Source: a virus. Taken from it: 38,920 nt of DNA. Below the pieces are notes generated by a model. It worked only from the letters and a program-made list of their open reading frames with translations. It had not been told where the DNA came from and did not search any database. The stretch's first letter is position 1, and every line of letters begins with the position of its first letter. Made by a program: the position numbers and the translations under genes. Positions 1 through 38,920 of this stretch are shown here, one piece after another. The DNA is taken from the IMG/VR virus record IMGVR_UViG_3300044703_000143, positions 1 to 38,920 of that record. One strand, 5' to 3'.

Positions 1-44
1 TCATAATCCGCGTGTCGGGGGTTCAAGTCCCTCCTCCGCTACCA
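1..44 (+). tRNA. 3' half of elongator tRNA-Met (CAT); attachment-site core
   Basis: Bases 1-44 read as the 3' part of a tRNA: U33 at 1, anticodon CAT at 2-4, AA, 3' anticodon strand TCCGC (7-11), variable loop GTGTC (12-16), T arm GGGGG/TTCAAGT/CCCTC (17-33), acceptor strand CTCCGCT (34-40), discriminator A and encoded CCA (42-44). This pattern fits alphaproteobacterial elongator tRNA-Met; tRNA-Ile2, which also has a CAT anticodon in DNA, is the alternative. The 5' half lies left of the window, or is absent if this is the phage attP. The phage recombinase gene ends antisense inside this segment, so it is very likely the core shared by attP and attB. Confidence 0.85.
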
Positions 45-1632
45 TCATAACAGTCGGGGGCGCTCCTCTGTTGGGCGCGGGCTTGCCGGTCGCGATCGCG
101 ATGGCCGAGCCGAGCAAGCCGGCGACCTCGATCTCGCAACCGCCGTCGGCCCCGGGCCTGATCAGGACCGCGTCGACGAGGCTCCGGACGTCCGCTTTGA
201 CGTCGTCGGAAACGGGCTCGCCGCTGGCGAGCGCGGCCGTGAGGCGGCCGACACGCTCGCGGTAGGCGGCGACGATATGGGGGTGAAGGGCGATCACCGG
301 CACGGCCTCGTGCTCGGCGAGTTCGGCCCGCGCCGAATCGCGCTCGGCCGTCTTCCGCGCGAGCGCTTGGCGCAGCTCCGCGAACTCGCCGCCCCCGTCG
401 GCTATGGCTGCGACGAGACGGTCGACGGAGGCTTGCGCCTGGGCGGCGCGGCGCTCGAGCGCGCCACGGGCCCGGGCGCCGTCCTTCAGGCGCCGATCGC
501 GCTCGAGGTGGTACTCGCGGACCAGGAGCGACACGGCCTCGGGCGAGAGAAGGTGGTCGGCAAGGCCGTTGACGACGCGGCGCTGAAGCTCCCCGAGCGA
601 GATCCGGCTCGTATTCGAGCAGGTTCCCGCGTCCCGGGCCCGGGCGCAGGCGAGACGGTCTTTCGTGACGATCGTGAAAGCGCCGCCGCAGAGGCCGCAG
701 CTGACGAGGCCCGAGAGGACATGCTTGGGGCGCTTGCGCCTCACGATCGACGGCTGGGCCGCACGAGAGGCCCGCGCGCCCTGCGCCCGGGCCCATAGCT
801 CGTCAGAGGCTATGCGGAGCTCGGGGATCTCCATCGTCTCCCGCTCCTGCGCGGGATTCGCCCTCGAGACGCGGTTCCGGCTTTCCGGGTCCCGCTTCAT
901 GGTGACGCGGTTGTAGACGAAGCGGCCGACGTAGATCGGATTGTGAAGGATGCCGATCTGCCGGGCGGCGTTGCCGACGATCGCCGAGGCGCGCCACTCG
1001 CCGCCGCGGGGGGAGGGGATGCCGTCGGCGTTGAGGCCCTTGGCGATCGCCTTCGGGCTCTTCCCGTCGGCGTATTCCTCGAGGATCCGCCGCACGACCG
1101 CGGCCTGCTCCTCGTTGACGCGGCGCCGGCCGGCGTCGACCTGCCCGCGGGCGTCGATCTCGCGGACGACGTCGTAGCCGTAGCAGAGGCCGCCCGGGAT
1201 CCGACCGCGCGAGAGGCAGCCCCGCTGTCCGCGCCGGATCTTCTCGCGCAGCTTGCCGAGCTCGAGGGCGTCCATTGTGCCCTTGAAGCCGATCTGCAGG
1301 TCGTCGACGGTCCCGTTGGCGAGCGTGATCAGGCGGACGTCGGCGAACCGGAGGCGCTTGTAGATCCCGGCGACGTCCTCGAGGTCGCGCGCTATGCGGT
1401 CGAGATCCTCGGCGAGGATGATGTTGAAAAGGCCGGACGCCGCGTCGGCGAGCATTGCCGTCATGCCGGGCCGCCTGATGTTGGCGCCGGAGATCGCGAG
1501 GTCGGTGTAGACCTCGACGACGTCCCAACCTTCGGCGTCGGCGCGCCGCCGGCACTCCCGGACCTGGTCCTCGGCCGAGGTTTCCGATTGCCGGTCGGTA
1601 GAGAAGCGGGCGTAGATGGCGCACCGGGACAT
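1..1632 (-). CDS. Large serine recombinase (phage integrase)
   Basis: Site-specific recombinase of the resolvase/invertase superfamily, expected to integrate and excise the phage DNA. The 543-residue protein has the N-terminal catalytic domain with nucleophile Ser11 in YARFSTDRQ, a recombinase domain (about 155-290), a zinc-ribbon with CGLCG and a second Cys pair (about 310-345), and a coiled-coil region (about 380-450). The ATG at 1632 is preceded by GGGAG six bases upstream. It is the last gene of the early operon. The C-terminal residues (AEEGLEPPTRGL) and the stop codon are antisense to the tRNA-Met fragment; the stop is the complement of U33-C34-A35. P2 itself uses a tyrosine integrase, so this is a different integration module. 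No separate excisionase gene was recognised. Confidence 0.93.
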   Translation of the reverse strand: MSRCAIYARFSTDRQSETSAEDQVRECRRRADAEGWDVVEVYTDLAISGANIRRPGMTAMLADAASGLFNIILAEDLDRIARDLEDVAGIYKRLRFADVRLITLANGTVDDLQIGFKGTMDALELGKLREKIRRGQRGCLSRGRIPGGLCYGYDVVREIDARGQVDAGRRRVNEEQAAVVRRILEEYADGKSPKAIAKGLNADGIPSPRGGEWRASAIVGNAARQIGILHNPIYVGRFVYNRVTMKRDPESRNRVSRANPAQERETMEIPELRIASDELWARAQGARASRAAQPSIVRRKRPKHVLSGLVSCGLCGGAFTIVTKDRLACARARDAGTCSNTSRISLGELQRRVVNGLADHLLSPEAVSLLVREYHLERDRRLKDGARARGALERRAAQAQASVDRLVAAIADGGGEFAELRQALARKTAERDSARAELAEHEAVPVIALHPHIVAAYRERVGRLTAALASGEPVSDDVKADVRSLVDAVLIRPGADGGCEIEVAGLLGSAIAIATGKPAPNRGAPPTVMMVAEEGLEPPTRGL

Positions 1633-1727
1633 GGTCGACTCCCTGATTCTTGGACGGGCGCACCATCCTCTGCTGCCATCTCACGAGCAATCGTCCTCAC
1701 GAGGCTGGCGATGCGGGCGTCGATCAC
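1461..1727 (-). CDS. Doubtful small ORF between early operon and recombinase
   Basis: A GTG at 1727 overlaps the stop of the upstream gene as GTGA, the coupling style used throughout this operon, and opens an 88-codon frame. The first 32 residues (IDARIASLVRTIAREMAAED and on) look protein-like. The remainder overlaps the recombinase gene in another frame and is rich in Pro, Ser, Thr and Arg, as out-of-frame GC-rich DNA usually is. It may be a real short gene, a decayed one, or a coupling peptide that delivers ribosomes to the recombinase start at 1632. No family recognised. Confidence 0.25.
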   Translation of the reverse strand: MIDARIASLVRTIAREMAAEDGAPVQESGSRPCPGAPSTPASLPTGNRKPRPRTRSGSAGGAPTPKVGTSSRSTPTSRSPAPTSGGPA

Positions 1728-1930
1728 CGGCCCGCCCCCAAGGCAGCAGCGGCCGCGCGCTCGCGCTCGATCTCCCCGTCGAAGCCCCAGCCTGAGCCGC
1801 CGATCGCCCGCCAGAATGAATCGAAGTCCGGGAGCTTGGTGAGGGCCGGCGCGGGGGTGTAGTGCGCGGCCGCGTAGCGGTCCCAATTGACGAAACCGGC
1901 ATTGAAATTGAAAGGCCTGGTGCTCCTCAT
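1724..1930 (-). CDS. Small hypothetical early protein, 68 aa
   Basis: I do not recognise a family. The ATG at 1930 overlaps the upstream stop as ATGA, so translation is probably coupled. The product is rich in aromatics in its first half (RPFNFNAGFVNWDRYAAAHY) with an Ala-rich end, and has no Cys pairs or membrane segment. It is the second-to-last small gene before the recombinase; position and coupling are the main evidence that it is real. Confidence 0.6.
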   Translation of the reverse strand: MRSTRPFNFNAGFVNWDRYAAAHYTPAPALTKLPDFDSFWRAIGGSGWGFDGEIERERAAAAALGAGR

Positions 1931-2133
1931 TCGGCCGGCTCCGCTTCCTCGGTCGAATAGGCGAGGAGGGCGAGCCCGTGGCCCGTCAGCTGAACGACGT
2001 ACTCGCGCGGGCTGAGCTCGCCCCGGGCGCAGCGGCGCCGAAGATCCGCCATTGCCTGGGCCGACGGGATCTCGACGGCCTCGGCCGCGGCGATCACCTC
2101 GTCGAGGGCGAGCGATTCGCGAACCGCGACCAT
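1927..2133 (-). CDS. Small hypothetical early protein, 68 aa
   Basis: No family recognised. The start at 2133 shares one base with the upstream stop (TGATG) and its end overlaps the next gene by four bases, so it is embedded in the coupled operon. The protein is acidic and helical in appearance (VRESLALDEVIAAAEAVEIP), with Glu at intervals and an acidic tail. A helical regulatory or adaptor protein is possible, but nothing in the sequence fixes a role. Confidence 0.6.
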   Translation of the reverse strand: MVAVRESLALDEVIAAAEAVEIPSAQAMADLRRRCARGELSPREYVVQLTGHGLALLAYSTEEAEPAE

Positions 2134-2435
2134 CAGAGGGGGAGGTCCATCTGCGGTCCGCGCCTGGTCGGCCGAGGCGGCGCGAGGCAGCCATGCTTCC
2201 GAAGCCAGACCTGGGCGGTCGCGTCGGCCGCTTCCCAGGCCTTGCCGGCGTGGCCGTTCGCGGCGCACTCGATCGTGAAGGCGCGGTGGATCGCGGCGCG
2301 GAGCTCGGGCGAAAGCTTGAACCAGTGCGGCTGACAGCCCCAGCCTCCCTGCGTCGCCCGCCTGTCGCACTCGGGGAAGCGGCATAGCGCGGTGCCGAAA
2401 GGGCGGCGCTGGCGGATATCGAGGTCTTCGGTCAT
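2133..2435 (-). CDS. Small putative zinc-binding protein, 100 aa
   Basis: The protein contains CRFPECDRRA then CQPHWFKLSPELRAAI, that is Cys-X4-Cys with a later Cys-X2-His, followed by a helical stretch. This HWF/Y-L-P-like arrangement occurs in small phage and integrative-element proteins of unknown function (recalled, not searched). ATG at 2435 overlaps the upstream stop as ATGA. It is one of two putative zinc-finger proteins between the ATPase and the recombinase. A DNA- or protein-binding accessory role is plausible but unproven. Confidence 0.65.
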   Translation of the reverse strand: MTEDLDIRQRRPFGTALCRFPECDRRATQGGWGCQPHWFKLSPELRAAIHRAFTIECAANGHAGKAWEAADATAQVWLRKHGCLAPPRPTRRGPQMDLPL

Positions 2436-2932
2436 GCCGCCGCCAGCGCCTTTCTCCGCTTCGGCCGGCCGATCTTCAGCTGGTCTAGGATGCTGTCGAC
2501 GAGGGCTTTCGCTCGCGCCTCGAGGCCCGCGCGGGCGCCTTCCGGCCATTCCCCTGTCAAGACCGACGTCGGCTGCTCCTGGATCGCCCGGAGCGCCACG
2601 CCGAGCTGCTCGTCGAGGACCGCGATCGCGCGCGTTTCCGCGACGCCGCGAGCCGCTTCGTCGAAGCTTGCCGCCGGCGGTGGCGCCGGCGGCGCGGGCG
2701 GCGGGGCCGGCGACGCGCGCAGGTTCCGCGGTTCGCCGAACCAGGCGAAGAGATCCTGTAGGCAGCCGGCGCAGAGATCGTCGGCGCCGGCCTCCGCATG
2801 CCCGATTCGAGCGCCGCCGCCTGCCTTCTCCGCGGCTATCCGCCCCCAATCGGTTGGGACGGCGCCGCTTTCGACGCGATCTTCCTCGCCGCAGCGGTCG
2901 CACCTGAAGATCTTGAAGCTGGTGCTGCTCAT
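2432..2932 (-). CDS. Zinc-ribbon protein of unknown function, 166 aa
   Basis: The N-terminus FKIFRCDRCGEEDRV carries one Cys-X2-Cys and LCAGC about 45 residues later carries a second, a probable zinc ribbon. A Pro/Ala linker (PAPPPAPPAPPPAA) joins it to a helical C-terminal half that ends in a basic patch (KIGRPKRRKALAAA). The start ATG at 2932 overlaps the stop of the ATPase gene by four bases, so the two are likely made together. The layout suggests a nucleic-acid or protein adaptor. No named family recognised. Confidence 0.7.
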   Translation of the reverse strand: MSSTSFKIFRCDRCGEEDRVESGAVPTDWGRIAAEKAGGGARIGHAEAGADDLCAGCLQDLFAWFGEPRNLRASPAPPPAPPAPPPAASFDEAARGVAETRAIAVLDEQLGVALRAIQEQPTSVLTGEWPEGARAGLEARAKALVDSILDQLKIGRPKRRKALAAA

Positions 2933-4611
2933 TGCGGACCCTCCCGAAAGAGATCCGCGAGGACGACCTCGCCCTTGGCCGGATAGTCGACCAGGCCGAG
3001 CGTCCGCATGGCGCCAAGGTCGCGCTCGAAGGTCGACGAGCTCGCCGACGTGTCGCACTTGCCGGCGAGATCGTCCCGCGTGAGCTTGCGGCCGTTCCAG
3101 AGCGCCCGGAGGATCCGGGCGCGGCGCGGCGGCAGCTTGGCGGCTATCGCCTCGAGAAGCGCCGCCCGGGTTGCCGGCGCCTGGTGCGGCTGCGCGAGGG
3201 CGCGACCTGTCGCCGTAAGCGCAACCTCGCCCTGGGCGGGATATTCGACCAGGCCGAGCGTCCGCATGGCGCCGAGGTCGCGCTCGAAGGTCGACGAGCT
3301 CGGCGTCGTGTCGGCGAAGTAGGCGACGATCGCCCTCGGCGCGTTCTCCCGCTTCAGGAAGGCGTTGCACCATGCGACGGCGTCGAGGATGCGCTGCCGC
3401 CGCGGCGGCAGATCCACCGAACCGGATATGGGGGAGGCGGGCCGGGCGCTGGCAGCGCCCGACGGTTTGCCCTCCGCAGCCGCCTCCCCCCCGCCGGCGT
3501 GGTGCGGCGTAGCCTGGGGGGAGTGCCCCGCCTCGCGCTCGCCGCCGGCGTGTTCTGTCTCCCCTGAACCAGGATCGGCGAGGAGCATGTCGATTGTGCA
3601 ACGGATTCGCCGCAGCCCGTCCTCGAGCTCGGTGACGTGCGCCTCGGTGCGCGCGCGGCCGCCCCGTTCCTCCGCGAGAAGGCCCTCGAGCTCGACGACA
3701 CGCGCGGCCGCCGCGCCGTCGACGTTGGCGCCGATCGGCGCGTCGGCCGGGCTCGTCTTTAGCGCGGCCGCGATGGCCGAGACGTCGAGCTCGGCGAGCA
3801 TCTTCGGCTCGACGTGGACCTCGCCGGGCGCCGGCGTCCGGCTCGAATCGAAGGTGGCGATCGGCGCGGTGAAGCCGCGCTCGAGGATCCCGAGGCGCGG
3901 GCTGTAGATCCAGCGCTCGCCTCGCTCGAGGCCGGGCAGGGAGCGCATGACGTCGGCGCGAACGGCCTTGTCGCCCTTCGCCTTCAGATAGTCGTCGATC
4001 GCCTTCTGGTCGCGGGGATCGATCAGCTGGTGCGCGATGATCGTCTGCGCCTGGGATAGGACCGCCTTGGATATGTCGGCCGGGCGCTGCGTGATCACGG
4101 TGAGGACGAAGCCGGCGACACGGCCTCGCTTTGCAATCCAGATCAAGTCGCGAGTGAGGCCGAAGGCGAGGTCGTCGGGCGCCGTCTGCGGCGCGACCTC
4201 CTCGGCCTCGTCGACGATCAAGTGGAAGTTGCCGCGCGGTTTGGCGCGGAGCCGCTTCACGAAGGGGGCGAGGAAGAGACGCTGGTCGACGTCGTCGTGA
4301 AGGTGGCCCAGGCTGACGATCGCCGAGACGCGCTGCTCGATGATCAGGCGCGCGATCGCGTCGCCGTCGCCTGGGCCGATCGGCACGTCGCCGTGGCGCC
4401 CGCCGAAGATCGGGATATCGAATCCGGGGCCGGTGCCGGCGACGTCGGACCTCAGCCCGTACCAGACGTCGGTGAGATCGATGATCGCGACGTGGCGGCG
4501 CTCGCGGAGCAGCTGCTCGGCCTCGGCCTTGCCGGTGACGGTCTTCCCCGAGCCGCTGTTGCCGACGATCGCCTGATGCTCGTTGATGTAGGAGGGGAGG
4601 GGCGCGGTCAC
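2929..4611 (-). CDS. HerA/FtsK-type ATPase with duplicated C-terminal winged helix
   Basis: A 560-residue P-loop ATPase. Walker A is GNSGSGKT at residues 17-24; Walker B is LIVDEAEE with Asp134-Glu135; a sensor-like VITQRP segment follows. This matches the HerA/DUF87 branch of the FtsK-HerA superfamily, ring motors that move DNA. The C-terminal 140 residues hold two copies of a winged-helix-like unit, each with SSSTFERDLGAMRTLGLV then YPA.GEV. Start is GTG at 4611, overlapping the upstream stop as GTGA; longer frames to 5232 run over the ParB gene and are not credible. No NurA nuclease partner is visible. It follows ParB-like and small-protein genes. DNA translocation in replication, segregation or conversion to a packaging substrate is inferred; an antiphage role is an alternative. 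Confidence 0.8.
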   Translation of the reverse strand: MTAPLPSYINEHQAIVGNSGSGKTVTGKAEAEQLLRERRHVAIIDLTDVWYGLRSDVAGTGPGFDIPIFGGRHGDVPIGPGDGDAIARLIIEQRVSAIVSLGHLHDDVDQRLFLAPFVKRLRAKPRGNFHLIVDEAEEVAPQTAPDDLAFGLTRDLIWIAKRGRVAGFVLTVITQRPADISKAVLSQAQTIIAHQLIDPRDQKAIDDYLKAKGDKAVRADVMRSLPGLERGERWIYSPRLGILERGFTAPIATFDSSRTPAPGEVHVEPKMLAELDVSAIAAALKTSPADAPIGANVDGAAAARVVELEGLLAEERGGRARTEAHVTELEDGLRRIRCTIDMLLADPGSGETEHAGGEREAGHSPQATPHHAGGGEAAAEGKPSGAASARPASPISGSVDLPPRRQRILDAVAWCNAFLKRENAPRAIVAYFADTTPSSSTFERDLGAMRTLGLVEYPAQGEVALTATGRALAQPHQAPATRAALLEAIAAKLPPRRARILRALWNGRKLTRDDLAGKCDTSASSSTFERDLGAMRTLGLVDYPAKGEVVLADLFREGPQ

Positions 4612-4865
4612 GCGATCGCCCTCCCGTCCCTGAGACGAATATAGCCGCCCTCGGTCATGACGCCGCCGTGAGTTTGCACGGCGACGGGCTTTCCCTTGGG
4701 CGTGTAGCCGAGGATCGTCGACGGGCCGGCGGAGATCCCGCCGGACCCGTCGAGATCCTCGCAAGGATAGGCCTTGCCCCGCGTGAGACGGCAGCGGGCG
4801 CCGTGCGGCACGTCGGCCCCCGCGATCGCGGAGGTGCGCCGGACGTCGCCCGTCTGCCGGTTCAC
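4608..4865 (-). CDS. Hypothetical 85-aa protein between ParB-like and ATPase genes
   Basis: No family recognised. ATG at 4865 overlaps the ParB-like stop (ATGA) and its own stop overlaps the ATPase start (GTGA), so all three are likely translated as a coupled set. The sequence is Gly/Thr-rich and looks like short beta strands (GYTPKGKPVAVQTHGG, GGYIRLRDGRAIA), with two Cys. A small partner or regulator of the ATPase is the simplest guess from position alone. Confidence 0.65.
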   Translation of the reverse strand: MNRQTGDVRRTSAIAGADVPHGARCRLTRGKAYPCEDLDGSGGISAGPSTILGYTPKGKPVAVQTHGGVMTEGGYIRLRDGRAIA

Positions 4866-6295
4866 GCCTGCAGCTCCGGTTCCGGAGCCGGCTGCTCGGC
4901 CACGGCTTCCGCCTCAACGGCGTCGCCACCCTCGCCTTCGCCGCCCTCGTCGCCCTCGCCGTCCTCTTCGGCGTCCTCCTCGGCGATCTCTTTCTCGTAG
5001 AGGGCTTCGGCCTCGGAGAAGTGGCGCTCGACGTCGGCGGCCGGGATCCTGACGAGGAGCGCGACGACGAAGTCCCCCTCTTCCTCCTTCTCCGCGATCG
5101 ACACGTACTCGACGCCTTCAGGCGGCCAGAAGGTGCGGCCCTCGAGCTGCGTCCCGCCGACCGACGGAGCCGCGAGGCGAGCTGCGCGATATTCGATCGC
5201 TTCGCGCCGCTGCTCGGCTTCCCAGGCGGCACGATCGAAGGTGCTCCCCTGGCCCTGGTTGCCCTGCTTCTGCTCCGGCTCGGTCTTGACGAAGCAGGAC
5301 TCGACCCGTCGAAGCTCGCCCTGGCCGCCGATCTCGAAGATCGCGATCGAGCTGTCCCGCTGCTCGGGCGTTAGCTTTTCCGCCGCGTGATAGAGGGTGC
5401 GAAAACCTTCGGGCGGCGCCGGCAGCTGCCAGCTTTGCTTGCTGAGGCTGATCATCCCGTCGGCCCAGCCCTCGTCCTGGGCCAGCTTGCCGGCCTCTCT
5501 CTCCCCCTTTTCGCGGGCAAGCTTATCGACGAGCGACGGATCGAGGAGGACTTGCCGCTCCTCGGCCATGAAAAAGAGGTCCGTCTCTAGGCGGCCGCCT
5601 GCCTCGAGGTAGGCGTCGAGGCCGATGTAGACGACCAGCTTATGATCGCTCGTGTAGACCTTCCCGGCGATCGCGTCGCGGATCGAGGTCGCGCTATGCG
5701 CCTGCCACGTCTTCTTCTTCTCGGCCTCGAAGATCTTGAGCTGCACGGCCTGGTCGGGGTGGCCCGCGTAGGCCTGGGCCGAATCGAGGACGATCTCGCC
5801 GGCGCGCAGCGCCTCGAGGATCGGCGGGGCGAGGTTGGCGAGGCGAAGCCGCTGATCGACGTAGCGGACGGTAAAGCCGAAGCGTCGGGCGCAATGCGCG
5901 ACGCGCTCGCGCGGGTCGGCCATGCCGGCGGCCTCATAGTCGCCGATGATCGCCAGGAAGGCCTCGACCTCGTCGGCCGGGTTCATCGCCTCCTTGAGGT
6001 TCTCGGCAAGGCTGGCTTCCCGCAGCTCGGCACGATCGACGATCTTGACGGGCACGTCCCAGTTGCGGGGTATGCGCTTCAGCGCGACGTTCCGCTGTAG
6101 AGCGCGCCAGCGACGACCCCCGCCCCCGACCTCGTAGAGGCCCTTGCCGCCCATGGTATGGGCGACGACGAGGTTCTGCAGCAGGCCCTTCTCGTGGATC
6201 GAGTCGGCAAGCTCCTCGATGCTGATGTCGGGATGCGTCTTTCTGACGTTGAGCGGCGATAGGATGAGCTTGTTTAAAGGGACGGTATCGACCAT
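4862..6295 (-). CDS. ParB-like partition/nucleoid protein
   Basis: A 477-residue protein with a ParB N-terminal domain (about 1-115): PLNKLILSPLNVRK, the nucleotide-binding GGGRRWRAL box, then ENLKEAMNPADEVEAF. A helix-turn-helix segment follows (VAHCARRFGFTVRYVDQRL). ParB proteins are CTP-dependent DNA clamps that bind parS-like sites. The middle and C-terminal parts are not familiar, and the tail is extremely acidic (runs of Asp/Glu/Gly near 440-465). ATG at 6295 has GGAGG eight bases upstream, which decides it over the upstream in-frame start at 6340. No ParA ATPase gene is seen here, so a classical ParAB system is not supported. Coupled to the HerA-like ATPase downstream. Confidence 0.82.
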   Translation of the reverse strand: MVDTVPLNKLILSPLNVRKTHPDISIEELADSIHEKGLLQNLVVAHTMGGKGLYEVGGGGRRWRALQRNVALKRIPRNWDVPVKIVDRAELREASLAENLKEAMNPADEVEAFLAIIGDYEAAGMADPRERVAHCARRFGFTVRYVDQRLRLANLAPPILEALRAGEIVLDSAQAYAGHPDQAVQLKIFEAEKKKTWQAHSATSIRDAIAGKVYTSDHKLVVYIGLDAYLEAGGRLETDLFFMAEERQVLLDPSLVDKLAREKGEREAGKLAQDEGWADGMISLSKQSWQLPAPPEGFRTLYHAAEKLTPEQRDSSIAIFEIGGQGELRRVESCFVKTEPEQKQGNQGQGSTFDRAAWEAEQRREAIEYRAARLAAPSVGGTQLEGRTFWPPEGVEYVSIAEKEEEGDFVVALLVRIPAADVERHFSEAEALYEKEIAEEDAEEDGEGDEGGEGEGGDAVEAEAVAEQPAPEPELQA

Positions 6296-6296
6296 A

Positions 6297-6680
6297 TCAG
6301 TTGCCTCCGGTGGCGGTTGCTGAGGGGCGCCGCGAGCCAAGGTTCCGATCGGCGGGAGTTACGGCTCCACCCCGGGTTTCAGGCCCCGGAGCGTCGGAAT
6401 CAGCAGGGGCGGCGGGCGAAAGCCCGCCGCCCTTCTCTTTGGCGAGGAGCTCGCGGAGCTCCGCGCCGATCGCGGTGGTCCGGACCTGCCAGCCCCCGCG
6501 CCATGCGATGATGTGAACGAGGTTGAGGCGCTCCGCGGCCTGGGCGTTGCGCTGATCGCCCTCGCCCTCGTCGAAGCAATCGAGGCCGTCGTCGGACAGG
6601 CTCAACATGAAGGCGCGGACGCCGGCTGGAAGGCCGGCAATGAGATCCGCGGCCGCTATGGTGATCGCGCCGGGCCTCAT
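6297..6680 (-). CDS. Hypothetical early protein, 127 aa
   Basis: No family recognised. ATG at 6680 overlaps the GapR-like stop (ATGA). The N-terminal 85 residues look like a compact alpha/beta or winged-helix fold ([20 protein letters not shown] then [17 protein letters not shown]); the rest is a low-complexity Pro/Ala/Arg tail. Sits between GapR-like and ParB-like genes, so a DNA-linked function is possible. Confidence 0.6.
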
Positions 6681-6919
6681 GCCATTCCCAGGGCGGCTTT
6701 GTAGGCCTCGATCATGGCCTCGGACTCCTGCCGATCGTGCGTCTCCATCTTGCGGAGGCGCACGATCGCCCGGATCGTCTTCGTGTCGTAGCCGCGGGCC
6801 TTGGCCTCGGCGTAGACGTCCTTCACGTCGTCGGCCGCGGCCTTCTTCTCCTCCTCGCCGCGCTCGATCCTTTCGATCAGCAGGCGCAGCTCATCGGCCG
6901 CAATGGTGCCTTCAGCCAT
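6677..6919 (-). CDS. GapR-like DUF2312 protein
   Basis: An 80-residue protein with the hallmarks of DUF2312: [45 protein letters not shown] and a C-terminal YKAALGM. GapR of Caulobacter is an essential nucleoid protein that clamps overtwisted, AT-rich DNA ahead of forks and polymerases. Length equals the family norm and all segments are present. ATG at 6919 sits eight bases inside the upstream gene. A phage copy beside ParB-like and DNA-motor genes suggests a role in phage DNA topology or takeover of host nucleoid function (inference). Confidence 0.88.
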
Positions 6920-7304
6920 CGATCGGCCTCCCTCGTTTCGCCATGTCGATCAGAAAATCACGCGCGGTTTGCAGGTCGGCCGCGACGGCCTCGCACCAGC
7001 TGCGGCGTTCGCGATCGCCTTCCGAGTTAGGGTCGTCCACCCTAGCTGCCCAACGGCGAACGAGGGCGATCGCCGCGTCGACGCCGGCGGCCTCGCGCGA
7101 TCCCGGTTCCCGGTCGGACTCGGCGCTGATCACGTCCGCAGCCTGCGTCAGCATCGCCCGTGTGGTGGCGGGCTTGCCCCCGGCGTGAGCGTAAAGCATT
7201 GCCGCGAGGCCGTGGAGCGGAAGCATCCCGCCCGCGGCGAGGCGAGCGTCCCTTTCGGCTCGGAACGCCGCGGCGTCCGCAGCGACGGCAAGGTCTTCAG
7301 CCAC
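6912..7304 (-). CDS. Hypothetical early protein, 130 aa
   Basis: No family recognised. All-helical by appearance, Ala-rich, with a conserved-looking C-terminal segment [20 protein letters not shown] ending in a basic patch AKRGRPIDG. The start at 7304 overlaps the upstream gene by eight bases and its end overlaps the GapR-like gene. It is probably a small accessory protein of the early region. Confidence 0.6.
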
Positions 7305-7617
7305 GGGGCTCCCCTCCTATGTCTTTCGGGTTTTCGGCTTCCTCGATCGCGGCCTCGACGGCGGCGATTGCCGCCTCGAGCGCGCAGACCTCCCCTTCGA
7401 GTGCAGGGTCGAGGGCGTCGCGCTCGGGCTCGCCGTCGACGAACTCGTCGCAGCCGACCTCGAGCAGAGCCCGAAGCTGGCTTCGCATGGCGGGAAGGGC
7501 GAGCTGAGCCGCCTTCAGGAGGCTGGGGCCGGCCCACTGGGCCCCTTGGAGGCGCTCGGCGGTCCAAGGGCCCTCGGCCGCGACGGTCGCCTCTGCGGCT
7601 GCTAGCGCGGCCGTCAC
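7297..7617 (-). CDS. Hypothetical Ala/Glu-rich early protein, 106 aa
   Basis: GTG start at 7617 overlaps the upstream stop (GTGA). The product is acidic and helical; the end (ALEAAIAAVEAAIEEAENP) has heptad-like spacing and may form a coiled coil. One SQLRALLEVGCDEFVDG segment lies in the middle. No family recognised. Coupling to both neighbours supports it as a real gene. Confidence 0.55.
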   Translation of the reverse strand: MTAALAAAEATVAAEGPWTAERLQGAQWAGPSLLKAAQLALPAMRSQLRALLEVGCDEFVDGEPERDALDPALEGEVCALEAAIAAVEAAIEEAENPKDIGGEPRG

Positions 7618-7841
7618 GAGCCGAATCCCAGGTAGTGGGCGGATGCCGGCCAGATCGAGACGATCAGGAAGCGGCCCGGGACCAGGAAGAAAGCGACGGC
7701 GCCGAGCCGGAGACAGATCCCGTCGAAGCTGTTGGTCGTCAGCGCGGCCCGGAAGCCGCCCCTGATGATCCGTCCGACGCCGATCCGGTTGACGCTCGGC
7801 CGAGGCGCGACGGCGCGCGCGAGTTTGAGGTCATGCTGCAT
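7614..7841 (-). CDS. Small protein with one hydrophobic segment, 75 aa
   Basis: ATG at 7841 lies 11 bases inside the upstream gene. The second half contains a hydrophobic stretch (RLGAVAFFLVPGRFLIVSIW) that could be a membrane segment or a buried core; the N-terminus is basic. No family recognised. If membrane-bound it would be the only membrane protein of the early operon. Confidence 0.45.
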   Translation of the reverse strand: MQHDLKLARAVAPRPSVNRIGVGRIIRGGFRAALTTNSFDGICLRLGAVAFFLVPGRFLIVSIWPASAHYLGFGS

Positions 7842-8301
7842 GACGGACCTCGCTTCCCGGCTTGCCGGCGGCGAGATCGCGCGCGCAGCGGGTGCAAAGG
7901 GGCGGCTCGGTCGTGCCGGCGTTCGCCCAGCCGCAAGGGCCGAGATCCTCGCCGGTCTGCTCGAGGCAGGGATCCTGCCAGCTGCAGGCGCAGCCGCGGC
8001 AGATCGGCGGGAGCGGCCGCGCCGGATTGTCCTCCGCCGCGACCAGGGCGAAATAGACCGCGCGATCGTAGCGGATCGGCCCGTCGAGCCGATCGAGGAG
8101 CGTGAGGTGCGTGAGGGCGCTGAAGGCGTCCAGATCGTGCGCCTCGAGGGCGACGATCTGCGCGCGAAAGTCGGCGGCGCCGGATCCGGCGCCGGCGAGG
8201 ATGGTCGCGAGATCGTCGAGCTCGAGGCCCGCGGCCTCGCGCCGCTTCTGCATGTAGAGGCCGGGGGTTGTTATGCCCTGCGGCAAAGATAGGTCGTTCA
8301 T
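7831..8301 (-). CDS. Early protein with C-terminal Cys-rich zinc motif, 156 aa
   Basis: The N-terminal two thirds read like a small HTH-type fold (GLYMQKRREAAGLELDDLAT, then ALEAHDLDAFSALTHLTLLD). The C-terminus has CRGCACSWQDPC, then GPCGWAN and LCTRCARDL, a pattern seen in short phage zinc-binding domains (C.GC, C, C.W, C..C). It probably binds metal and DNA. ATG at 8301; the 124 bases upstream (8302-8425) separate it from the Ogr gene, with no clear promoter or terminator in that gap. Confidence 0.65.
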   Translation of the reverse strand: MNDLSLPQGITTPGLYMQKRREAAGLELDDLATILAGAGSGAADFRAQIVALEAHDLDAFSALTHLTLLDRLDGPIRYDRAVYFALVAAEDNPARPLPPICRGCACSWQDPCLEQTGEDLGPCGWANAGTTEPPLCTRCARDLAAGKPGSEVRHAA

Positions 8302-8425
8302 TTCGGTCCTCCCGTTTCAGGCAACAGAAAGGCCTTCCCGCCGGAGGGGGCGGCGGGCGGCTTGGTTTCGATCGAGGGATTAGTTTGGCAGAGACGCCCG
8401 CCAGCTCGGCGAGCCGGCGCTGAGG

Positions 8426-8782
8426 CTAGGAGCCCGTGGCGACGGCTTCACCGAGGGCGCCGTCGTCATTCGCGGCGGCCGGCGCCACCTCCGGGGCGCT
8501 GGCGATCGTCTGACGCCCCATATTGTCGTTGTCCGCGACGCGCCTGGGCGGCGCCATGCGGATCTCGACGCCCTCGCGAGGCGAGACGCCGGCGGAAATT
8601 CCGTGCGTGATCTCGAAGGCGGCGCCGTATGTCGCCCCGCACTCGAGGTTGTCGCACTGAAGGTTGATTTGAGCGAGCGTCGGGACGACGATCCTGCTCG
8701 TGCGGATCTTCAGCTGGCCTTCGCAATGAAGGCACTTAAGGCTGGCGACCCGCGTCATTCCACGGTGAGCATTCCTAGACAT
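8426..8782 (-). CDS. ogr: Ogr/Delta-type late transcription activator
   Basis: Zinc-finger activator that, in P2 and P4, binds a dyad about 55 bp upstream of late transcription starts and recruits RNA polymerase. The signature is present: KCLHCEG (Cys-X2-Cys), then SRIVVPTLAQINLQC, then CDNLECGATY (Cys-X4-Cys), followed by an FEITHGIS segment typical of alphaproteobacterial members. The 118 residues are longer than P2 Ogr because of an unstructured C-terminal tail. ATG at 8782 has GGAG ten bases upstream; Met9 (8758) is an alternative start. Five matching dyads lie before the late genes in this window, so activator and targets fit together. It lies inside the early operon, so late expression would follow early transcription. 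Confidence 0.85.
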   Translation of the reverse strand: MSRNAHRGMTRVASLKCLHCEGQLKIRTSRIVVPTLAQINLQCDNLECGATYGAAFEITHGISAGVSPREGVEIRMAPPRRVADNDNMGRQTIASAPEVAPAAANDDGALGEAVATGS

Positions 8783-9263
8783 TTTGCTTGTTCTCCCCCC
8801 CCGGGGATTGCACCGCTGCCACCTCGTCTAAGGTGCTCAGGGTGTTCGTTAGGGCGCTGATCGCCTCTTCCGTCTCGCGGCGGGCGATCGCGCGGTCGGC
8901 TGAGGTTGCGCCCGGCCTTGCGGCCATGACTAGAGCGGCGACGGCTTCGCCGGATTCCTTGGCAGCTGCGGCCGCCCTCGCCGCGCGTAGTTCCGCGTCG
9001 GCACTCGCCACGGTGACGGCCTTCTCTAGGCGCAGCGCGTAGCATTGAAGGAAGGGGGCGCCTTCGCCGCCCTCCGCCTGGTAAGCGACGTCGAGGAGCT
9101 CGGCGACGTCGAGCGTCACGCCTGCGGCCGTGTCCGGATCGCTCCAGTTGCGGACGGTGCGGACGTCTTTGCCGGCGATCTCGGCGATCTTCTCCCAACC
9201 GAGCAGATCGGCGATGCGAATCAGCGCCCTCTCAAACGTCAGGGGCGCGCGCTGCTTCGTCAT
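8775..9263 (-). CDS. CII-like phage regulatory protein, 162 aa
   Basis: The first 80 residues resemble phage CII-type regulators: TFERALIRIADLLGWEKIAE, DVRTVRNWSDPDT (recognition-helix-like), then DVAELLDVAYQ. The C-terminal half is a long Ala/Glu-rich helix likely to form a coiled coil for multimerisation. The start overlaps the preceding small gene (ATGA), and it is followed by ogr with an eight-base overlap. A role in the lysis-lysogeny choice or early control is inferred. Confidence 0.65.
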   Translation of the reverse strand: MTKQRAPLTFERALIRIADLLGWEKIAEIAGKDVRTVRNWSDPDTAAGVTLDVAELLDVAYQAEGGEGAPFLQCYALRLEKAVTVASADAELRAARAAAAAKESGEAVAALVMAARPGATSADRAIARRETEEAISALTNTLSTLDEVAAVQSPGGENKQNV

Positions 9264-9472
9264 TTGGTCAGACTCCCGCGAATGTAAGCAAGACCACGGG
9301 AACCGATCGCCTGTACGGAGGGGCGCGGCGAAGATCGCAAACCTGTGTTAGTCCACTGTAAATTCACCGGAATTGCATGGGCGGCTCGCCGTGGGGCTCC
9401 TAGCAGGGAGAGGGCGAGCCGCCCGCCGCCGAAGGGGTCGGCGGAGTAGATGGGGGAAGCCGCGGCGATCAC
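9260..9472 (-). CDS. Small hypothetical protein, 70 aa
   Basis: GTG at 9472 overlaps the stop of the HTH regulator (GTGA) and its own stop overlaps the CII-like start (ATGA). This double coupling is the main support, because the protein has no recognisable motif. Part of it (about 9300-9370) is less GC-rich than the neighbours. It may be a short regulator or merely a translated spacer. Confidence 0.4.
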   Translation of the reverse strand: MIAAASPIYSADPFGGGRLALSLLGAPRRAAHAIPVNLQWTNTGLRSSPRPSVQAIGSRGLAYIRGSLTK

Positions 9473-9804
9473 CGAACCGCCTCCCCAACCAGTTGCAATT
9501 TCCCGGTGCGATTGAAATCGTCAACCGCACCGGCTCCCGCTACAGTGTGCCCGGCGGGAAGAGAGGAAACAGTCCCCGCGACAATAGGCGAGGAGGGCGT
9601 GGGAATGAGGCCGAGTTTGACAGCGATCTCGCGAGACTTGCCTCGGATGCAGCGCCGGGTTCCACTCAGGACTTGGTAGACTAGCTTGGGGTTGTAGCCG
9701 TGCCGCTCGGCCCAGGCGCCGATATTATCTTCGTTCTGGACCAAATTCCGGCGAGCGCGCCGAAGCGCCTCCCTCGAAAATGGTTTCACAGAATCGGCGG
9801 TCAC
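9469..9804 (-). CDS. Short HTH regulator, BcepMu gp16-like
   Basis: First gene of the early operon and divergent from the repressor. The segment NIGAWAERHGYNPKLVYQVL then RGKSREIAVKLGL is the pattern of a small phage DNA-binding family (BcepMu gp16-type) with one helix-turn-helix. The C-terminal 45 residues are Gly/Val/Pro-rich and look flexible. GTG at 9804 with a weak GGGGA upstream. By position it may play the Cox/Cro role (turning off the repressor) or be a CII-like regulator. The promoter in front of it overlaps the operator dyad at 9818-9838. Confidence 0.7.
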   Translation of the reverse strand: MTADSVKPFSREALRRARRNLVQNEDNIGAWAERHGYNPKLVYQVLSGTRRCIRGKSREIAVKLGLIPTPSSPIVAGTVSSLPAGHTVAGAGAVDDFNRTGKLQLVGEAVR

Positions 9805-9817
9805 GGCTAGGTCCCCG

Positions 9818-9846
9818 TTTGTAGAATTGCTCTACAAATTCGTCAG
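9818..9846. promoter_or_regulatory. Repressor operator dyad and early promoter
   Basis: A perfect 8-bp inverted repeat, TTTGTAGA (9818-9825), ATTGC, TCTACAAA (9831-9838), lies between the divergent regulators. On the minus strand CTGACG (9846-9841) and TACAAA (9823-9818) are 17 bp apart, a fair sigma70-type promoter for the early operon whose spacer and -10 are covered by the dyad. On the plus strand TAGAAT (9822-9827) could be a -10 for the repressor, but I see no good -35. The dyad is therefore the best candidate binding site for the repressor. Confidence 0.75.
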
Positions 9847-9866
9847 GATGGAGAGGAGGTCAAGCT

Positions 9867-10223
9867 ATTTCTTCAATTACGGAGAAAATCGCGGCCCGTC
9901 TAAGAGAGGAGCGGGTGCGGCTCGAGCCCCATCAGGGGCGGTTTGCGGCGCGAATCGGCGTGTCGCAGAACCGGCAAAGCTTCCTCGAGACGGGCGCGCG
10001 GGGAATCGATGCCGAGTATCTCGCGCGGGTCGCCGCGGAGGGGGTCGACGTCCACTTCGTCCTCACGGGCGAGCGAATCGAGACGGACGGCCTCGGCCCG
10101 ACGGCGACGAAGCTTCTGGCGATCTTCCTCGCGCTCCCGGGCGACATGCAGGATCTGTTGATCACCTTCGGACAGTCGATGCTCGACAAGTTCACCAGCC
10201 TCACCGCCTCCGATGCGAGCTAG
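9867..10223 (+). CDS. XRE-family immunity repressor with probable ATT start
   Basis: HTH_XRE protein resembling P2-group C/CI-type repressors: ITEKIAARLREERVRLEP (helix 1), FAARIGVSQNRQSFLETG (recognition helix) and the typical DAEYLARVAAEGVDVHFVLTGER linker, then a helical C-terminus for dimerisation; about 118 residues. No ATG, GTG or TTG occurs in frame upstream of GTG 9915, and that GTG would remove helix 1. A perfect AGGAGGT at 9854-9860 is followed after six bases by ATT at 9867, which I take as the start; ATT 9876 is less well spaced. The frame is open from 9825. It is expected to bind the dyad at 9818-9838 and shut off the early operon. A lipoprotein gene overlaps its end. Confidence 0.75.
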   Translation: MSSITEKIAARLREERVRLEPHQGRFAARIGVSQNRQSFLETGARGIDAEYLARVAAEGVDVHFVLTGERIETDGLGPTATKLLAIFLALPGDMQDLLITFGQSMLDKFTSLTASDAS

Positions 10224-10632
10224 CCGCGGCGGCCTGGTGCGCGGCTTGGGCACGGCCGTCGTGCTCGTGATCGGCGCGGCCGCCTGCGACGGCGCCGGCA
10301 ACCAGGCCGAGGGCGATTCGGCGCCGGCGCTGGCGCCGTCGTTCCGATCCCTGCCAGGACAGGGGAATTTCGTCATGATCATCCCGGCCGGCATGCCGGC
10401 CGATCGCTTCCTCGACGCAGCGCGCGACAAGTGCGGCGCCGCGGATATGTGCCAGGTCTGGGCCTGGTCGAGCGAGGCGGACGCCGCGCGGGGGATCCCG
10501 ATGACGGATCGCGAGGCCGCGACTATGGCCTTCAGCTTCAGCGTCAACCGCTCGACGGGCCACGAGCAGAGCGTCTGGGATTGCGCTCGCTTCCCGCGCT
10601 CGAGCGACGCGGAGTGCATGGCGAAGGACTAG
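10213..10632 (+). CDS. Lipoprotein co-transcribed with the repressor
   Basis: A 139-residue protein with a basic N-terminus, a hydrophobic signal segment and a lipobox at IGAAAC-DG (Cys about residue 25), so it is probably lipid-anchored in the envelope. The mature part has three further Cys (KCGAADMC, DCARF) and no family I recognise. ATG at 10213 lies ten bases inside the repressor gene, so it should be expressed from the repressor promoter in the lysogen. Phage genes in this position often give lysogenic conversion or superinfection exclusion; that is inference from context. Its stop shares CTAG with the convergent gpD gene, leaving no room for a terminator. Confidence 0.78.
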   Translation: MRASRGGLVRGLGTAVVLVIGAAACDGAGNQAEGDSAPALAPSFRSLPGQGNFVMIIPAGMPADRFLDAARDKCGAADMCQVWAWSSEADAARGIPMTDREAATMAFSFSVNRSTGHEQSVWDCARFPRSSDAECMAKD

Positions 10633-11687
10633 GCCGTCTCGAGCTTAAGCTTGCTGCTGAGGCCTCCGCCGGCGTCGAGCGTGTGCGTCACCTCGGCGAC
10701 GCGCCACGCGAGGGCGTCGACCTCGGCGCGGAAGCCGCGGACGCGGACCGGGAGCTCCGGCGAGATATCGGGGCGGCCAAGGGACATATCCCAGTCGAGA
10801 GACGCGCCGGCGCGCTTCATGCGGCCGTGCTCGGCCTTCGCCGCTCGCTTCGCGGATCCCTCGCTGTGATAGACCTTGCCGAGGCGCTTCACCTTGCGGC
10901 CGCGGTGGCCCTTGGCGGGCGCGCCGGCGCCGGCGCCGGCGCCCTCGACCTTCACCGACTGCCGCTTGCCCTTGTCCTTGTCGTGCCAGCGAGCCTCGAC
11001 GCCGTCATACTGGTCGCGGTCCTGCGTCTGGAAATTGAACGGATCCCCGTCGCCGCGCGAGATCTCGAGCTGAGGCAGGGCGCGGCCCGACGGCGTCGCG
11101 CCGCGGCCGATCGGCGAGAGGATCAGCTTGCCGCCCTTCACGGTGGCGACCGCGTCGTGCCGGCGGCCGATCCGGCGGATCATCGCCATATCGCTCTCCT
11201 GGTCCTGGGCGAGGACCGTGACGGCAACGCTCGCGAGCTCGGGGGCGACGCGCGCCTCGAGGCCGTGCTCGCCGGCAACCTTGCGCGCGAGCTCGCCGAG
11301 CGTCGTCTCGTTATGGCTGCGCTCCTTGCGGACGCGATAGCTCGAAGTGAGATCGGCCGATCGGCCGCGAAGCGTGATCATATCGGGCGGCCCGCCGAAA
11401 CCGACGTCGTCGATCTTGAACGTCCCCTTATCGACCAGGCCGGCGCGGACCTCGGGCCCGCCCTTCCATCCGAGCATGACGCGAACCGTGGCGCCCTTCT
11501 TCGGCAGAGGCATGCCCGGGACGTCTTTCATCTTCAGGTCGAGCTGGTCCGCCTCGCCGCCGCGCTTCTCTGAGATCGAGAGGGAGATTAGCAGCGGGCC
11601 GATTCTGCCCGTGAGATCCTCGCCGTCGTTCCCCAGGTCGCGCCCGTCGAGGAGAACTTTGAAGGCTGCCTGATTGCTTTCAGCCAT
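10629..11687 (-). CDS. D: Tail protein gpD (late control protein D)
   Basis: Baseplate hub/tail protein of the P2 gpD family (GPD, Mu gp44-like fold). The 352 residues carry the expected start (FKVLLDGRDLG, LLISLSISEKRGGEADQLDL), GATVRVMLGW, and the central TLGELARKVAGEHGL and IRRIGRRHDAVATVKGGKL segments. An inserted Gly/Ala/Lys-rich stretch lies at about 248-272. Last gene of the V-D late unit; it directly follows U with no overlap and converges on the lipoprotein gene. Confidence 0.9.
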   Translation of the reverse strand: MAESNQAAFKVLLDGRDLGNDGEDLTGRIGPLLISLSISEKRGGEADQLDLKMKDVPGMPLPKKGATVRVMLGWKGGPEVRAGLVDKGTFKIDDVGFGGPPDMITLRGRSADLTSSYRVRKERSHNETTLGELARKVAGEHGLEARVAPELASVAVTVLAQDQESDMAMIRRIGRRHDAVATVKGGKLILSPIGRGATPSGRALPQLEISRGDGDPFNFQTQDRDQYDGVEARWHDKDKGKRQSVKVEGAGAGAGAPAKGHRGRKVKRLGKVYHSEGSAKRAAKAEHGRMKRAGASLDWDMSLGRPDISPELPVRVRGFRAEVDALAWRVAEVTHTLDAGGGLSSKLKLETA

Positions 11688-12062
11688 TCACGCGACCCGT
11701 TTGAGCTCGATCGTGAAGTCGCTCTTCCGTGGGATGCCCCCGACGAGGAAGTTCGATTCCTGCTCGCTGATCTTCTCGAGGCGATATATCCCGTGAACCT
11801 TGCCGGTCCCGTCGACGAGCGGCCAATGCTCCCCCGTGTCGCCCATCCTTTTCAGCGTTTCGAGCGCGCTGAAGGATCCGGCGACGCCCGGGAGCAGCGC
11901 GCCGGTAAGGGTGACGCCGTCGTCGCCGGGGCCCAGGAACTGCGAAGCGGGGCGCGCCTGATATCTCGGCGTCGAGGCGTGGCGCCACTCCGTCGTGCGG
12001 GCGAGTTCCTGGAAGGGAACCGTCCCGATCTCGAAGCCAAACATTCCGAGGCTCATCAGCAT
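11688..12062 (-). CDS. U: Tail protein gpU
   Basis: P2 gpU family: MSLGMFGFEIGTVPFQELAR and ...WRHASTPRYQARPASQFLGPGDD, then LPGVAGSFSALETLKRM and VHGIYRLEKISE. In P2 it is a structural tail protein needed for tail completion. The 124 residues are close to the family's usual length of about 140-160. Start ATG 12062 (Met3 is an alternative). Sits between tape measure T and D as in P2. Confidence 0.92.
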   Translation of the reverse strand: MLMSLGMFGFEIGTVPFQELARTTEWRHASTPRYQARPASQFLGPGDDGVTLTGALLPGVAGSFSALETLKRMGDTGEHWPLVDGTGKVHGIYRLEKISEQESNFLVGGIPRKSDFTIELKRVA

Positions 12063-12064
12063 CG

Positions 12065-14350
12065 TCAGTCGTCCTCGTATCGGGACATGGCCGCCGCGGC
12101 CTTCTCGCGCTCGTGCGCCTCGATCGCGCGCCGGATCATCAGCGCGAGATCCTCGGCGCTCTGCCCGGGCTGCTGGTTGATCGTGATGTTGTAGACGCTG
12201 CCTCCGGGCGCGCCCCCGGCGCCGGCCGACGCCGCCGGCCGCGAGGCGCCCGCTCCCGCGAGGCTGCCGATCGTCGCGGTCGACGCCGACGGCATGGCGA
12301 GCGCGGGCGCGGCGGCGCCGAGCGTCATCGCCGCGCCCATGCTGCGGGCGAGCTTGCGGATCCGATCGACCGGCGCGCCGGAGCCCCGGTCGACGCCGAT
12401 CGCGAGGCCTTCCGTCAAAAATCCGCCCAGGCCCATGAAGACGCGCGAGGGCGAGCGGATCCCGAGCTTCTGGGCGAACCAGTTCTTCACGTTGCCGGCG
12501 ACGTTGACGATCGCGTTTTTAAGGGCGCCGACCTTGCCGAAGAAACCGCGGATCAGGCCGGCGACGAGGTTGGCGCCGATCTCGGCGAATCGGACGTGGA
12601 GGTTCACCAGCCAATTGAGGCCGGCCATGAAGCCGCCCTTGAAGGCCTGCCAGAGCTGCCCCGGCGCCGTGGCGAAGAGGGAGCGGATGCGACCCCAAAG
12701 CCCGGCGAAGAAACCGGCGATCGCGCCCCAATTGTTATAGATCAGCAGCGGGATCGCCATGAACGGGGCGACGGCCGCGACCATGTATTGCCAGTTGGCG
12801 ACGAAGAACGTCTTCAGCGACTGGAACGCCTGCCCGAACCAGGCGACGACGGCCGAGAAGGCTCCTTTGATCGACTCCCACAGGCCGATGAACCAGCCTT
12901 TGATCGGTCCCCAATTCTGATAAATCTTGTACGCCGCATAGGCGAGAAGGGCGACGACGGCGATCACCGCCAGGACGATCCCGATCATCGGGAGCATGCC
13001 GATTCCGATCGCGGCCGCGCCGGCGGCGAGGGCCGTCGAGACGGCGCCGATCACGGTGATCAGGCCGCCGAGGAGGGTGAGGATCGGGCCGAGGATGATC
13101 GCGACGGCGCCCAGGCCGATCATGAACGTCTGCATCCCCGGCGACATGGTGTTGAAGGCGACGATGACGCGATCGAGAACCTGCGTTAGCTTCGGCAGCG
13201 TCTTCAGGATGATCTCGCCGGCCGTTTCCTGGAACTCGCGCCAGTCGTCGATCGTCGCGGCGCCGGGCTTCGCGTTGCGGGCGGCCTGGGCGGATCCGGC
13301 GAACTGCTTCTCGAGCTCGCCCAGGATCAGGTTCTGCGCGCCGGCGACGTCCTTCGCCTTCACCATTTGCGCGATCATCTTCTTCTGCTCGGCCGTGAAC
13401 GACACGCCGACGCGCTGCAGGGCGGTGACGCCCTTCACCGGGTCGTTGAGCGCCTTGCCGAGCTGCATCGCCGACGACTGCAGGCTCTGCCCGAGCTTGG
13501 CGGACATATTCACCGCGCCCTGCTGGGCCCGATCGAAGACCTTCCCCGAGACGTTCCCGAAGGTGAGGAGGTTCGCGGTCAGCTGAACCATGATATCGTC
13601 GTCGTCGAAGAGCGACGTCCGTTGCAGCTTCGCCGCCTGCTCCTGAAGCTGCCCGATCGAGCGCTTCGACGCCTTCCCCATGCTCGCGAGGGAGGCCTCG
13701 ACCTGGGCCGAGGCGGCGCGGCTTTCCTGGGCTGCGTCGGCCGCCTGCTTGCCGAAGAGGAGCAGCGGGGCGGAAACGACGGCCGTCGAGGCGACGCCGG
13801 CGGTGGCGATGCCCTTTCCGACCTTCTGGATCTTCTCGCCGCGCTCGCGGACGCGGTTGAGCCGCTCCATTCGCTTGTGCTGGTCGCCGAGGCGCCGGTT
13901 GGCGGCGTCCATTCGTCGGCCGAGCTCGGATTGGTGGCGACTGAGGTTCGACGTGTCGACGCCGGCGGCCTCGAGCGCCCCCTGCAGCTGCGCGAGTTCG
14001 GTCGCCTGCTTGCCGGTCGTCGTGACGAGCTTTCGCTCCTCGCGCTCCATAGCGGCGAGCGATCGGGTGAGATCCTTCGACGGCGCGTCGCTCTTCGCGA
14101 TCTCCGCGCGCACCTGCTGCATCCGGAGCCGGACCTTGACGAGCTCGGATTGCGTGTCGCCCAGCTTGCCGCGGAGCTGCTCGAGGCGACGGACCTCGGC
14201 CGACGCCGCCTTCAGGCCGGCGATCTCCTTCCGGGTCGCTGCCATGTCCTTCGCGAGGCCCTTGCTCCCCGCGCGCATGCGCTGGATCGGCGCGCTGAGC
14301 TTGTCGAGCGCGCCGAAGATCACCTGCAGGCGTAGCGACCTATCGCTCAT
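12065..14350 (-). CDS. T: Tape measure protein gpT
   Basis: A 761-residue tail length-determining protein. Residues about 20-160 are coiled coil; residues about 190-380 form the TP901/Mu-type tape-measure core; several hydrophobic segments lie around 395-480 (ILGPILTLLGGLITVIGAVS, IGIVLAVIAVVALLAYAAY), followed by repeated W-rich helices. The last 130 residues are Ala/Gly/Ser-rich. Scaling from P2 gpT (about 815 residues, tail about 135 nm) suggests a tail near 125 nm. ATG 14350 overlaps the E' end by 11 bases. Confidence 0.92.
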   Translation of the reverse strand: MSDRSLRLQVIFGALDKLSAPIQRMRAGSKGLAKDMAATRKEIAGLKAASAEVRRLEQLRGKLGDTQSELVKVRLRMQQVRAEIAKSDAPSKDLTRSLAAMEREERKLVTTTGKQATELAQLQGALEAAGVDTSNLSRHQSELGRRMDAANRRLGDQHKRMERLNRVRERGEKIQKVGKGIATAGVASTAVVSAPLLLFGKQAADAAQESRAASAQVEASLASMGKASKRSIGQLQEQAAKLQRTSLFDDDDIMVQLTANLLTFGNVSGKVFDRAQQGAVNMSAKLGQSLQSSAMQLGKALNDPVKGVTALQRVGVSFTAEQKKMIAQMVKAKDVAGAQNLILGELEKQFAGSAQAARNAKPGAATIDDWREFQETAGEIILKTLPKLTQVLDRVIVAFNTMSPGMQTFMIGLGAVAIILGPILTLLGGLITVIGAVSTALAAGAAAIGIGMLPMIGIVLAVIAVVALLAYAAYKIYQNWGPIKGWFIGLWESIKGAFSAVVAWFGQAFQSLKTFFVANWQYMVAAVAPFMAIPLLIYNNWGAIAGFFAGLWGRIRSLFATAPGQLWQAFKGGFMAGLNWLVNLHVRFAEIGANLVAGLIRGFFGKVGALKNAIVNVAGNVKNWFAQKLGIRSPSRVFMGLGGFLTEGLAIGVDRGSGAPVDRIRKLARSMGAAMTLGAAAPALAMPSASTATIGSLAGAGASRPAASAGAGGAPGGSVYNITINQQPGQSAEDLALMIRRAIEAHEREKAAAAMSRYEDD

Positions 14351-14468
14351 TGCCGTTCATCGCCTTGTAGCGCTCGATCGCGCGGCCGTGGGCGGCCATC
14401 AGCTCGCCCAGGTCCATCGCGGCCATCTCCGAAGGGGGCCAGTGGAAGACGGCCGCGATATCAGCCAT
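14340..14468 (-). CDS. E': gpE' (GpE-family tail assembly chaperone extension)
   Basis: A 42-codon frame beginning ATG 14468 and ending TAG at 14340: ADIAAVFHWPPSEMAAMDLGELM and on. The FHWPPSEM motif is diagnostic for the GpE family. It lies in the -1 frame relative to E and is open upstream through the E stop back to the slippery heptamer at 14516-14522, so it is probably made mainly as an E-E' fusion of about 147 residues. As in other myophages, the E/E' pair would act as tape-measure chaperones. Confidence 0.88.
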   Translation of the reverse strand: MADIAAVFHWPPSEMAAMDLGELMAAHGRAIERYKAMNGNER

Positions 14469-14476
14469 GACGTCGT

Positions 14477-14782
14477 CTACTGAGCCGGGTATGCCGGCTT
14501 CATCCCCTTCGGCACGAAAAAATCCGCGATCTCCGCCGAGACGGAAACCAGGTCGGCCGGGCCCATGGCGACGGCCTCGGCCTTCGTGATCGGCGGCATG
14601 GTGATCCGCGGCAGCAGCTCGTGAACCGTATCGACGTCGAGCTTCAGCAGGTCGTGGAGATTGAGGCCGCGGAGCTCGCCGCCGCCGGGCTTGCGGATGC
14701 GGATCGAGGCGATCTCTTCCTCGCCGCGCTTGATCGGATCCTCGAGTTCGACGGGATCCGAGATCGTCTTCTTGTCAGACAT
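14477..14782 (-). CDS. E: gpE tail assembly chaperone
   Basis: Phage tail assembly chaperone, P2 gpE family (101 residues): a low-complexity N-terminus, then IRIRKPGGGELRGLNLHDLL, and a helical C-terminus ending DFFVPKGMKPAYPAQ. GGGGGA eight bases before ATG 14782 supports the start. Near its end the codons for Phe-Phe form TTTTTTC, where a -1 slip adds E'. Upstream is a strong stem-loop after FII (14815-14835), which may lower E expression relative to tube protein. Confidence 0.88.
   Translation of the reverse strand: MSDKKTISDPVELEDPIKRGEEEIASIRIRKPGGGELRGLNLHDLLKLDVDTVHELLPRITMPPITKAEAVAMGPADLVSVSAEIADFFVPKGMKPAYPAQ
14516..14522 (-). promoter_or_regulatory. Programmed -1 frameshift site E to E'
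   Basis: On the minus strand the heptamer T-TTT-TTC lies in the E frame exactly in X-XXY-YYZ phase. After a -1 slip the frame reads without a stop through the E TAG into the GpE-family E' frame. P2 uses a similar T-run (TTTTTTG) at this place, so this is a conserved mechanism with a C in place of G. No obvious downstream stimulatory stem was resolved by eye. Confidence 0.85.
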
Positions 14783-14814
14783 GGGAAAATTCCCCCTTTC
14801 AGTGGGTAGGGAGG

Positions 14815-14835
14815 GGCGGGGCGATCAGCCCCGCC
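14815..14835 (-). terminator. Stem-loop just after tail tube gene FII
   Basis: Perfect 8-bp stem GGCGGGGC/GCCCCGCC with a 5-nt loop, starting three bases after the FII stop. It has no U-tract, so it is more likely a 3'-end stabiliser or partial attenuator than a full terminator. Confidence 0.6.
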
Positions 14836-14838
14836 GCC

Positions 14839-15441
14839 TCAGAAACCGAAGCCGCCGAAGCCGCCGCCGAGGATCCCGTTGAGCGACGGGATGCGGATCG
14901 AGGGCATGCCGATCGGGCCGGAGAGATCCCCGGCGTCGAGGCCCAGGGCGCGGCGATGCTCCGCGAGGCGATCGATGCCGCCGGTCGTGAAGACGAAGTT
15001 GAGGAGGTCGACCTCGACGTCGACGGCGCCGTTCACCGACCATTTGAGATAGGTCAGGGCCGACTTGACCTTGAACTCGGTCTGCTTGCCCGATTCGGCG
15101 TCGCCGTGCTCGATCGAGGTGTGGCGCCCGCGGACGATCAGCTCGCTCGCCATGACGCCGCCGCTTTCGTCGCTCTGATAGGATCCGACGAAGCGCAGCT
15201 GGACGCCGTCCGCCTGGACGATGCCGAACTGCTGCAGGATCGGCCGCATCAGGCCGCCGAAGGTCGTCTCCATCGAAAGCGCCTCGAGGCCCATGTCCGC
15301 CGCGACGGGCCCGAGCATGCCGCCGCCGCGGTAATTCTCGGTGGTGAGCTCGAGGTTGGGGAGGGTGACGGTCTTCGACTTGCCGATATAGGACTCGCCG
15401 TTGCCGAAGAGGATGTGGTGCTTGAGGGTGTTGGGAAGCAT
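14839..15441 (-). CDS. FII: Major tail tube protein gpFII
   Basis: P2 FII family (200 residues): MLPNTLKHHILFGNGESYIG, LPNLELTTENYRGGGMLGPV, TTFGGLMRPILQQFG. It polymerises into the inner tail tube on the baseplate. A Gly/Phe-rich C-terminal tail (ILGGGFGGFGF) is unusual compared with P2. ATG 15441 has AGGAG eight bases upstream, favoured over the longer Pro-rich frame from 15489. Flanked by stem-loops on both sides. Confidence 0.93.
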   Translation of the reverse strand: MLPNTLKHHILFGNGESYIGKSKTVTLPNLELTTENYRGGGMLGPVAADMGLEALSMETTFGGLMRPILQQFGIVQADGVQLRFVGSYQSDESGGVMASELIVRGRHTSIEHGDAESGKQTEFKVKSALTYLKWSVNGAVDVEVDLLNFVFTTGGIDRLAEHRRALGLDAGDLSGPIGMPSIRIPSLNGILGGGFGGFGF

Positions 15442-15475
15442 CGGGAGGGCTCCTGCTATCGCAATTGGGGGAGGG

Positions 15476-15495
15476 GGCGGCCGTCTCAAGCCGCC
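15476..15495 (-). terminator. Stem-loop spanning the sheath gene stop
   Basis: GGCGGC/GCCGCC with an eight-base loop that contains the FI stop codon (TGA 15488-15486). No U-tract. Likely a 3'-stability or attenuation element between sheath and tube genes. Confidence 0.45.
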
Positions 15496-16652
15496 TTGGT
15501 GAGGTCCGCGTAGAAGCGATCGGTGATCCGCTGGTTGAGCGTGATCCCTTCCGCCGGCGCGCAGGGGGTGTAATCGTAGTCGAGGACGATCTTGCCGGCG
15601 GCGAGCTCGGACGCCGGGTTGTTCACCGGATCGAACCAGGCCGCCGCGCCGATCACGCGCTGGCCCGGGCCCGGGCGCGACAAGGCGCGGAACTTGGCGT
15701 TCACAGATTCGAGCATGTCGGTGATCAGGTGCCGGGTGATCGGCTTATCGACCGCCCAGAGGAGGCCCCGCGCGATCGTGTCCTGGAGGAACTGCGCGGT
15801 CCGGACCGCCGGCTCGAAGGCGAAGAGCGGCTCGTCGGACGTCGTGCGGTTGCCCCAGAACCGGAATCCGGTCCCCGGGTTGACGATCGTCGTCACCGGC
15901 GCCTGGTTGAGGATCGCCGCGTCATGCGCCTCGGCCATCAGGTCGAAGGTGACGTCCTGCGTCATGCCGGCGACGCCGTAGACCGGGACGTTCGAGAGCG
16001 ACTTGTGGAAGCCGATCTCCTGGTCGATCCTCGCCCGGGTGCCGAGGGCGACGGCGATCGCGCGGCCGCTGAAGCTGCCGGAGAAGTCCGGATAGATCAG
16101 CATGTGCTCGCGCGCGCCGAATTGCTGGCGGTAGAGGACCGCCTCGGCGATCGTGTCGGCCGGGCCGCAGCCCGTGTAGGCGAAAGCGCGGAGCTTCTTC
16201 GCGACGACCTCGAGGGCAAGGGCGACGGGCTGGCTGTCGAGCCCCGGGCAGCCGAGGATGCGCGGGCGAACGCCCGTCTTCGCCTCGGCCGCGAGGAGCG
16301 CCTGTAGGCCGGTATAGCGGCCGCCGACGTAGCCGCCGATCACGTTCGCGTCGGTAGCTTCCTGCGCCGTGTCGCCGTTGCCGGCGACGCCGGGGGCGAC
16401 GCGGACGATGATCACGACCGGGCTCGCCTGGTTCGAGATATCCTGAAGCGCCGCGGCGAGGGTGCCTTCCTCGCCGGCCTTGCCGAGGGCGGCGCGGACG
16501 TCGGTGAAGAGGACCGGCTCGTTGATCGGGAAAGCGTCGGCGTCCGCGTCGGGCGCGGTCGCGACCAGGCCGATCACGGCCATCGCCACGTCGAGAATCG
16601 GGCGGGTGCCGGTCGTCGGCTCGTTGACCTTGATCCCGTGGAAGAACGTCAT
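15486..16652 (-). CDS. FI: Tail sheath protein gpFI
   Basis: Contractile tail sheath, P2 FI family (388 residues): FFHGIKVNEPTTGTRPI, AVIGLVATAPDADADAFP, PVLFTDVR, the central RTTSDEPLFAFEPAVRTAQF and C-terminal DYDYTPCAPAEGITLNQRIT. Length matches P2 FI (396). ATG 16652 with AAGGAG nine bases upstream. Follows gene W after 18 bases. Confidence 0.95.
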   Translation of the reverse strand: MTFFHGIKVNEPTTGTRPILDVAMAVIGLVATAPDADADAFPINEPVLFTDVRAALGKAGEEGTLAAALQDISNQASPVVIIVRVAPGVAGNGDTAQEATDANVIGGYVGGRYTGLQALLAAEAKTGVRPRILGCPGLDSQPVALALEVVAKKLRAFAYTGCGPADTIAEAVLYRQQFGAREHMLIYPDFSGSFSGRAIAVALGTRARIDQEIGFHKSLSNVPVYGVAGMTQDVTFDLMAEAHDAAILNQAPVTTIVNPGTGFRFWGNRTTSDEPLFAFEPAVRTAQFLQDTIARGLLWAVDKPITRHLITDMLESVNAKFRALSRPGPGQRVIGAAAWFDPVNNPASELAAGKIVLDYDYTPCAPAEGITLNQRITDRFYADLTKAA

Positions 16653-16670
16653 GGGCGGGGGCTCCTTCGT

Positions 16671-17036
16671 TTAAGCGGACTGCGCGCCAAGGCGCAGGGG
16701 GATGGTGAGGCGGGCGAAGCTGTTCGGGCCGGGCCGATCGGTGCGGTATCCCTCAATCCCGATTCCGACCTCGCTCGGAGTCGATCCGCGGGTGACGGCG
16801 ACGCGGGTGAGCTGCAGGCGAGTTTCCCAGCGATGGAGCGCGACTGCGACGGCTGCGAAGAGCTGCTGCAGGGTCCCGGGCGTCGACGGGGCGTCGACGA
16901 GCTCGAAGAGGAGGGAGCCGTAGTCGCGGCGCATGACGCGCGTTCCGATCGGCGTCGTGAGGATATCCTCGATCGACTGGGCGAGGTGAGCGTCGCCCTC
17001 GATCTCTGCGCCGGTGCGGGCGTTCATCCCAATCAT
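16671..17036 (-). CDS. W: Baseplate wedge protein gpW
   Basis: gpW/gp25-like baseplate subunit (121 residues): GMNARTGAEIEGDAHLAQSI then EDILTTPIGTRVMRRDYGS, the conserved core of the family, which resembles a lysozyme-like T4 gp25 fold. The start ATG 17036 overlaps the V stop as ATGA. In P2, W is followed by J; here it is followed by FI, so the J-I-H block is elsewhere. Confidence 0.93.
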   Translation of the reverse strand: MIGMNARTGAEIEGDAHLAQSIEDILTTPIGTRVMRRDYGSLLFELVDAPSTPGTLQQLFAAVAVALHRWETRLQLTRVAVTRGSTPSEVGIGIEGYRTDRPGPNSFARLTIPLRLGAQSA

Positions 17037-17605
17037 TGCGGCGGCCCGGAGACGGCGCCGCCGGCAGCGACGCCCGTGTGCTTGTGGCCCTTCAGGCTCT
17101 TCCCGCCGCCGACGACGTCGGTCTCGGCCGTCAATGTGCCGAAAACGCGCGCGTCGCCGTGGATCTCGACGTCGCCGTAGATCTTCACCGCTGCGCCGGT
17201 GACGTTGATCTCCACGCCGCCCGAGGCGTCGACGAGGACGGTCGCCCCGTCGGGGAGCTTCACCTCGAGCGCGTGGCCTTCGGGATCGTAGGCGAGCTCG
17301 GCGCCGTCGGCGAACTTGATCAGCTCGCGCTTGCCCTCGCCGGGCAAGGGGAAGTCGTCGCAGGCGAGGCCGCCGATGGCGAAGGCGCCCTCGATATCGC
17401 CGCCCGGGCAGATAAGAACGACTTGCTCGCCGACGCTGTGCGGGGAATAGGTGCGCGTCTCGCCGGCGCGGCGCTCGAGCCAATGGATCTTGTCGGTGCG
17501 GATCTCGCCCGTCTCGATCACGACACGGCCGCCCTCGACCTCAGCCACGCGGCCGAAGCGGACGAGCTCGCCGATCGCGGCGGTTTCTTCAGGATCCCTG
17601 GACAT
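17033..17605 (-). CDS. V: Baseplate spike protein gpV
   Basis: P2 gpV family central spike (190 residues): N-terminal OB domain (LVRFGRVAEVEGGRVVIETG, SVGEQVVLICPGGD), a beta-helical stem (DGATVLVDASGGVEINVTGA, VEIHGDARVFGTLTAET) and the C-terminal tip GHKHTGVAAGG, whose HxH motif binds iron at the tip of P2-type spikes. First gene of its late unit. ATG 17605 has no Shine-Dalgarno; a -10-like TACCAT lies six bases upstream and the late dyad 44 bases upstream, so the mRNA may begin at the ATG. Confidence 0.95.
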   Translation of the reverse strand: MSRDPEETAAIGELVRFGRVAEVEGGRVVIETGEIRTDKIHWLERRAGETRTYSPHSVGEQVVLICPGGDIEGAFAIGGLACDDFPLPGEGKRELIKFADGAELAYDPEGHALEVKLPDGATVLVDASGGVEINVTGAAVKIYGDVEIHGDARVFGTLTAETDVVGGGKSLKGHKHTGVAAGGAVSGPPQ

Positions 17606-17675
17606 CGCCCCATGGTAGGGGCAGGGGCTGCGCCAGTGCGCGCCCGCGCTGTTGTAGCGGCGCGTTCCTACAACA
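17605..17675 (-). promoter_or_regulatory. Late promoter A (before V), Ogr-type dyad
   Basis: TGTTGT at 17650-17655 and ACAACA at 17670-17675 (14-base spacing); the arms extend to a perfect 8-bp repeat TGTTGTAG/CTACAACA. On the minus strand TACCAT (17617-17612) is a -10-like hexamer six bases from ATG 17605. The dyad centre lies 57 bp from the ATG, which fits activation near -55 if transcription starts at the ATG. It begins 18 bases after the glycosyltransferase stop. Confidence 0.8.
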
Positions 17676-17692
17676 TGGCGCGCAGCCGCCGG

Positions 17693-18295
17693 CTAGAGGG
17701 CGAGGTCGATCTCCGCGACATGCCGAACTTCGGCCGACAGACCGTGGTCGACGACCGGCCGCATTCCTTCGGCCCTGAAGAGGCCGCAGATGTGGCCGTC
17801 CTCGCCGTCAGCCCCCATCCGGAACCAAGGCCTTGGAAGCTGGCGCAGATGGTGCGCCTTCATCAGGCAGACGCCGAGGCCGATCACGTCAACCTGCTCG
17901 AGGCCCTCCGGCTTCGGCTGAAGCCGCTGCACCTCTCCGTCGACCAGGTTGAACGCCGACGGAATGACCTCCTCGACTATGCGCTGGCGGTAATTGCAGC
18001 CGACGATCGGCAGGTCGTGAAGGGCGAGCCGGAAGAACGAGTCGCTCGGGAAGATCATATCGTCGTCCAGCCAAAGCAGATAATCGGCGTCGCGAGCAAT
18101 CGCTTGCTCGGCGAGCTGGTTTCGATTGTCCGCGACATAGGCGCCTTCGATCCCGCACGACCAGACCTCGGGAACCGTCGGGCGCTGGTTGTAGATGATC
18201 GGCGTCGTCAGTGTATGGATCAGCAGAGTGTCCCGGCAGATAACATGCTTCCACCTGGGGAAGCCGCGGGTCGGAGTCAGGATAGCAATCCGCAT
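17693..18295 (-). CDS. Small GT-A glycosyltransferase
   Basis: A 200-residue glycosyltransferase-like protein: N-terminal beta strand RIAILTPTRG, the NRNQLAEQAIARDADYL segment and the metal-binding DDD (residues 77-79) in LLWLDDDMIFP, then FFRLALHDLPIVGCNYR and a helical C-terminus with conserved aromatic residues. It fits the family-2-like GT-A enzymes found in phages. Last gene of the adhesin cassette and expressed late, so modification of virion proteins or of the cell surface during lysis are both possible; the acceptor is unknown. ATG 18295. No membrane segment. By eye its codon bias is slightly less GC-extreme than the structural genes. Confidence 0.8.
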   Translation of the reverse strand: MRIAILTPTRGFPRWKHVICRDTLLIHTLTTPIIYNQRPTVPEVWSCGIEGAYVADNRNQLAEQAIARDADYLLWLDDDMIFPSDSFFRLALHDLPIVGCNYRQRIVEEVIPSAFNLVDGEVQRLQPKPEGLEQVDVIGLGVCLMKAHHLRQLPRPWFRMGADGEDGHICGLFRAEGMRPVVDHGLSAEVRHVAEIDLAL

Positions 18296-18315
18296 GGCCG
18301 CCCTTACTCCGCCAA

Positions 18316-19551
18316 TTACTCCGGAGGATAGATCGTAAATGGCAGGATGTATGGGAACGGCGAGTTCTCGGCGCTGTCGTTCGTCTCCGTGACCTCGACC
18401 TGGTATTGCGTATAAAGCGCATCGGTGATCTCGCGCGTCGTTTCGAGGCTTAGGCCATTAAGCGTGAACAGGCCCGCCGCGTCCTGGGTTAGGGTGAGCG
18501 TCGAGCCCGGAAAGACGTTCGTGATAGTGCCGACGACATAACCCGCGGGCGCGCCGAAGGGGATGTTGTAGTTGTTCGGCTCCAAGCCCTTGCCGCTCAG
18601 GTTGGGGGCGTTGCCGAGCTGAACGAAGATCTGCGTCTGCCGAGGCGAGCCGTAGGTGCCCGGCGCGCGTTCCCGCAGCGAGATCGCGTGTTGCTGCATA
18701 TTCTCGAAGTCGAGCAGCCACGGCGTAGCGACCACGATGTTGTCGTCGAGCAAAGCGAACCGGCCTTCAGCATTTTCAATCAGCTCGACCGTAGAGCCCG
18801 GGATGCTGCGGACTACGCTCCCGACGACCGTTCCAACGGGAGAGTTTTCCGTGACCAAGTAGCCGGTGAGTGTGAGATCGCCGATCTTGCGGAACAAGCT
18901 CACCTTGCCGATCGAGAGCGTCCGGTTTGGCGACATGGGATAAAAGCGGAGGCGGAGGAGCGGCGCGCCGTGGCCTGCCACCAGCTCGACGGTCTGCTGC
19001 CCGGAGGATCCGGAGCCGATAACCGACGAGCCGCTGGCGAACGACCAGACAGGCCGACAGAAGCCCGTCTGATCACCTGCCTCGTATACGACCAGGAGCT
19101 TGTCGCCCGCGACGATGCTATCGGACGCCCAAGACGCGAAGATGTCCTCTTCGTCGTAGTTGGTGCCGCCGATCATCCGGAGCTTGTGTGTGGCCTGGTC
19201 GAGAAACATCGTCGCCGTGCCAGCATCCGGGCTAACATAGATCAGGGGGGGCGGCCCGGCGTCTTCAAGATCGCCGTTCTCGATCAGGCTCAGCGGCGCT
19301 TCGATTGCTACGGAATTGATCTGGAGATAGGTGCTGCCGGTGAGGGCCGTGAAGAGCGCCTGCTGGTCGGTGATCAGATAGGTCTTGCCCGGCTCGAGCC
19401 CATCCTTTGCGGCCGCGAAGTCGAAGTCGGCCCGCGTCAGGGTGACGGGGCCGCCGCCGCCGCCGACGGCGTCGGCGAGCTCGGCGCGCAGCGCCCTGAA
19501 CTCTTGGGAGACGCGGGCGACGAAGGCGGCGAGGCGGGCGGCGAGCGTCAT
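18316..19551 (-). CDS. Tail-associated adhesin with cadherin-like repeats
   Basis: A 411-residue protein. The N-terminal helix (MTLAARLAAFVARVSQEFRA) resembles that of the next gene upstream, suggesting a common anchor. A Gly linker leads into a module with LTRADFDFAAAKDGLEPGKT then YLITDQQALFTALTG, and the C-terminal half has two cadherin-like repeats (LTGYLVTENSPVGTVVGSVV, and NNYNIPFGAPAGYVVGTITN). Such repeats bind ligands or calcium in surface adhesins. Likely a receptor-binding or accessory virion protein. It ends 20 bases before the glycosyltransferase start. Confidence 0.65.
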   Translation of the reverse strand: MTLAARLAAFVARVSQEFRALRAELADAVGGGGGPVTLTRADFDFAAAKDGLEPGKTYLITDQQALFTALTGSTYLQINSVAIEAPLSLIENGDLEDAGPPPLIYVSPDAGTATMFLDQATHKLRMIGGTNYDEEDIFASWASDSIVAGDKLLVVYEAGDQTGFCRPVWSFASGSSVIGSGSSGQQTVELVAGHGAPLLRLRFYPMSPNRTLSIGKVSLFRKIGDLTLTGYLVTENSPVGTVVGSVVRSIPGSTVELIENAEGRFALLDDNIVVATPWLLDFENMQQHAISLRERAPGTYGSPRQTQIFVQLGNAPNLSGKGLEPNNYNIPFGAPAGYVVGTITNVFPGSTLTLTQDAAGLFTLNGLSLETTREITDALYTQYQVEVTETNDSAENSPFPYILPFTIYPPE

Positions 19552-19554
19552 CGG

Positions 19555-20097
19555 TTAGGCGAGGCCCGCCTCGAAGACCGCGACCAGGTCTTGGTCGGGA
19601 TCGCCGATATCCCCGGTGCCGACGGCGCCGATATTCGTCCGCGCCTGCGCCTTCTGGTCGGTCGTGAGGGCCTGGGCCGCGTCGAAGCGGACGCGGTTCC
19701 CGATCGCGGTCGCGAGGCCGGCGAGCTCGGCCGCGTCGCCCTCGAGGAGCGCCTGAAGCTCGGTGAGGGTGTCGAAGGCGGCGCCGGCGCCGCCCAGGAT
19801 CTGGTCGCGGACCGCGGCGGCCGTCGTCTCGAGCTCGGCGATGATCTTGTTGATGGACCAGGTTTCCGCGCTCGAGGCGGAGGCGTTGTCGTCGATCGTC
19901 GCCGCGGCCTGGGCGGCGGCGTGGGCCGCGACCGCCGCGGCGCGGACCTCGTTGATCGCCTCGACCAGGTTGGACTTGGTGACGGTGGCGAGAGAGGTGA
20001 GATCGCCGACCTTCGCCTGCAGGGCGAGCCGGATCGACTTGCACTCGGTGGCGACGCGGGTCGCGAGGCTTTGGAGGCGCGTGGCGAGGAGGCCCAT
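19555..20097 (-). CDS. Helical tail-fibre-like protein, 180 aa
   Basis: Starts with an amphipathic helix (LATRLQSLATRVATECKSIR) shared with the 411-residue adhesin gene. Then TKSNLVEAINEVRAAA, a motif common in phage tail-fibre connector repeats, and an extended coiled coil (SASSAETWSINKIIAELETT). The C-terminal part ARTNIGAVGTGDIGDPD is also fibre-like. It probably forms a trimeric stalk of the baseplate appendage. No enzyme motif. Confidence 0.6.
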   Translation of the reverse strand: MGLLATRLQSLATRVATECKSIRLALQAKVGDLTSLATVTKSNLVEAINEVRAAAVAAHAAAQAAATIDDNASASSAETWSINKIIAELETTAAAVRDQILGGAGAAFDTLTELQALLEGDAAELAGLATAIGNRVRFDAAQALTTDQKAQARTNIGAVGTGDIGDPDQDLVAVFEAGLA

Positions 20098-20107
20098 GGT
20101 TGTTCCT

Positions 20108-20635
20108 TCAGAAGAGGAGTTGGTTGTCGAAGATCAGGGCGAGATCGCCTGGATCCTCGTTGGTGGCGGCTTCCCCCTGCGGCCCTTGCGGGCCGACGCC
20201 TCCGGTGAAGCCGCGGATCCCGAGGCGGGCGAAGCGGATCGAGAGACGTCGGCCGCCGTCGACGCGGCCGGCGATCGGCGCTGAGTTTGCGCGGAACGGC
20301 TCGCCCTCGAGGGGGCGAATCGGCGCCCCCTCGGGAGCGCGCGGGACCATCAGGGGAACGTCGTCGAGGACGATGATCTCGGGCCCGGGCAGCTCGAGGC
20401 GCAGGCGGACCTTGTAGCGGCGCTGGCGCTGGACGGTGCTCGTCTGCGCCCGCGTCATGGTGAGGGCGGCCACGCCGCCGGCGCGGTCGCTCCAGCTGAT
20501 CGTCGGGGTGAAAGGGAGGTCGGTCGCCTCGACGACGAGGACCGCGCCGGCGCAGTCGAGCGGCCGCTGCTCGGCGGCGTCCTCGAAAAGGCAGATCTGC
20601 CAGCTGGGCGTCTCCCCAGGGCGGAAGTCGAGCAT
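20108..20635 (-). CDS. Baseplate/appendage base protein (BppU-like), 175 aa
   Basis: First gene of the adhesin cassette. The beta-rich N-terminal 110 residues (MLDFRPGETPSWQICLFEDA, AGAVLVVEATDLPFTPTISW, RRYKVRLRLELP) look like BppU-type upper-baseplate domains that hold receptor-binding proteins; this is a pattern match only. A short collagen-like stretch GVGPQGPQGEAAT follows at about 149-160, with an acidic end. ATG 20635 has GAGG seven bases upstream, unlike the leaderless V, J and P starts. Confidence 0.55.
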   Translation of the reverse strand: MLDFRPGETPSWQICLFEDAAEQRPLDCAGAVLVVEATDLPFTPTISWSDRAGGVAALTMTRAQTSTVQRQRRYKVRLRLELPGPEIIVLDDVPLMVPRAPEGAPIRPLEGEPFRANSAPIAGRVDGGRRLSIRFARLGIRGFTGGVGPQGPQGEAATNEDPGDLALIFDNQLLF

Positions 20636-20665
20636 CGGTTTTCCTCACGCCGGCGCAGCGGCCGA

Positions 20666-20734
20666 GAAGGCACCTTGGCGGAGGGTGAGGGGGAGGGCGC
20701 GGCCGCGCTGTTGTCGCGGCCCGATCCTACAACA
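20666..20734 (-). promoter_or_regulatory. Late promoter B (before adhesin cassette)
   Basis: TGTTGT 20709-20714 and ACAACA 20729-20734, again 14 bases apart; the right arm extends to CTACAACA, the left reads TGTTGTCG. A start near 20666 would place the dyad centre at -55 and leave a leader of about 30 bases with a Shine-Dalgarno. No good -10 hexamer seen (CAAGGT near 20677-20672 is weak). Confidence 0.65.
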
Positions 20735-20756
20735 TCGGGAGCCCGAAACGGAAAGA

Positions 20757-20786
20757 CCCGGCGAGCGGAACAATTCCGCCGCCGGG
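20757..20786 (-). terminator. Probable terminator after dam
   Basis: Downstream of dam the minus strand forms CCCGGCG-G-CGGAA, loop TTG, TTCCG-CT-CGCCGGG. A U-containing stretch (TCTTTCCGTTTC) follows, which makes an imperfect but plausible intrinsic terminator. It separates com-dam from late promoter B. Confidence 0.55.
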
Positions 20787-20849
20787 CCCCGGGGGACCGC
20801 CTTAATAGCTAATCCCAAGCCTGTAGGAAATAAGCATTATTTGCGTCGT

Positions 20850-21677
20850 CTAGAAGTCGTTCGCTGCTTCGCGACCTGCGGCGAGGGCCTCGGGCCGGTT
20901 GCTGATGATCAGTTCCTTCCCGGTGCCGTGAGAGACGGTATAGCGAAACTCGACCGGCTCGATCGCGAACTCGCCGAAGAACTCGCGGACCGCGGGCTTG
21001 TCGTTGATGGTGAGGATGAAGCTCCCCTTCATCGTGCGGAGACACTCGCGCAGCTCGGTATAGTCTTCGCGGGTGAAGAGCTCCTTCCCATAAAGCCCCT
21101 CGATCCCCCAGTAGGGCGGATCGATGAAGAACAGCTGCTTTTCGCGATCGTAGCGGCGGATGAAGGCGCCGAAGGGCAGTCGCTCGATCACGACGCCGGC
21201 GAGCCGCTCGTGCAGATCCTCGAGGACGGGCTGCAGCCTCGTCACGTCGAAGCGACCGGGCCGCAGGGGGCGCGCGGCGAAATTGATCCCCTCGCGGCGC
21301 GCGCCGTAGGCGGTGCATTGCAGGTAGAGGAAGCGCGCCGACCGCTCGAGATCGGTGAGAGTTTCTGGATCCGTCGCCTTCAGGCGATCGAACTCCGCGC
21401 GCGTCGTGATCTGGAACCGAAGCATGTCCATGAAGGCGACGTAGTGGCGCTGCAGGATCCGGAAGAACGTCGAGACGTCGCCGGAGAGATCGTTGATCAC
21501 TTCCTGCCGCGGTTTCGTCTCGCGACGAAGGAATACGCCGCCCATGCCGACGAACGGCTCGCAATAGCCCTGATGAGGGATGGCGTTGATGATTGCCGCG
21601 AGGCGACCGGCTAGCCGGCTCTTGCCGCCGATGTAGGGCGCGGGCGGCATGGTCGGCTGAATTGCAATCATGGTCAC
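20850..21677 (-). CDS. dam: Dam-type DNA adenine N6-methyltransferase
   Basis: D12-class methyltransferase of 275 residues. The SAM-binding motif is PFVGMGGVF (41-49), the catalytic motif is DPPY at 186-189, and the N-terminal YIGGKSRLAGRL and central YLQCTAYGARREGINFAARP segments fit phage Dam enzymes; GATC is the likely target but is not provable here. The start is GTG 21677, seven bases after AAAGGA and overlapping the com stop (GTGA); Met3 is a secondary candidate. It lies in an Ogr-type late unit just after com, like Mu com-mom. Methylating late progeny DNA would protect it from restriction in the next host (inference). A stem around the start may block translation without Com. Confidence 0.88.
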   Translation of the reverse strand: MTMIAIQPTMPPAPYIGGKSRLAGRLAAIINAIPHQGYCEPFVGMGGVFLRRETKPRQEVINDLSGDVSTFFRILQRHYVAFMDMLRFQITTRAEFDRLKATDPETLTDLERSARFLYLQCTAYGARREGINFAARPLRPGRFDVTRLQPVLEDLHERLAGVVIERLPFGAFIRRYDREKQLFFIDPPYWGIEGLYGKELFTREDYTELRECLRTMKGSFILTINDKPAVREFFGEFAIEPVEFRYTVSHGTGKELIISNRPEALAAGREAANDF

Positions 21678-21847
21678 TTTGAGTTCCTTTCGGCCGTTCC
21701 TTGGGCGGTCGGGCAAGGGCTCAAAGGCCTCAGATTGTTGAACGCGCCGCACCTGCGGCACTTGATCTCGATCAAACCGGAGATCGCGGCTTTTGCGGCT
21801 TTGAAGAGGAGCGCCCCGCAACCGGCGCAGCGATGAGATTCCTTCAC
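21674..21847 (-). CDS. com: Com-like zinc-finger translational regulator, 57 aa
   Basis: A short gene easily missed: GTG at 21847, stop TGA at 21676-21674. The product reads KESHRCAGCGALLFKA, then GLIEIKCRRCGAFNNLRPLS. Cys7-X2-Cys10 and Cys30-X2-Cys33 form a zinc finger, and the LLFKA, IEIKC and RCG.FN.LRP segments match the Com family of phage Mu. Mu Com binds mom mRNA and opens a structure that hides the mom start. Here com overlaps a dam-type gene by four bases (GTGA), so dam is the presumed target. No strong Shine-Dalgarno is seen; an inverted repeat ends eight bases before its start. Confidence 0.85.
   Translation of the reverse strand: MKESHRCAGCGALLFKAAKAAISGLIEIKCRRCGAFNNLRPLSPCPTAQGTAERNSK
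21677..21726 (-). promoter_or_regulatory. Predicted stem around the dam start codon
   Basis: On the mRNA, CTTTGAG (21726-21720) pairs with CTCAAAG (21683-21677), whose last G is the first base of the GTG start. An inner hairpin CCTTG/CAAGG (21718-21714 with 21703-21699) lies inside, and the AAAGGA Shine-Dalgarno (21690-21685) is enclosed. The layout resembles the Mu mom leader that Com opens. Confidence 0.5.
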
Positions 21848-21855
21848 TGGAAAGT

Positions 21856-21917
21856 ACCCGTATCTTGTCCCGCGCGAGGCGGCGACGAGCTCGGCCGAGG
21901 CCGGGCAGGATACGGGT
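21856..21917 (-). promoter_or_regulatory. Inverted repeat in the com leader
   Basis: ACCCGTATC (21856-21864 on plus) and GATACGGGT (21909-21917) form a perfect 9-bp stem. After an A-C mismatch in the mRNA it extends by two pairs and, past another mismatch, by four more. The loop contains a smaller CTCGGCCGAG palindrome. The 3' arm ends eight bases before the com GTG, so it could hide the com ribosome-binding region or be a Com-binding element. Confidence 0.5.
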
Positions 21918-21978
21918 GGCAGCCCGTCGAACTGGCGAGCGCTGGCGACGCTCGATCGGCGACCGCGAGGCCGTCGAC

Positions 21979-22048
21979 GTCCCGAATCCTATTTGGGCGT
22001 CAGATCCGCGACGAGCCGTCCCTGTTGTAAGAACGGCTCGCGACAACA
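21979..22048 (-). promoter_or_regulatory. Late promoter C (before com-dam)
   Basis: TGTTGT 22023-22028 and ACAACA 22043-22048 with 14 bases between. On the minus strand TAGGAT (21991-21986) is a fair -10; a start near 21979 puts the dyad centre at about -56 and leaves a leader of about 130 bases. The asymmetric inner bases point opposite to the other copies. Together with 22049-22228 and the com leader this explains the 380-base stretch without a gene. Confidence 0.7.
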
Positions 22049-22228
22049 GCGGCTGCGGAACTTTCTCCATTCTGGCGAAAGCGCTGGACTCGGTTTGTAG
22101 AATTAGCGAGGGCGACGCGCCGGTGTGCCCGGTGGGGAGACTGAGCGCGGCCCGGGCCGCGGGAGGTGCGGCTGGCAGGTCGCGGTCGGCGGTTGGCGCC
22201 GTCGGCCCTCCCCTCTCTTCTCCTCGAG
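22049..22228. other. Intergenic region between fibre unit and promoter C
   Basis: I see no gene here. It holds a 16-bp perfect palindrome of C and G (22146-22161), which may act in termination of the fibre unit. At 22094-22104 the 11-mer TTTGTAGAATT is identical to the left half and centre of the repressor operator at 9818-9828. No U-tract terminator is visible. Confidence 0.4.
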
Positions 22229-22486
22229 CTACGCGAGTTCGTAGCTATGGGCGATCGCCTCGAGCACGGTGAAGCCGATGATCGTCCCCGCCTCGTCGAC
22301 CGGCAGATCGAACCGCATGGCCCGGAAAGGTCCGTCGATCTTCTCGACGAGCTCGCCCGTGAAATTGTGCGATCGCCACGCCTTGTAGGGGACGCCCTCG
22401 GTGTTCGCCGAGGGCGGCGGCTTGCCGTTGGAGACGGCGACCTGGTCGCCGATCGAGAGGGTTTCCCAGGCTTGCGCGAAGTCCAT
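22229..22486 (-). CDS. Hypothetical 85-aa protein after the collagen-like fibre
   Basis: No family recognised. ATG 22486 starts one base after the fibre stop. It is a compact, mixed protein with no repeats (FAQAWETLSIGDQVAVSNGK, then FTGELVEKIDGPFRAMRFDL, VDEAGTIIGFTVLEAIAHSY) that looks folded. Last gene of the J-to-fibre unit; a fibre chaperone or small virion protein is possible from position. Confidence 0.65.
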   Translation of the reverse strand: MDFAQAWETLSIGDQVAVSNGKPPPSANTEGVPYKAWRSHNFTGELVEKIDGPFRAMRFDLPVDEAGTIIGFTVLEAIAHSYELA

Positions 22487-22487
22487 A

Positions 22488-25698
<3,211 letters not shown>

Positions 25699-25709
<11 letters not shown>

Positions 25710-26190
25710 CGCGGGGGCTCCAATGGAGGTCGGCCGACGGATCGAAGGCCTCGAGCTCGGCGCCGTTCATCGCCTCGAGGCGCTGCTCGACCTGGTCCGA
25801 CACGGCGCGCAGCGCGTCGATCGCGGCGCGCCGGGAGATCGGGCCGGACGTGTCGACGCCGGTCGTCATGGTGGCGCTCAGCTGAAGGGCGGCCATGGCG
25901 AGGGCCGCGTTGTCGTTCGCTTGCCGCCACTCGGGCGCGATCGCGAGGATCCGGCGGCGCGCCTCGCGCTTCACGCATTGCCGGACGAAGGCCCGCCGGT
26001 GCTCGAGGTTCTCGCGCGGCCGCCGGATATAGGGACGGCCGCCCTTGCCCGCGTAGATCTCGGCGCCGGCGGCCTGGGCCGCGACGAGGTCGCGGTGGCG
26101 CGAGGGCTTGATCCGGACCGCCTCGGGAGGGATGCCGGCGCCGTGCGTCGCGCGCGTCTGAAAACCGTGGGAAGGGCTCCAATAGGGCAT
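25699..26190 (-). CDS. Tail fibre assembly/chaperone-like protein (gpG position)
   Basis: A 163-residue protein just after H. The pattern ILAIAPEWRQANDNA followed by RRAAIDALRAVSDQVEQRLE resembles the P-W-x-Q-x-N ... IDAIR..S motif of phage tail fibre assembly proteins. The N-terminal half (SRHRDLVAAQAAGAEIYAGK) also fits. ATG 26190 lies two bases after the H stop; the in-frame extension to 26421 runs over H and is rejected. It may fold either H or the collagen-like fibre downstream. Confidence 0.6.
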
Positions 26191-26192
26191 GG

Positions 26193-27680
26193 CTACATTC
26201 CGATCGCGAACCAGCCCATGGGGACGGCGTAGCGGTCCCCGGCGGTGCTGATGATGAAGCTTCCCGGCGCGATCGGCCGCTGGATCCAGACGGGCTCGTC
26301 GGATTCGTCGCCGTTGTTCGGGTTGCCGTAGAAGGTGAGGAAGACGTGCCAGCAGGCCACGGGATAGGCCTCGGGGAAGTAGACGGTCTGACTGCCGAGG
26401 TAGACGCTCGCCTCGCCCCACTTGATTCTGAAGGGCGTTCCCGGGATCATCAGCTCGCCCGAGGGCCCGAGAGTTCGCGGAAGGCCCGCCAGAGAGGCGG
26501 GCGTTAGGGCGACGTCCGACCTGGTCCCGTCACGCGCGTCCTGGGCGGTCGCCGCCAGGACGGTGATGATCCGGTCGATCGTGAGGTCGCCGCCGCCCTG
26601 GGCGAGGCCTGCGGTGAGGATCTGGCGGGCGCCGGGGATCCGGCCCGCGAGCAGCGCGAGGATCCCCGCGATCGAATCGGGCGTGAGGGCGACGTCCGTC
26701 GCCGCGCCGGCCTCGGCCTGGGCCCGGCTCGCGGCGGGGACGGTGATCGCGCGATCGGCGGCGAAGCTGCCGCCGCCCTGGGCAAGGCCGGCGCCGACGA
26801 CCGCACGCGACGTCGGGGGAGCGCCGACCTTGGCAGCGGTGAGAACGACGTCGCCGATCTCGCCGTTGACGGTGCGGACCGGGGCGCCCGGGCTGAGGAA
26901 CTCGACCCAGTTCCCGAGGACGCTTGGCGGCGCTGCGGCGAGCCGGTACGTCTTCGTCAGATCCGTCCGCTGGCAGAAGTCGCCGGGCCCGGCGGCCGCG
27001 AGCGCCGTCATCTCGGCGTTGCTCGCCGCGTAGTAGGTATCGATCGAATCCTGCGCCGGCAGATATTGCGGCGGGATCTTCCCGTCGGCGCCGATCGGCG
27101 CGACGCCGCCCGCGGCGCCCTTCTCGACCAAGCGCAGGTAGACGCCCTTCGCGCCTTTGGGCGTCAGGATCTTGTCGTCGACGTCGCCGGCGGCCGCCTC
27201 GGCGTCGGTCGAAAGGTAGGCGACGCCCTTGCGGGTGCGCGTCGCCGGCGGATAGAGGAAGTTCGCGTCGCCGAACTCGATCAGCTCGGCGACGGCCTGG
27301 GCGAAGGTGACGTCGGCCGCCATCAGGAAGGAAGACGCGGTGCTTTTCTGGAAGAGGGGCTCGCCCTGCCCGGCGACGCCGAAGAGGGCGCCGTTGTCGA
27401 GGTAGAGCGCGAAGCCGCGCACGGTGTAGGCGTCGGCCGTGTCGTCGAGCGCGACCATGTGAATCACGCGATCGTTGACGGCTTCGCCCGCGACCATGGC
27501 GATCCGCTTGAACTCGCCGGGGAGCTCCTCGAGCGTCGGCGCCGGGACGAAAGCCGAGGCGGTCAGACCGAGCTCGGCGATGCGGACCGCGTTCGTCACG
27601 CCCTGCTGGGCGTCGAGGAGGGCGGAAAGCCCTTCCTCGGTGATATAGACGACGACGTGAAGATCTTCGTTCTCGTTCAA
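26193..27680 (-). CDS. H: Tail fibre protein gpH
   Basis: A 495-residue tail fibre. The N-terminus (VVVYITEEGLSALLDAQQGV) is the P2 gpH-type baseplate attachment domain (DUF3751). The middle contains GVAYLSTDAEAAAGDVDDKI and two copies of a repeat (GLAQGGG....DR.I.V.AA then DVALTP.S.AG). The end, from SVYLGSQTVYFPEAYPVACW to PMGWFAIGM, resembles gp53-like C-terminal receptor-binding domains. ATG 27680 follows the I stop with one base between. Confidence 0.88.
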   Translation of the reverse strand: MNENEDLHVVVYITEEGLSALLDAQQGVTNAVRIAELGLTASAFVPAPTLEELPGEFKRIAMVAGEAVNDRVIHMVALDDTADAYTVRGFALYLDNGALFGVAGQGEPLFQKSTASSFLMAADVTFAQAVAELIEFGDANFLYPPATRTRKGVAYLSTDAEAAAGDVDDKILTPKGAKGVYLRLVEKGAAGGVAPIGADGKIPPQYLPAQDSIDTYYAASNAEMTALAAAGPGDFCQRTDLTKTYRLAAAPPSVLGNWVEFLSPGAPVRTVNGEIGDVVLTAAKVGAPPTSRAVVGAGLAQGGGSFAADRAITVPAASRAQAEAGAATDVALTPDSIAGILALLAGRIPGARQILTAGLAQGGGDLTIDRIITVLAATAQDARDGTRSDVALTPASLAGLPRTLGPSGELMIPGTPFRIKWGEASVYLGSQTVYFPEAYPVACWHVFLTFYGNPNNGDESDEPVWIQRPIAPGSFIISTAGDRYAVPMGWFAIGM

Positions 27681-27681
27681 G

Positions 27682-28308
27682 TCACCTCTCCAAAAGATCG
27701 CCGTTTTCGGCCTGGAGGGGCTCGCCCTCCTCGGTGCTGAGGAAGGCCGTCTGCTCGGCGCGCATGTCGGCCGTCGCGACGATCCGGACGAAGCCGGCGA
27801 CGCGCGCTGCGCCGACGATGTTGAGGCCGGCGCCCGCCTTCAGGCTTTGGATGAACTGCAGGTGCGAGCGCAGCGGCTTCACTCGCGCGATCTCGCGGAC
27901 GATCTTCTCGGCGAAGGCCGCGGTCGACCGCTCGCCGCCGCCAAGGCCCAGATCGAGCCGGACCTGGAAAACGTGCGGATCGAGGCGCGGCTGCGCCTCA
28001 AACCATTCCACGAGCTCGAGCAGCTCGTCGAAGCCGGCGAGGACCGCCTCGACGGCCGCGCGCGTTCCCTTGCGGCGCTGCAGGTCGATCGCCCGCGCGA
28101 CCTCGAGCCGCTTCCGCTGCTCGGACCAGGCCGATTCCCAAGCATCGATGCTGAGGCCCCAGGCAAGCCAGGGGAGGAGCTCGACGGGGCAGGTCCAAGG
28201 ATCCCAGATCGAGGGCAGGGGAATCGGGACAGCCGAAACCCGCGTGACCGTCGTCGCGATCGCGCGCTCGAGCGGCTTCGCGTTCGGGGGCAGGAGGGCG
28301 GCCGTCAT
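27682..28308 (-). CDS. I: Baseplate protein gpI
   Basis: P2 gpI family (208 residues): LLPPNAKPLERAIATTVTRV, PLPSIWDPWTCPVELLPWLA and WESAWSEQRKRLEVARAIDL are the conserved landmarks, including the PW.LAW core. It builds the baseplate wedge with J. ATG 28308 overlaps the J stop (ATGA); the longer frame to 28347 is not needed. Followed by H. Confidence 0.93.
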   Translation of the reverse strand: MTAALLPPNAKPLERAIATTVTRVSAVPIPLPSIWDPWTCPVELLPWLAWGLSIDAWESAWSEQRKRLEVARAIDLQRRKGTRAAVEAVLAGFDELLELVEWFEAQPRLDPHVFQVRLDLGLGGGERSTAAFAEKIVREIARVKPLRSHLQFIQSLKAGAGLNIVGAARVAGFVRIVATADMRAEQTAFLSTEEGEPLQAENGDLLER

Positions 28309-29201
28309 TCGCCGACGACCGCGAAGCTGAGGTTGACGCTCGTGCACCAGGGCGCCTGCGTCGCGCCGAGGACCAGGTTCCCCGGCGAGGTGAGGTCGAC
28401 GCGCTGGACGCCGTCGACGTGAAGGGCCGCGTAGAGGGCCGAGATCGTCACGTCGCGGCCGAGGCGGCGCGCGGCCGCGAGATAGGCCTGCAGGCTCGCC
28501 TCGGCCGCCGCCATGACGATCGTCGGATCCGGCCCCTGGTAGACGTAGAGCTTGGCGAGGATCGCGAACTCGACGACGTCGGCCGACTGGACGGTGACGA
28601 GGTCGGTGAGGGGGCGGACCTCGCGGCCGTTGACGATCGCTTCGACCTTGGCGAGCAGCTCGGCCGAGGCCTCGCCGTTTCCAAGTCTCGAGAGGACGGT
28701 GACGACGACGGATCCCGGCGACGGGCTGGTCGCGCTCGCGTCGAGGACGTCGGCGTCGGCCGAGCGCGCGTGGAAGACGTAGGCGAGCTCGGGCCCGGCG
28801 ACGCTGAAGCTCTCGGGCGCGAGGATGACGCGCTGGCGCAGCGCGTCGTCGTCCTCGAGAACGGCCGCGGTGCCGGCGACGGGATCCGCCGGCGTGAGCT
28901 CGAGGCGGGCCACGCCGACCAGGGCGGCGACGTGATCGAGGTCCGCGCCGGCCGCGAAGGCGACCATGACGCTGCGCGCCCGATCGTTGAACTCCTGCCG
29001 GATCAGGAGCTCGCGGTAGGCGAAGACCTGCAGGAGCTTGACGACCGGCTCCGATTCGACGGTCGCGTCGAATCCGGGCATGGCGATCTGCATCGATGCC
29101 ACCAGTGCGTCGAAGATCTGCTCGAAGCTGAGCTGCTCCACCACGTCGGGGGGAGGCAGGCGCGAGAGATCCACTGCGGTCGAGTTTGAGCTGCCGGACA
29201 T
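28305..29201 (-). CDS. J: Baseplate wedge protein gpJ
   Basis: P2 gpJ/Mu gp47 family (298 residues): DLSRLPPPDVVEQLSFEQIF, the ESEPVVKLLQVFAYRELLIR motif and AAGADLDHVAALVGVARLEL are diagnostic. First gene of its late unit. I choose ATG 29201 over ATG 29210: there is no Shine-Dalgarno before either, and 29201 sits at the same distance from the late dyad as the V and P starts (44-45 bases from the arm). This suggests a leaderless mRNA. Confidence 0.93.
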   Translation of the reverse strand: MSGSSNSTAVDLSRLPPPDVVEQLSFEQIFDALVASMQIAMPGFDATVESEPVVKLLQVFAYRELLIRQEFNDRARSVMVAFAAGADLDHVAALVGVARLELTPADPVAGTAAVLEDDDALRQRVILAPESFSVAGPELAYVFHARSADADVLDASATSPSPGSVVVTVLSRLGNGEASAELLAKVEAIVNGREVRPLTDLVTVQSADVVEFAILAKLYVYQGPDPTIVMAAAEASLQAYLAAARRLGRDVTISALYAALHVDGVQRVDLTSPGNLVLGATQAPWCTSVNLSFAVVGE

Positions 29202-29271
29202 TGCGGCCATGTCGGGCCGCGCGCGGGATGGCCGCTAGGCGCGCCTGTTGTAGCGGCGCCTTCCTACAACA
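29202..29271 (-). promoter_or_regulatory. Late promoter D (before J)
   Basis: TGTTGT 29246-29251 and ACAACA 29266-29271, with arms extending to TGTTGTAG/CTACAACA. The dyad differs from the one before V at a single base. CGACAT (29214-29209) sits where the -10 should be, seven bases before ATG 29201; it is a weak match. Confidence 0.78.
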
Positions 29272-29303
29272 TCGGCCCCATGCCCGCGGCCGAGCGCGCC
29301 CCT

Positions 29304-29378
29304 AGCTTAGGGATCTCCCGGGCCTGGTGCCCGGCTTTCGCGAAGGGAGGTCCTGATGCGCTGAATCGCCCCTAAGCT
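29304..29378 (-). terminator. Nested stem-loop after S
   Basis: AGCTTAGGG (29304-29312) and CCCTAAGCT (29370-29378) form a perfect 9-bp outer stem around an inner hairpin CCGGGC/GCCCGG. It lies between the S stop and promoter D. There is no clear U-tract, so termination is plausible but not certain. Between it and S lies a run of 13 C (29401-29413). Confidence 0.4.
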
Positions 29379-29425
29379 CAGGCCTCTGCCGGGGCGCGGG
29401 CCCCCCCCCCCCCGCCCCCCTTCTC

Positions 29426-29923
29426 TTATGCCTGGGCGAGCTGCTCGAGCACGATATCCATGATCGCCTCGTTGTCGGCCTCGCTGATGCCGAGGACGCG
29501 CCGCATGGCGTATTTGGCGACGGGCGAGCTCGGGTCGCGCGTGACCGTGTCCTCGAGGCCTTCCTGGTGAACCGTCATGATCCGCGCCATGGCGCCGACA
29601 TAGCCGACGCGGGCCTCGCCCGTCGTCGCTTCCTTCCGAAGATATTGAGTGTTCCGCGCCCTGAGGAACATCTTCCGCTGTTTGATGCTCCGCTTCAGCT
29701 GCGTCACCTTGTCCCGCTTGCGCCGGGCCCGGGGCTTTTTCCGCGGCTCGAAGGCGCGGCCCTCGGCGTCGACGTTGGCGCCGATGGTCTTCTGGCGCGC
29801 CTTTTGGAGGTGGGCCGCGATCTTCAGGCCCATCTTCTTCCGCTCGGCCGGCTCGATGCTCGAGGCGAAGTCCGCGAGGAAGGTTTCGAGCTGCTCGATT
29901 CCGGCGCCGACGATCTCGGCCAT
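29426..29923 (-). CDS. S: Tail completion protein gpS
   Basis: Phage virion morphogenesis family, P2 gpS (165 residues): the basic stretch FEPRKKPRARRKRDKVTQLK and AMARIMTVHQEGLEDTVTRD are typical. It acts at tail completion or head-tail joining. ATG 29923 shares one base with the R stop (TAATG). Last gene of the O-to-S unit. Confidence 0.9.
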   Translation of the reverse strand: MAEIVGAGIEQLETFLADFASSIEPAERKKMGLKIAAHLQKARQKTIGANVDAEGRAFEPRKKPRARRKRDKVTQLKRSIKQRKMFLRARNTQYLRKEATTGEARVGYVGAMARIMTVHQEGLEDTVTRDPSSPVAKYAMRRVLGISEADNEAIMDIVLEQLAQA

Positions 29924-30426
29924 TATCCGAGCTCGGGGCCGGCCTCGCCGTGGCGGCAGACGAGCTCGCCGTTCGCCCAGATCTCGCCGGCTAGGGCGCC
30001 GAGGGGAACGTCCTCGAAAGTCGCGTCGATCGGCGGCTCGGGGCGATAGACGAGCTCGAAGCCGCCTTCGCGCGGCTCGACGTCGACCGCCTCGGTAAGA
30101 TCGAGGCGCACCTCGAGGTCGATCAGCTTCTCGCCCAGGACGACGACCTCGTAAGTAAAGGCCTGGTCGCCGTCGGTGTGGTTGAGGAGGAGCTCGCGCT
30201 GGTTGTCGCGTAGCCAGAGGAGAACCGGGAAGAGGATCTGATTCCCGTCGCCGGCGAAATTGGTGACAATGATGATGCAGCGGTACCGGTACTCGAAGCT
30301 GAGCCCGGCGCCATACCGCGCCGCCAGCTTGCCCTTGTCGATGAAGACGGCGAGCTGGTCGGGATCCGTCTCGAGGGACGAATTGGCCGCGACGATCGCG
30401 GCGCGGAGGCTATCGGGCTTCTTCAC
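29923..30426 (-). CDS. R: Tail completion protein gpR
   Basis: P2 gpR family (167 residues) with the signature start MKKPDSLRAAIVAANSSLET, then DKGKLAARYGAGLSFEYRYR and LLWLRDNQRELLLN. In P2 it is needed for tail completion with gpS. ATG 30426; it follows a 136-residue gene after three bases. Confidence 0.92.
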   Translation of the reverse strand: MKKPDSLRAAIVAANSSLETDPDQLAVFIDKGKLAARYGAGLSFEYRYRCIIIVTNFAGDGNQILFPVLLWLRDNQRELLLNHTDGDQAFTYEVVVLGEKLIDLEVRLDLTEAVDVEPREGGFELVYRPEPPIDATFEDVPLGALAGEIWANGELVCRHGEAGPELG

Positions 30427-30429
30427 CGA

Positions 30430-30840
30430 TCAGCGTTTGCGGCTCCGGCTTCGCCGGAAGCTGAAGGTGCCGTCCGGGACCAGCGCCGGGATCGCGGAGA
30501 GGCCGAGCGAGGCGAGGCCGATCGTGTGCGACCCGCCCCCGCTGATGATCATCGCGTAATTGGCGAGGCCTCCGGAGATCGCCGCGCCGGACGAAACCTC
30601 CGACAGGCGGGCGAGCAGAAGGCGGAACAGGGCGAGGAACGGCGAGGCCGCCTTGTCACCGAGCTGCTGCAGGAGGGTACGCTCCACCGCCCGGGCCGCT
30701 TTCGCGGCAACCTTCGGCGCAGCCTTCCGAACGGCGGCCTGGGCAGCGGCGGCCGCCTTGGGGGCGCCCTTCCGGATCGCGGCGCGGGCAGCGCTCTTGC
30801 CGCCCCTTACGATCGCGCGCTTTACGTCGCGGCCGCTCAC
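30430..30840 (-). CDS. Basic Ala/Lys-rich protein in lysis-gene position, 136 aa
   Basis: GTG 30840 overlaps the endolysin stop (GTGA). The N-terminal 70 residues are Ala/Lys/Arg-rich helix (KSAARAAIRKGAPKAAAAAQ), then RTLLQQLGDKAASPFLALFR and a more hydrophobic, Gly-rich half, ending in a basic RRSRSRKR tail. No family recognised. P2 has lysA/B/C at this place, but no spanin features (signal peptide, lipobox, Pro-rich Rz1) are visible. A virion, DNA-binding or lysis role are all open. The in-frame extension to 30993 overlaps the endolysin and is rejected. Confidence 0.6.
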   Translation of the reverse strand: MSGRDVKRAIVRGGKSAARAAIRKGAPKAAAAAQAAVRKAAPKVAAKAARAVERTLLQQLGDKAASPFLALFRLLLARLSEVSSGAAISGGLANYAMIISGGGSHTIGLASLGLSAIPALVPDGTFSFRRSRSRKR

Positions 30841-31487
30841 GAGAAGCGCCTCGTGCAGACCGCGAGCTCGCGCCGGCGGCGTTGATCGAGGCCGCGGACG
30901 ACGCGCCCGCCGGCCTTGTTCCACATCAGCAGCGCCGAGCAGCCCTGAGGGTAGAGGCCGGCGTTGAACCGGCGCGCGACGGTCGAACCGCAATAGCCGC
31001 GGCCGCGGATCCTCTTGGCGGGGATGGCGCGCCGGCCTACGCCGACGTTATAGGCGAGGGAGGTGGCGGCGAACCGTGGGCCGACGCGGCGCAGCTCGGT
31101 CGCCCGATCGGGCGACAGCGCCAAGCCCGGCGTGCAACGCATGACGCCCTCGGCGTGCTTCACCAGCTCTTCCTCGAGCATTTCGGTGCACTGAGCCTCG
31201 GTGAAGGTCTCGCCCTTGCGGATCTTCCGGCCCTGATAGGTCGTGATCCCGTCGCAGGCGGTGGCGACGCCGACAATGTCGAGATAGGCGCGCAGATACT
31301 GGCGGCCGCGGACGTGCTGGATCGTCGCGCTGCCATCGGCCGCGATCGACGCCTTGACGACGCGGCCGCTTTCCTCGGCGGGGATGCCGACCAGGAGAAG
31401 CCCGGCGCAGGCGGCGCCGACGACGGAGGCCAGGGTCTTCCGGCCGGGCCGGACGCCCGGGCGAGGGGCGGGTGCAGTTCGAGTCAT
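30837..31487 (-). CDS. K: Endolysin (R21-like lysozyme, GH24) with signal-arrest segment
   Basis: A 216-residue lysozyme-like protein. A weakly hydrophobic N-terminal segment (TLASVVGAACAGLLLVGIPA) looks like a SAR domain. The catalytic region aligns with phage 21 endolysin: AYLDIVGVATACDG supplies the Asp and Thr of the E-D-T triad, followed by FTEAQCTEMLEEEL and SLAYNVG. The Glu expected nine residues before the Asp is absent (Gly, with Arg beside it), so either the family uses another acid or activity is altered. ATG 31487 overlaps the holin stop. Confidence 0.82.
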   Translation of the reverse strand: MTRTAPAPRPGVRPGRKTLASVVGAACAGLLLVGIPAEESGRVVKASIAADGSATIQHVRGRQYLRAYLDIVGVATACDGITTYQGRKIRKGETFTEAQCTEMLEEELVKHAEGVMRCTPGLALSPDRATELRRVGPRFAATSLAYNVGVGRRAIPAKRIRGRGYCGSTVARRFNAGLYPQGCSALLMWNKAGGRVVRGLDQRRRRELAVCTRRFS

Positions 31488-31924
31488 GATTCCTCCGCGT
31501 GAGAAGTCGGTTCAGGAGCGTTGTCGTTCGCGTGGGCGCGCGGCGGCGTCCGGCGATGCCACGGCGGGGGAGGGACGGTCGGCTCGGCCTCGCCGAGGTA
31601 GCGGCTGCGAAGAACCGCCGGGAGCGAGCCGACCGTCTCGGCCGCGTTCTGGATGAACCGCGGCGTCGCCTCGTAGGCGATCATCCCGACGGCGAAGCTG
31701 ATGGCCTGGGCGACGAAGCCCTGGGCGCCGAAGATCGCAACGATCGCGCCGGCCGCGAAGTAGGAGACGACGATGCCGACGAGGATCTGAGCGAGGCGCT
31801 CCCCATAGGTAAGGCCGCGCTTGAACGCCTGGGAGACGGCGGCGCCGATCGCCGCGGGCGCCAGAGCGGAGCCGGCGGCCTGCGCCGTCTCGACGATCGA
31901 GGGCGGAAGGTGGAAGTCGGACAT
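31484..31924 (-). CDS. Putative holin
   Basis: A 146-residue protein between X and the endolysin, the place of P2 gpY. Two membrane segments, about LAQILVGIVVSYFAAGAIVA and VAQAISFAVGMIAYEA, and a long charged and Pro-rich cytoplasmic tail fit a phage holin, although it is longer than gpY (93). ATG 31924 is two bases after the X stop; an upstream TTG at 31936 is possible. The endolysin follows with ATGA overlap. Confidence 0.7.
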   Translation of the reverse strand: MSDFHLPPSIVETAQAAGSALAPAAIGAAVSQAFKRGLTYGERLAQILVGIVVSYFAAGAIVAIFGAQGFVAQAISFAVGMIAYEATPRFIQNAAETVGSLPAVLRSRYLGEAEPTVPPPPWHRRTPPRAHANDNAPEPTSHAEES

Positions 31925-31926
31925 GG

Positions 31927-32139
31927 TCAATCCCAAAGCTGGGGGATAGGAGGGGCCGCCGGCATGGCGGCCGCGGCGGGCAGGGTGATGGCGAGGCCTT
32001 CGGGCAGCGTCGGACCTCGAGCGGCGAGGCCCGGGTTCGCCTCGAGCACGGGCTCGACGGCCGACGTCCCGAGGACGCGCCAGACGACGGCGTCGACCGT
32101 CTCGCCGGCGCGCGCGGTGGCGGGGATCCCGACGCTCAT
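31927..32139 (-). CDS. X: Tail protein gpX
   Basis: P2 gpX family, a small LysM-like tail protein (70 residues): ARAGETVDAVVWRVLGTS, VLEANPGLAARGPTLPEGL, PPIPQLWD. The last motif matches the P..I.LW end of the family. ATG 32139 shares its A with the L stop (TGATG). Confidence 0.88.
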   Translation of the reverse strand: MSVGIPATARAGETVDAVVWRVLGTSAVEPVLEANPGLAARGPTLPEGLAITLPAAAAMPAAPPIPQLWD

Positions 32140-32624
32140 CAGATCAGCTCGACGTCCGTCGGATCCACGCCGAGGAGGTCGCGGATCGCGTGAGTCGCGT
32201 TGCGGCGATAGTCGGCCGCGCTGAGCGCCTTTTGCTCGGCCCGCTCGGCGCCGTCCTTCGTCGCCGTGACGTCGCGATAGGTTTCGACCAGGTCGGCCAT
32301 GGCGAGGTTGAAGACCGCGCGCCGGTAGCGCCGCACGAGCGCGGGCTCGAAGTCGATCTGGATCTCGGGCTCGACCGCGGCGAGCGACGCCGCGCCGGCG
32401 CGCTCCTGCGCGAAGCGCCACGTTCGGAGCTCGCGGCCGACATAGTCCTGGGCGCCGTAGATCGCCTCGAGGAGGCGCGCCTCGGTGACGGCCTCGGTGA
32501 CCCGCATTGCCTCGCGCAGCTGCGCGGGATCCGTCGCCGGGTACCAGCCATCATGCTCGACGACGGCCCTCGGGGAGGCTGGCGACGGCGCGGGCGTTGA
32601 GGTAGGGACGGCGACGAACGTCAT
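32139..32624 (-). CDS. L: Head completion protein gpL
   Basis: P2 gpL family (161 residues), a head completion/stabilisation protein: DGWYPATDPAQLREAMRVTE, LLEAIYGAQDYVGRELRTWR, YRRAVFNLAMADLVETYRDV. ATG 32624. It is separated from M by 167 bases that contain a stem-loop. Confidence 0.9.
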   Translation of the reverse strand: MTFVAVPTSTPAPSPASPRAVVEHDGWYPATDPAQLREAMRVTEAVTEARLLEAIYGAQDYVGRELRTWRFAQERAGAASLAAVEPEIQIDFEPALVRRYRRAVFNLAMADLVETYRDVTATKDGAERAEQKALSAADYRRNATHAIRDLLGVDPTDVELI

Positions 32625-32791
32625 GATTGCGGCCCGCGGGCTCCCGGGGGTTGGTTCGCCCCGCGGCTAGCGGGGGGTGGGGAGAGTCGATCTGGGGTAA
32701 CGGCCAAGGGGAGCCGCCTTCGATCGCTTCTCCGCCCCCCGAGCGCCGCGGGGCGAGCTGGTGAGCCGGGCGAGGAATTCGCCCGACGAAA
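32625..32791 (-). other. M-L intercistronic region with stem-loop
   Basis: Noncoding. Six bases after the M stop is a 7-bp perfect stem CGGGCGA/TCGCCCG with loop GGAAT (32767-32785 on plus). Further GC-rich repeats follow. No U-tract; probably an RNA stability or attenuation element rather than a terminator, since L-to-S have no other dyad promoter. Confidence 0.5.
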
Positions 32792-33529
32792 CTATTCCGC
32801 CGGCGCCGCGAGGGCCTTCGCCTCGCGCTCCAGTTTCTCGATCTCTTTCTTCACGCCCGCTTTCGGGTTGAGTTCGAGCGCGCGACGCAGGAAGCGGAGC
32901 GCTCCCTCGACCGCGGCGCGCTTGCCGCCCGCGGGCCCGTCGGCGCCGGGCTCGGCCGCGGCGGCCGCGCGGACCAGCTGCAGGCCCATGGCCTTCTGCA
33001 GCTTCGCGCGGACCTGGTCGGGCATGTCCTGCTCGGCGGTGAGCCGGTCGACCTCCTGCAGCAGCCCGAAGTCGAAATCCTCGCCCTGCCCGAGGCGCTT
33101 GATAGCTGCCTCGGCGATCTCCTCTGCGATCATGGTTGCGGCCGTGCGCTCGAAACGCTCGGGCAGGGCGAGGCCGTGGCGGAGGACGTAGGCGATCTGA
33201 GGGAGCGCGCCCTCAAAATCGCCGACGTCGATCCGCCAGACCATGACCTGGGAGAAGACGTCGTCCTGGAATCCGCCCTTGCCGGCGGCCTCCGCGTCGA
33301 GGACGCCCGAAACCCAGGGAAGATAGGCCGGGAGCAGCTGCCGCTTCAGCTCGATCTTCGCCTCGATCGACTGAAGCTCTTTCAGCCGGCGAAGATCGAC
33401 GCCGAGGCGGGCGCGCTGAAGCTCGTATTCCGTCGCCTCCGGGCCCGAGGGCGGACGCACGGCCGCGACTGCGGCGGCGGTGGCGATCCGCGCGAGGACT
33501 CGGGCCTGGTGGCGACGGGCGAGGCTCAT
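32792..33529 (-). CDS. M: Small terminase subunit gpM (endonuclease)
   Basis: P2 gpM family (245 residues), the terminase endonuclease subunit. Landmarks: SLARRHQARVLARIATAA, LKRQLLPAYLPWVSGVLDAE, the FSQVMVWRIDVGDFEGALPQ motif, LPERFERTAATMIAEEIA. The C-terminus is a charged helix (LNPKAGVKKEIEKLEREAK). It works with gpP on cos ends. ATG 33529. Confidence 0.93.
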   Translation of the reverse strand: MSLARRHQARVLARIATAAAVAAVRPPSGPEATEYELQRARLGVDLRRLKELQSIEAKIELKRQLLPAYLPWVSGVLDAEAAGKGGFQDDVFSQVMVWRIDVGDFEGALPQIAYVLRHGLALPERFERTAATMIAEEIAEAAIKRLGQGEDFDFGLLQEVDRLTAEQDMPDQVRAKLQKAMGLQLVRAAAAAEPGADGPAGGKRAAVEGALRFLRRALELNPKAGVKKEIEKLEREAKALAAPAE

Positions 33530-33547
33530 TGGCTCAGTTCCTGAGGC

Positions 33548-33563
33548 GGGGGCTTACGCCCCC
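33548..33563 (-). terminator. Stem-loop at the capsid gene stop
   Basis: GGGGGC/GCCCCC with a four-base loop that contains the N stop codon (TAA 33556-33554). No U-tract. It may stabilise the abundant capsid message or reduce read-through into M. Confidence 0.5.
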
Positions 33564-34696
33564 TCCTCCGGTGCGGCCGCCGGCTTCGGCGCCGTGACGA
33601 TGTTCTCGACGAAGGAAACGAGGCCGTATTCCTCGACGACGTAATCCTCGTTGACGCTCTCGTAGTTGGCGACGCGGTCGAACTCCGGCTCGTCCTTCAG
33701 CTGCCGGCGCCGCGTCTCTTCCTGCCAGTAGATCGACAGGTTATCGAGGCGGGTGATCAGCAGCGCGTTGGCCGGGAAGAACGGGACGCGGACCGCCGCG
33801 AGGCCGCCGATCTGCTTGGCCGAGGCGAGGATGCGATCGCGGGCCTCGATCTCGGTCGCGGTGTTGGCGGCCTGGTTGATGATCGGGAAATACTTGTCGT
33901 CGACCAGGTCGCGGCCGACGATCACGACCAGCGACGTGTCGTCGCGGTGCCACTCGTCGATCAGACGAACGGCGTCCTTCACCAGGGCGTCGAGGTTGAC
34001 GTAGTCGGCGCGCGCCGTGTCGGCGTTGCCGGCGCCGTTATTCGCGGCCTCGTTGAAGAGCTCGACGTTGTCGGCGACGTAGATCGCCTTGTTCGTGTCC
34101 TTCCCGTCGACCATGACCGGGGCGGTCAGCTCGCCGTCGTCGAGGACGCGCGCCGGGGTATTGGTGCGGATCTTGTGGAGCCAGCCCTCGTTGAGATCCT
34201 GCAGGAGCGGGAACGCGACCTTGTCGGTCTGAAGGGCGGCGTGGGTGCCGTTGAAGCCGACCATGATCCGGTCGCGGGCCTGCTGGCGCAGGATGACGTC
34301 GCGGATGATCGTCTGGAACTCGGGCTTGTGGCGCCAGGCGTCGAGCTTCGAATAGCGGATGCTGTGATCGAAGTTGGTCTGCCGGCAGTGATACCGGCCG
34401 AGAACGCCGAGGTCGGTCGGATCGCCGGGGTTGCGCCGGTTGCCGGCGGCGGTGTTGGTCCGGCTCGCGATCGGGCCGCTGACGTCGATCCCGACCTTCT
34501 CGCCTTCCTGCTGGATGACGGGAACGATATTGATCTTCTGCAGGAAGTCGCTCTGCTCGCGCATGCGCGCCTCGAGCTTCTGCTCGACCTGCGGATCGAC
34601 GGAGAATTTCGTCGTCGCGTCGGCCGCGTCGATCCCGTTCAGGAGCGCGATCTGCGAGACGTAGGCGTTGAAGAGGGCGCGGGTAGTCCTGTGCAT
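33554..34696 (-). CDS. N: Major capsid protein gpN
   Basis: P2 gpN family major capsid protein (380 residues): TRALFNAYVSQIALLNGIDA, SDFLQKINIVPVIQQEGEKV, RQTNFDHSIRYSKLDAWRHK, and the C-terminal LSIYWQEETRRRQLKDEPEF. Length is near P2 N (357), with a short extra Pro/Ala/Glu tail. Preceded by scaffold O, as in P2. Confidence 0.95.
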   Translation of the reverse strand: MHRTTRALFNAYVSQIALLNGIDAADATTKFSVDPQVEQKLEARMREQSDFLQKINIVPVIQQEGEKVGIDVSGPIASRTNTAAGNRRNPGDPTDLGVLGRYHCRQTNFDHSIRYSKLDAWRHKPEFQTIIRDVILRQQARDRIMVGFNGTHAALQTDKVAFPLLQDLNEGWLHKIRTNTPARVLDDGELTAPVMVDGKDTNKAIYVADNVELFNEAANNGAGNADTARADYVNLDALVKDAVRLIDEWHRDDTSLVVIVGRDLVDDKYFPIINQAANTATEIEARDRILASAKQIGGLAAVRVPFFPANALLITRLDNLSIYWQEETRRRQLKDEPEFDRVANYESVNEDYVVEEYGLVSFVENIVTAPKPAAAPEEGA

Positions 34697-34738
34697 CGTA
34701 TTCTATCCTTGTCAGCCTGGGGGCGGAGGCGGGGCGGT

Positions 34739-35596
34739 TCAGCAGTCGGTTTTGGCGAAATTGCCCTGCTCGCCGGTGCCGACGGGGCGGCGGCTCGAGC
34801 TGGCGTCGGTGGTTTCGAGCTTCCCCTTGAGCTCGGTGAGCTGGCCGGAGAGGGCCGCGATCTGGCCGTCAGCCTTCGTCGCGTAGGTGCCGATCGCCGC
34901 GGTGACGGCCTTCCCGAGCTCGGTCGCGAACGCGGCCTGGTCGAAGGGAGCGGCCGCGTTGGTCGCGGGCTCTTCCTTCTTCGGCTGCTCGGCGGGGGTG
35001 CCGGTGAACTTGGCGGCGAAGCCGTCGAGGACGCCCTTCAGCTTGGACGTCCAGTCGTCGGCGCCGCCCGGCGCCGAGGCGTCGAGCTCGAAGGAAACCT
35101 CCATCGCCTCGGAGAAGTGGTTGCCGGCGTCCGTCTTCCGGGCGGCGAGCGGGTTCACCTTCGCCTTGCCGGCGAACTCGAGCATCTCGGTTCCGAGGGA
35201 GGCGGGATTGTCGGTGATCGCGAGGCCGACCAGGCCGGCCTTGCCGGTGCCGGCGAAGTTCGGCGCGATCTCGCACGAGGTGAAGAGCTTCTGGCCCTTC
35301 TTGTTGATCGCGAGCAGCTGGTCGTTGACGTCGAACTGCGCCTCGAGCGCGCGCTTTTTGACGGTCTTCCCGTCGAGCTGCATCTCGAAGTCGGTGGCGC
35401 GGAGGGCGACGACGGAGCCGTAGGCATTGAACGGCGGCTCGGGGCTGAAGCCGGCGATATGCTCGCAGTTGATCCGGGCCGTGTAAGTGGCCGGGGAGTA
35501 GCCCGCGGCCATTTCATTGATCCAGTTCAGGTCGATCGTGCGGCCGTCGACGGTGGCGCCTTCGACGGCGATGCGGAAAAAGCGAGTGAGGGGCAT
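34739..35596 (-). CDS. O: Capsid scaffold/protease gpO
   Basis: P2 gpO family internal scaffold and maturation protease (285 residues). The N-terminal half has the serine-protease residues at P2-like positions: Asp17 (or Asp22), His46 in NCEHIAGFSP and Ser107 in KLFTSCE. The C-terminal half is a scaffolding coiled coil (ALSGQLTELKGKLETTDA). ATG 35596 has GGAG five bases upstream. First gene of the leftward head operon, divergent from P. Confidence 0.94.
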   Translation of the reverse strand: MPLTRFFRIAVEGATVDGRTIDLNWINEMAAGYSPATYTARINCEHIAGFSPEPPFNAYGSVVALRATDFEMQLDGKTVKKRALEAQFDVNDQLLAINKKGQKLFTSCEIAPNFAGTGKAGLVGLAITDNPASLGTEMLEFAGKAKVNPLAARKTDAGNHFSEAMEVSFELDASAPGGADDWTSKLKGVLDGFAAKFTGTPAEQPKKEEPATNAAAPFDQAAFATELGKAVTAAIGTYATKADGQIAALSGQLTELKGKLETTDASSSRRPVGTGEQGNFAKTDC

Positions 35597-35668
35597 GGTG
35601 GCTCCGGTCCTGAATTTCGGTGCCGACGCGCCCCGCCCGGGGGGTTGAAAAGCGGAACGCGCCGGTCG

Positions 35669-35783
35669 CGGCCAAAAGGGACCGGGAAGGGGGCGACGGT
35701 AAAGCGAGGCGTGTTGTAGGAAGCGCCCGCTACAACAGTGGCAGAGGGCGGGAGGGGCGCAGCCGCGGTTAGCGTCGCCGCCA
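35669..35783. promoter_or_regulatory. Late promoter region E (divergent P / O)
   Basis: One dyad, TGTTGT 35712-35717 and ACAACA 35732-35737 (arms TGTTGTAG/CTACAACA), lies between the divergent O and P genes. Rightward, TAGCGT (35770-35775) is a -10-like hexamer seven bases from ATG 35783. Leftward, a start near 35669 would give O a leader of about 72 bases. I found no second dyad in the 186-base gap, so one site probably serves both directions, whereas P2 has separate promoters for P and O. Confidence 0.75.
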
Positions 35784-37612
35784 TGCTGATCGCCCCGATC
35801 GAGAGACCGCTATATGCCGACGTCCGCCGGGAGGCCCGGAGCCTCTACTGGCGGGGCTGGGGCGTCACGCAGATCGCCGACGAGTTCGATCGCCTCGGCC
35901 TGCAGGTCGAGGGCAAGCCGGTTAAGCGGTCGACGATCGAAAGCTGGAAGCAGCGGGAGAAGTGGCAGGAGGCGCCGTCGATTCGCGCCGCGGAAGAGGC
36001 CCTCACGGTCCGATTCCAGATGCTCGTCGCGAAAGAGCAGAAGACCGGCCACGACTTTAAAGAGATCGACCTGCTCGGCCGCCAGATCGAGCGCTTCGAG
36101 CGGTGCCGGCGCTACCGCGATTCCGGCAACGAGGCCGACCTCAATCCGAATATCGCGAATCGGAACAAGGGCGAGAAGAAAAAGCCGCGCCCGAATATGA
36201 TCACGGCCGAGATGGCCGAGCAGCTGCGCGAGGCCTTCCTCGAGCGCTGCTTCGACTATCAGCGGACCTGGTGGGCGAACCGGAACCAGCGGACCCGGTT
36301 CATCCTGAAGAGCCGCCAGATCGGCGCGACCGACTATTTCGCGCACGAGGCGCTGATCGACGCGCTCGAGACGGGCCGAAACCAGATCTTCCTCTCGGCC
36401 TCGCGCCGCCAGGCCGAGATCTTCCGCCGCTATATCGTCGAGTTCGTCTTCCGGGTGACGGGCGAGGTTCTGAAGGGCGAGCACCTCCTGATCGACCGCG
36501 GCGACGACGAGGACGGGAAGCCGCTCGAGCGCCCGACGATCTTCTTCCTCGGCGCCAATTTCCGGACCGCCCAGGGCGAGCACGGGAATTTCTACTACGA
36601 CGAGTGCTTCTGGGCGCAAGCGTTCGACAAGACCGACGACGTCGCCGCAGGCATGGCGAGCCAGAAGCGCTACCGCGAGACCTATTTCTCGACGCCGTCG
36701 ACCAAGTCGCACCAGGCCTTCAAAAAATGGACCGGCGAGAAATTCAACGAGGGCCGCCCGAAGGCCGACTGGACGAAGATCGATACCTACCACGCGGCGC
36801 TGAAGGACGGCGCGCTCGGCGGCGACGGGATCTGGCGCCAGATCGTCACGATCGAGGACGCCGAGCGGGGCGGCTGCGATCTCTTCGACGTCGACGAGCT
36901 CCGCCGGCGCAAGTCGCCGGAGGTCTTCGACAACCTCTATATGTGCAATTTCATCGACGACGCCGAGTCGATGTTCCCGTTCGCGCTGATGCAGCGCTGC
37001 CGGGTCGAGAGTTGGGACAAGTGGAAGGATTTCGACCCTTACGGCCTGCGACCGTTCGGGAACGGCGAGGTCTGGCTCGGCTACGATCCCGACGAAAGCG
37101 CCGCCGGCGATAGTGCCGCCCTGGTCGTCGTCGCCGCGCCGCAGAAGAAAGGCGACAAATTCCGAGTTCTCGAAAAGCACCGGATCAAAGGGCTGCTATT
37201 CGAGGAGCAGGCGGCGCTGATCCTGAAGCAGCTCGACCGCTATAACGTCACCTATATCGGAATCGACGGGCAGGGCGTCGGCGCCTCGGTCTGGCAGCTC
37301 GTCGTCAAGAAATTCCCGATGGCCCGGAAGATCGGCTATTCGGTCGAGAGCAAGACCCGCATGGTCTTGAAGGCGAAGAGCGTGATCCGCGCCGGCCGCC
37401 TCGAGTTCGACGCGAGCGACAAGGATATCGCGCCGAGCTTCATGTCGATCCGGGCCCAGCTGACGAAAAGCCAGAGCCAGATCACCTATGTCGCCAGCCG
37501 CGCCGGCGACACGGGCCACGCCGACGTCGCGATGGCCATCATGCACGTCCTCGATAACGAGCCGCTCGACGGCGAGCTCTCTAGCAAAACCGCTGAAGTG
37601 GAGACTTTCTGA
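35783..37612 (+). CDS. P: Large terminase ATPase gpP
   Basis: P2 gpP family packaging ATPase (609 residues from ATG 35783). The N-terminus is a terminase HTH region (ARSLYWRGWGVTQIADEFDR). The ATPase has the P2-type P loop FILKSRQIGATDYFAHEAL and a Walker-B-like NFYYDECFW. The C-terminal part WLGYDPDESAAGDSAALVVV is nuclease-fold-like. Most landmarks match closely. ATG 35783 lacks a Shine-Dalgarno and lies 45 bases from the dyad arm, so the transcript may start at the ATG; an in-frame GTG at 35738 abuts the dyad and is unlikely. Confidence 0.94.
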   Translation: MLIAPIERPLYADVRREARSLYWRGWGVTQIADEFDRLGLQVEGKPVKRSTIESWKQREKWQEAPSIRAAEEALTVRFQMLVAKEQKTGHDFKEIDLLGRQIERFERCRRYRDSGNEADLNPNIANRNKGEKKKPRPNMITAEMAEQLREAFLERCFDYQRTWWANRNQRTRFILKSRQIGATDYFAHEALIDALETGRNQIFLSASRRQAEIFRRYIVEFVFRVTGEVLKGEHLLIDRGDDEDGKPLERPTIFFLGANFRTAQGEHGNFYYDECFWAQAFDKTDDVAAGMASQKRYRETYFSTPSTKSHQAFKKWTGEKFNEGRPKADWTKIDTYHAALKDGALGGDGIWRQIVTIEDAERGGCDLFDVDELRRRKSPEVFDNLYMCNFIDDAESMFPFALMQRCRVESWDKWKDFDPYGLRPFGNGEVWLGYDPDESAAGDSAALVVVAAPQKKGDKFRVLEKHRIKGLLFEEQAALILKQLDRYNVTYIGIDGQGVGASVWQLVVKKFPMARKIGYSVESKTRMVLKAKSVIRAGRLEFDASDKDIAPSFMSIRAQLTKSQSQITYVASRAGDTGHADVAMAIMHVLDNEPLDGELSSKTAEVETF

Positions 37613-37613
37613 G

Positions 37614-38681
37614 ATGACTGAGCAGCTGACGACGGGCGGCGCCGACGCGCCGGCCGCGAACGACAACGAGGCGGCGCCCTCGCGCGAGATCGAGGCCTTC
37701 ACCTTCGGCGAGCCGGAATCGGTCCTCGATCGGAGCGAGCTGCTCGGCTACGTCCAGATCTGGCAGAACGGGCGCTGGTACGAACCGCCCGTTTCGATGA
37801 ATGGCCTCACGAAGGCCTTCGATCTGCCCGGGCCGCACGGCAGCTGCATCCGGCTGAAGACGAACCTGCTCCTGCGCTATTTCCGGCCGTCGCGCCTGGT
37901 CAGCGCGGCCGACTTCGAGAAGTTCGTCCTCGACTATCTCGCCCTCGGGAACGCCTATTTCGAGCGGCGGAGCAATCGGCTCGGCGGGCCGCTGAGGCTC
38001 GCGCACAGCCTCGCCCGCTACACGCGCCGCGGCGTCGAGGCCGACCGCTTTTTCTTCGTGCCGGGCTATATCTCGCCCGGGCAGACGCAGGAGCACGAGT
38101 TCGAGCTCGGATCCGTCTTCCACCTTCAGCAGTTCCACGTCAGCCAGGAGGTCTACGGCGTCCCGGAGTTCCTGCCCGCCATGCAGGCCGGGCTCCTGGG
38201 CGAGGCCGCGACCCTCTTCCGCCGGCGCTACTATGTGAACGGCAGCCATGCCGGCTTCGTCTTCTACCTCTCGGAGGAGACGATCAGCGAGGGCGGCGCC
38301 GCCAAGATCAAAGAGCAGCTGAAGCGGTCGAAGGGCGTCGGCAATTTCAAAAACCTCTTCATTCATGCGCCGGCCGGCAAAAAAGACGGCGTCCAGATCA
38401 TCCCGATCAGCGAGGTCGCGGCGAAGGACGAGTTCCTTAACGTGAAGCAGGTTTCGCTCGAGGAGATGCTGATGGCGCACCGGACGCCGCCCCAGCTGCT
38501 CGGAATCATTCCGAAGAACTCGGGCGGATTCGGTGATCCGCTGAAGGCGATCGACGCCTTCCAGTGGCTCGAGATCGCGCCGCTGATGAAGCGGATGCTG
38601 ACGATCAACGAGTGGCTGGGCGTCGAGGCGATCGCCTTCGATCCGCTCGAGGGCCTCGCGCCGGCGGCCGCGGCCGCCTAG
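37614..38681 (+). CDS. Q: Portal protein gpQ
   Basis: P2 gpQ family portal (355 residues), the ring through which DNA enters the head: ELLGYVQIWQNGRWYEPPVS, FEKFVLDYLALGNAYFERRS, YGVPEFLPAMQAGLLGEAAT, HRTPPQLLGIIPKNSGGFGD. ATG 37614 follows the P stop by one base with GGAG ten bases upstream. The in-frame extension to 37488 overlaps P and is rejected. It ends in an Ala-rich tail, and its stop shares CTAG with a convergent gene. Confidence 0.94.
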   Translation: MTEQLTTGGADAPAANDNEAAPSREIEAFTFGEPESVLDRSELLGYVQIWQNGRWYEPPVSMNGLTKAFDLPGPHGSCIRLKTNLLLRYFRPSRLVSAADFEKFVLDYLALGNAYFERRSNRLGGPLRLAHSLARYTRRGVEADRFFFVPGYISPGQTQEHEFELGSVFHLQQFHVSQEVYGVPEFLPAMQAGLLGEAATLFRRRYYVNGSHAGFVFYLSEETISEGGAAKIKEQLKRSKGVGNFKNLFIHAPAGKKDGVQIIPISEVAAKDEFLNVKQVSLEEMLMAHRTPPQLLGIIPKNSGGFGDPLKAIDAFQWLEIAPLMKRMLTINEWLGVEAIAFDPLEGLAPAAAAA

Positions 38682-38920
38682 TCGGCCGCCCGGTCGATCG
38701 GGACCAAGGCGACGCCGACCAGGTTCGGCTTGCCAGTCGCGCGATCGACGGCGAACTCGGCTTCAACGCCGACGTCGCAACCGCCGCGGTCTAGGCCAGA
38801 GAAGCGCGGGAGCTGGATCTCGCGGATCGTGCCCAGGAACCGGGGGCGATGGCCTCTCGCCACCTCGTCGATCAATCGGATCCTCACGTCGAGGAGCTGC
38901 TCGCGATCGTCGGCGCACAT
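38678..38920 (-). CDS. Hypothetical protein at the window edge, 80 aa or longer
   Basis: Converges on Q with a four-base overlap (CTAG). It reads EQLLDVRIRLIDEVARGHRP, then FLGTIREIQLPRFSGLDRGG and VEAEFAVDRATGKPNLVGVA, which looks like a real alpha/beta protein, but I recognise no family. A start at 38920 is the last base of the window; the frame may continue beyond. It lies outside the canonical P2 gene set, next to where the right attachment site should be, so it may be a cargo gene or the edge of host DNA. Confidence 0.5.
   Translation of the reverse strand: MCADDREQLLDVRIRLIDEVARGHRPRFLGTIREIQLPRFSGLDRGGCDVGVEAEFAVDRATGKPNLVGVALVPIDRAAD

What the first reader, a model, noticed from the sequence alone, without database searches (positions are those of the whole stretch)
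17605..35737. Five copies of a TGTTGT-N14-ACAACA dyad, one before every late transcription unit
Exact hexamer arms with exactly 14 bases between them occur at 17650, 20709, 22023, 29246 and 35712, and I noticed them nowhere else. Each lies at the head of a late unit (V-D, adhesin cassette, com-dam, J-fibre, P/O). A divergent Ogr/Delta-type activator is encoded at 8426-8782. As I recall, the P2/P4 site is of the TGTTGT/ACAACA type with a spacer nearer 12, so a uniform 14 would be a shifted specificity matched to this Ogr. The full asymmetric motif (arm, GGA, CG, CCGC, arm) is conserved in the direction of transcription at V, J and P.
Basis: partly seen in the sequence, partly recalled or inferred. 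Interest (0 to 1): 0.7.

Follow-up and report, generated by a model that had tools for sequence, protein, structure and literature searches.

The report
Ogr-type late promoters of P2-like phage
Five copies of a DNA switch mark where a bacterial virus turns on its late, particle-building genes; it is a known kind of switch, but its two halves sit 14 bases apart, a spacing that has changed several times in related viruses, nearly always at all of a virus's switches together.

Summary
Five exact TGTTGT-N14-ACAACA dyads (17650, 20709, 22023, 29246, 35712) lie in the window, none elsewhere even at 2 mismatches, with none expected by chance. They fit Ogr-type activator sites of a P2-like phage. The 118-aa protein at 8426-8782 passes Pfam Ogr_Delta and has the CX2CX22CX4C zinc motif. 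Site positions match annotated phage P2 promoters: one site shared by divergent P and O, and starts 44-46 nt beyond the proximal half-site. The motif class is published (N13 in Ralstonia phages; TGT-N12-ACA in P2).

New here: in relatives the spacer is only 13 or 14 and is uniform within 23 of 24 phages with two or more sites. N14 lies in about four places on the Ogr tree. The -10 stays at +33 from the proximal half-site in 17 of 19 P promoters whatever the spacer, so the distal half-site moves. V, J and P start codons fall at the predicted transcript starts, implying leaderless late mRNAs, as annotated for P2 V. Binding and transcription are untested. A new variant of a known kind.

The parts
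8426..8782 (-). Ogr/Delta-type zinc-finger activator gene (118 aa), CX2CX22CX4C
   Evidence: Pfam Ogr_Delta 41.3 bits against cutoff 26.3; PHROG transcriptional regulator; 34% identity to P2 Ogr over 38 aa
17650..17675 (-). Ogr-type dyad, N14, of the V-D tail unit
   Evidence: exact match; V spike homologue starts 45 nt beyond; conserved before V in G001
17612..17617 (-). predicted -10 of PV (TACCAT), +33 to +38 from the dyad; start codon ATG at 17605 = predicted TSS (leaderless)
   Evidence: positional conservation; P2 record puts the V TSS on the V start codon
20709..20734 (-). Ogr-type dyad, N14, of the four-gene fibre/glycosyltransferase-like cassette
   Evidence: homologous first gene has a dyad 43 nt upstream in G001 (N14) and G014 (N13)
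20672..20677 (-). predicted -10 (CAAGGT) of the cassette promoter; here with a short leader to the ATG at 20635
   Evidence: sequence; position as in the other promoters; inference
22023..22048 (-). Ogr-type dyad, N14, of the com-dam unit (core asymmetry reversed)
   Evidence: G001 com has a one-mismatch N14 dyad at nearly the same distance (173 vs 175 nt)
21986..21991 (-). predicted -10 (TAGGAT) of the com-dam promoter
   Evidence: sequence; inference
29246..29271 (-). Ogr-type dyad, N14, of the J-fibre unit
   Evidence: J homologue; conserved before J in relatives
29208..29213 (-). predicted -10 (GACATG) of PJ; ATG 29201 at +45
   Evidence: GACAT/GATAG conserved at this place before J in relatives
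35712..35737 (.). single Ogr-type dyad, N14, shared by divergent PP (+) and PO (-)
   Evidence: P2 record annotates one activator site for both promoters
35770..35775 (+). -10 of PP (TAGCGT) at +33; P start codon ATG 35783 at +46
   Evidence: conserved at +33 in 17 of 19 phages
35676..35681 (-). weak predicted -10 of PO (TCCCTT), with CTTTAC as a -35-like element
   Evidence: conserved CGGTCCCTTTT in several relatives; inference

Best explanation
The five dyads are operators of the late regulon of a P2-like temperate phage. The phage's Ogr/Delta zinc-finger activator (8426-8782), probably as a dimer with one subunit per TGTTGT half-site, binds centred about 57-58 bp upstream of the transcription start and recruits RNA polymerase to promoters with a weak -10 and no good -35. 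One shared site fires P and O divergently. V, J and P transcripts start at or within 1-2 nt of their start codons, so these first genes are translated from leaderless mRNA. The promoter-proximal half-site is fixed relative to the -10; the distal half-site sits one base further out than in the N13 relatives. The late regulon also includes a fibre-like cassette and a com-methylase cassette. Shown: the sites, their context and conservation, and the fixed -10 distance. Inferred: Ogr binding, dimer contacts, the start sites and leaderlessness.
For: Exact sites far above chance. Ogr_Delta family hit and zinc ligands. P2-like gene content. P2 record: sites centred 55-56 bp from the PP, PO and PV TSSs, one site for PO and PP, V TSS on the V start codon; proximal half-site to PP TSS is 44 nt in P2, against 45-46 nt from dyad to start codon at V, J and P here. 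The nearest relative G001 keeps all five sites with N14, the com site with one mismatch. Spacer uniform in 23 of 24 phages; in 20000 permutations the mean was 9.7 and the maximum 18. -10 at +33 in 17 of 19 P promoters with either spacer. Start codon at +44 to +50 at most V, J and P sites. Published Ogr site TGTTGT-N13-ACAACA in Ralstonia P2-like phages.
Against: No binding or transcript data. The PO -10 is weak. The core asymmetry at 22023 is opposite to the inferred direction. L043 has N13 before J and N14 before P, so spacer tolerance may be +/-1. Some P promoters (L034/L038) have a leader or another start codon. The permutation test ignores shared ancestry among phages.
Confidence: 0.87

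Rival explanations
1. The dyads are operators of another protein, a phage or host repressor, that silences late genes in the lysogen; Ogr acts elsewhere.
For: Perfect inverted repeats are typical of many dimeric repressors; binding was not tested.
Against: The sites sit about 57 bp upstream of the predicted start and do not overlap the -10, which is activator geometry; the same kind of site is annotated as the activator binding site in P2 and reported as the Ogr motif in Ralstonia phages; no copy lies at an early or repressor region.
Confidence: 0.05
2. The dyads act as RNA hairpins (attenuators or terminators) in late transcripts.
For: Three of the five can form an 8-bp stem (-8.1 kcal/mol).
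Against: Z-scores only -1.9 to 0; no T run; the 22023 site hardly folds; the dyad lies upstream of the conserved -10 and so outside the transcript; the P/O site lies between divergent genes.
Confidence: 0.02
3. The sites are Ogr sites, but spacer 13 versus 14 is functionally neutral: Ogr tolerates both, and uniformity within a phage reflects shared descent. (This competes only with the matched-spacing part of the best explanation.)
For: L043 mixes N13 and N14; no Ogr residue marks N14 phages; close relatives inflate the count.
Against: About four changes on the Ogr tree, at least two forced by well-supported branches, with the separate V, J and P sites agreeing; bases inside the spacer are also more alike within a phage (78%) than between phages (49%).
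Confidence: 0.35

Closest known systems
Phage P2 late promoters PP, PO, PV, PF with Ogr (annotated in NC_001895)
   Same: Ogr-family activator, dyad 55-58 bp upstream of the start, one site for PP/PO, V transcript starting on the V start codon
   Different: P2 sites are imperfect, with published spacing TGT-N12-ACA, and contain no exact TGTTGT/ACAACA pair; operon heads differ (V-D and J here; V-G and F-D in P2)
Ralstonia P2-like phages phiRSY1 and phiRSA1 (PMC5694545)
   Same: exact TGTTGT...ACAACA arms before four late units, centred 50-90 nt from start codons
   Different: spacer 13 there, 14 here
Stenotrophomonas phage Smp131 (PMC3931495)
   Same: separate J and V late promoters and a P/O site read in both directions; zinc motif CX2CX22CX4C in its Ogr
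   Different: TGT-N12-ACA type sites

Membership tests
Ogr/Delta activator family (PF04606) | profile match above the curated cutoff | tested here: met
   41.3 bits against 26.3
Ogr/Delta activator family (PF04606) | CX2CX22CX4C zinc ligands | tested here: met
   CLHC-22-C-4-C in P0001, as described
Ogr/Delta activator family (PF04606) | binds late promoters and activates RNA polymerase | not testable with these tools
   needs binding and transcription assays
P2-type late promoter | TGT/ACA dyad about 55 bp upstream of the start | tested here: met
   dyad centre 57.5-58.5 bp from the V, J and P start codons, taken as predicted TSSs; the TSSs themselves are not mapped
P2-type late promoter | sites at heads of late units only | tested here: met
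   five sites, none elsewhere
P2-type late promoter | one site shared by divergent P and O | tested here: met
   35712-35737 lies between O and P; P2 site 3057-3087
P2-type late promoter | half-site spacer of 12 (P2) or 13 (Ralstonia); it varies among accepted members, so it is not treated as defining | tested here: not met
   spacer 14 at all five sites; 13 and 14 both found in relatives

The most novel reading that the evidence does not exclude
Ogr-family regulons have repeatedly switched the half-site spacing of all their late promoters together (13 to 14 or back), keeping the proximal half-site fixed to the -10 and moving the distal one, so that each phage's Ogr and its promoter set form a private pair; and the first late genes of these phages are systematically translated from leaderless mRNAs.
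Probability: 0.5. Interest if true: 0.5.

Novelty: new variant of a known kind. Interest (0 to 1): 0.38.

Why it matters
The comparative set gives a natural series for working out how the small Ogr zinc finger reads DNA and how a whole regulon shifts its recognition site without losing function. Predicted leaderless late mRNAs in a family of Sphingomonadales-type prophages are directly testable. The late regulon also captures cassettes (fibre-like genes, com-methylase) that carry their own Ogr-type sites.

Tried and rejected
Searching relatives with the Ogr protein alone or with the Ogr alignment found nothing usable in the contig collections; terminase queries worked. Rejected: hairpin function. 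Rejected: a unique N14-specific Ogr residue; the ITHxIS motif shared by most N14 Ogrs also occurs in some N13 Ogrs and is absent from G429. The host genome could not be examined because the window is a virus record. phiRSA1 and phiCTX were not found in the phage collection under the accessions tried, so phiRSA1 is cited from a paper and phiCTX left out. Several Sphingomonadales prophages with Ogr lack TGTTGT dyads; their sites were not worked out. A first methylase query was out of frame and was repeated in frame.

Full report
Observation. The window is itself a 38.9 kb IMG/VR virus record, so no host genome could be examined.

Setting. The genome is P2-like: portal, terminase P, scaffold O, major head N, baseplate J and spike V are recognised. 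The protein at 8426-8782 passes Pfam Ogr_Delta and has the CX2CX22CX4C ligands described for Ogr. It shares 34% identity with P2 Ogr over 38 residues. The five sites precede V-D, a four-gene cassette, com plus a D12 methylase, J-fibre, and the divergent O and P genes.

Geometry against P2. The P2 record annotates one activator site for PO and PP, start sites 55-56 bp from the site centres at PP, PO and PV, and the V transcript start on the V start codon. In P2 the half-site nearest PP is 44 nt from the start. In the window the start codons of V, J and P lie 45, 45 and 46 nt beyond the proximal half-site. A -10-like hexamer sits at +33 to +38: TACCAT for V, GACATG for J, TAGCGT for P. The com-dam and cassette sites have TAGGAT and CAAGGT at +32. 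The V, J and P messages are therefore predicted to be leaderless, as annotated for P2 V: only about seven bases lie between the -10 and the start codon. For J an in-frame ATG at 29210 lies inside the predicted promoter, so 29201 is the better start.

Relatives. A terminase search found a family of related phages, including prophages in Sphingomonadales genomes. Most of the closest relatives carry exact dyads before P/O, J and V, always with spacer 13 or 14 although 8-24 was allowed. In 24 phages with two or more sites, 23 are uniform; shuffling spacers among sites gives a mean of 9.7 and a maximum of 18 in 20000 shuffles. This test does not correct for shared ancestry. N14 occurs in about four places on the Ogr tree, with at least two changes forced by well-supported branches. 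One relative (L043, Croceicoccus hydrothermalis) mixes N13 at J with N14 at P. Bases inside the spacer agree 78% within a phage and 49% between phages with the same spacer.

Fixed proximal half-site. In 17 of 19 P promoters the -10 (TAGCGT, TAGCTG or TAGTTG) begins at +33 from the proximal half-site whether the spacer is 13 or 14; the exceptions are +32 and +31. Spacer change therefore moves the distal half-site. Over 45 aligned late promoters, an A at +34 is conserved in 24 of 29 N13 and 11 of 16 N14 promoters, and a start codon falls at +44 to +50 in most.

Cassettes. The nearest relative G001 keeps all five sites; its com site has one mismatch and lies 173 nt from com, against 175 nt in the window. 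The first cassette gene has a dyad 43 nt upstream in G001 (N14) and in G014 (N13), where the cassette lies in a different place, before J. Each carries the spacing of its own phage. In the window this gene has instead a short leader with a GAGGAA ribosome-binding site.

What is known. TGT-N12-ACA is the published P2 consensus, and TGTTGT-N13-ACAACA is published for Ralstonia phiRSY1 and phiRSA1. An interaction of Ogr with the RNA polymerase alpha subunit is supported by suppressor mutations cited in PMC11434276. No paper found in the searchable library describes the N14 form, the joint spacing change, or leaderless late mRNAs as a rule; most subscription papers are not in that library, so this is weak evidence of novelty.

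Verdict. The finding is real and its main reading is right, but it is a variant of a published promoter class. The interest lies in the joint change of spacing and in the predicted leaderless messages.

Noticed in passing
17693-20635: Four-gene cassette (175, 180, 411 and 200 aa) with fibre-like and cadherin-like sequence (by eye) and a sub-threshold Anp1 (glycosyltransferase) hit; conserved in G001, its first two genes also in G014 at another place.
   Followed up: partly
20850-21847: Com-like zinc finger (57 aa, GTG start) followed by a D12-class adenine methylase; in many relatives a homologous methylase lies beyond the terminase gene instead.
   Followed up: partly
L043 2970 and 9913: Croceicoccus hydrothermalis contig with N13 before J and N14 before P, a possible intermediate.
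   Followed up: no
L205 9582 and 9932: Two dyads 350 bp apart upstream of P, so P and O seem to have separate sites here.
   Followed up: no
L093-L114: Several Sphingomonadales prophages with Ogr but no exact TGTTGT/ACAACA dyads; their sites must differ.
   Followed up: no
29391-29420: Long G-rich run between the tail completion gene and J; possibly length-variable.
   Followed up: no
22488-25709: Fibre protein with collagen-like repeats and internal duplications.
   Followed up: no

Follow-up and report, generated by a model that had tools for sequence, protein, structure and literature searches.

The com-dam gene pair of a P2-like phage is best read, with a probability that we put at about 0.72, as a late-expressed DNA-modification cassette under a translational switch of the Mu Com type. 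Comparison of related loci revealed that com and its RNA target move together, whereas the effector genes behind them are exchanged. The com-mom switch of Mu, known mainly from that one phage, is a classic example of translational activation. The phage analysed here is represented by a 38,920-base IMG/VR record (hereafter the window), and profile matches revealed a P2-like gene arrangement comprising tail and baseplate proteins, sheath, capsid, scaffold and small terminase subunit.

Com and its neighbouring methylase gene

The com gene (21674..21847, minus strand) encodes a 57-aa zinc-ribbon translational regulator. Its product matched PF10122 (Zn_ribbon_Com) at 31.3 bits (E 1.4e-7, curated cut-off 22.9) and phrog_6417, annotated 'translational regulator', with an E value of 4e-8. 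All four cysteines of the CxxC...CxxC zinc ribbon (C7, C10, C30 and C33) are invariant in alignment A1. The original prediction had placed this zinc-finger gene in the Com family on the basis of its CxxCGALLFKA and IEIKCRRCGAFNNLRP landmarks and had described a GTGA overlap with dam; the profile search bore out the family, and the landmarks, overlap and coordinates all hold. The overlap is formed by the com stop codon and the GTG start of dam, with an alternative ATG lying 6 nt downstream, at 21671.

The dam gene (20850..21677, minus strand) encodes a D12-class N6-adenine DNA methyltransferase. Its product matched PF02086 (MethyltransfD12) with 67.7 bits against a cut-off of 22 (E 1.7e-18) and phrog_56 with an E value of 3e-67, and its translation contains an FVGMGG motif together with DPPYW, which corresponds to the catalytic DPPY motif. 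The enzyme had been called Dam-type, which is correct at the level of the class (D12) but does not extend to the NCBIfam dam model, TIGR00571, for which the product scored 62.3 bits, below the cut-off of 114.85. The pairing of Com with a D12-class adenine methylase in a P2-like phage that encodes Ogr was likewise confirmed, by the matches to PF02086 and PF04606.

Three further features of the window were recorded. GATC is over-represented across it (540 occurrences against 431.6 expected from its trinucleotides), a GapR-like DNA-binding protein is encoded at 6677-6919 on the minus strand (PF10073, E 3.6e-31), and the tail region includes a glycosyltransferase-like protein (17693-18295, minus strand) with a weak match to Anp1.

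Repeated dyads upstream of late operons

The sequence GTTGT-N14-ACAAC is present in five copies in the window, and of all half-site spacings from 6 to 23 only this one had a match. The copy at 22024..22047 (minus strand), 177 bp before com, is therefore a real element and not a chance occurrence, and is the putative Ogr-dependent operator of com-dam. The remaining copies lie at 17651..17674, upstream of a V-like baseplate gene (17033-17605, minus strand); at 20710..20733, upstream of the gene at 20108-20635 (minus strand); at 29247..29270, upstream of a baseplate J-like gene (28305-29210, minus strand); and at 35713..35736, upstream of a scaffold/protease O-like gene (34739-35596, minus strand) and just before a divergent plus-strand ORF at 35738. 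All five thus precede minus-strand late genes, with starts at 17605, 20635, 21847, 29210 and 35596. An intrinsic terminator was rejected as the main reading of the dyad because every copy sits upstream of operons.

The window encodes an Ogr/Delta-like zinc-finger late activator (8426..8782, minus strand; PF04606, 41.3-42.9 bits against 26.3), so the dyads are likely to represent an Ogr-type late promoter with a changed operator, promoter activity being deduced from sequence. An Ogr homologue and repeated dyads upstream of late operons are features shared with P2. However, the consensus of the Ogr-dependent late promoters of P2 is TGT-N12-ACA (PMC3931495), whereas the dyad described here is GTTGT-N14-ACAAC, and a search of the window for the P2 consensus returned 0 matches. 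An Ogr-type late element had been proposed upstream of com; the element is real, repeated and accompanied by an Ogr homologue, but it is not the P2 element.

Two tandem Com-type hairpins

Mu-like Com binds a short hairpin whose loop has C in first position and includes GA, the Mu version being AUGC-CUGCGA-GCAU (PMC6483171). Two such hairpins are found in tandem on the minus strand of the window. H1 (21718..21729, GGC-CUUUGA-GCC) lies within the com coding region and is intact, with 3 bp, and in H2 (21694..21708, CCGC-CCAAGGA-ACGG) the closing pair is a C-A mismatch on comparison with the relatives L087, L076 and L081.

To place these hairpins among their relatives, 122 non-redundant com loci were searched over the 150 nt after the zinc finger for fully Watson-Crick stems. 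C..GA hairpins of at least 4 bp were present in 85 loci, against a mean of 8.1 and a maximum of 15 in dinucleotide shuffles. The next commonest of the 64 loop types occurred in 17 loci, and flanking control regions gave 5 and 3. When G-U pairs and 3-bp stems were allowed, H1 (GGC-C..GA-GCC) was found in 110/122 loci and H2 (mostly NCGC-C..GA-GCGN) in 102/122. Among com loci the H2 motif falls in each of the three codon phases, which shows that its conservation lies in the RNA. In a 39-sequence gapless alignment the closing H2 pair was AU in 11 sequences, GC in 8, GU in 7, CG in 6 and UA in 5, with 2 unpaired; the gapless subgroup alignment (A3) was used in place of an all-group MAFFT alignment (A2), which had misaligned the H2 arms and was left out. 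The hairpins are therefore both conserved and covarying, with the kinship of the sequences inflating the covariation statistics.

A covariance model (R1) built from a 39-sequence set of relatives, with the window excluded, had its top match in the window at 21688-21733 (24.9 bits, E 6e-6). Its best score on 41 com-less dam loci was 14.5 bits, and these com-less relatives are without the hairpins. Part of the R1 score is shared com sequence, and the frame and covariation tests are for that reason the stronger evidence. The com hairpins had no match in Rfam.

Predicted occlusion of the dam start

The 3′ arm of H1, UUUGAGcCCUU (21715-21725), can pair with the ribosome-binding region of dam (AAGGAACUCAAA / AAGGaaCUCAAA, 21678..21689, minus strand) in the MFE fold and in the partition function. 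Within the computed ensemble the dam Shine-Dalgarno sequence and start are mostly paired, and enforcing H1 partly frees them. The H1 arm is hence predicted to occlude the dam start. Across 85 loci, with permutation within effector class, the H1 arm fitted its own effector start better than other starts of the same class (0/2000 permutations as good, a statistic inflated by the kinship of the loci, which was kept in). The H1 arm is thus co-adapted with its own effector start. The whole region of the window folds mildly more stably than shuffles (z -1.35), and this, together with the C-A mismatch in H2, suggests that the Com site of the window may be weaker than that of L087.

The arrangement resembles Mu com-mom, in which a Com zinc ribbon gene likewise lies upstream of, and overlaps, a DNA-modification gene, a C..GA hairpin lies just before the effector start, and the start codon is held in an inhibitory structure (PMC6483171), as is predicted in the window. 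It differs from Mu in that the effector is a D12 methylase rather than Mom, in having two tandem hairpins, in belonging to a P2-like phage with Ogr, and in that the stem predicted to occlude the start is formed with the 3′ arm of H1, where Mu has a separate downstream hairpin. We infer the following sequence of events for this phage. An Ogr-like activator at the 22024-22047 dyad would give rise to a com-dam transcript on which the dam ribosome site would be sequestered by pairing with the 3′ arm of H1. Com, made first, would bind the C..GA loop in H1, perhaps also the one in H2, stabilising the local H1 hairpin and so releasing the dam start. Dam would then depend on Com and be made only late, which would leave the DNA of the lysogen unmethylated, and its methylation would presumably shield the progeny DNA.

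This mixture of Mu and P2 control had been foreseen in the original prediction, and a com-methylase pair does indeed lie in an Ogr-encoding phage, but the combination is not unique to it. Com-dam is already known from Pseudomonas phage B3 (B3ORF47-48), where it is annotated as such; there too Com directly overlaps a Dam-type methylase and both hairpin types are present, but B3 is classed as a Beetrevirus, not as P2-like, and its effector starts 31 nt inside com. Among P2-family phages, a DNA methyltransferase gene immediately follows com in the Peduoviridae members Smp131 and AP3. The AP3 pair follows the tail-fibre genes, as in the window, although its methylase is annotated as N4/N6-class, whereas the pair in Smp131 is found behind the portal gene Q.

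A structured leader upstream of com or dam

Upstream of the 22024-22047 dyad lies a structured leader RNA of about 105 nt (22113..22217, minus strand), which scored 71.1 bits with a covariance model (R2) that includes the window sequence. It folds as an outer helix closing three hairpins, followed by a 3′ hairpin, and the outer helix and an extended form of the 3′ hairpin look mutually exclusive. The 27 distinct model matches are paired in 95.1% of cells, with both sides altered in 23 of 28 pairs, in an alignment that was fitted to R2 and so leans towards the model; slid versions of the alignment gave at most 10 such pairs. Nearly all model matches are directly upstream of com or dam, as in the alphaproteobacterial phage loci L005 (4820-4926), L076 (4871-4978) and L081 (4874-4983). 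A search of genomes gave five matches, 4 of which precede dam or a com-C5 cassette and the 5th another gene. Rfam contained no match to the leader, only weak matches elsewhere. In the window itself the leader folds no better than shuffles (z 0.34), and it may therefore be decayed here.

At about 22082-22098 of the window, after the leader, lies CTACAAACCGAGTCCAGC, which is similar to the sequence at which dam starts (ACAAATGGAGTCCAGC) in the leader-dam phages L338 and L340. It is probably a relic of a dam start, and such a remnant past the leader suggests that insertion of the dyad-com module separated the leader from dam. A leader-dam unit was also observed in L125 (3791) and L080 (4173), phages that in addition carry com with a C5 methylase.

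Exchange of effectors behind com

A variety of effectors follows com. Among 192 unique com loci, 75 had an N4/N6 methylase, 45 a C5 methylase, 40 a D12 methylase and 5 Mom, the classes being confirmed for representatives with PF01555, PF00145, PF02086 and PF25680. The nearest homologues of the window com precede enzymes other than this dam. The reverse also holds, with 0 Com matches among the 49 nearest viral dam contigs and ten further alphaproteobacterial genomes that encode a dam of this kind, and the idea that Com generally accompanies this dam lineage was accordingly rejected; the one com-bearing locus in the dam-relative search, L064, has a distant dam.

The exchange is seen most directly in L087, a P2-like phage with Ogr that carries mom (PF25680, E 4e-65) where the window has dam. 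The two are syntenic on both sides, with protein identities of 79% for the fibre, 82% for the H-like, 65% for the V-like and 78% for the W-like protein. DNA similarity of 74% extends through the dyad, com and the hairpins up to position 5163 of L087 (about 21686 of the window), ends just before the effector ribosome site and start, and resumes past the effector. Com therefore moves with its RNA target while the effectors are swapped, and com with its hairpins appears to be a portable control module before at least four unrelated DNA-modifying enzymes.

Many loci in the unclassified remainder have com, a small ORF and then either a P-loop ATPase-GNAT protein (phrog_11143) or a ParB-methyltransferase-like protein (phrog_5475), both families being of no known function. 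The former arrangement was observed in L153 (2819-3955) and also in L126, L202, L213 and L140, and the latter, with a ParB-like/methyltransferase fusion, in L137 (2864-4348) and L146 (2864-4339). By its association with Com, the ATPase-GNAT protein is a candidate new DNA-modification system.

Drozdz et al. in 2012 reportedly found an adenine methylase replacing mom in Mu-like prophages of Haemophilus and Neisseria. No description of Com with swapped effectors was found in the literature searched. What is new here is the mobility of com plus its target with exchanged effectors, the placing of two conserved hairpins on the RNA, and the predictions to which these findings lead.

Alternative explanations

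A simpler account would be plain translational coupling, in which ribosomes ending com re-initiate at GTGA and make dam, leaving Com as a passenger or with some other role. The GTGA overlap of the window could by itself couple translation, and in many relatives the com stop and the effector start are no more than a few nucleotides apart. However, in many others the effector starts inside com or downstream of the com stop, and the C..GA hairpins keep a constant position and occur in all codon frames, so we regard coupling as an improbable explanation. Far less credible still is that the hairpins are a by-product of the conserved C-terminal residues of Com, with no RNA site. Conserved RPxSP/RPxEP residues are indeed encoded in the hairpin region, but one and the same nucleotide motif occurs in three frames, the covarying pair 27-39 falls at third codon positions in the largest group, and the C..GA loop is the independently determined target of Com (PMC6483171).

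As for timing, Dam might also be made in the lysogen, by read-through or under the structured leader, and regulate or protect the prophage rather than act only late. Most of the nearest dam homologues are without com, which means that Dam can be of use without control by Com; moreover, the window has a leader upstream of the dyad. Against this, com-dam has its own dyad, and the Com hairpin module lies between leader and dam. Lysogenic expression is thus unlikely, if somewhat less so than coupling.

Implications for phage DNA modification

Taken together, these data point to the Com switch as a mobile module that retains its RNA target although the enzyme that follows changes, and suggest how phages tightly control potentially harmful DNA-modifying enzymes. 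The com loci constitute a large natural data set for the rule of Com-RNA recognition, and the leader is a candidate new RNA family before phage methylases. Association with Com, in turn, predicts new DNA-modification enzymes. More tentatively, and with the odds slightly against it, phage DNA-modification genes may be governed by two freely combining portable RNA devices: the Com-plus-tandem-hairpin switch, placed before at least four unrelated enzymes and probably before the ATPase-GNAT and ParB-methyltransferase proteins too, and the undescribed leader of about 105 nt, which is maybe a switch in its own right. If this is true, the ATPase-GNAT and ParB-methyltransferase proteins would be new DNA-modification enzymes.
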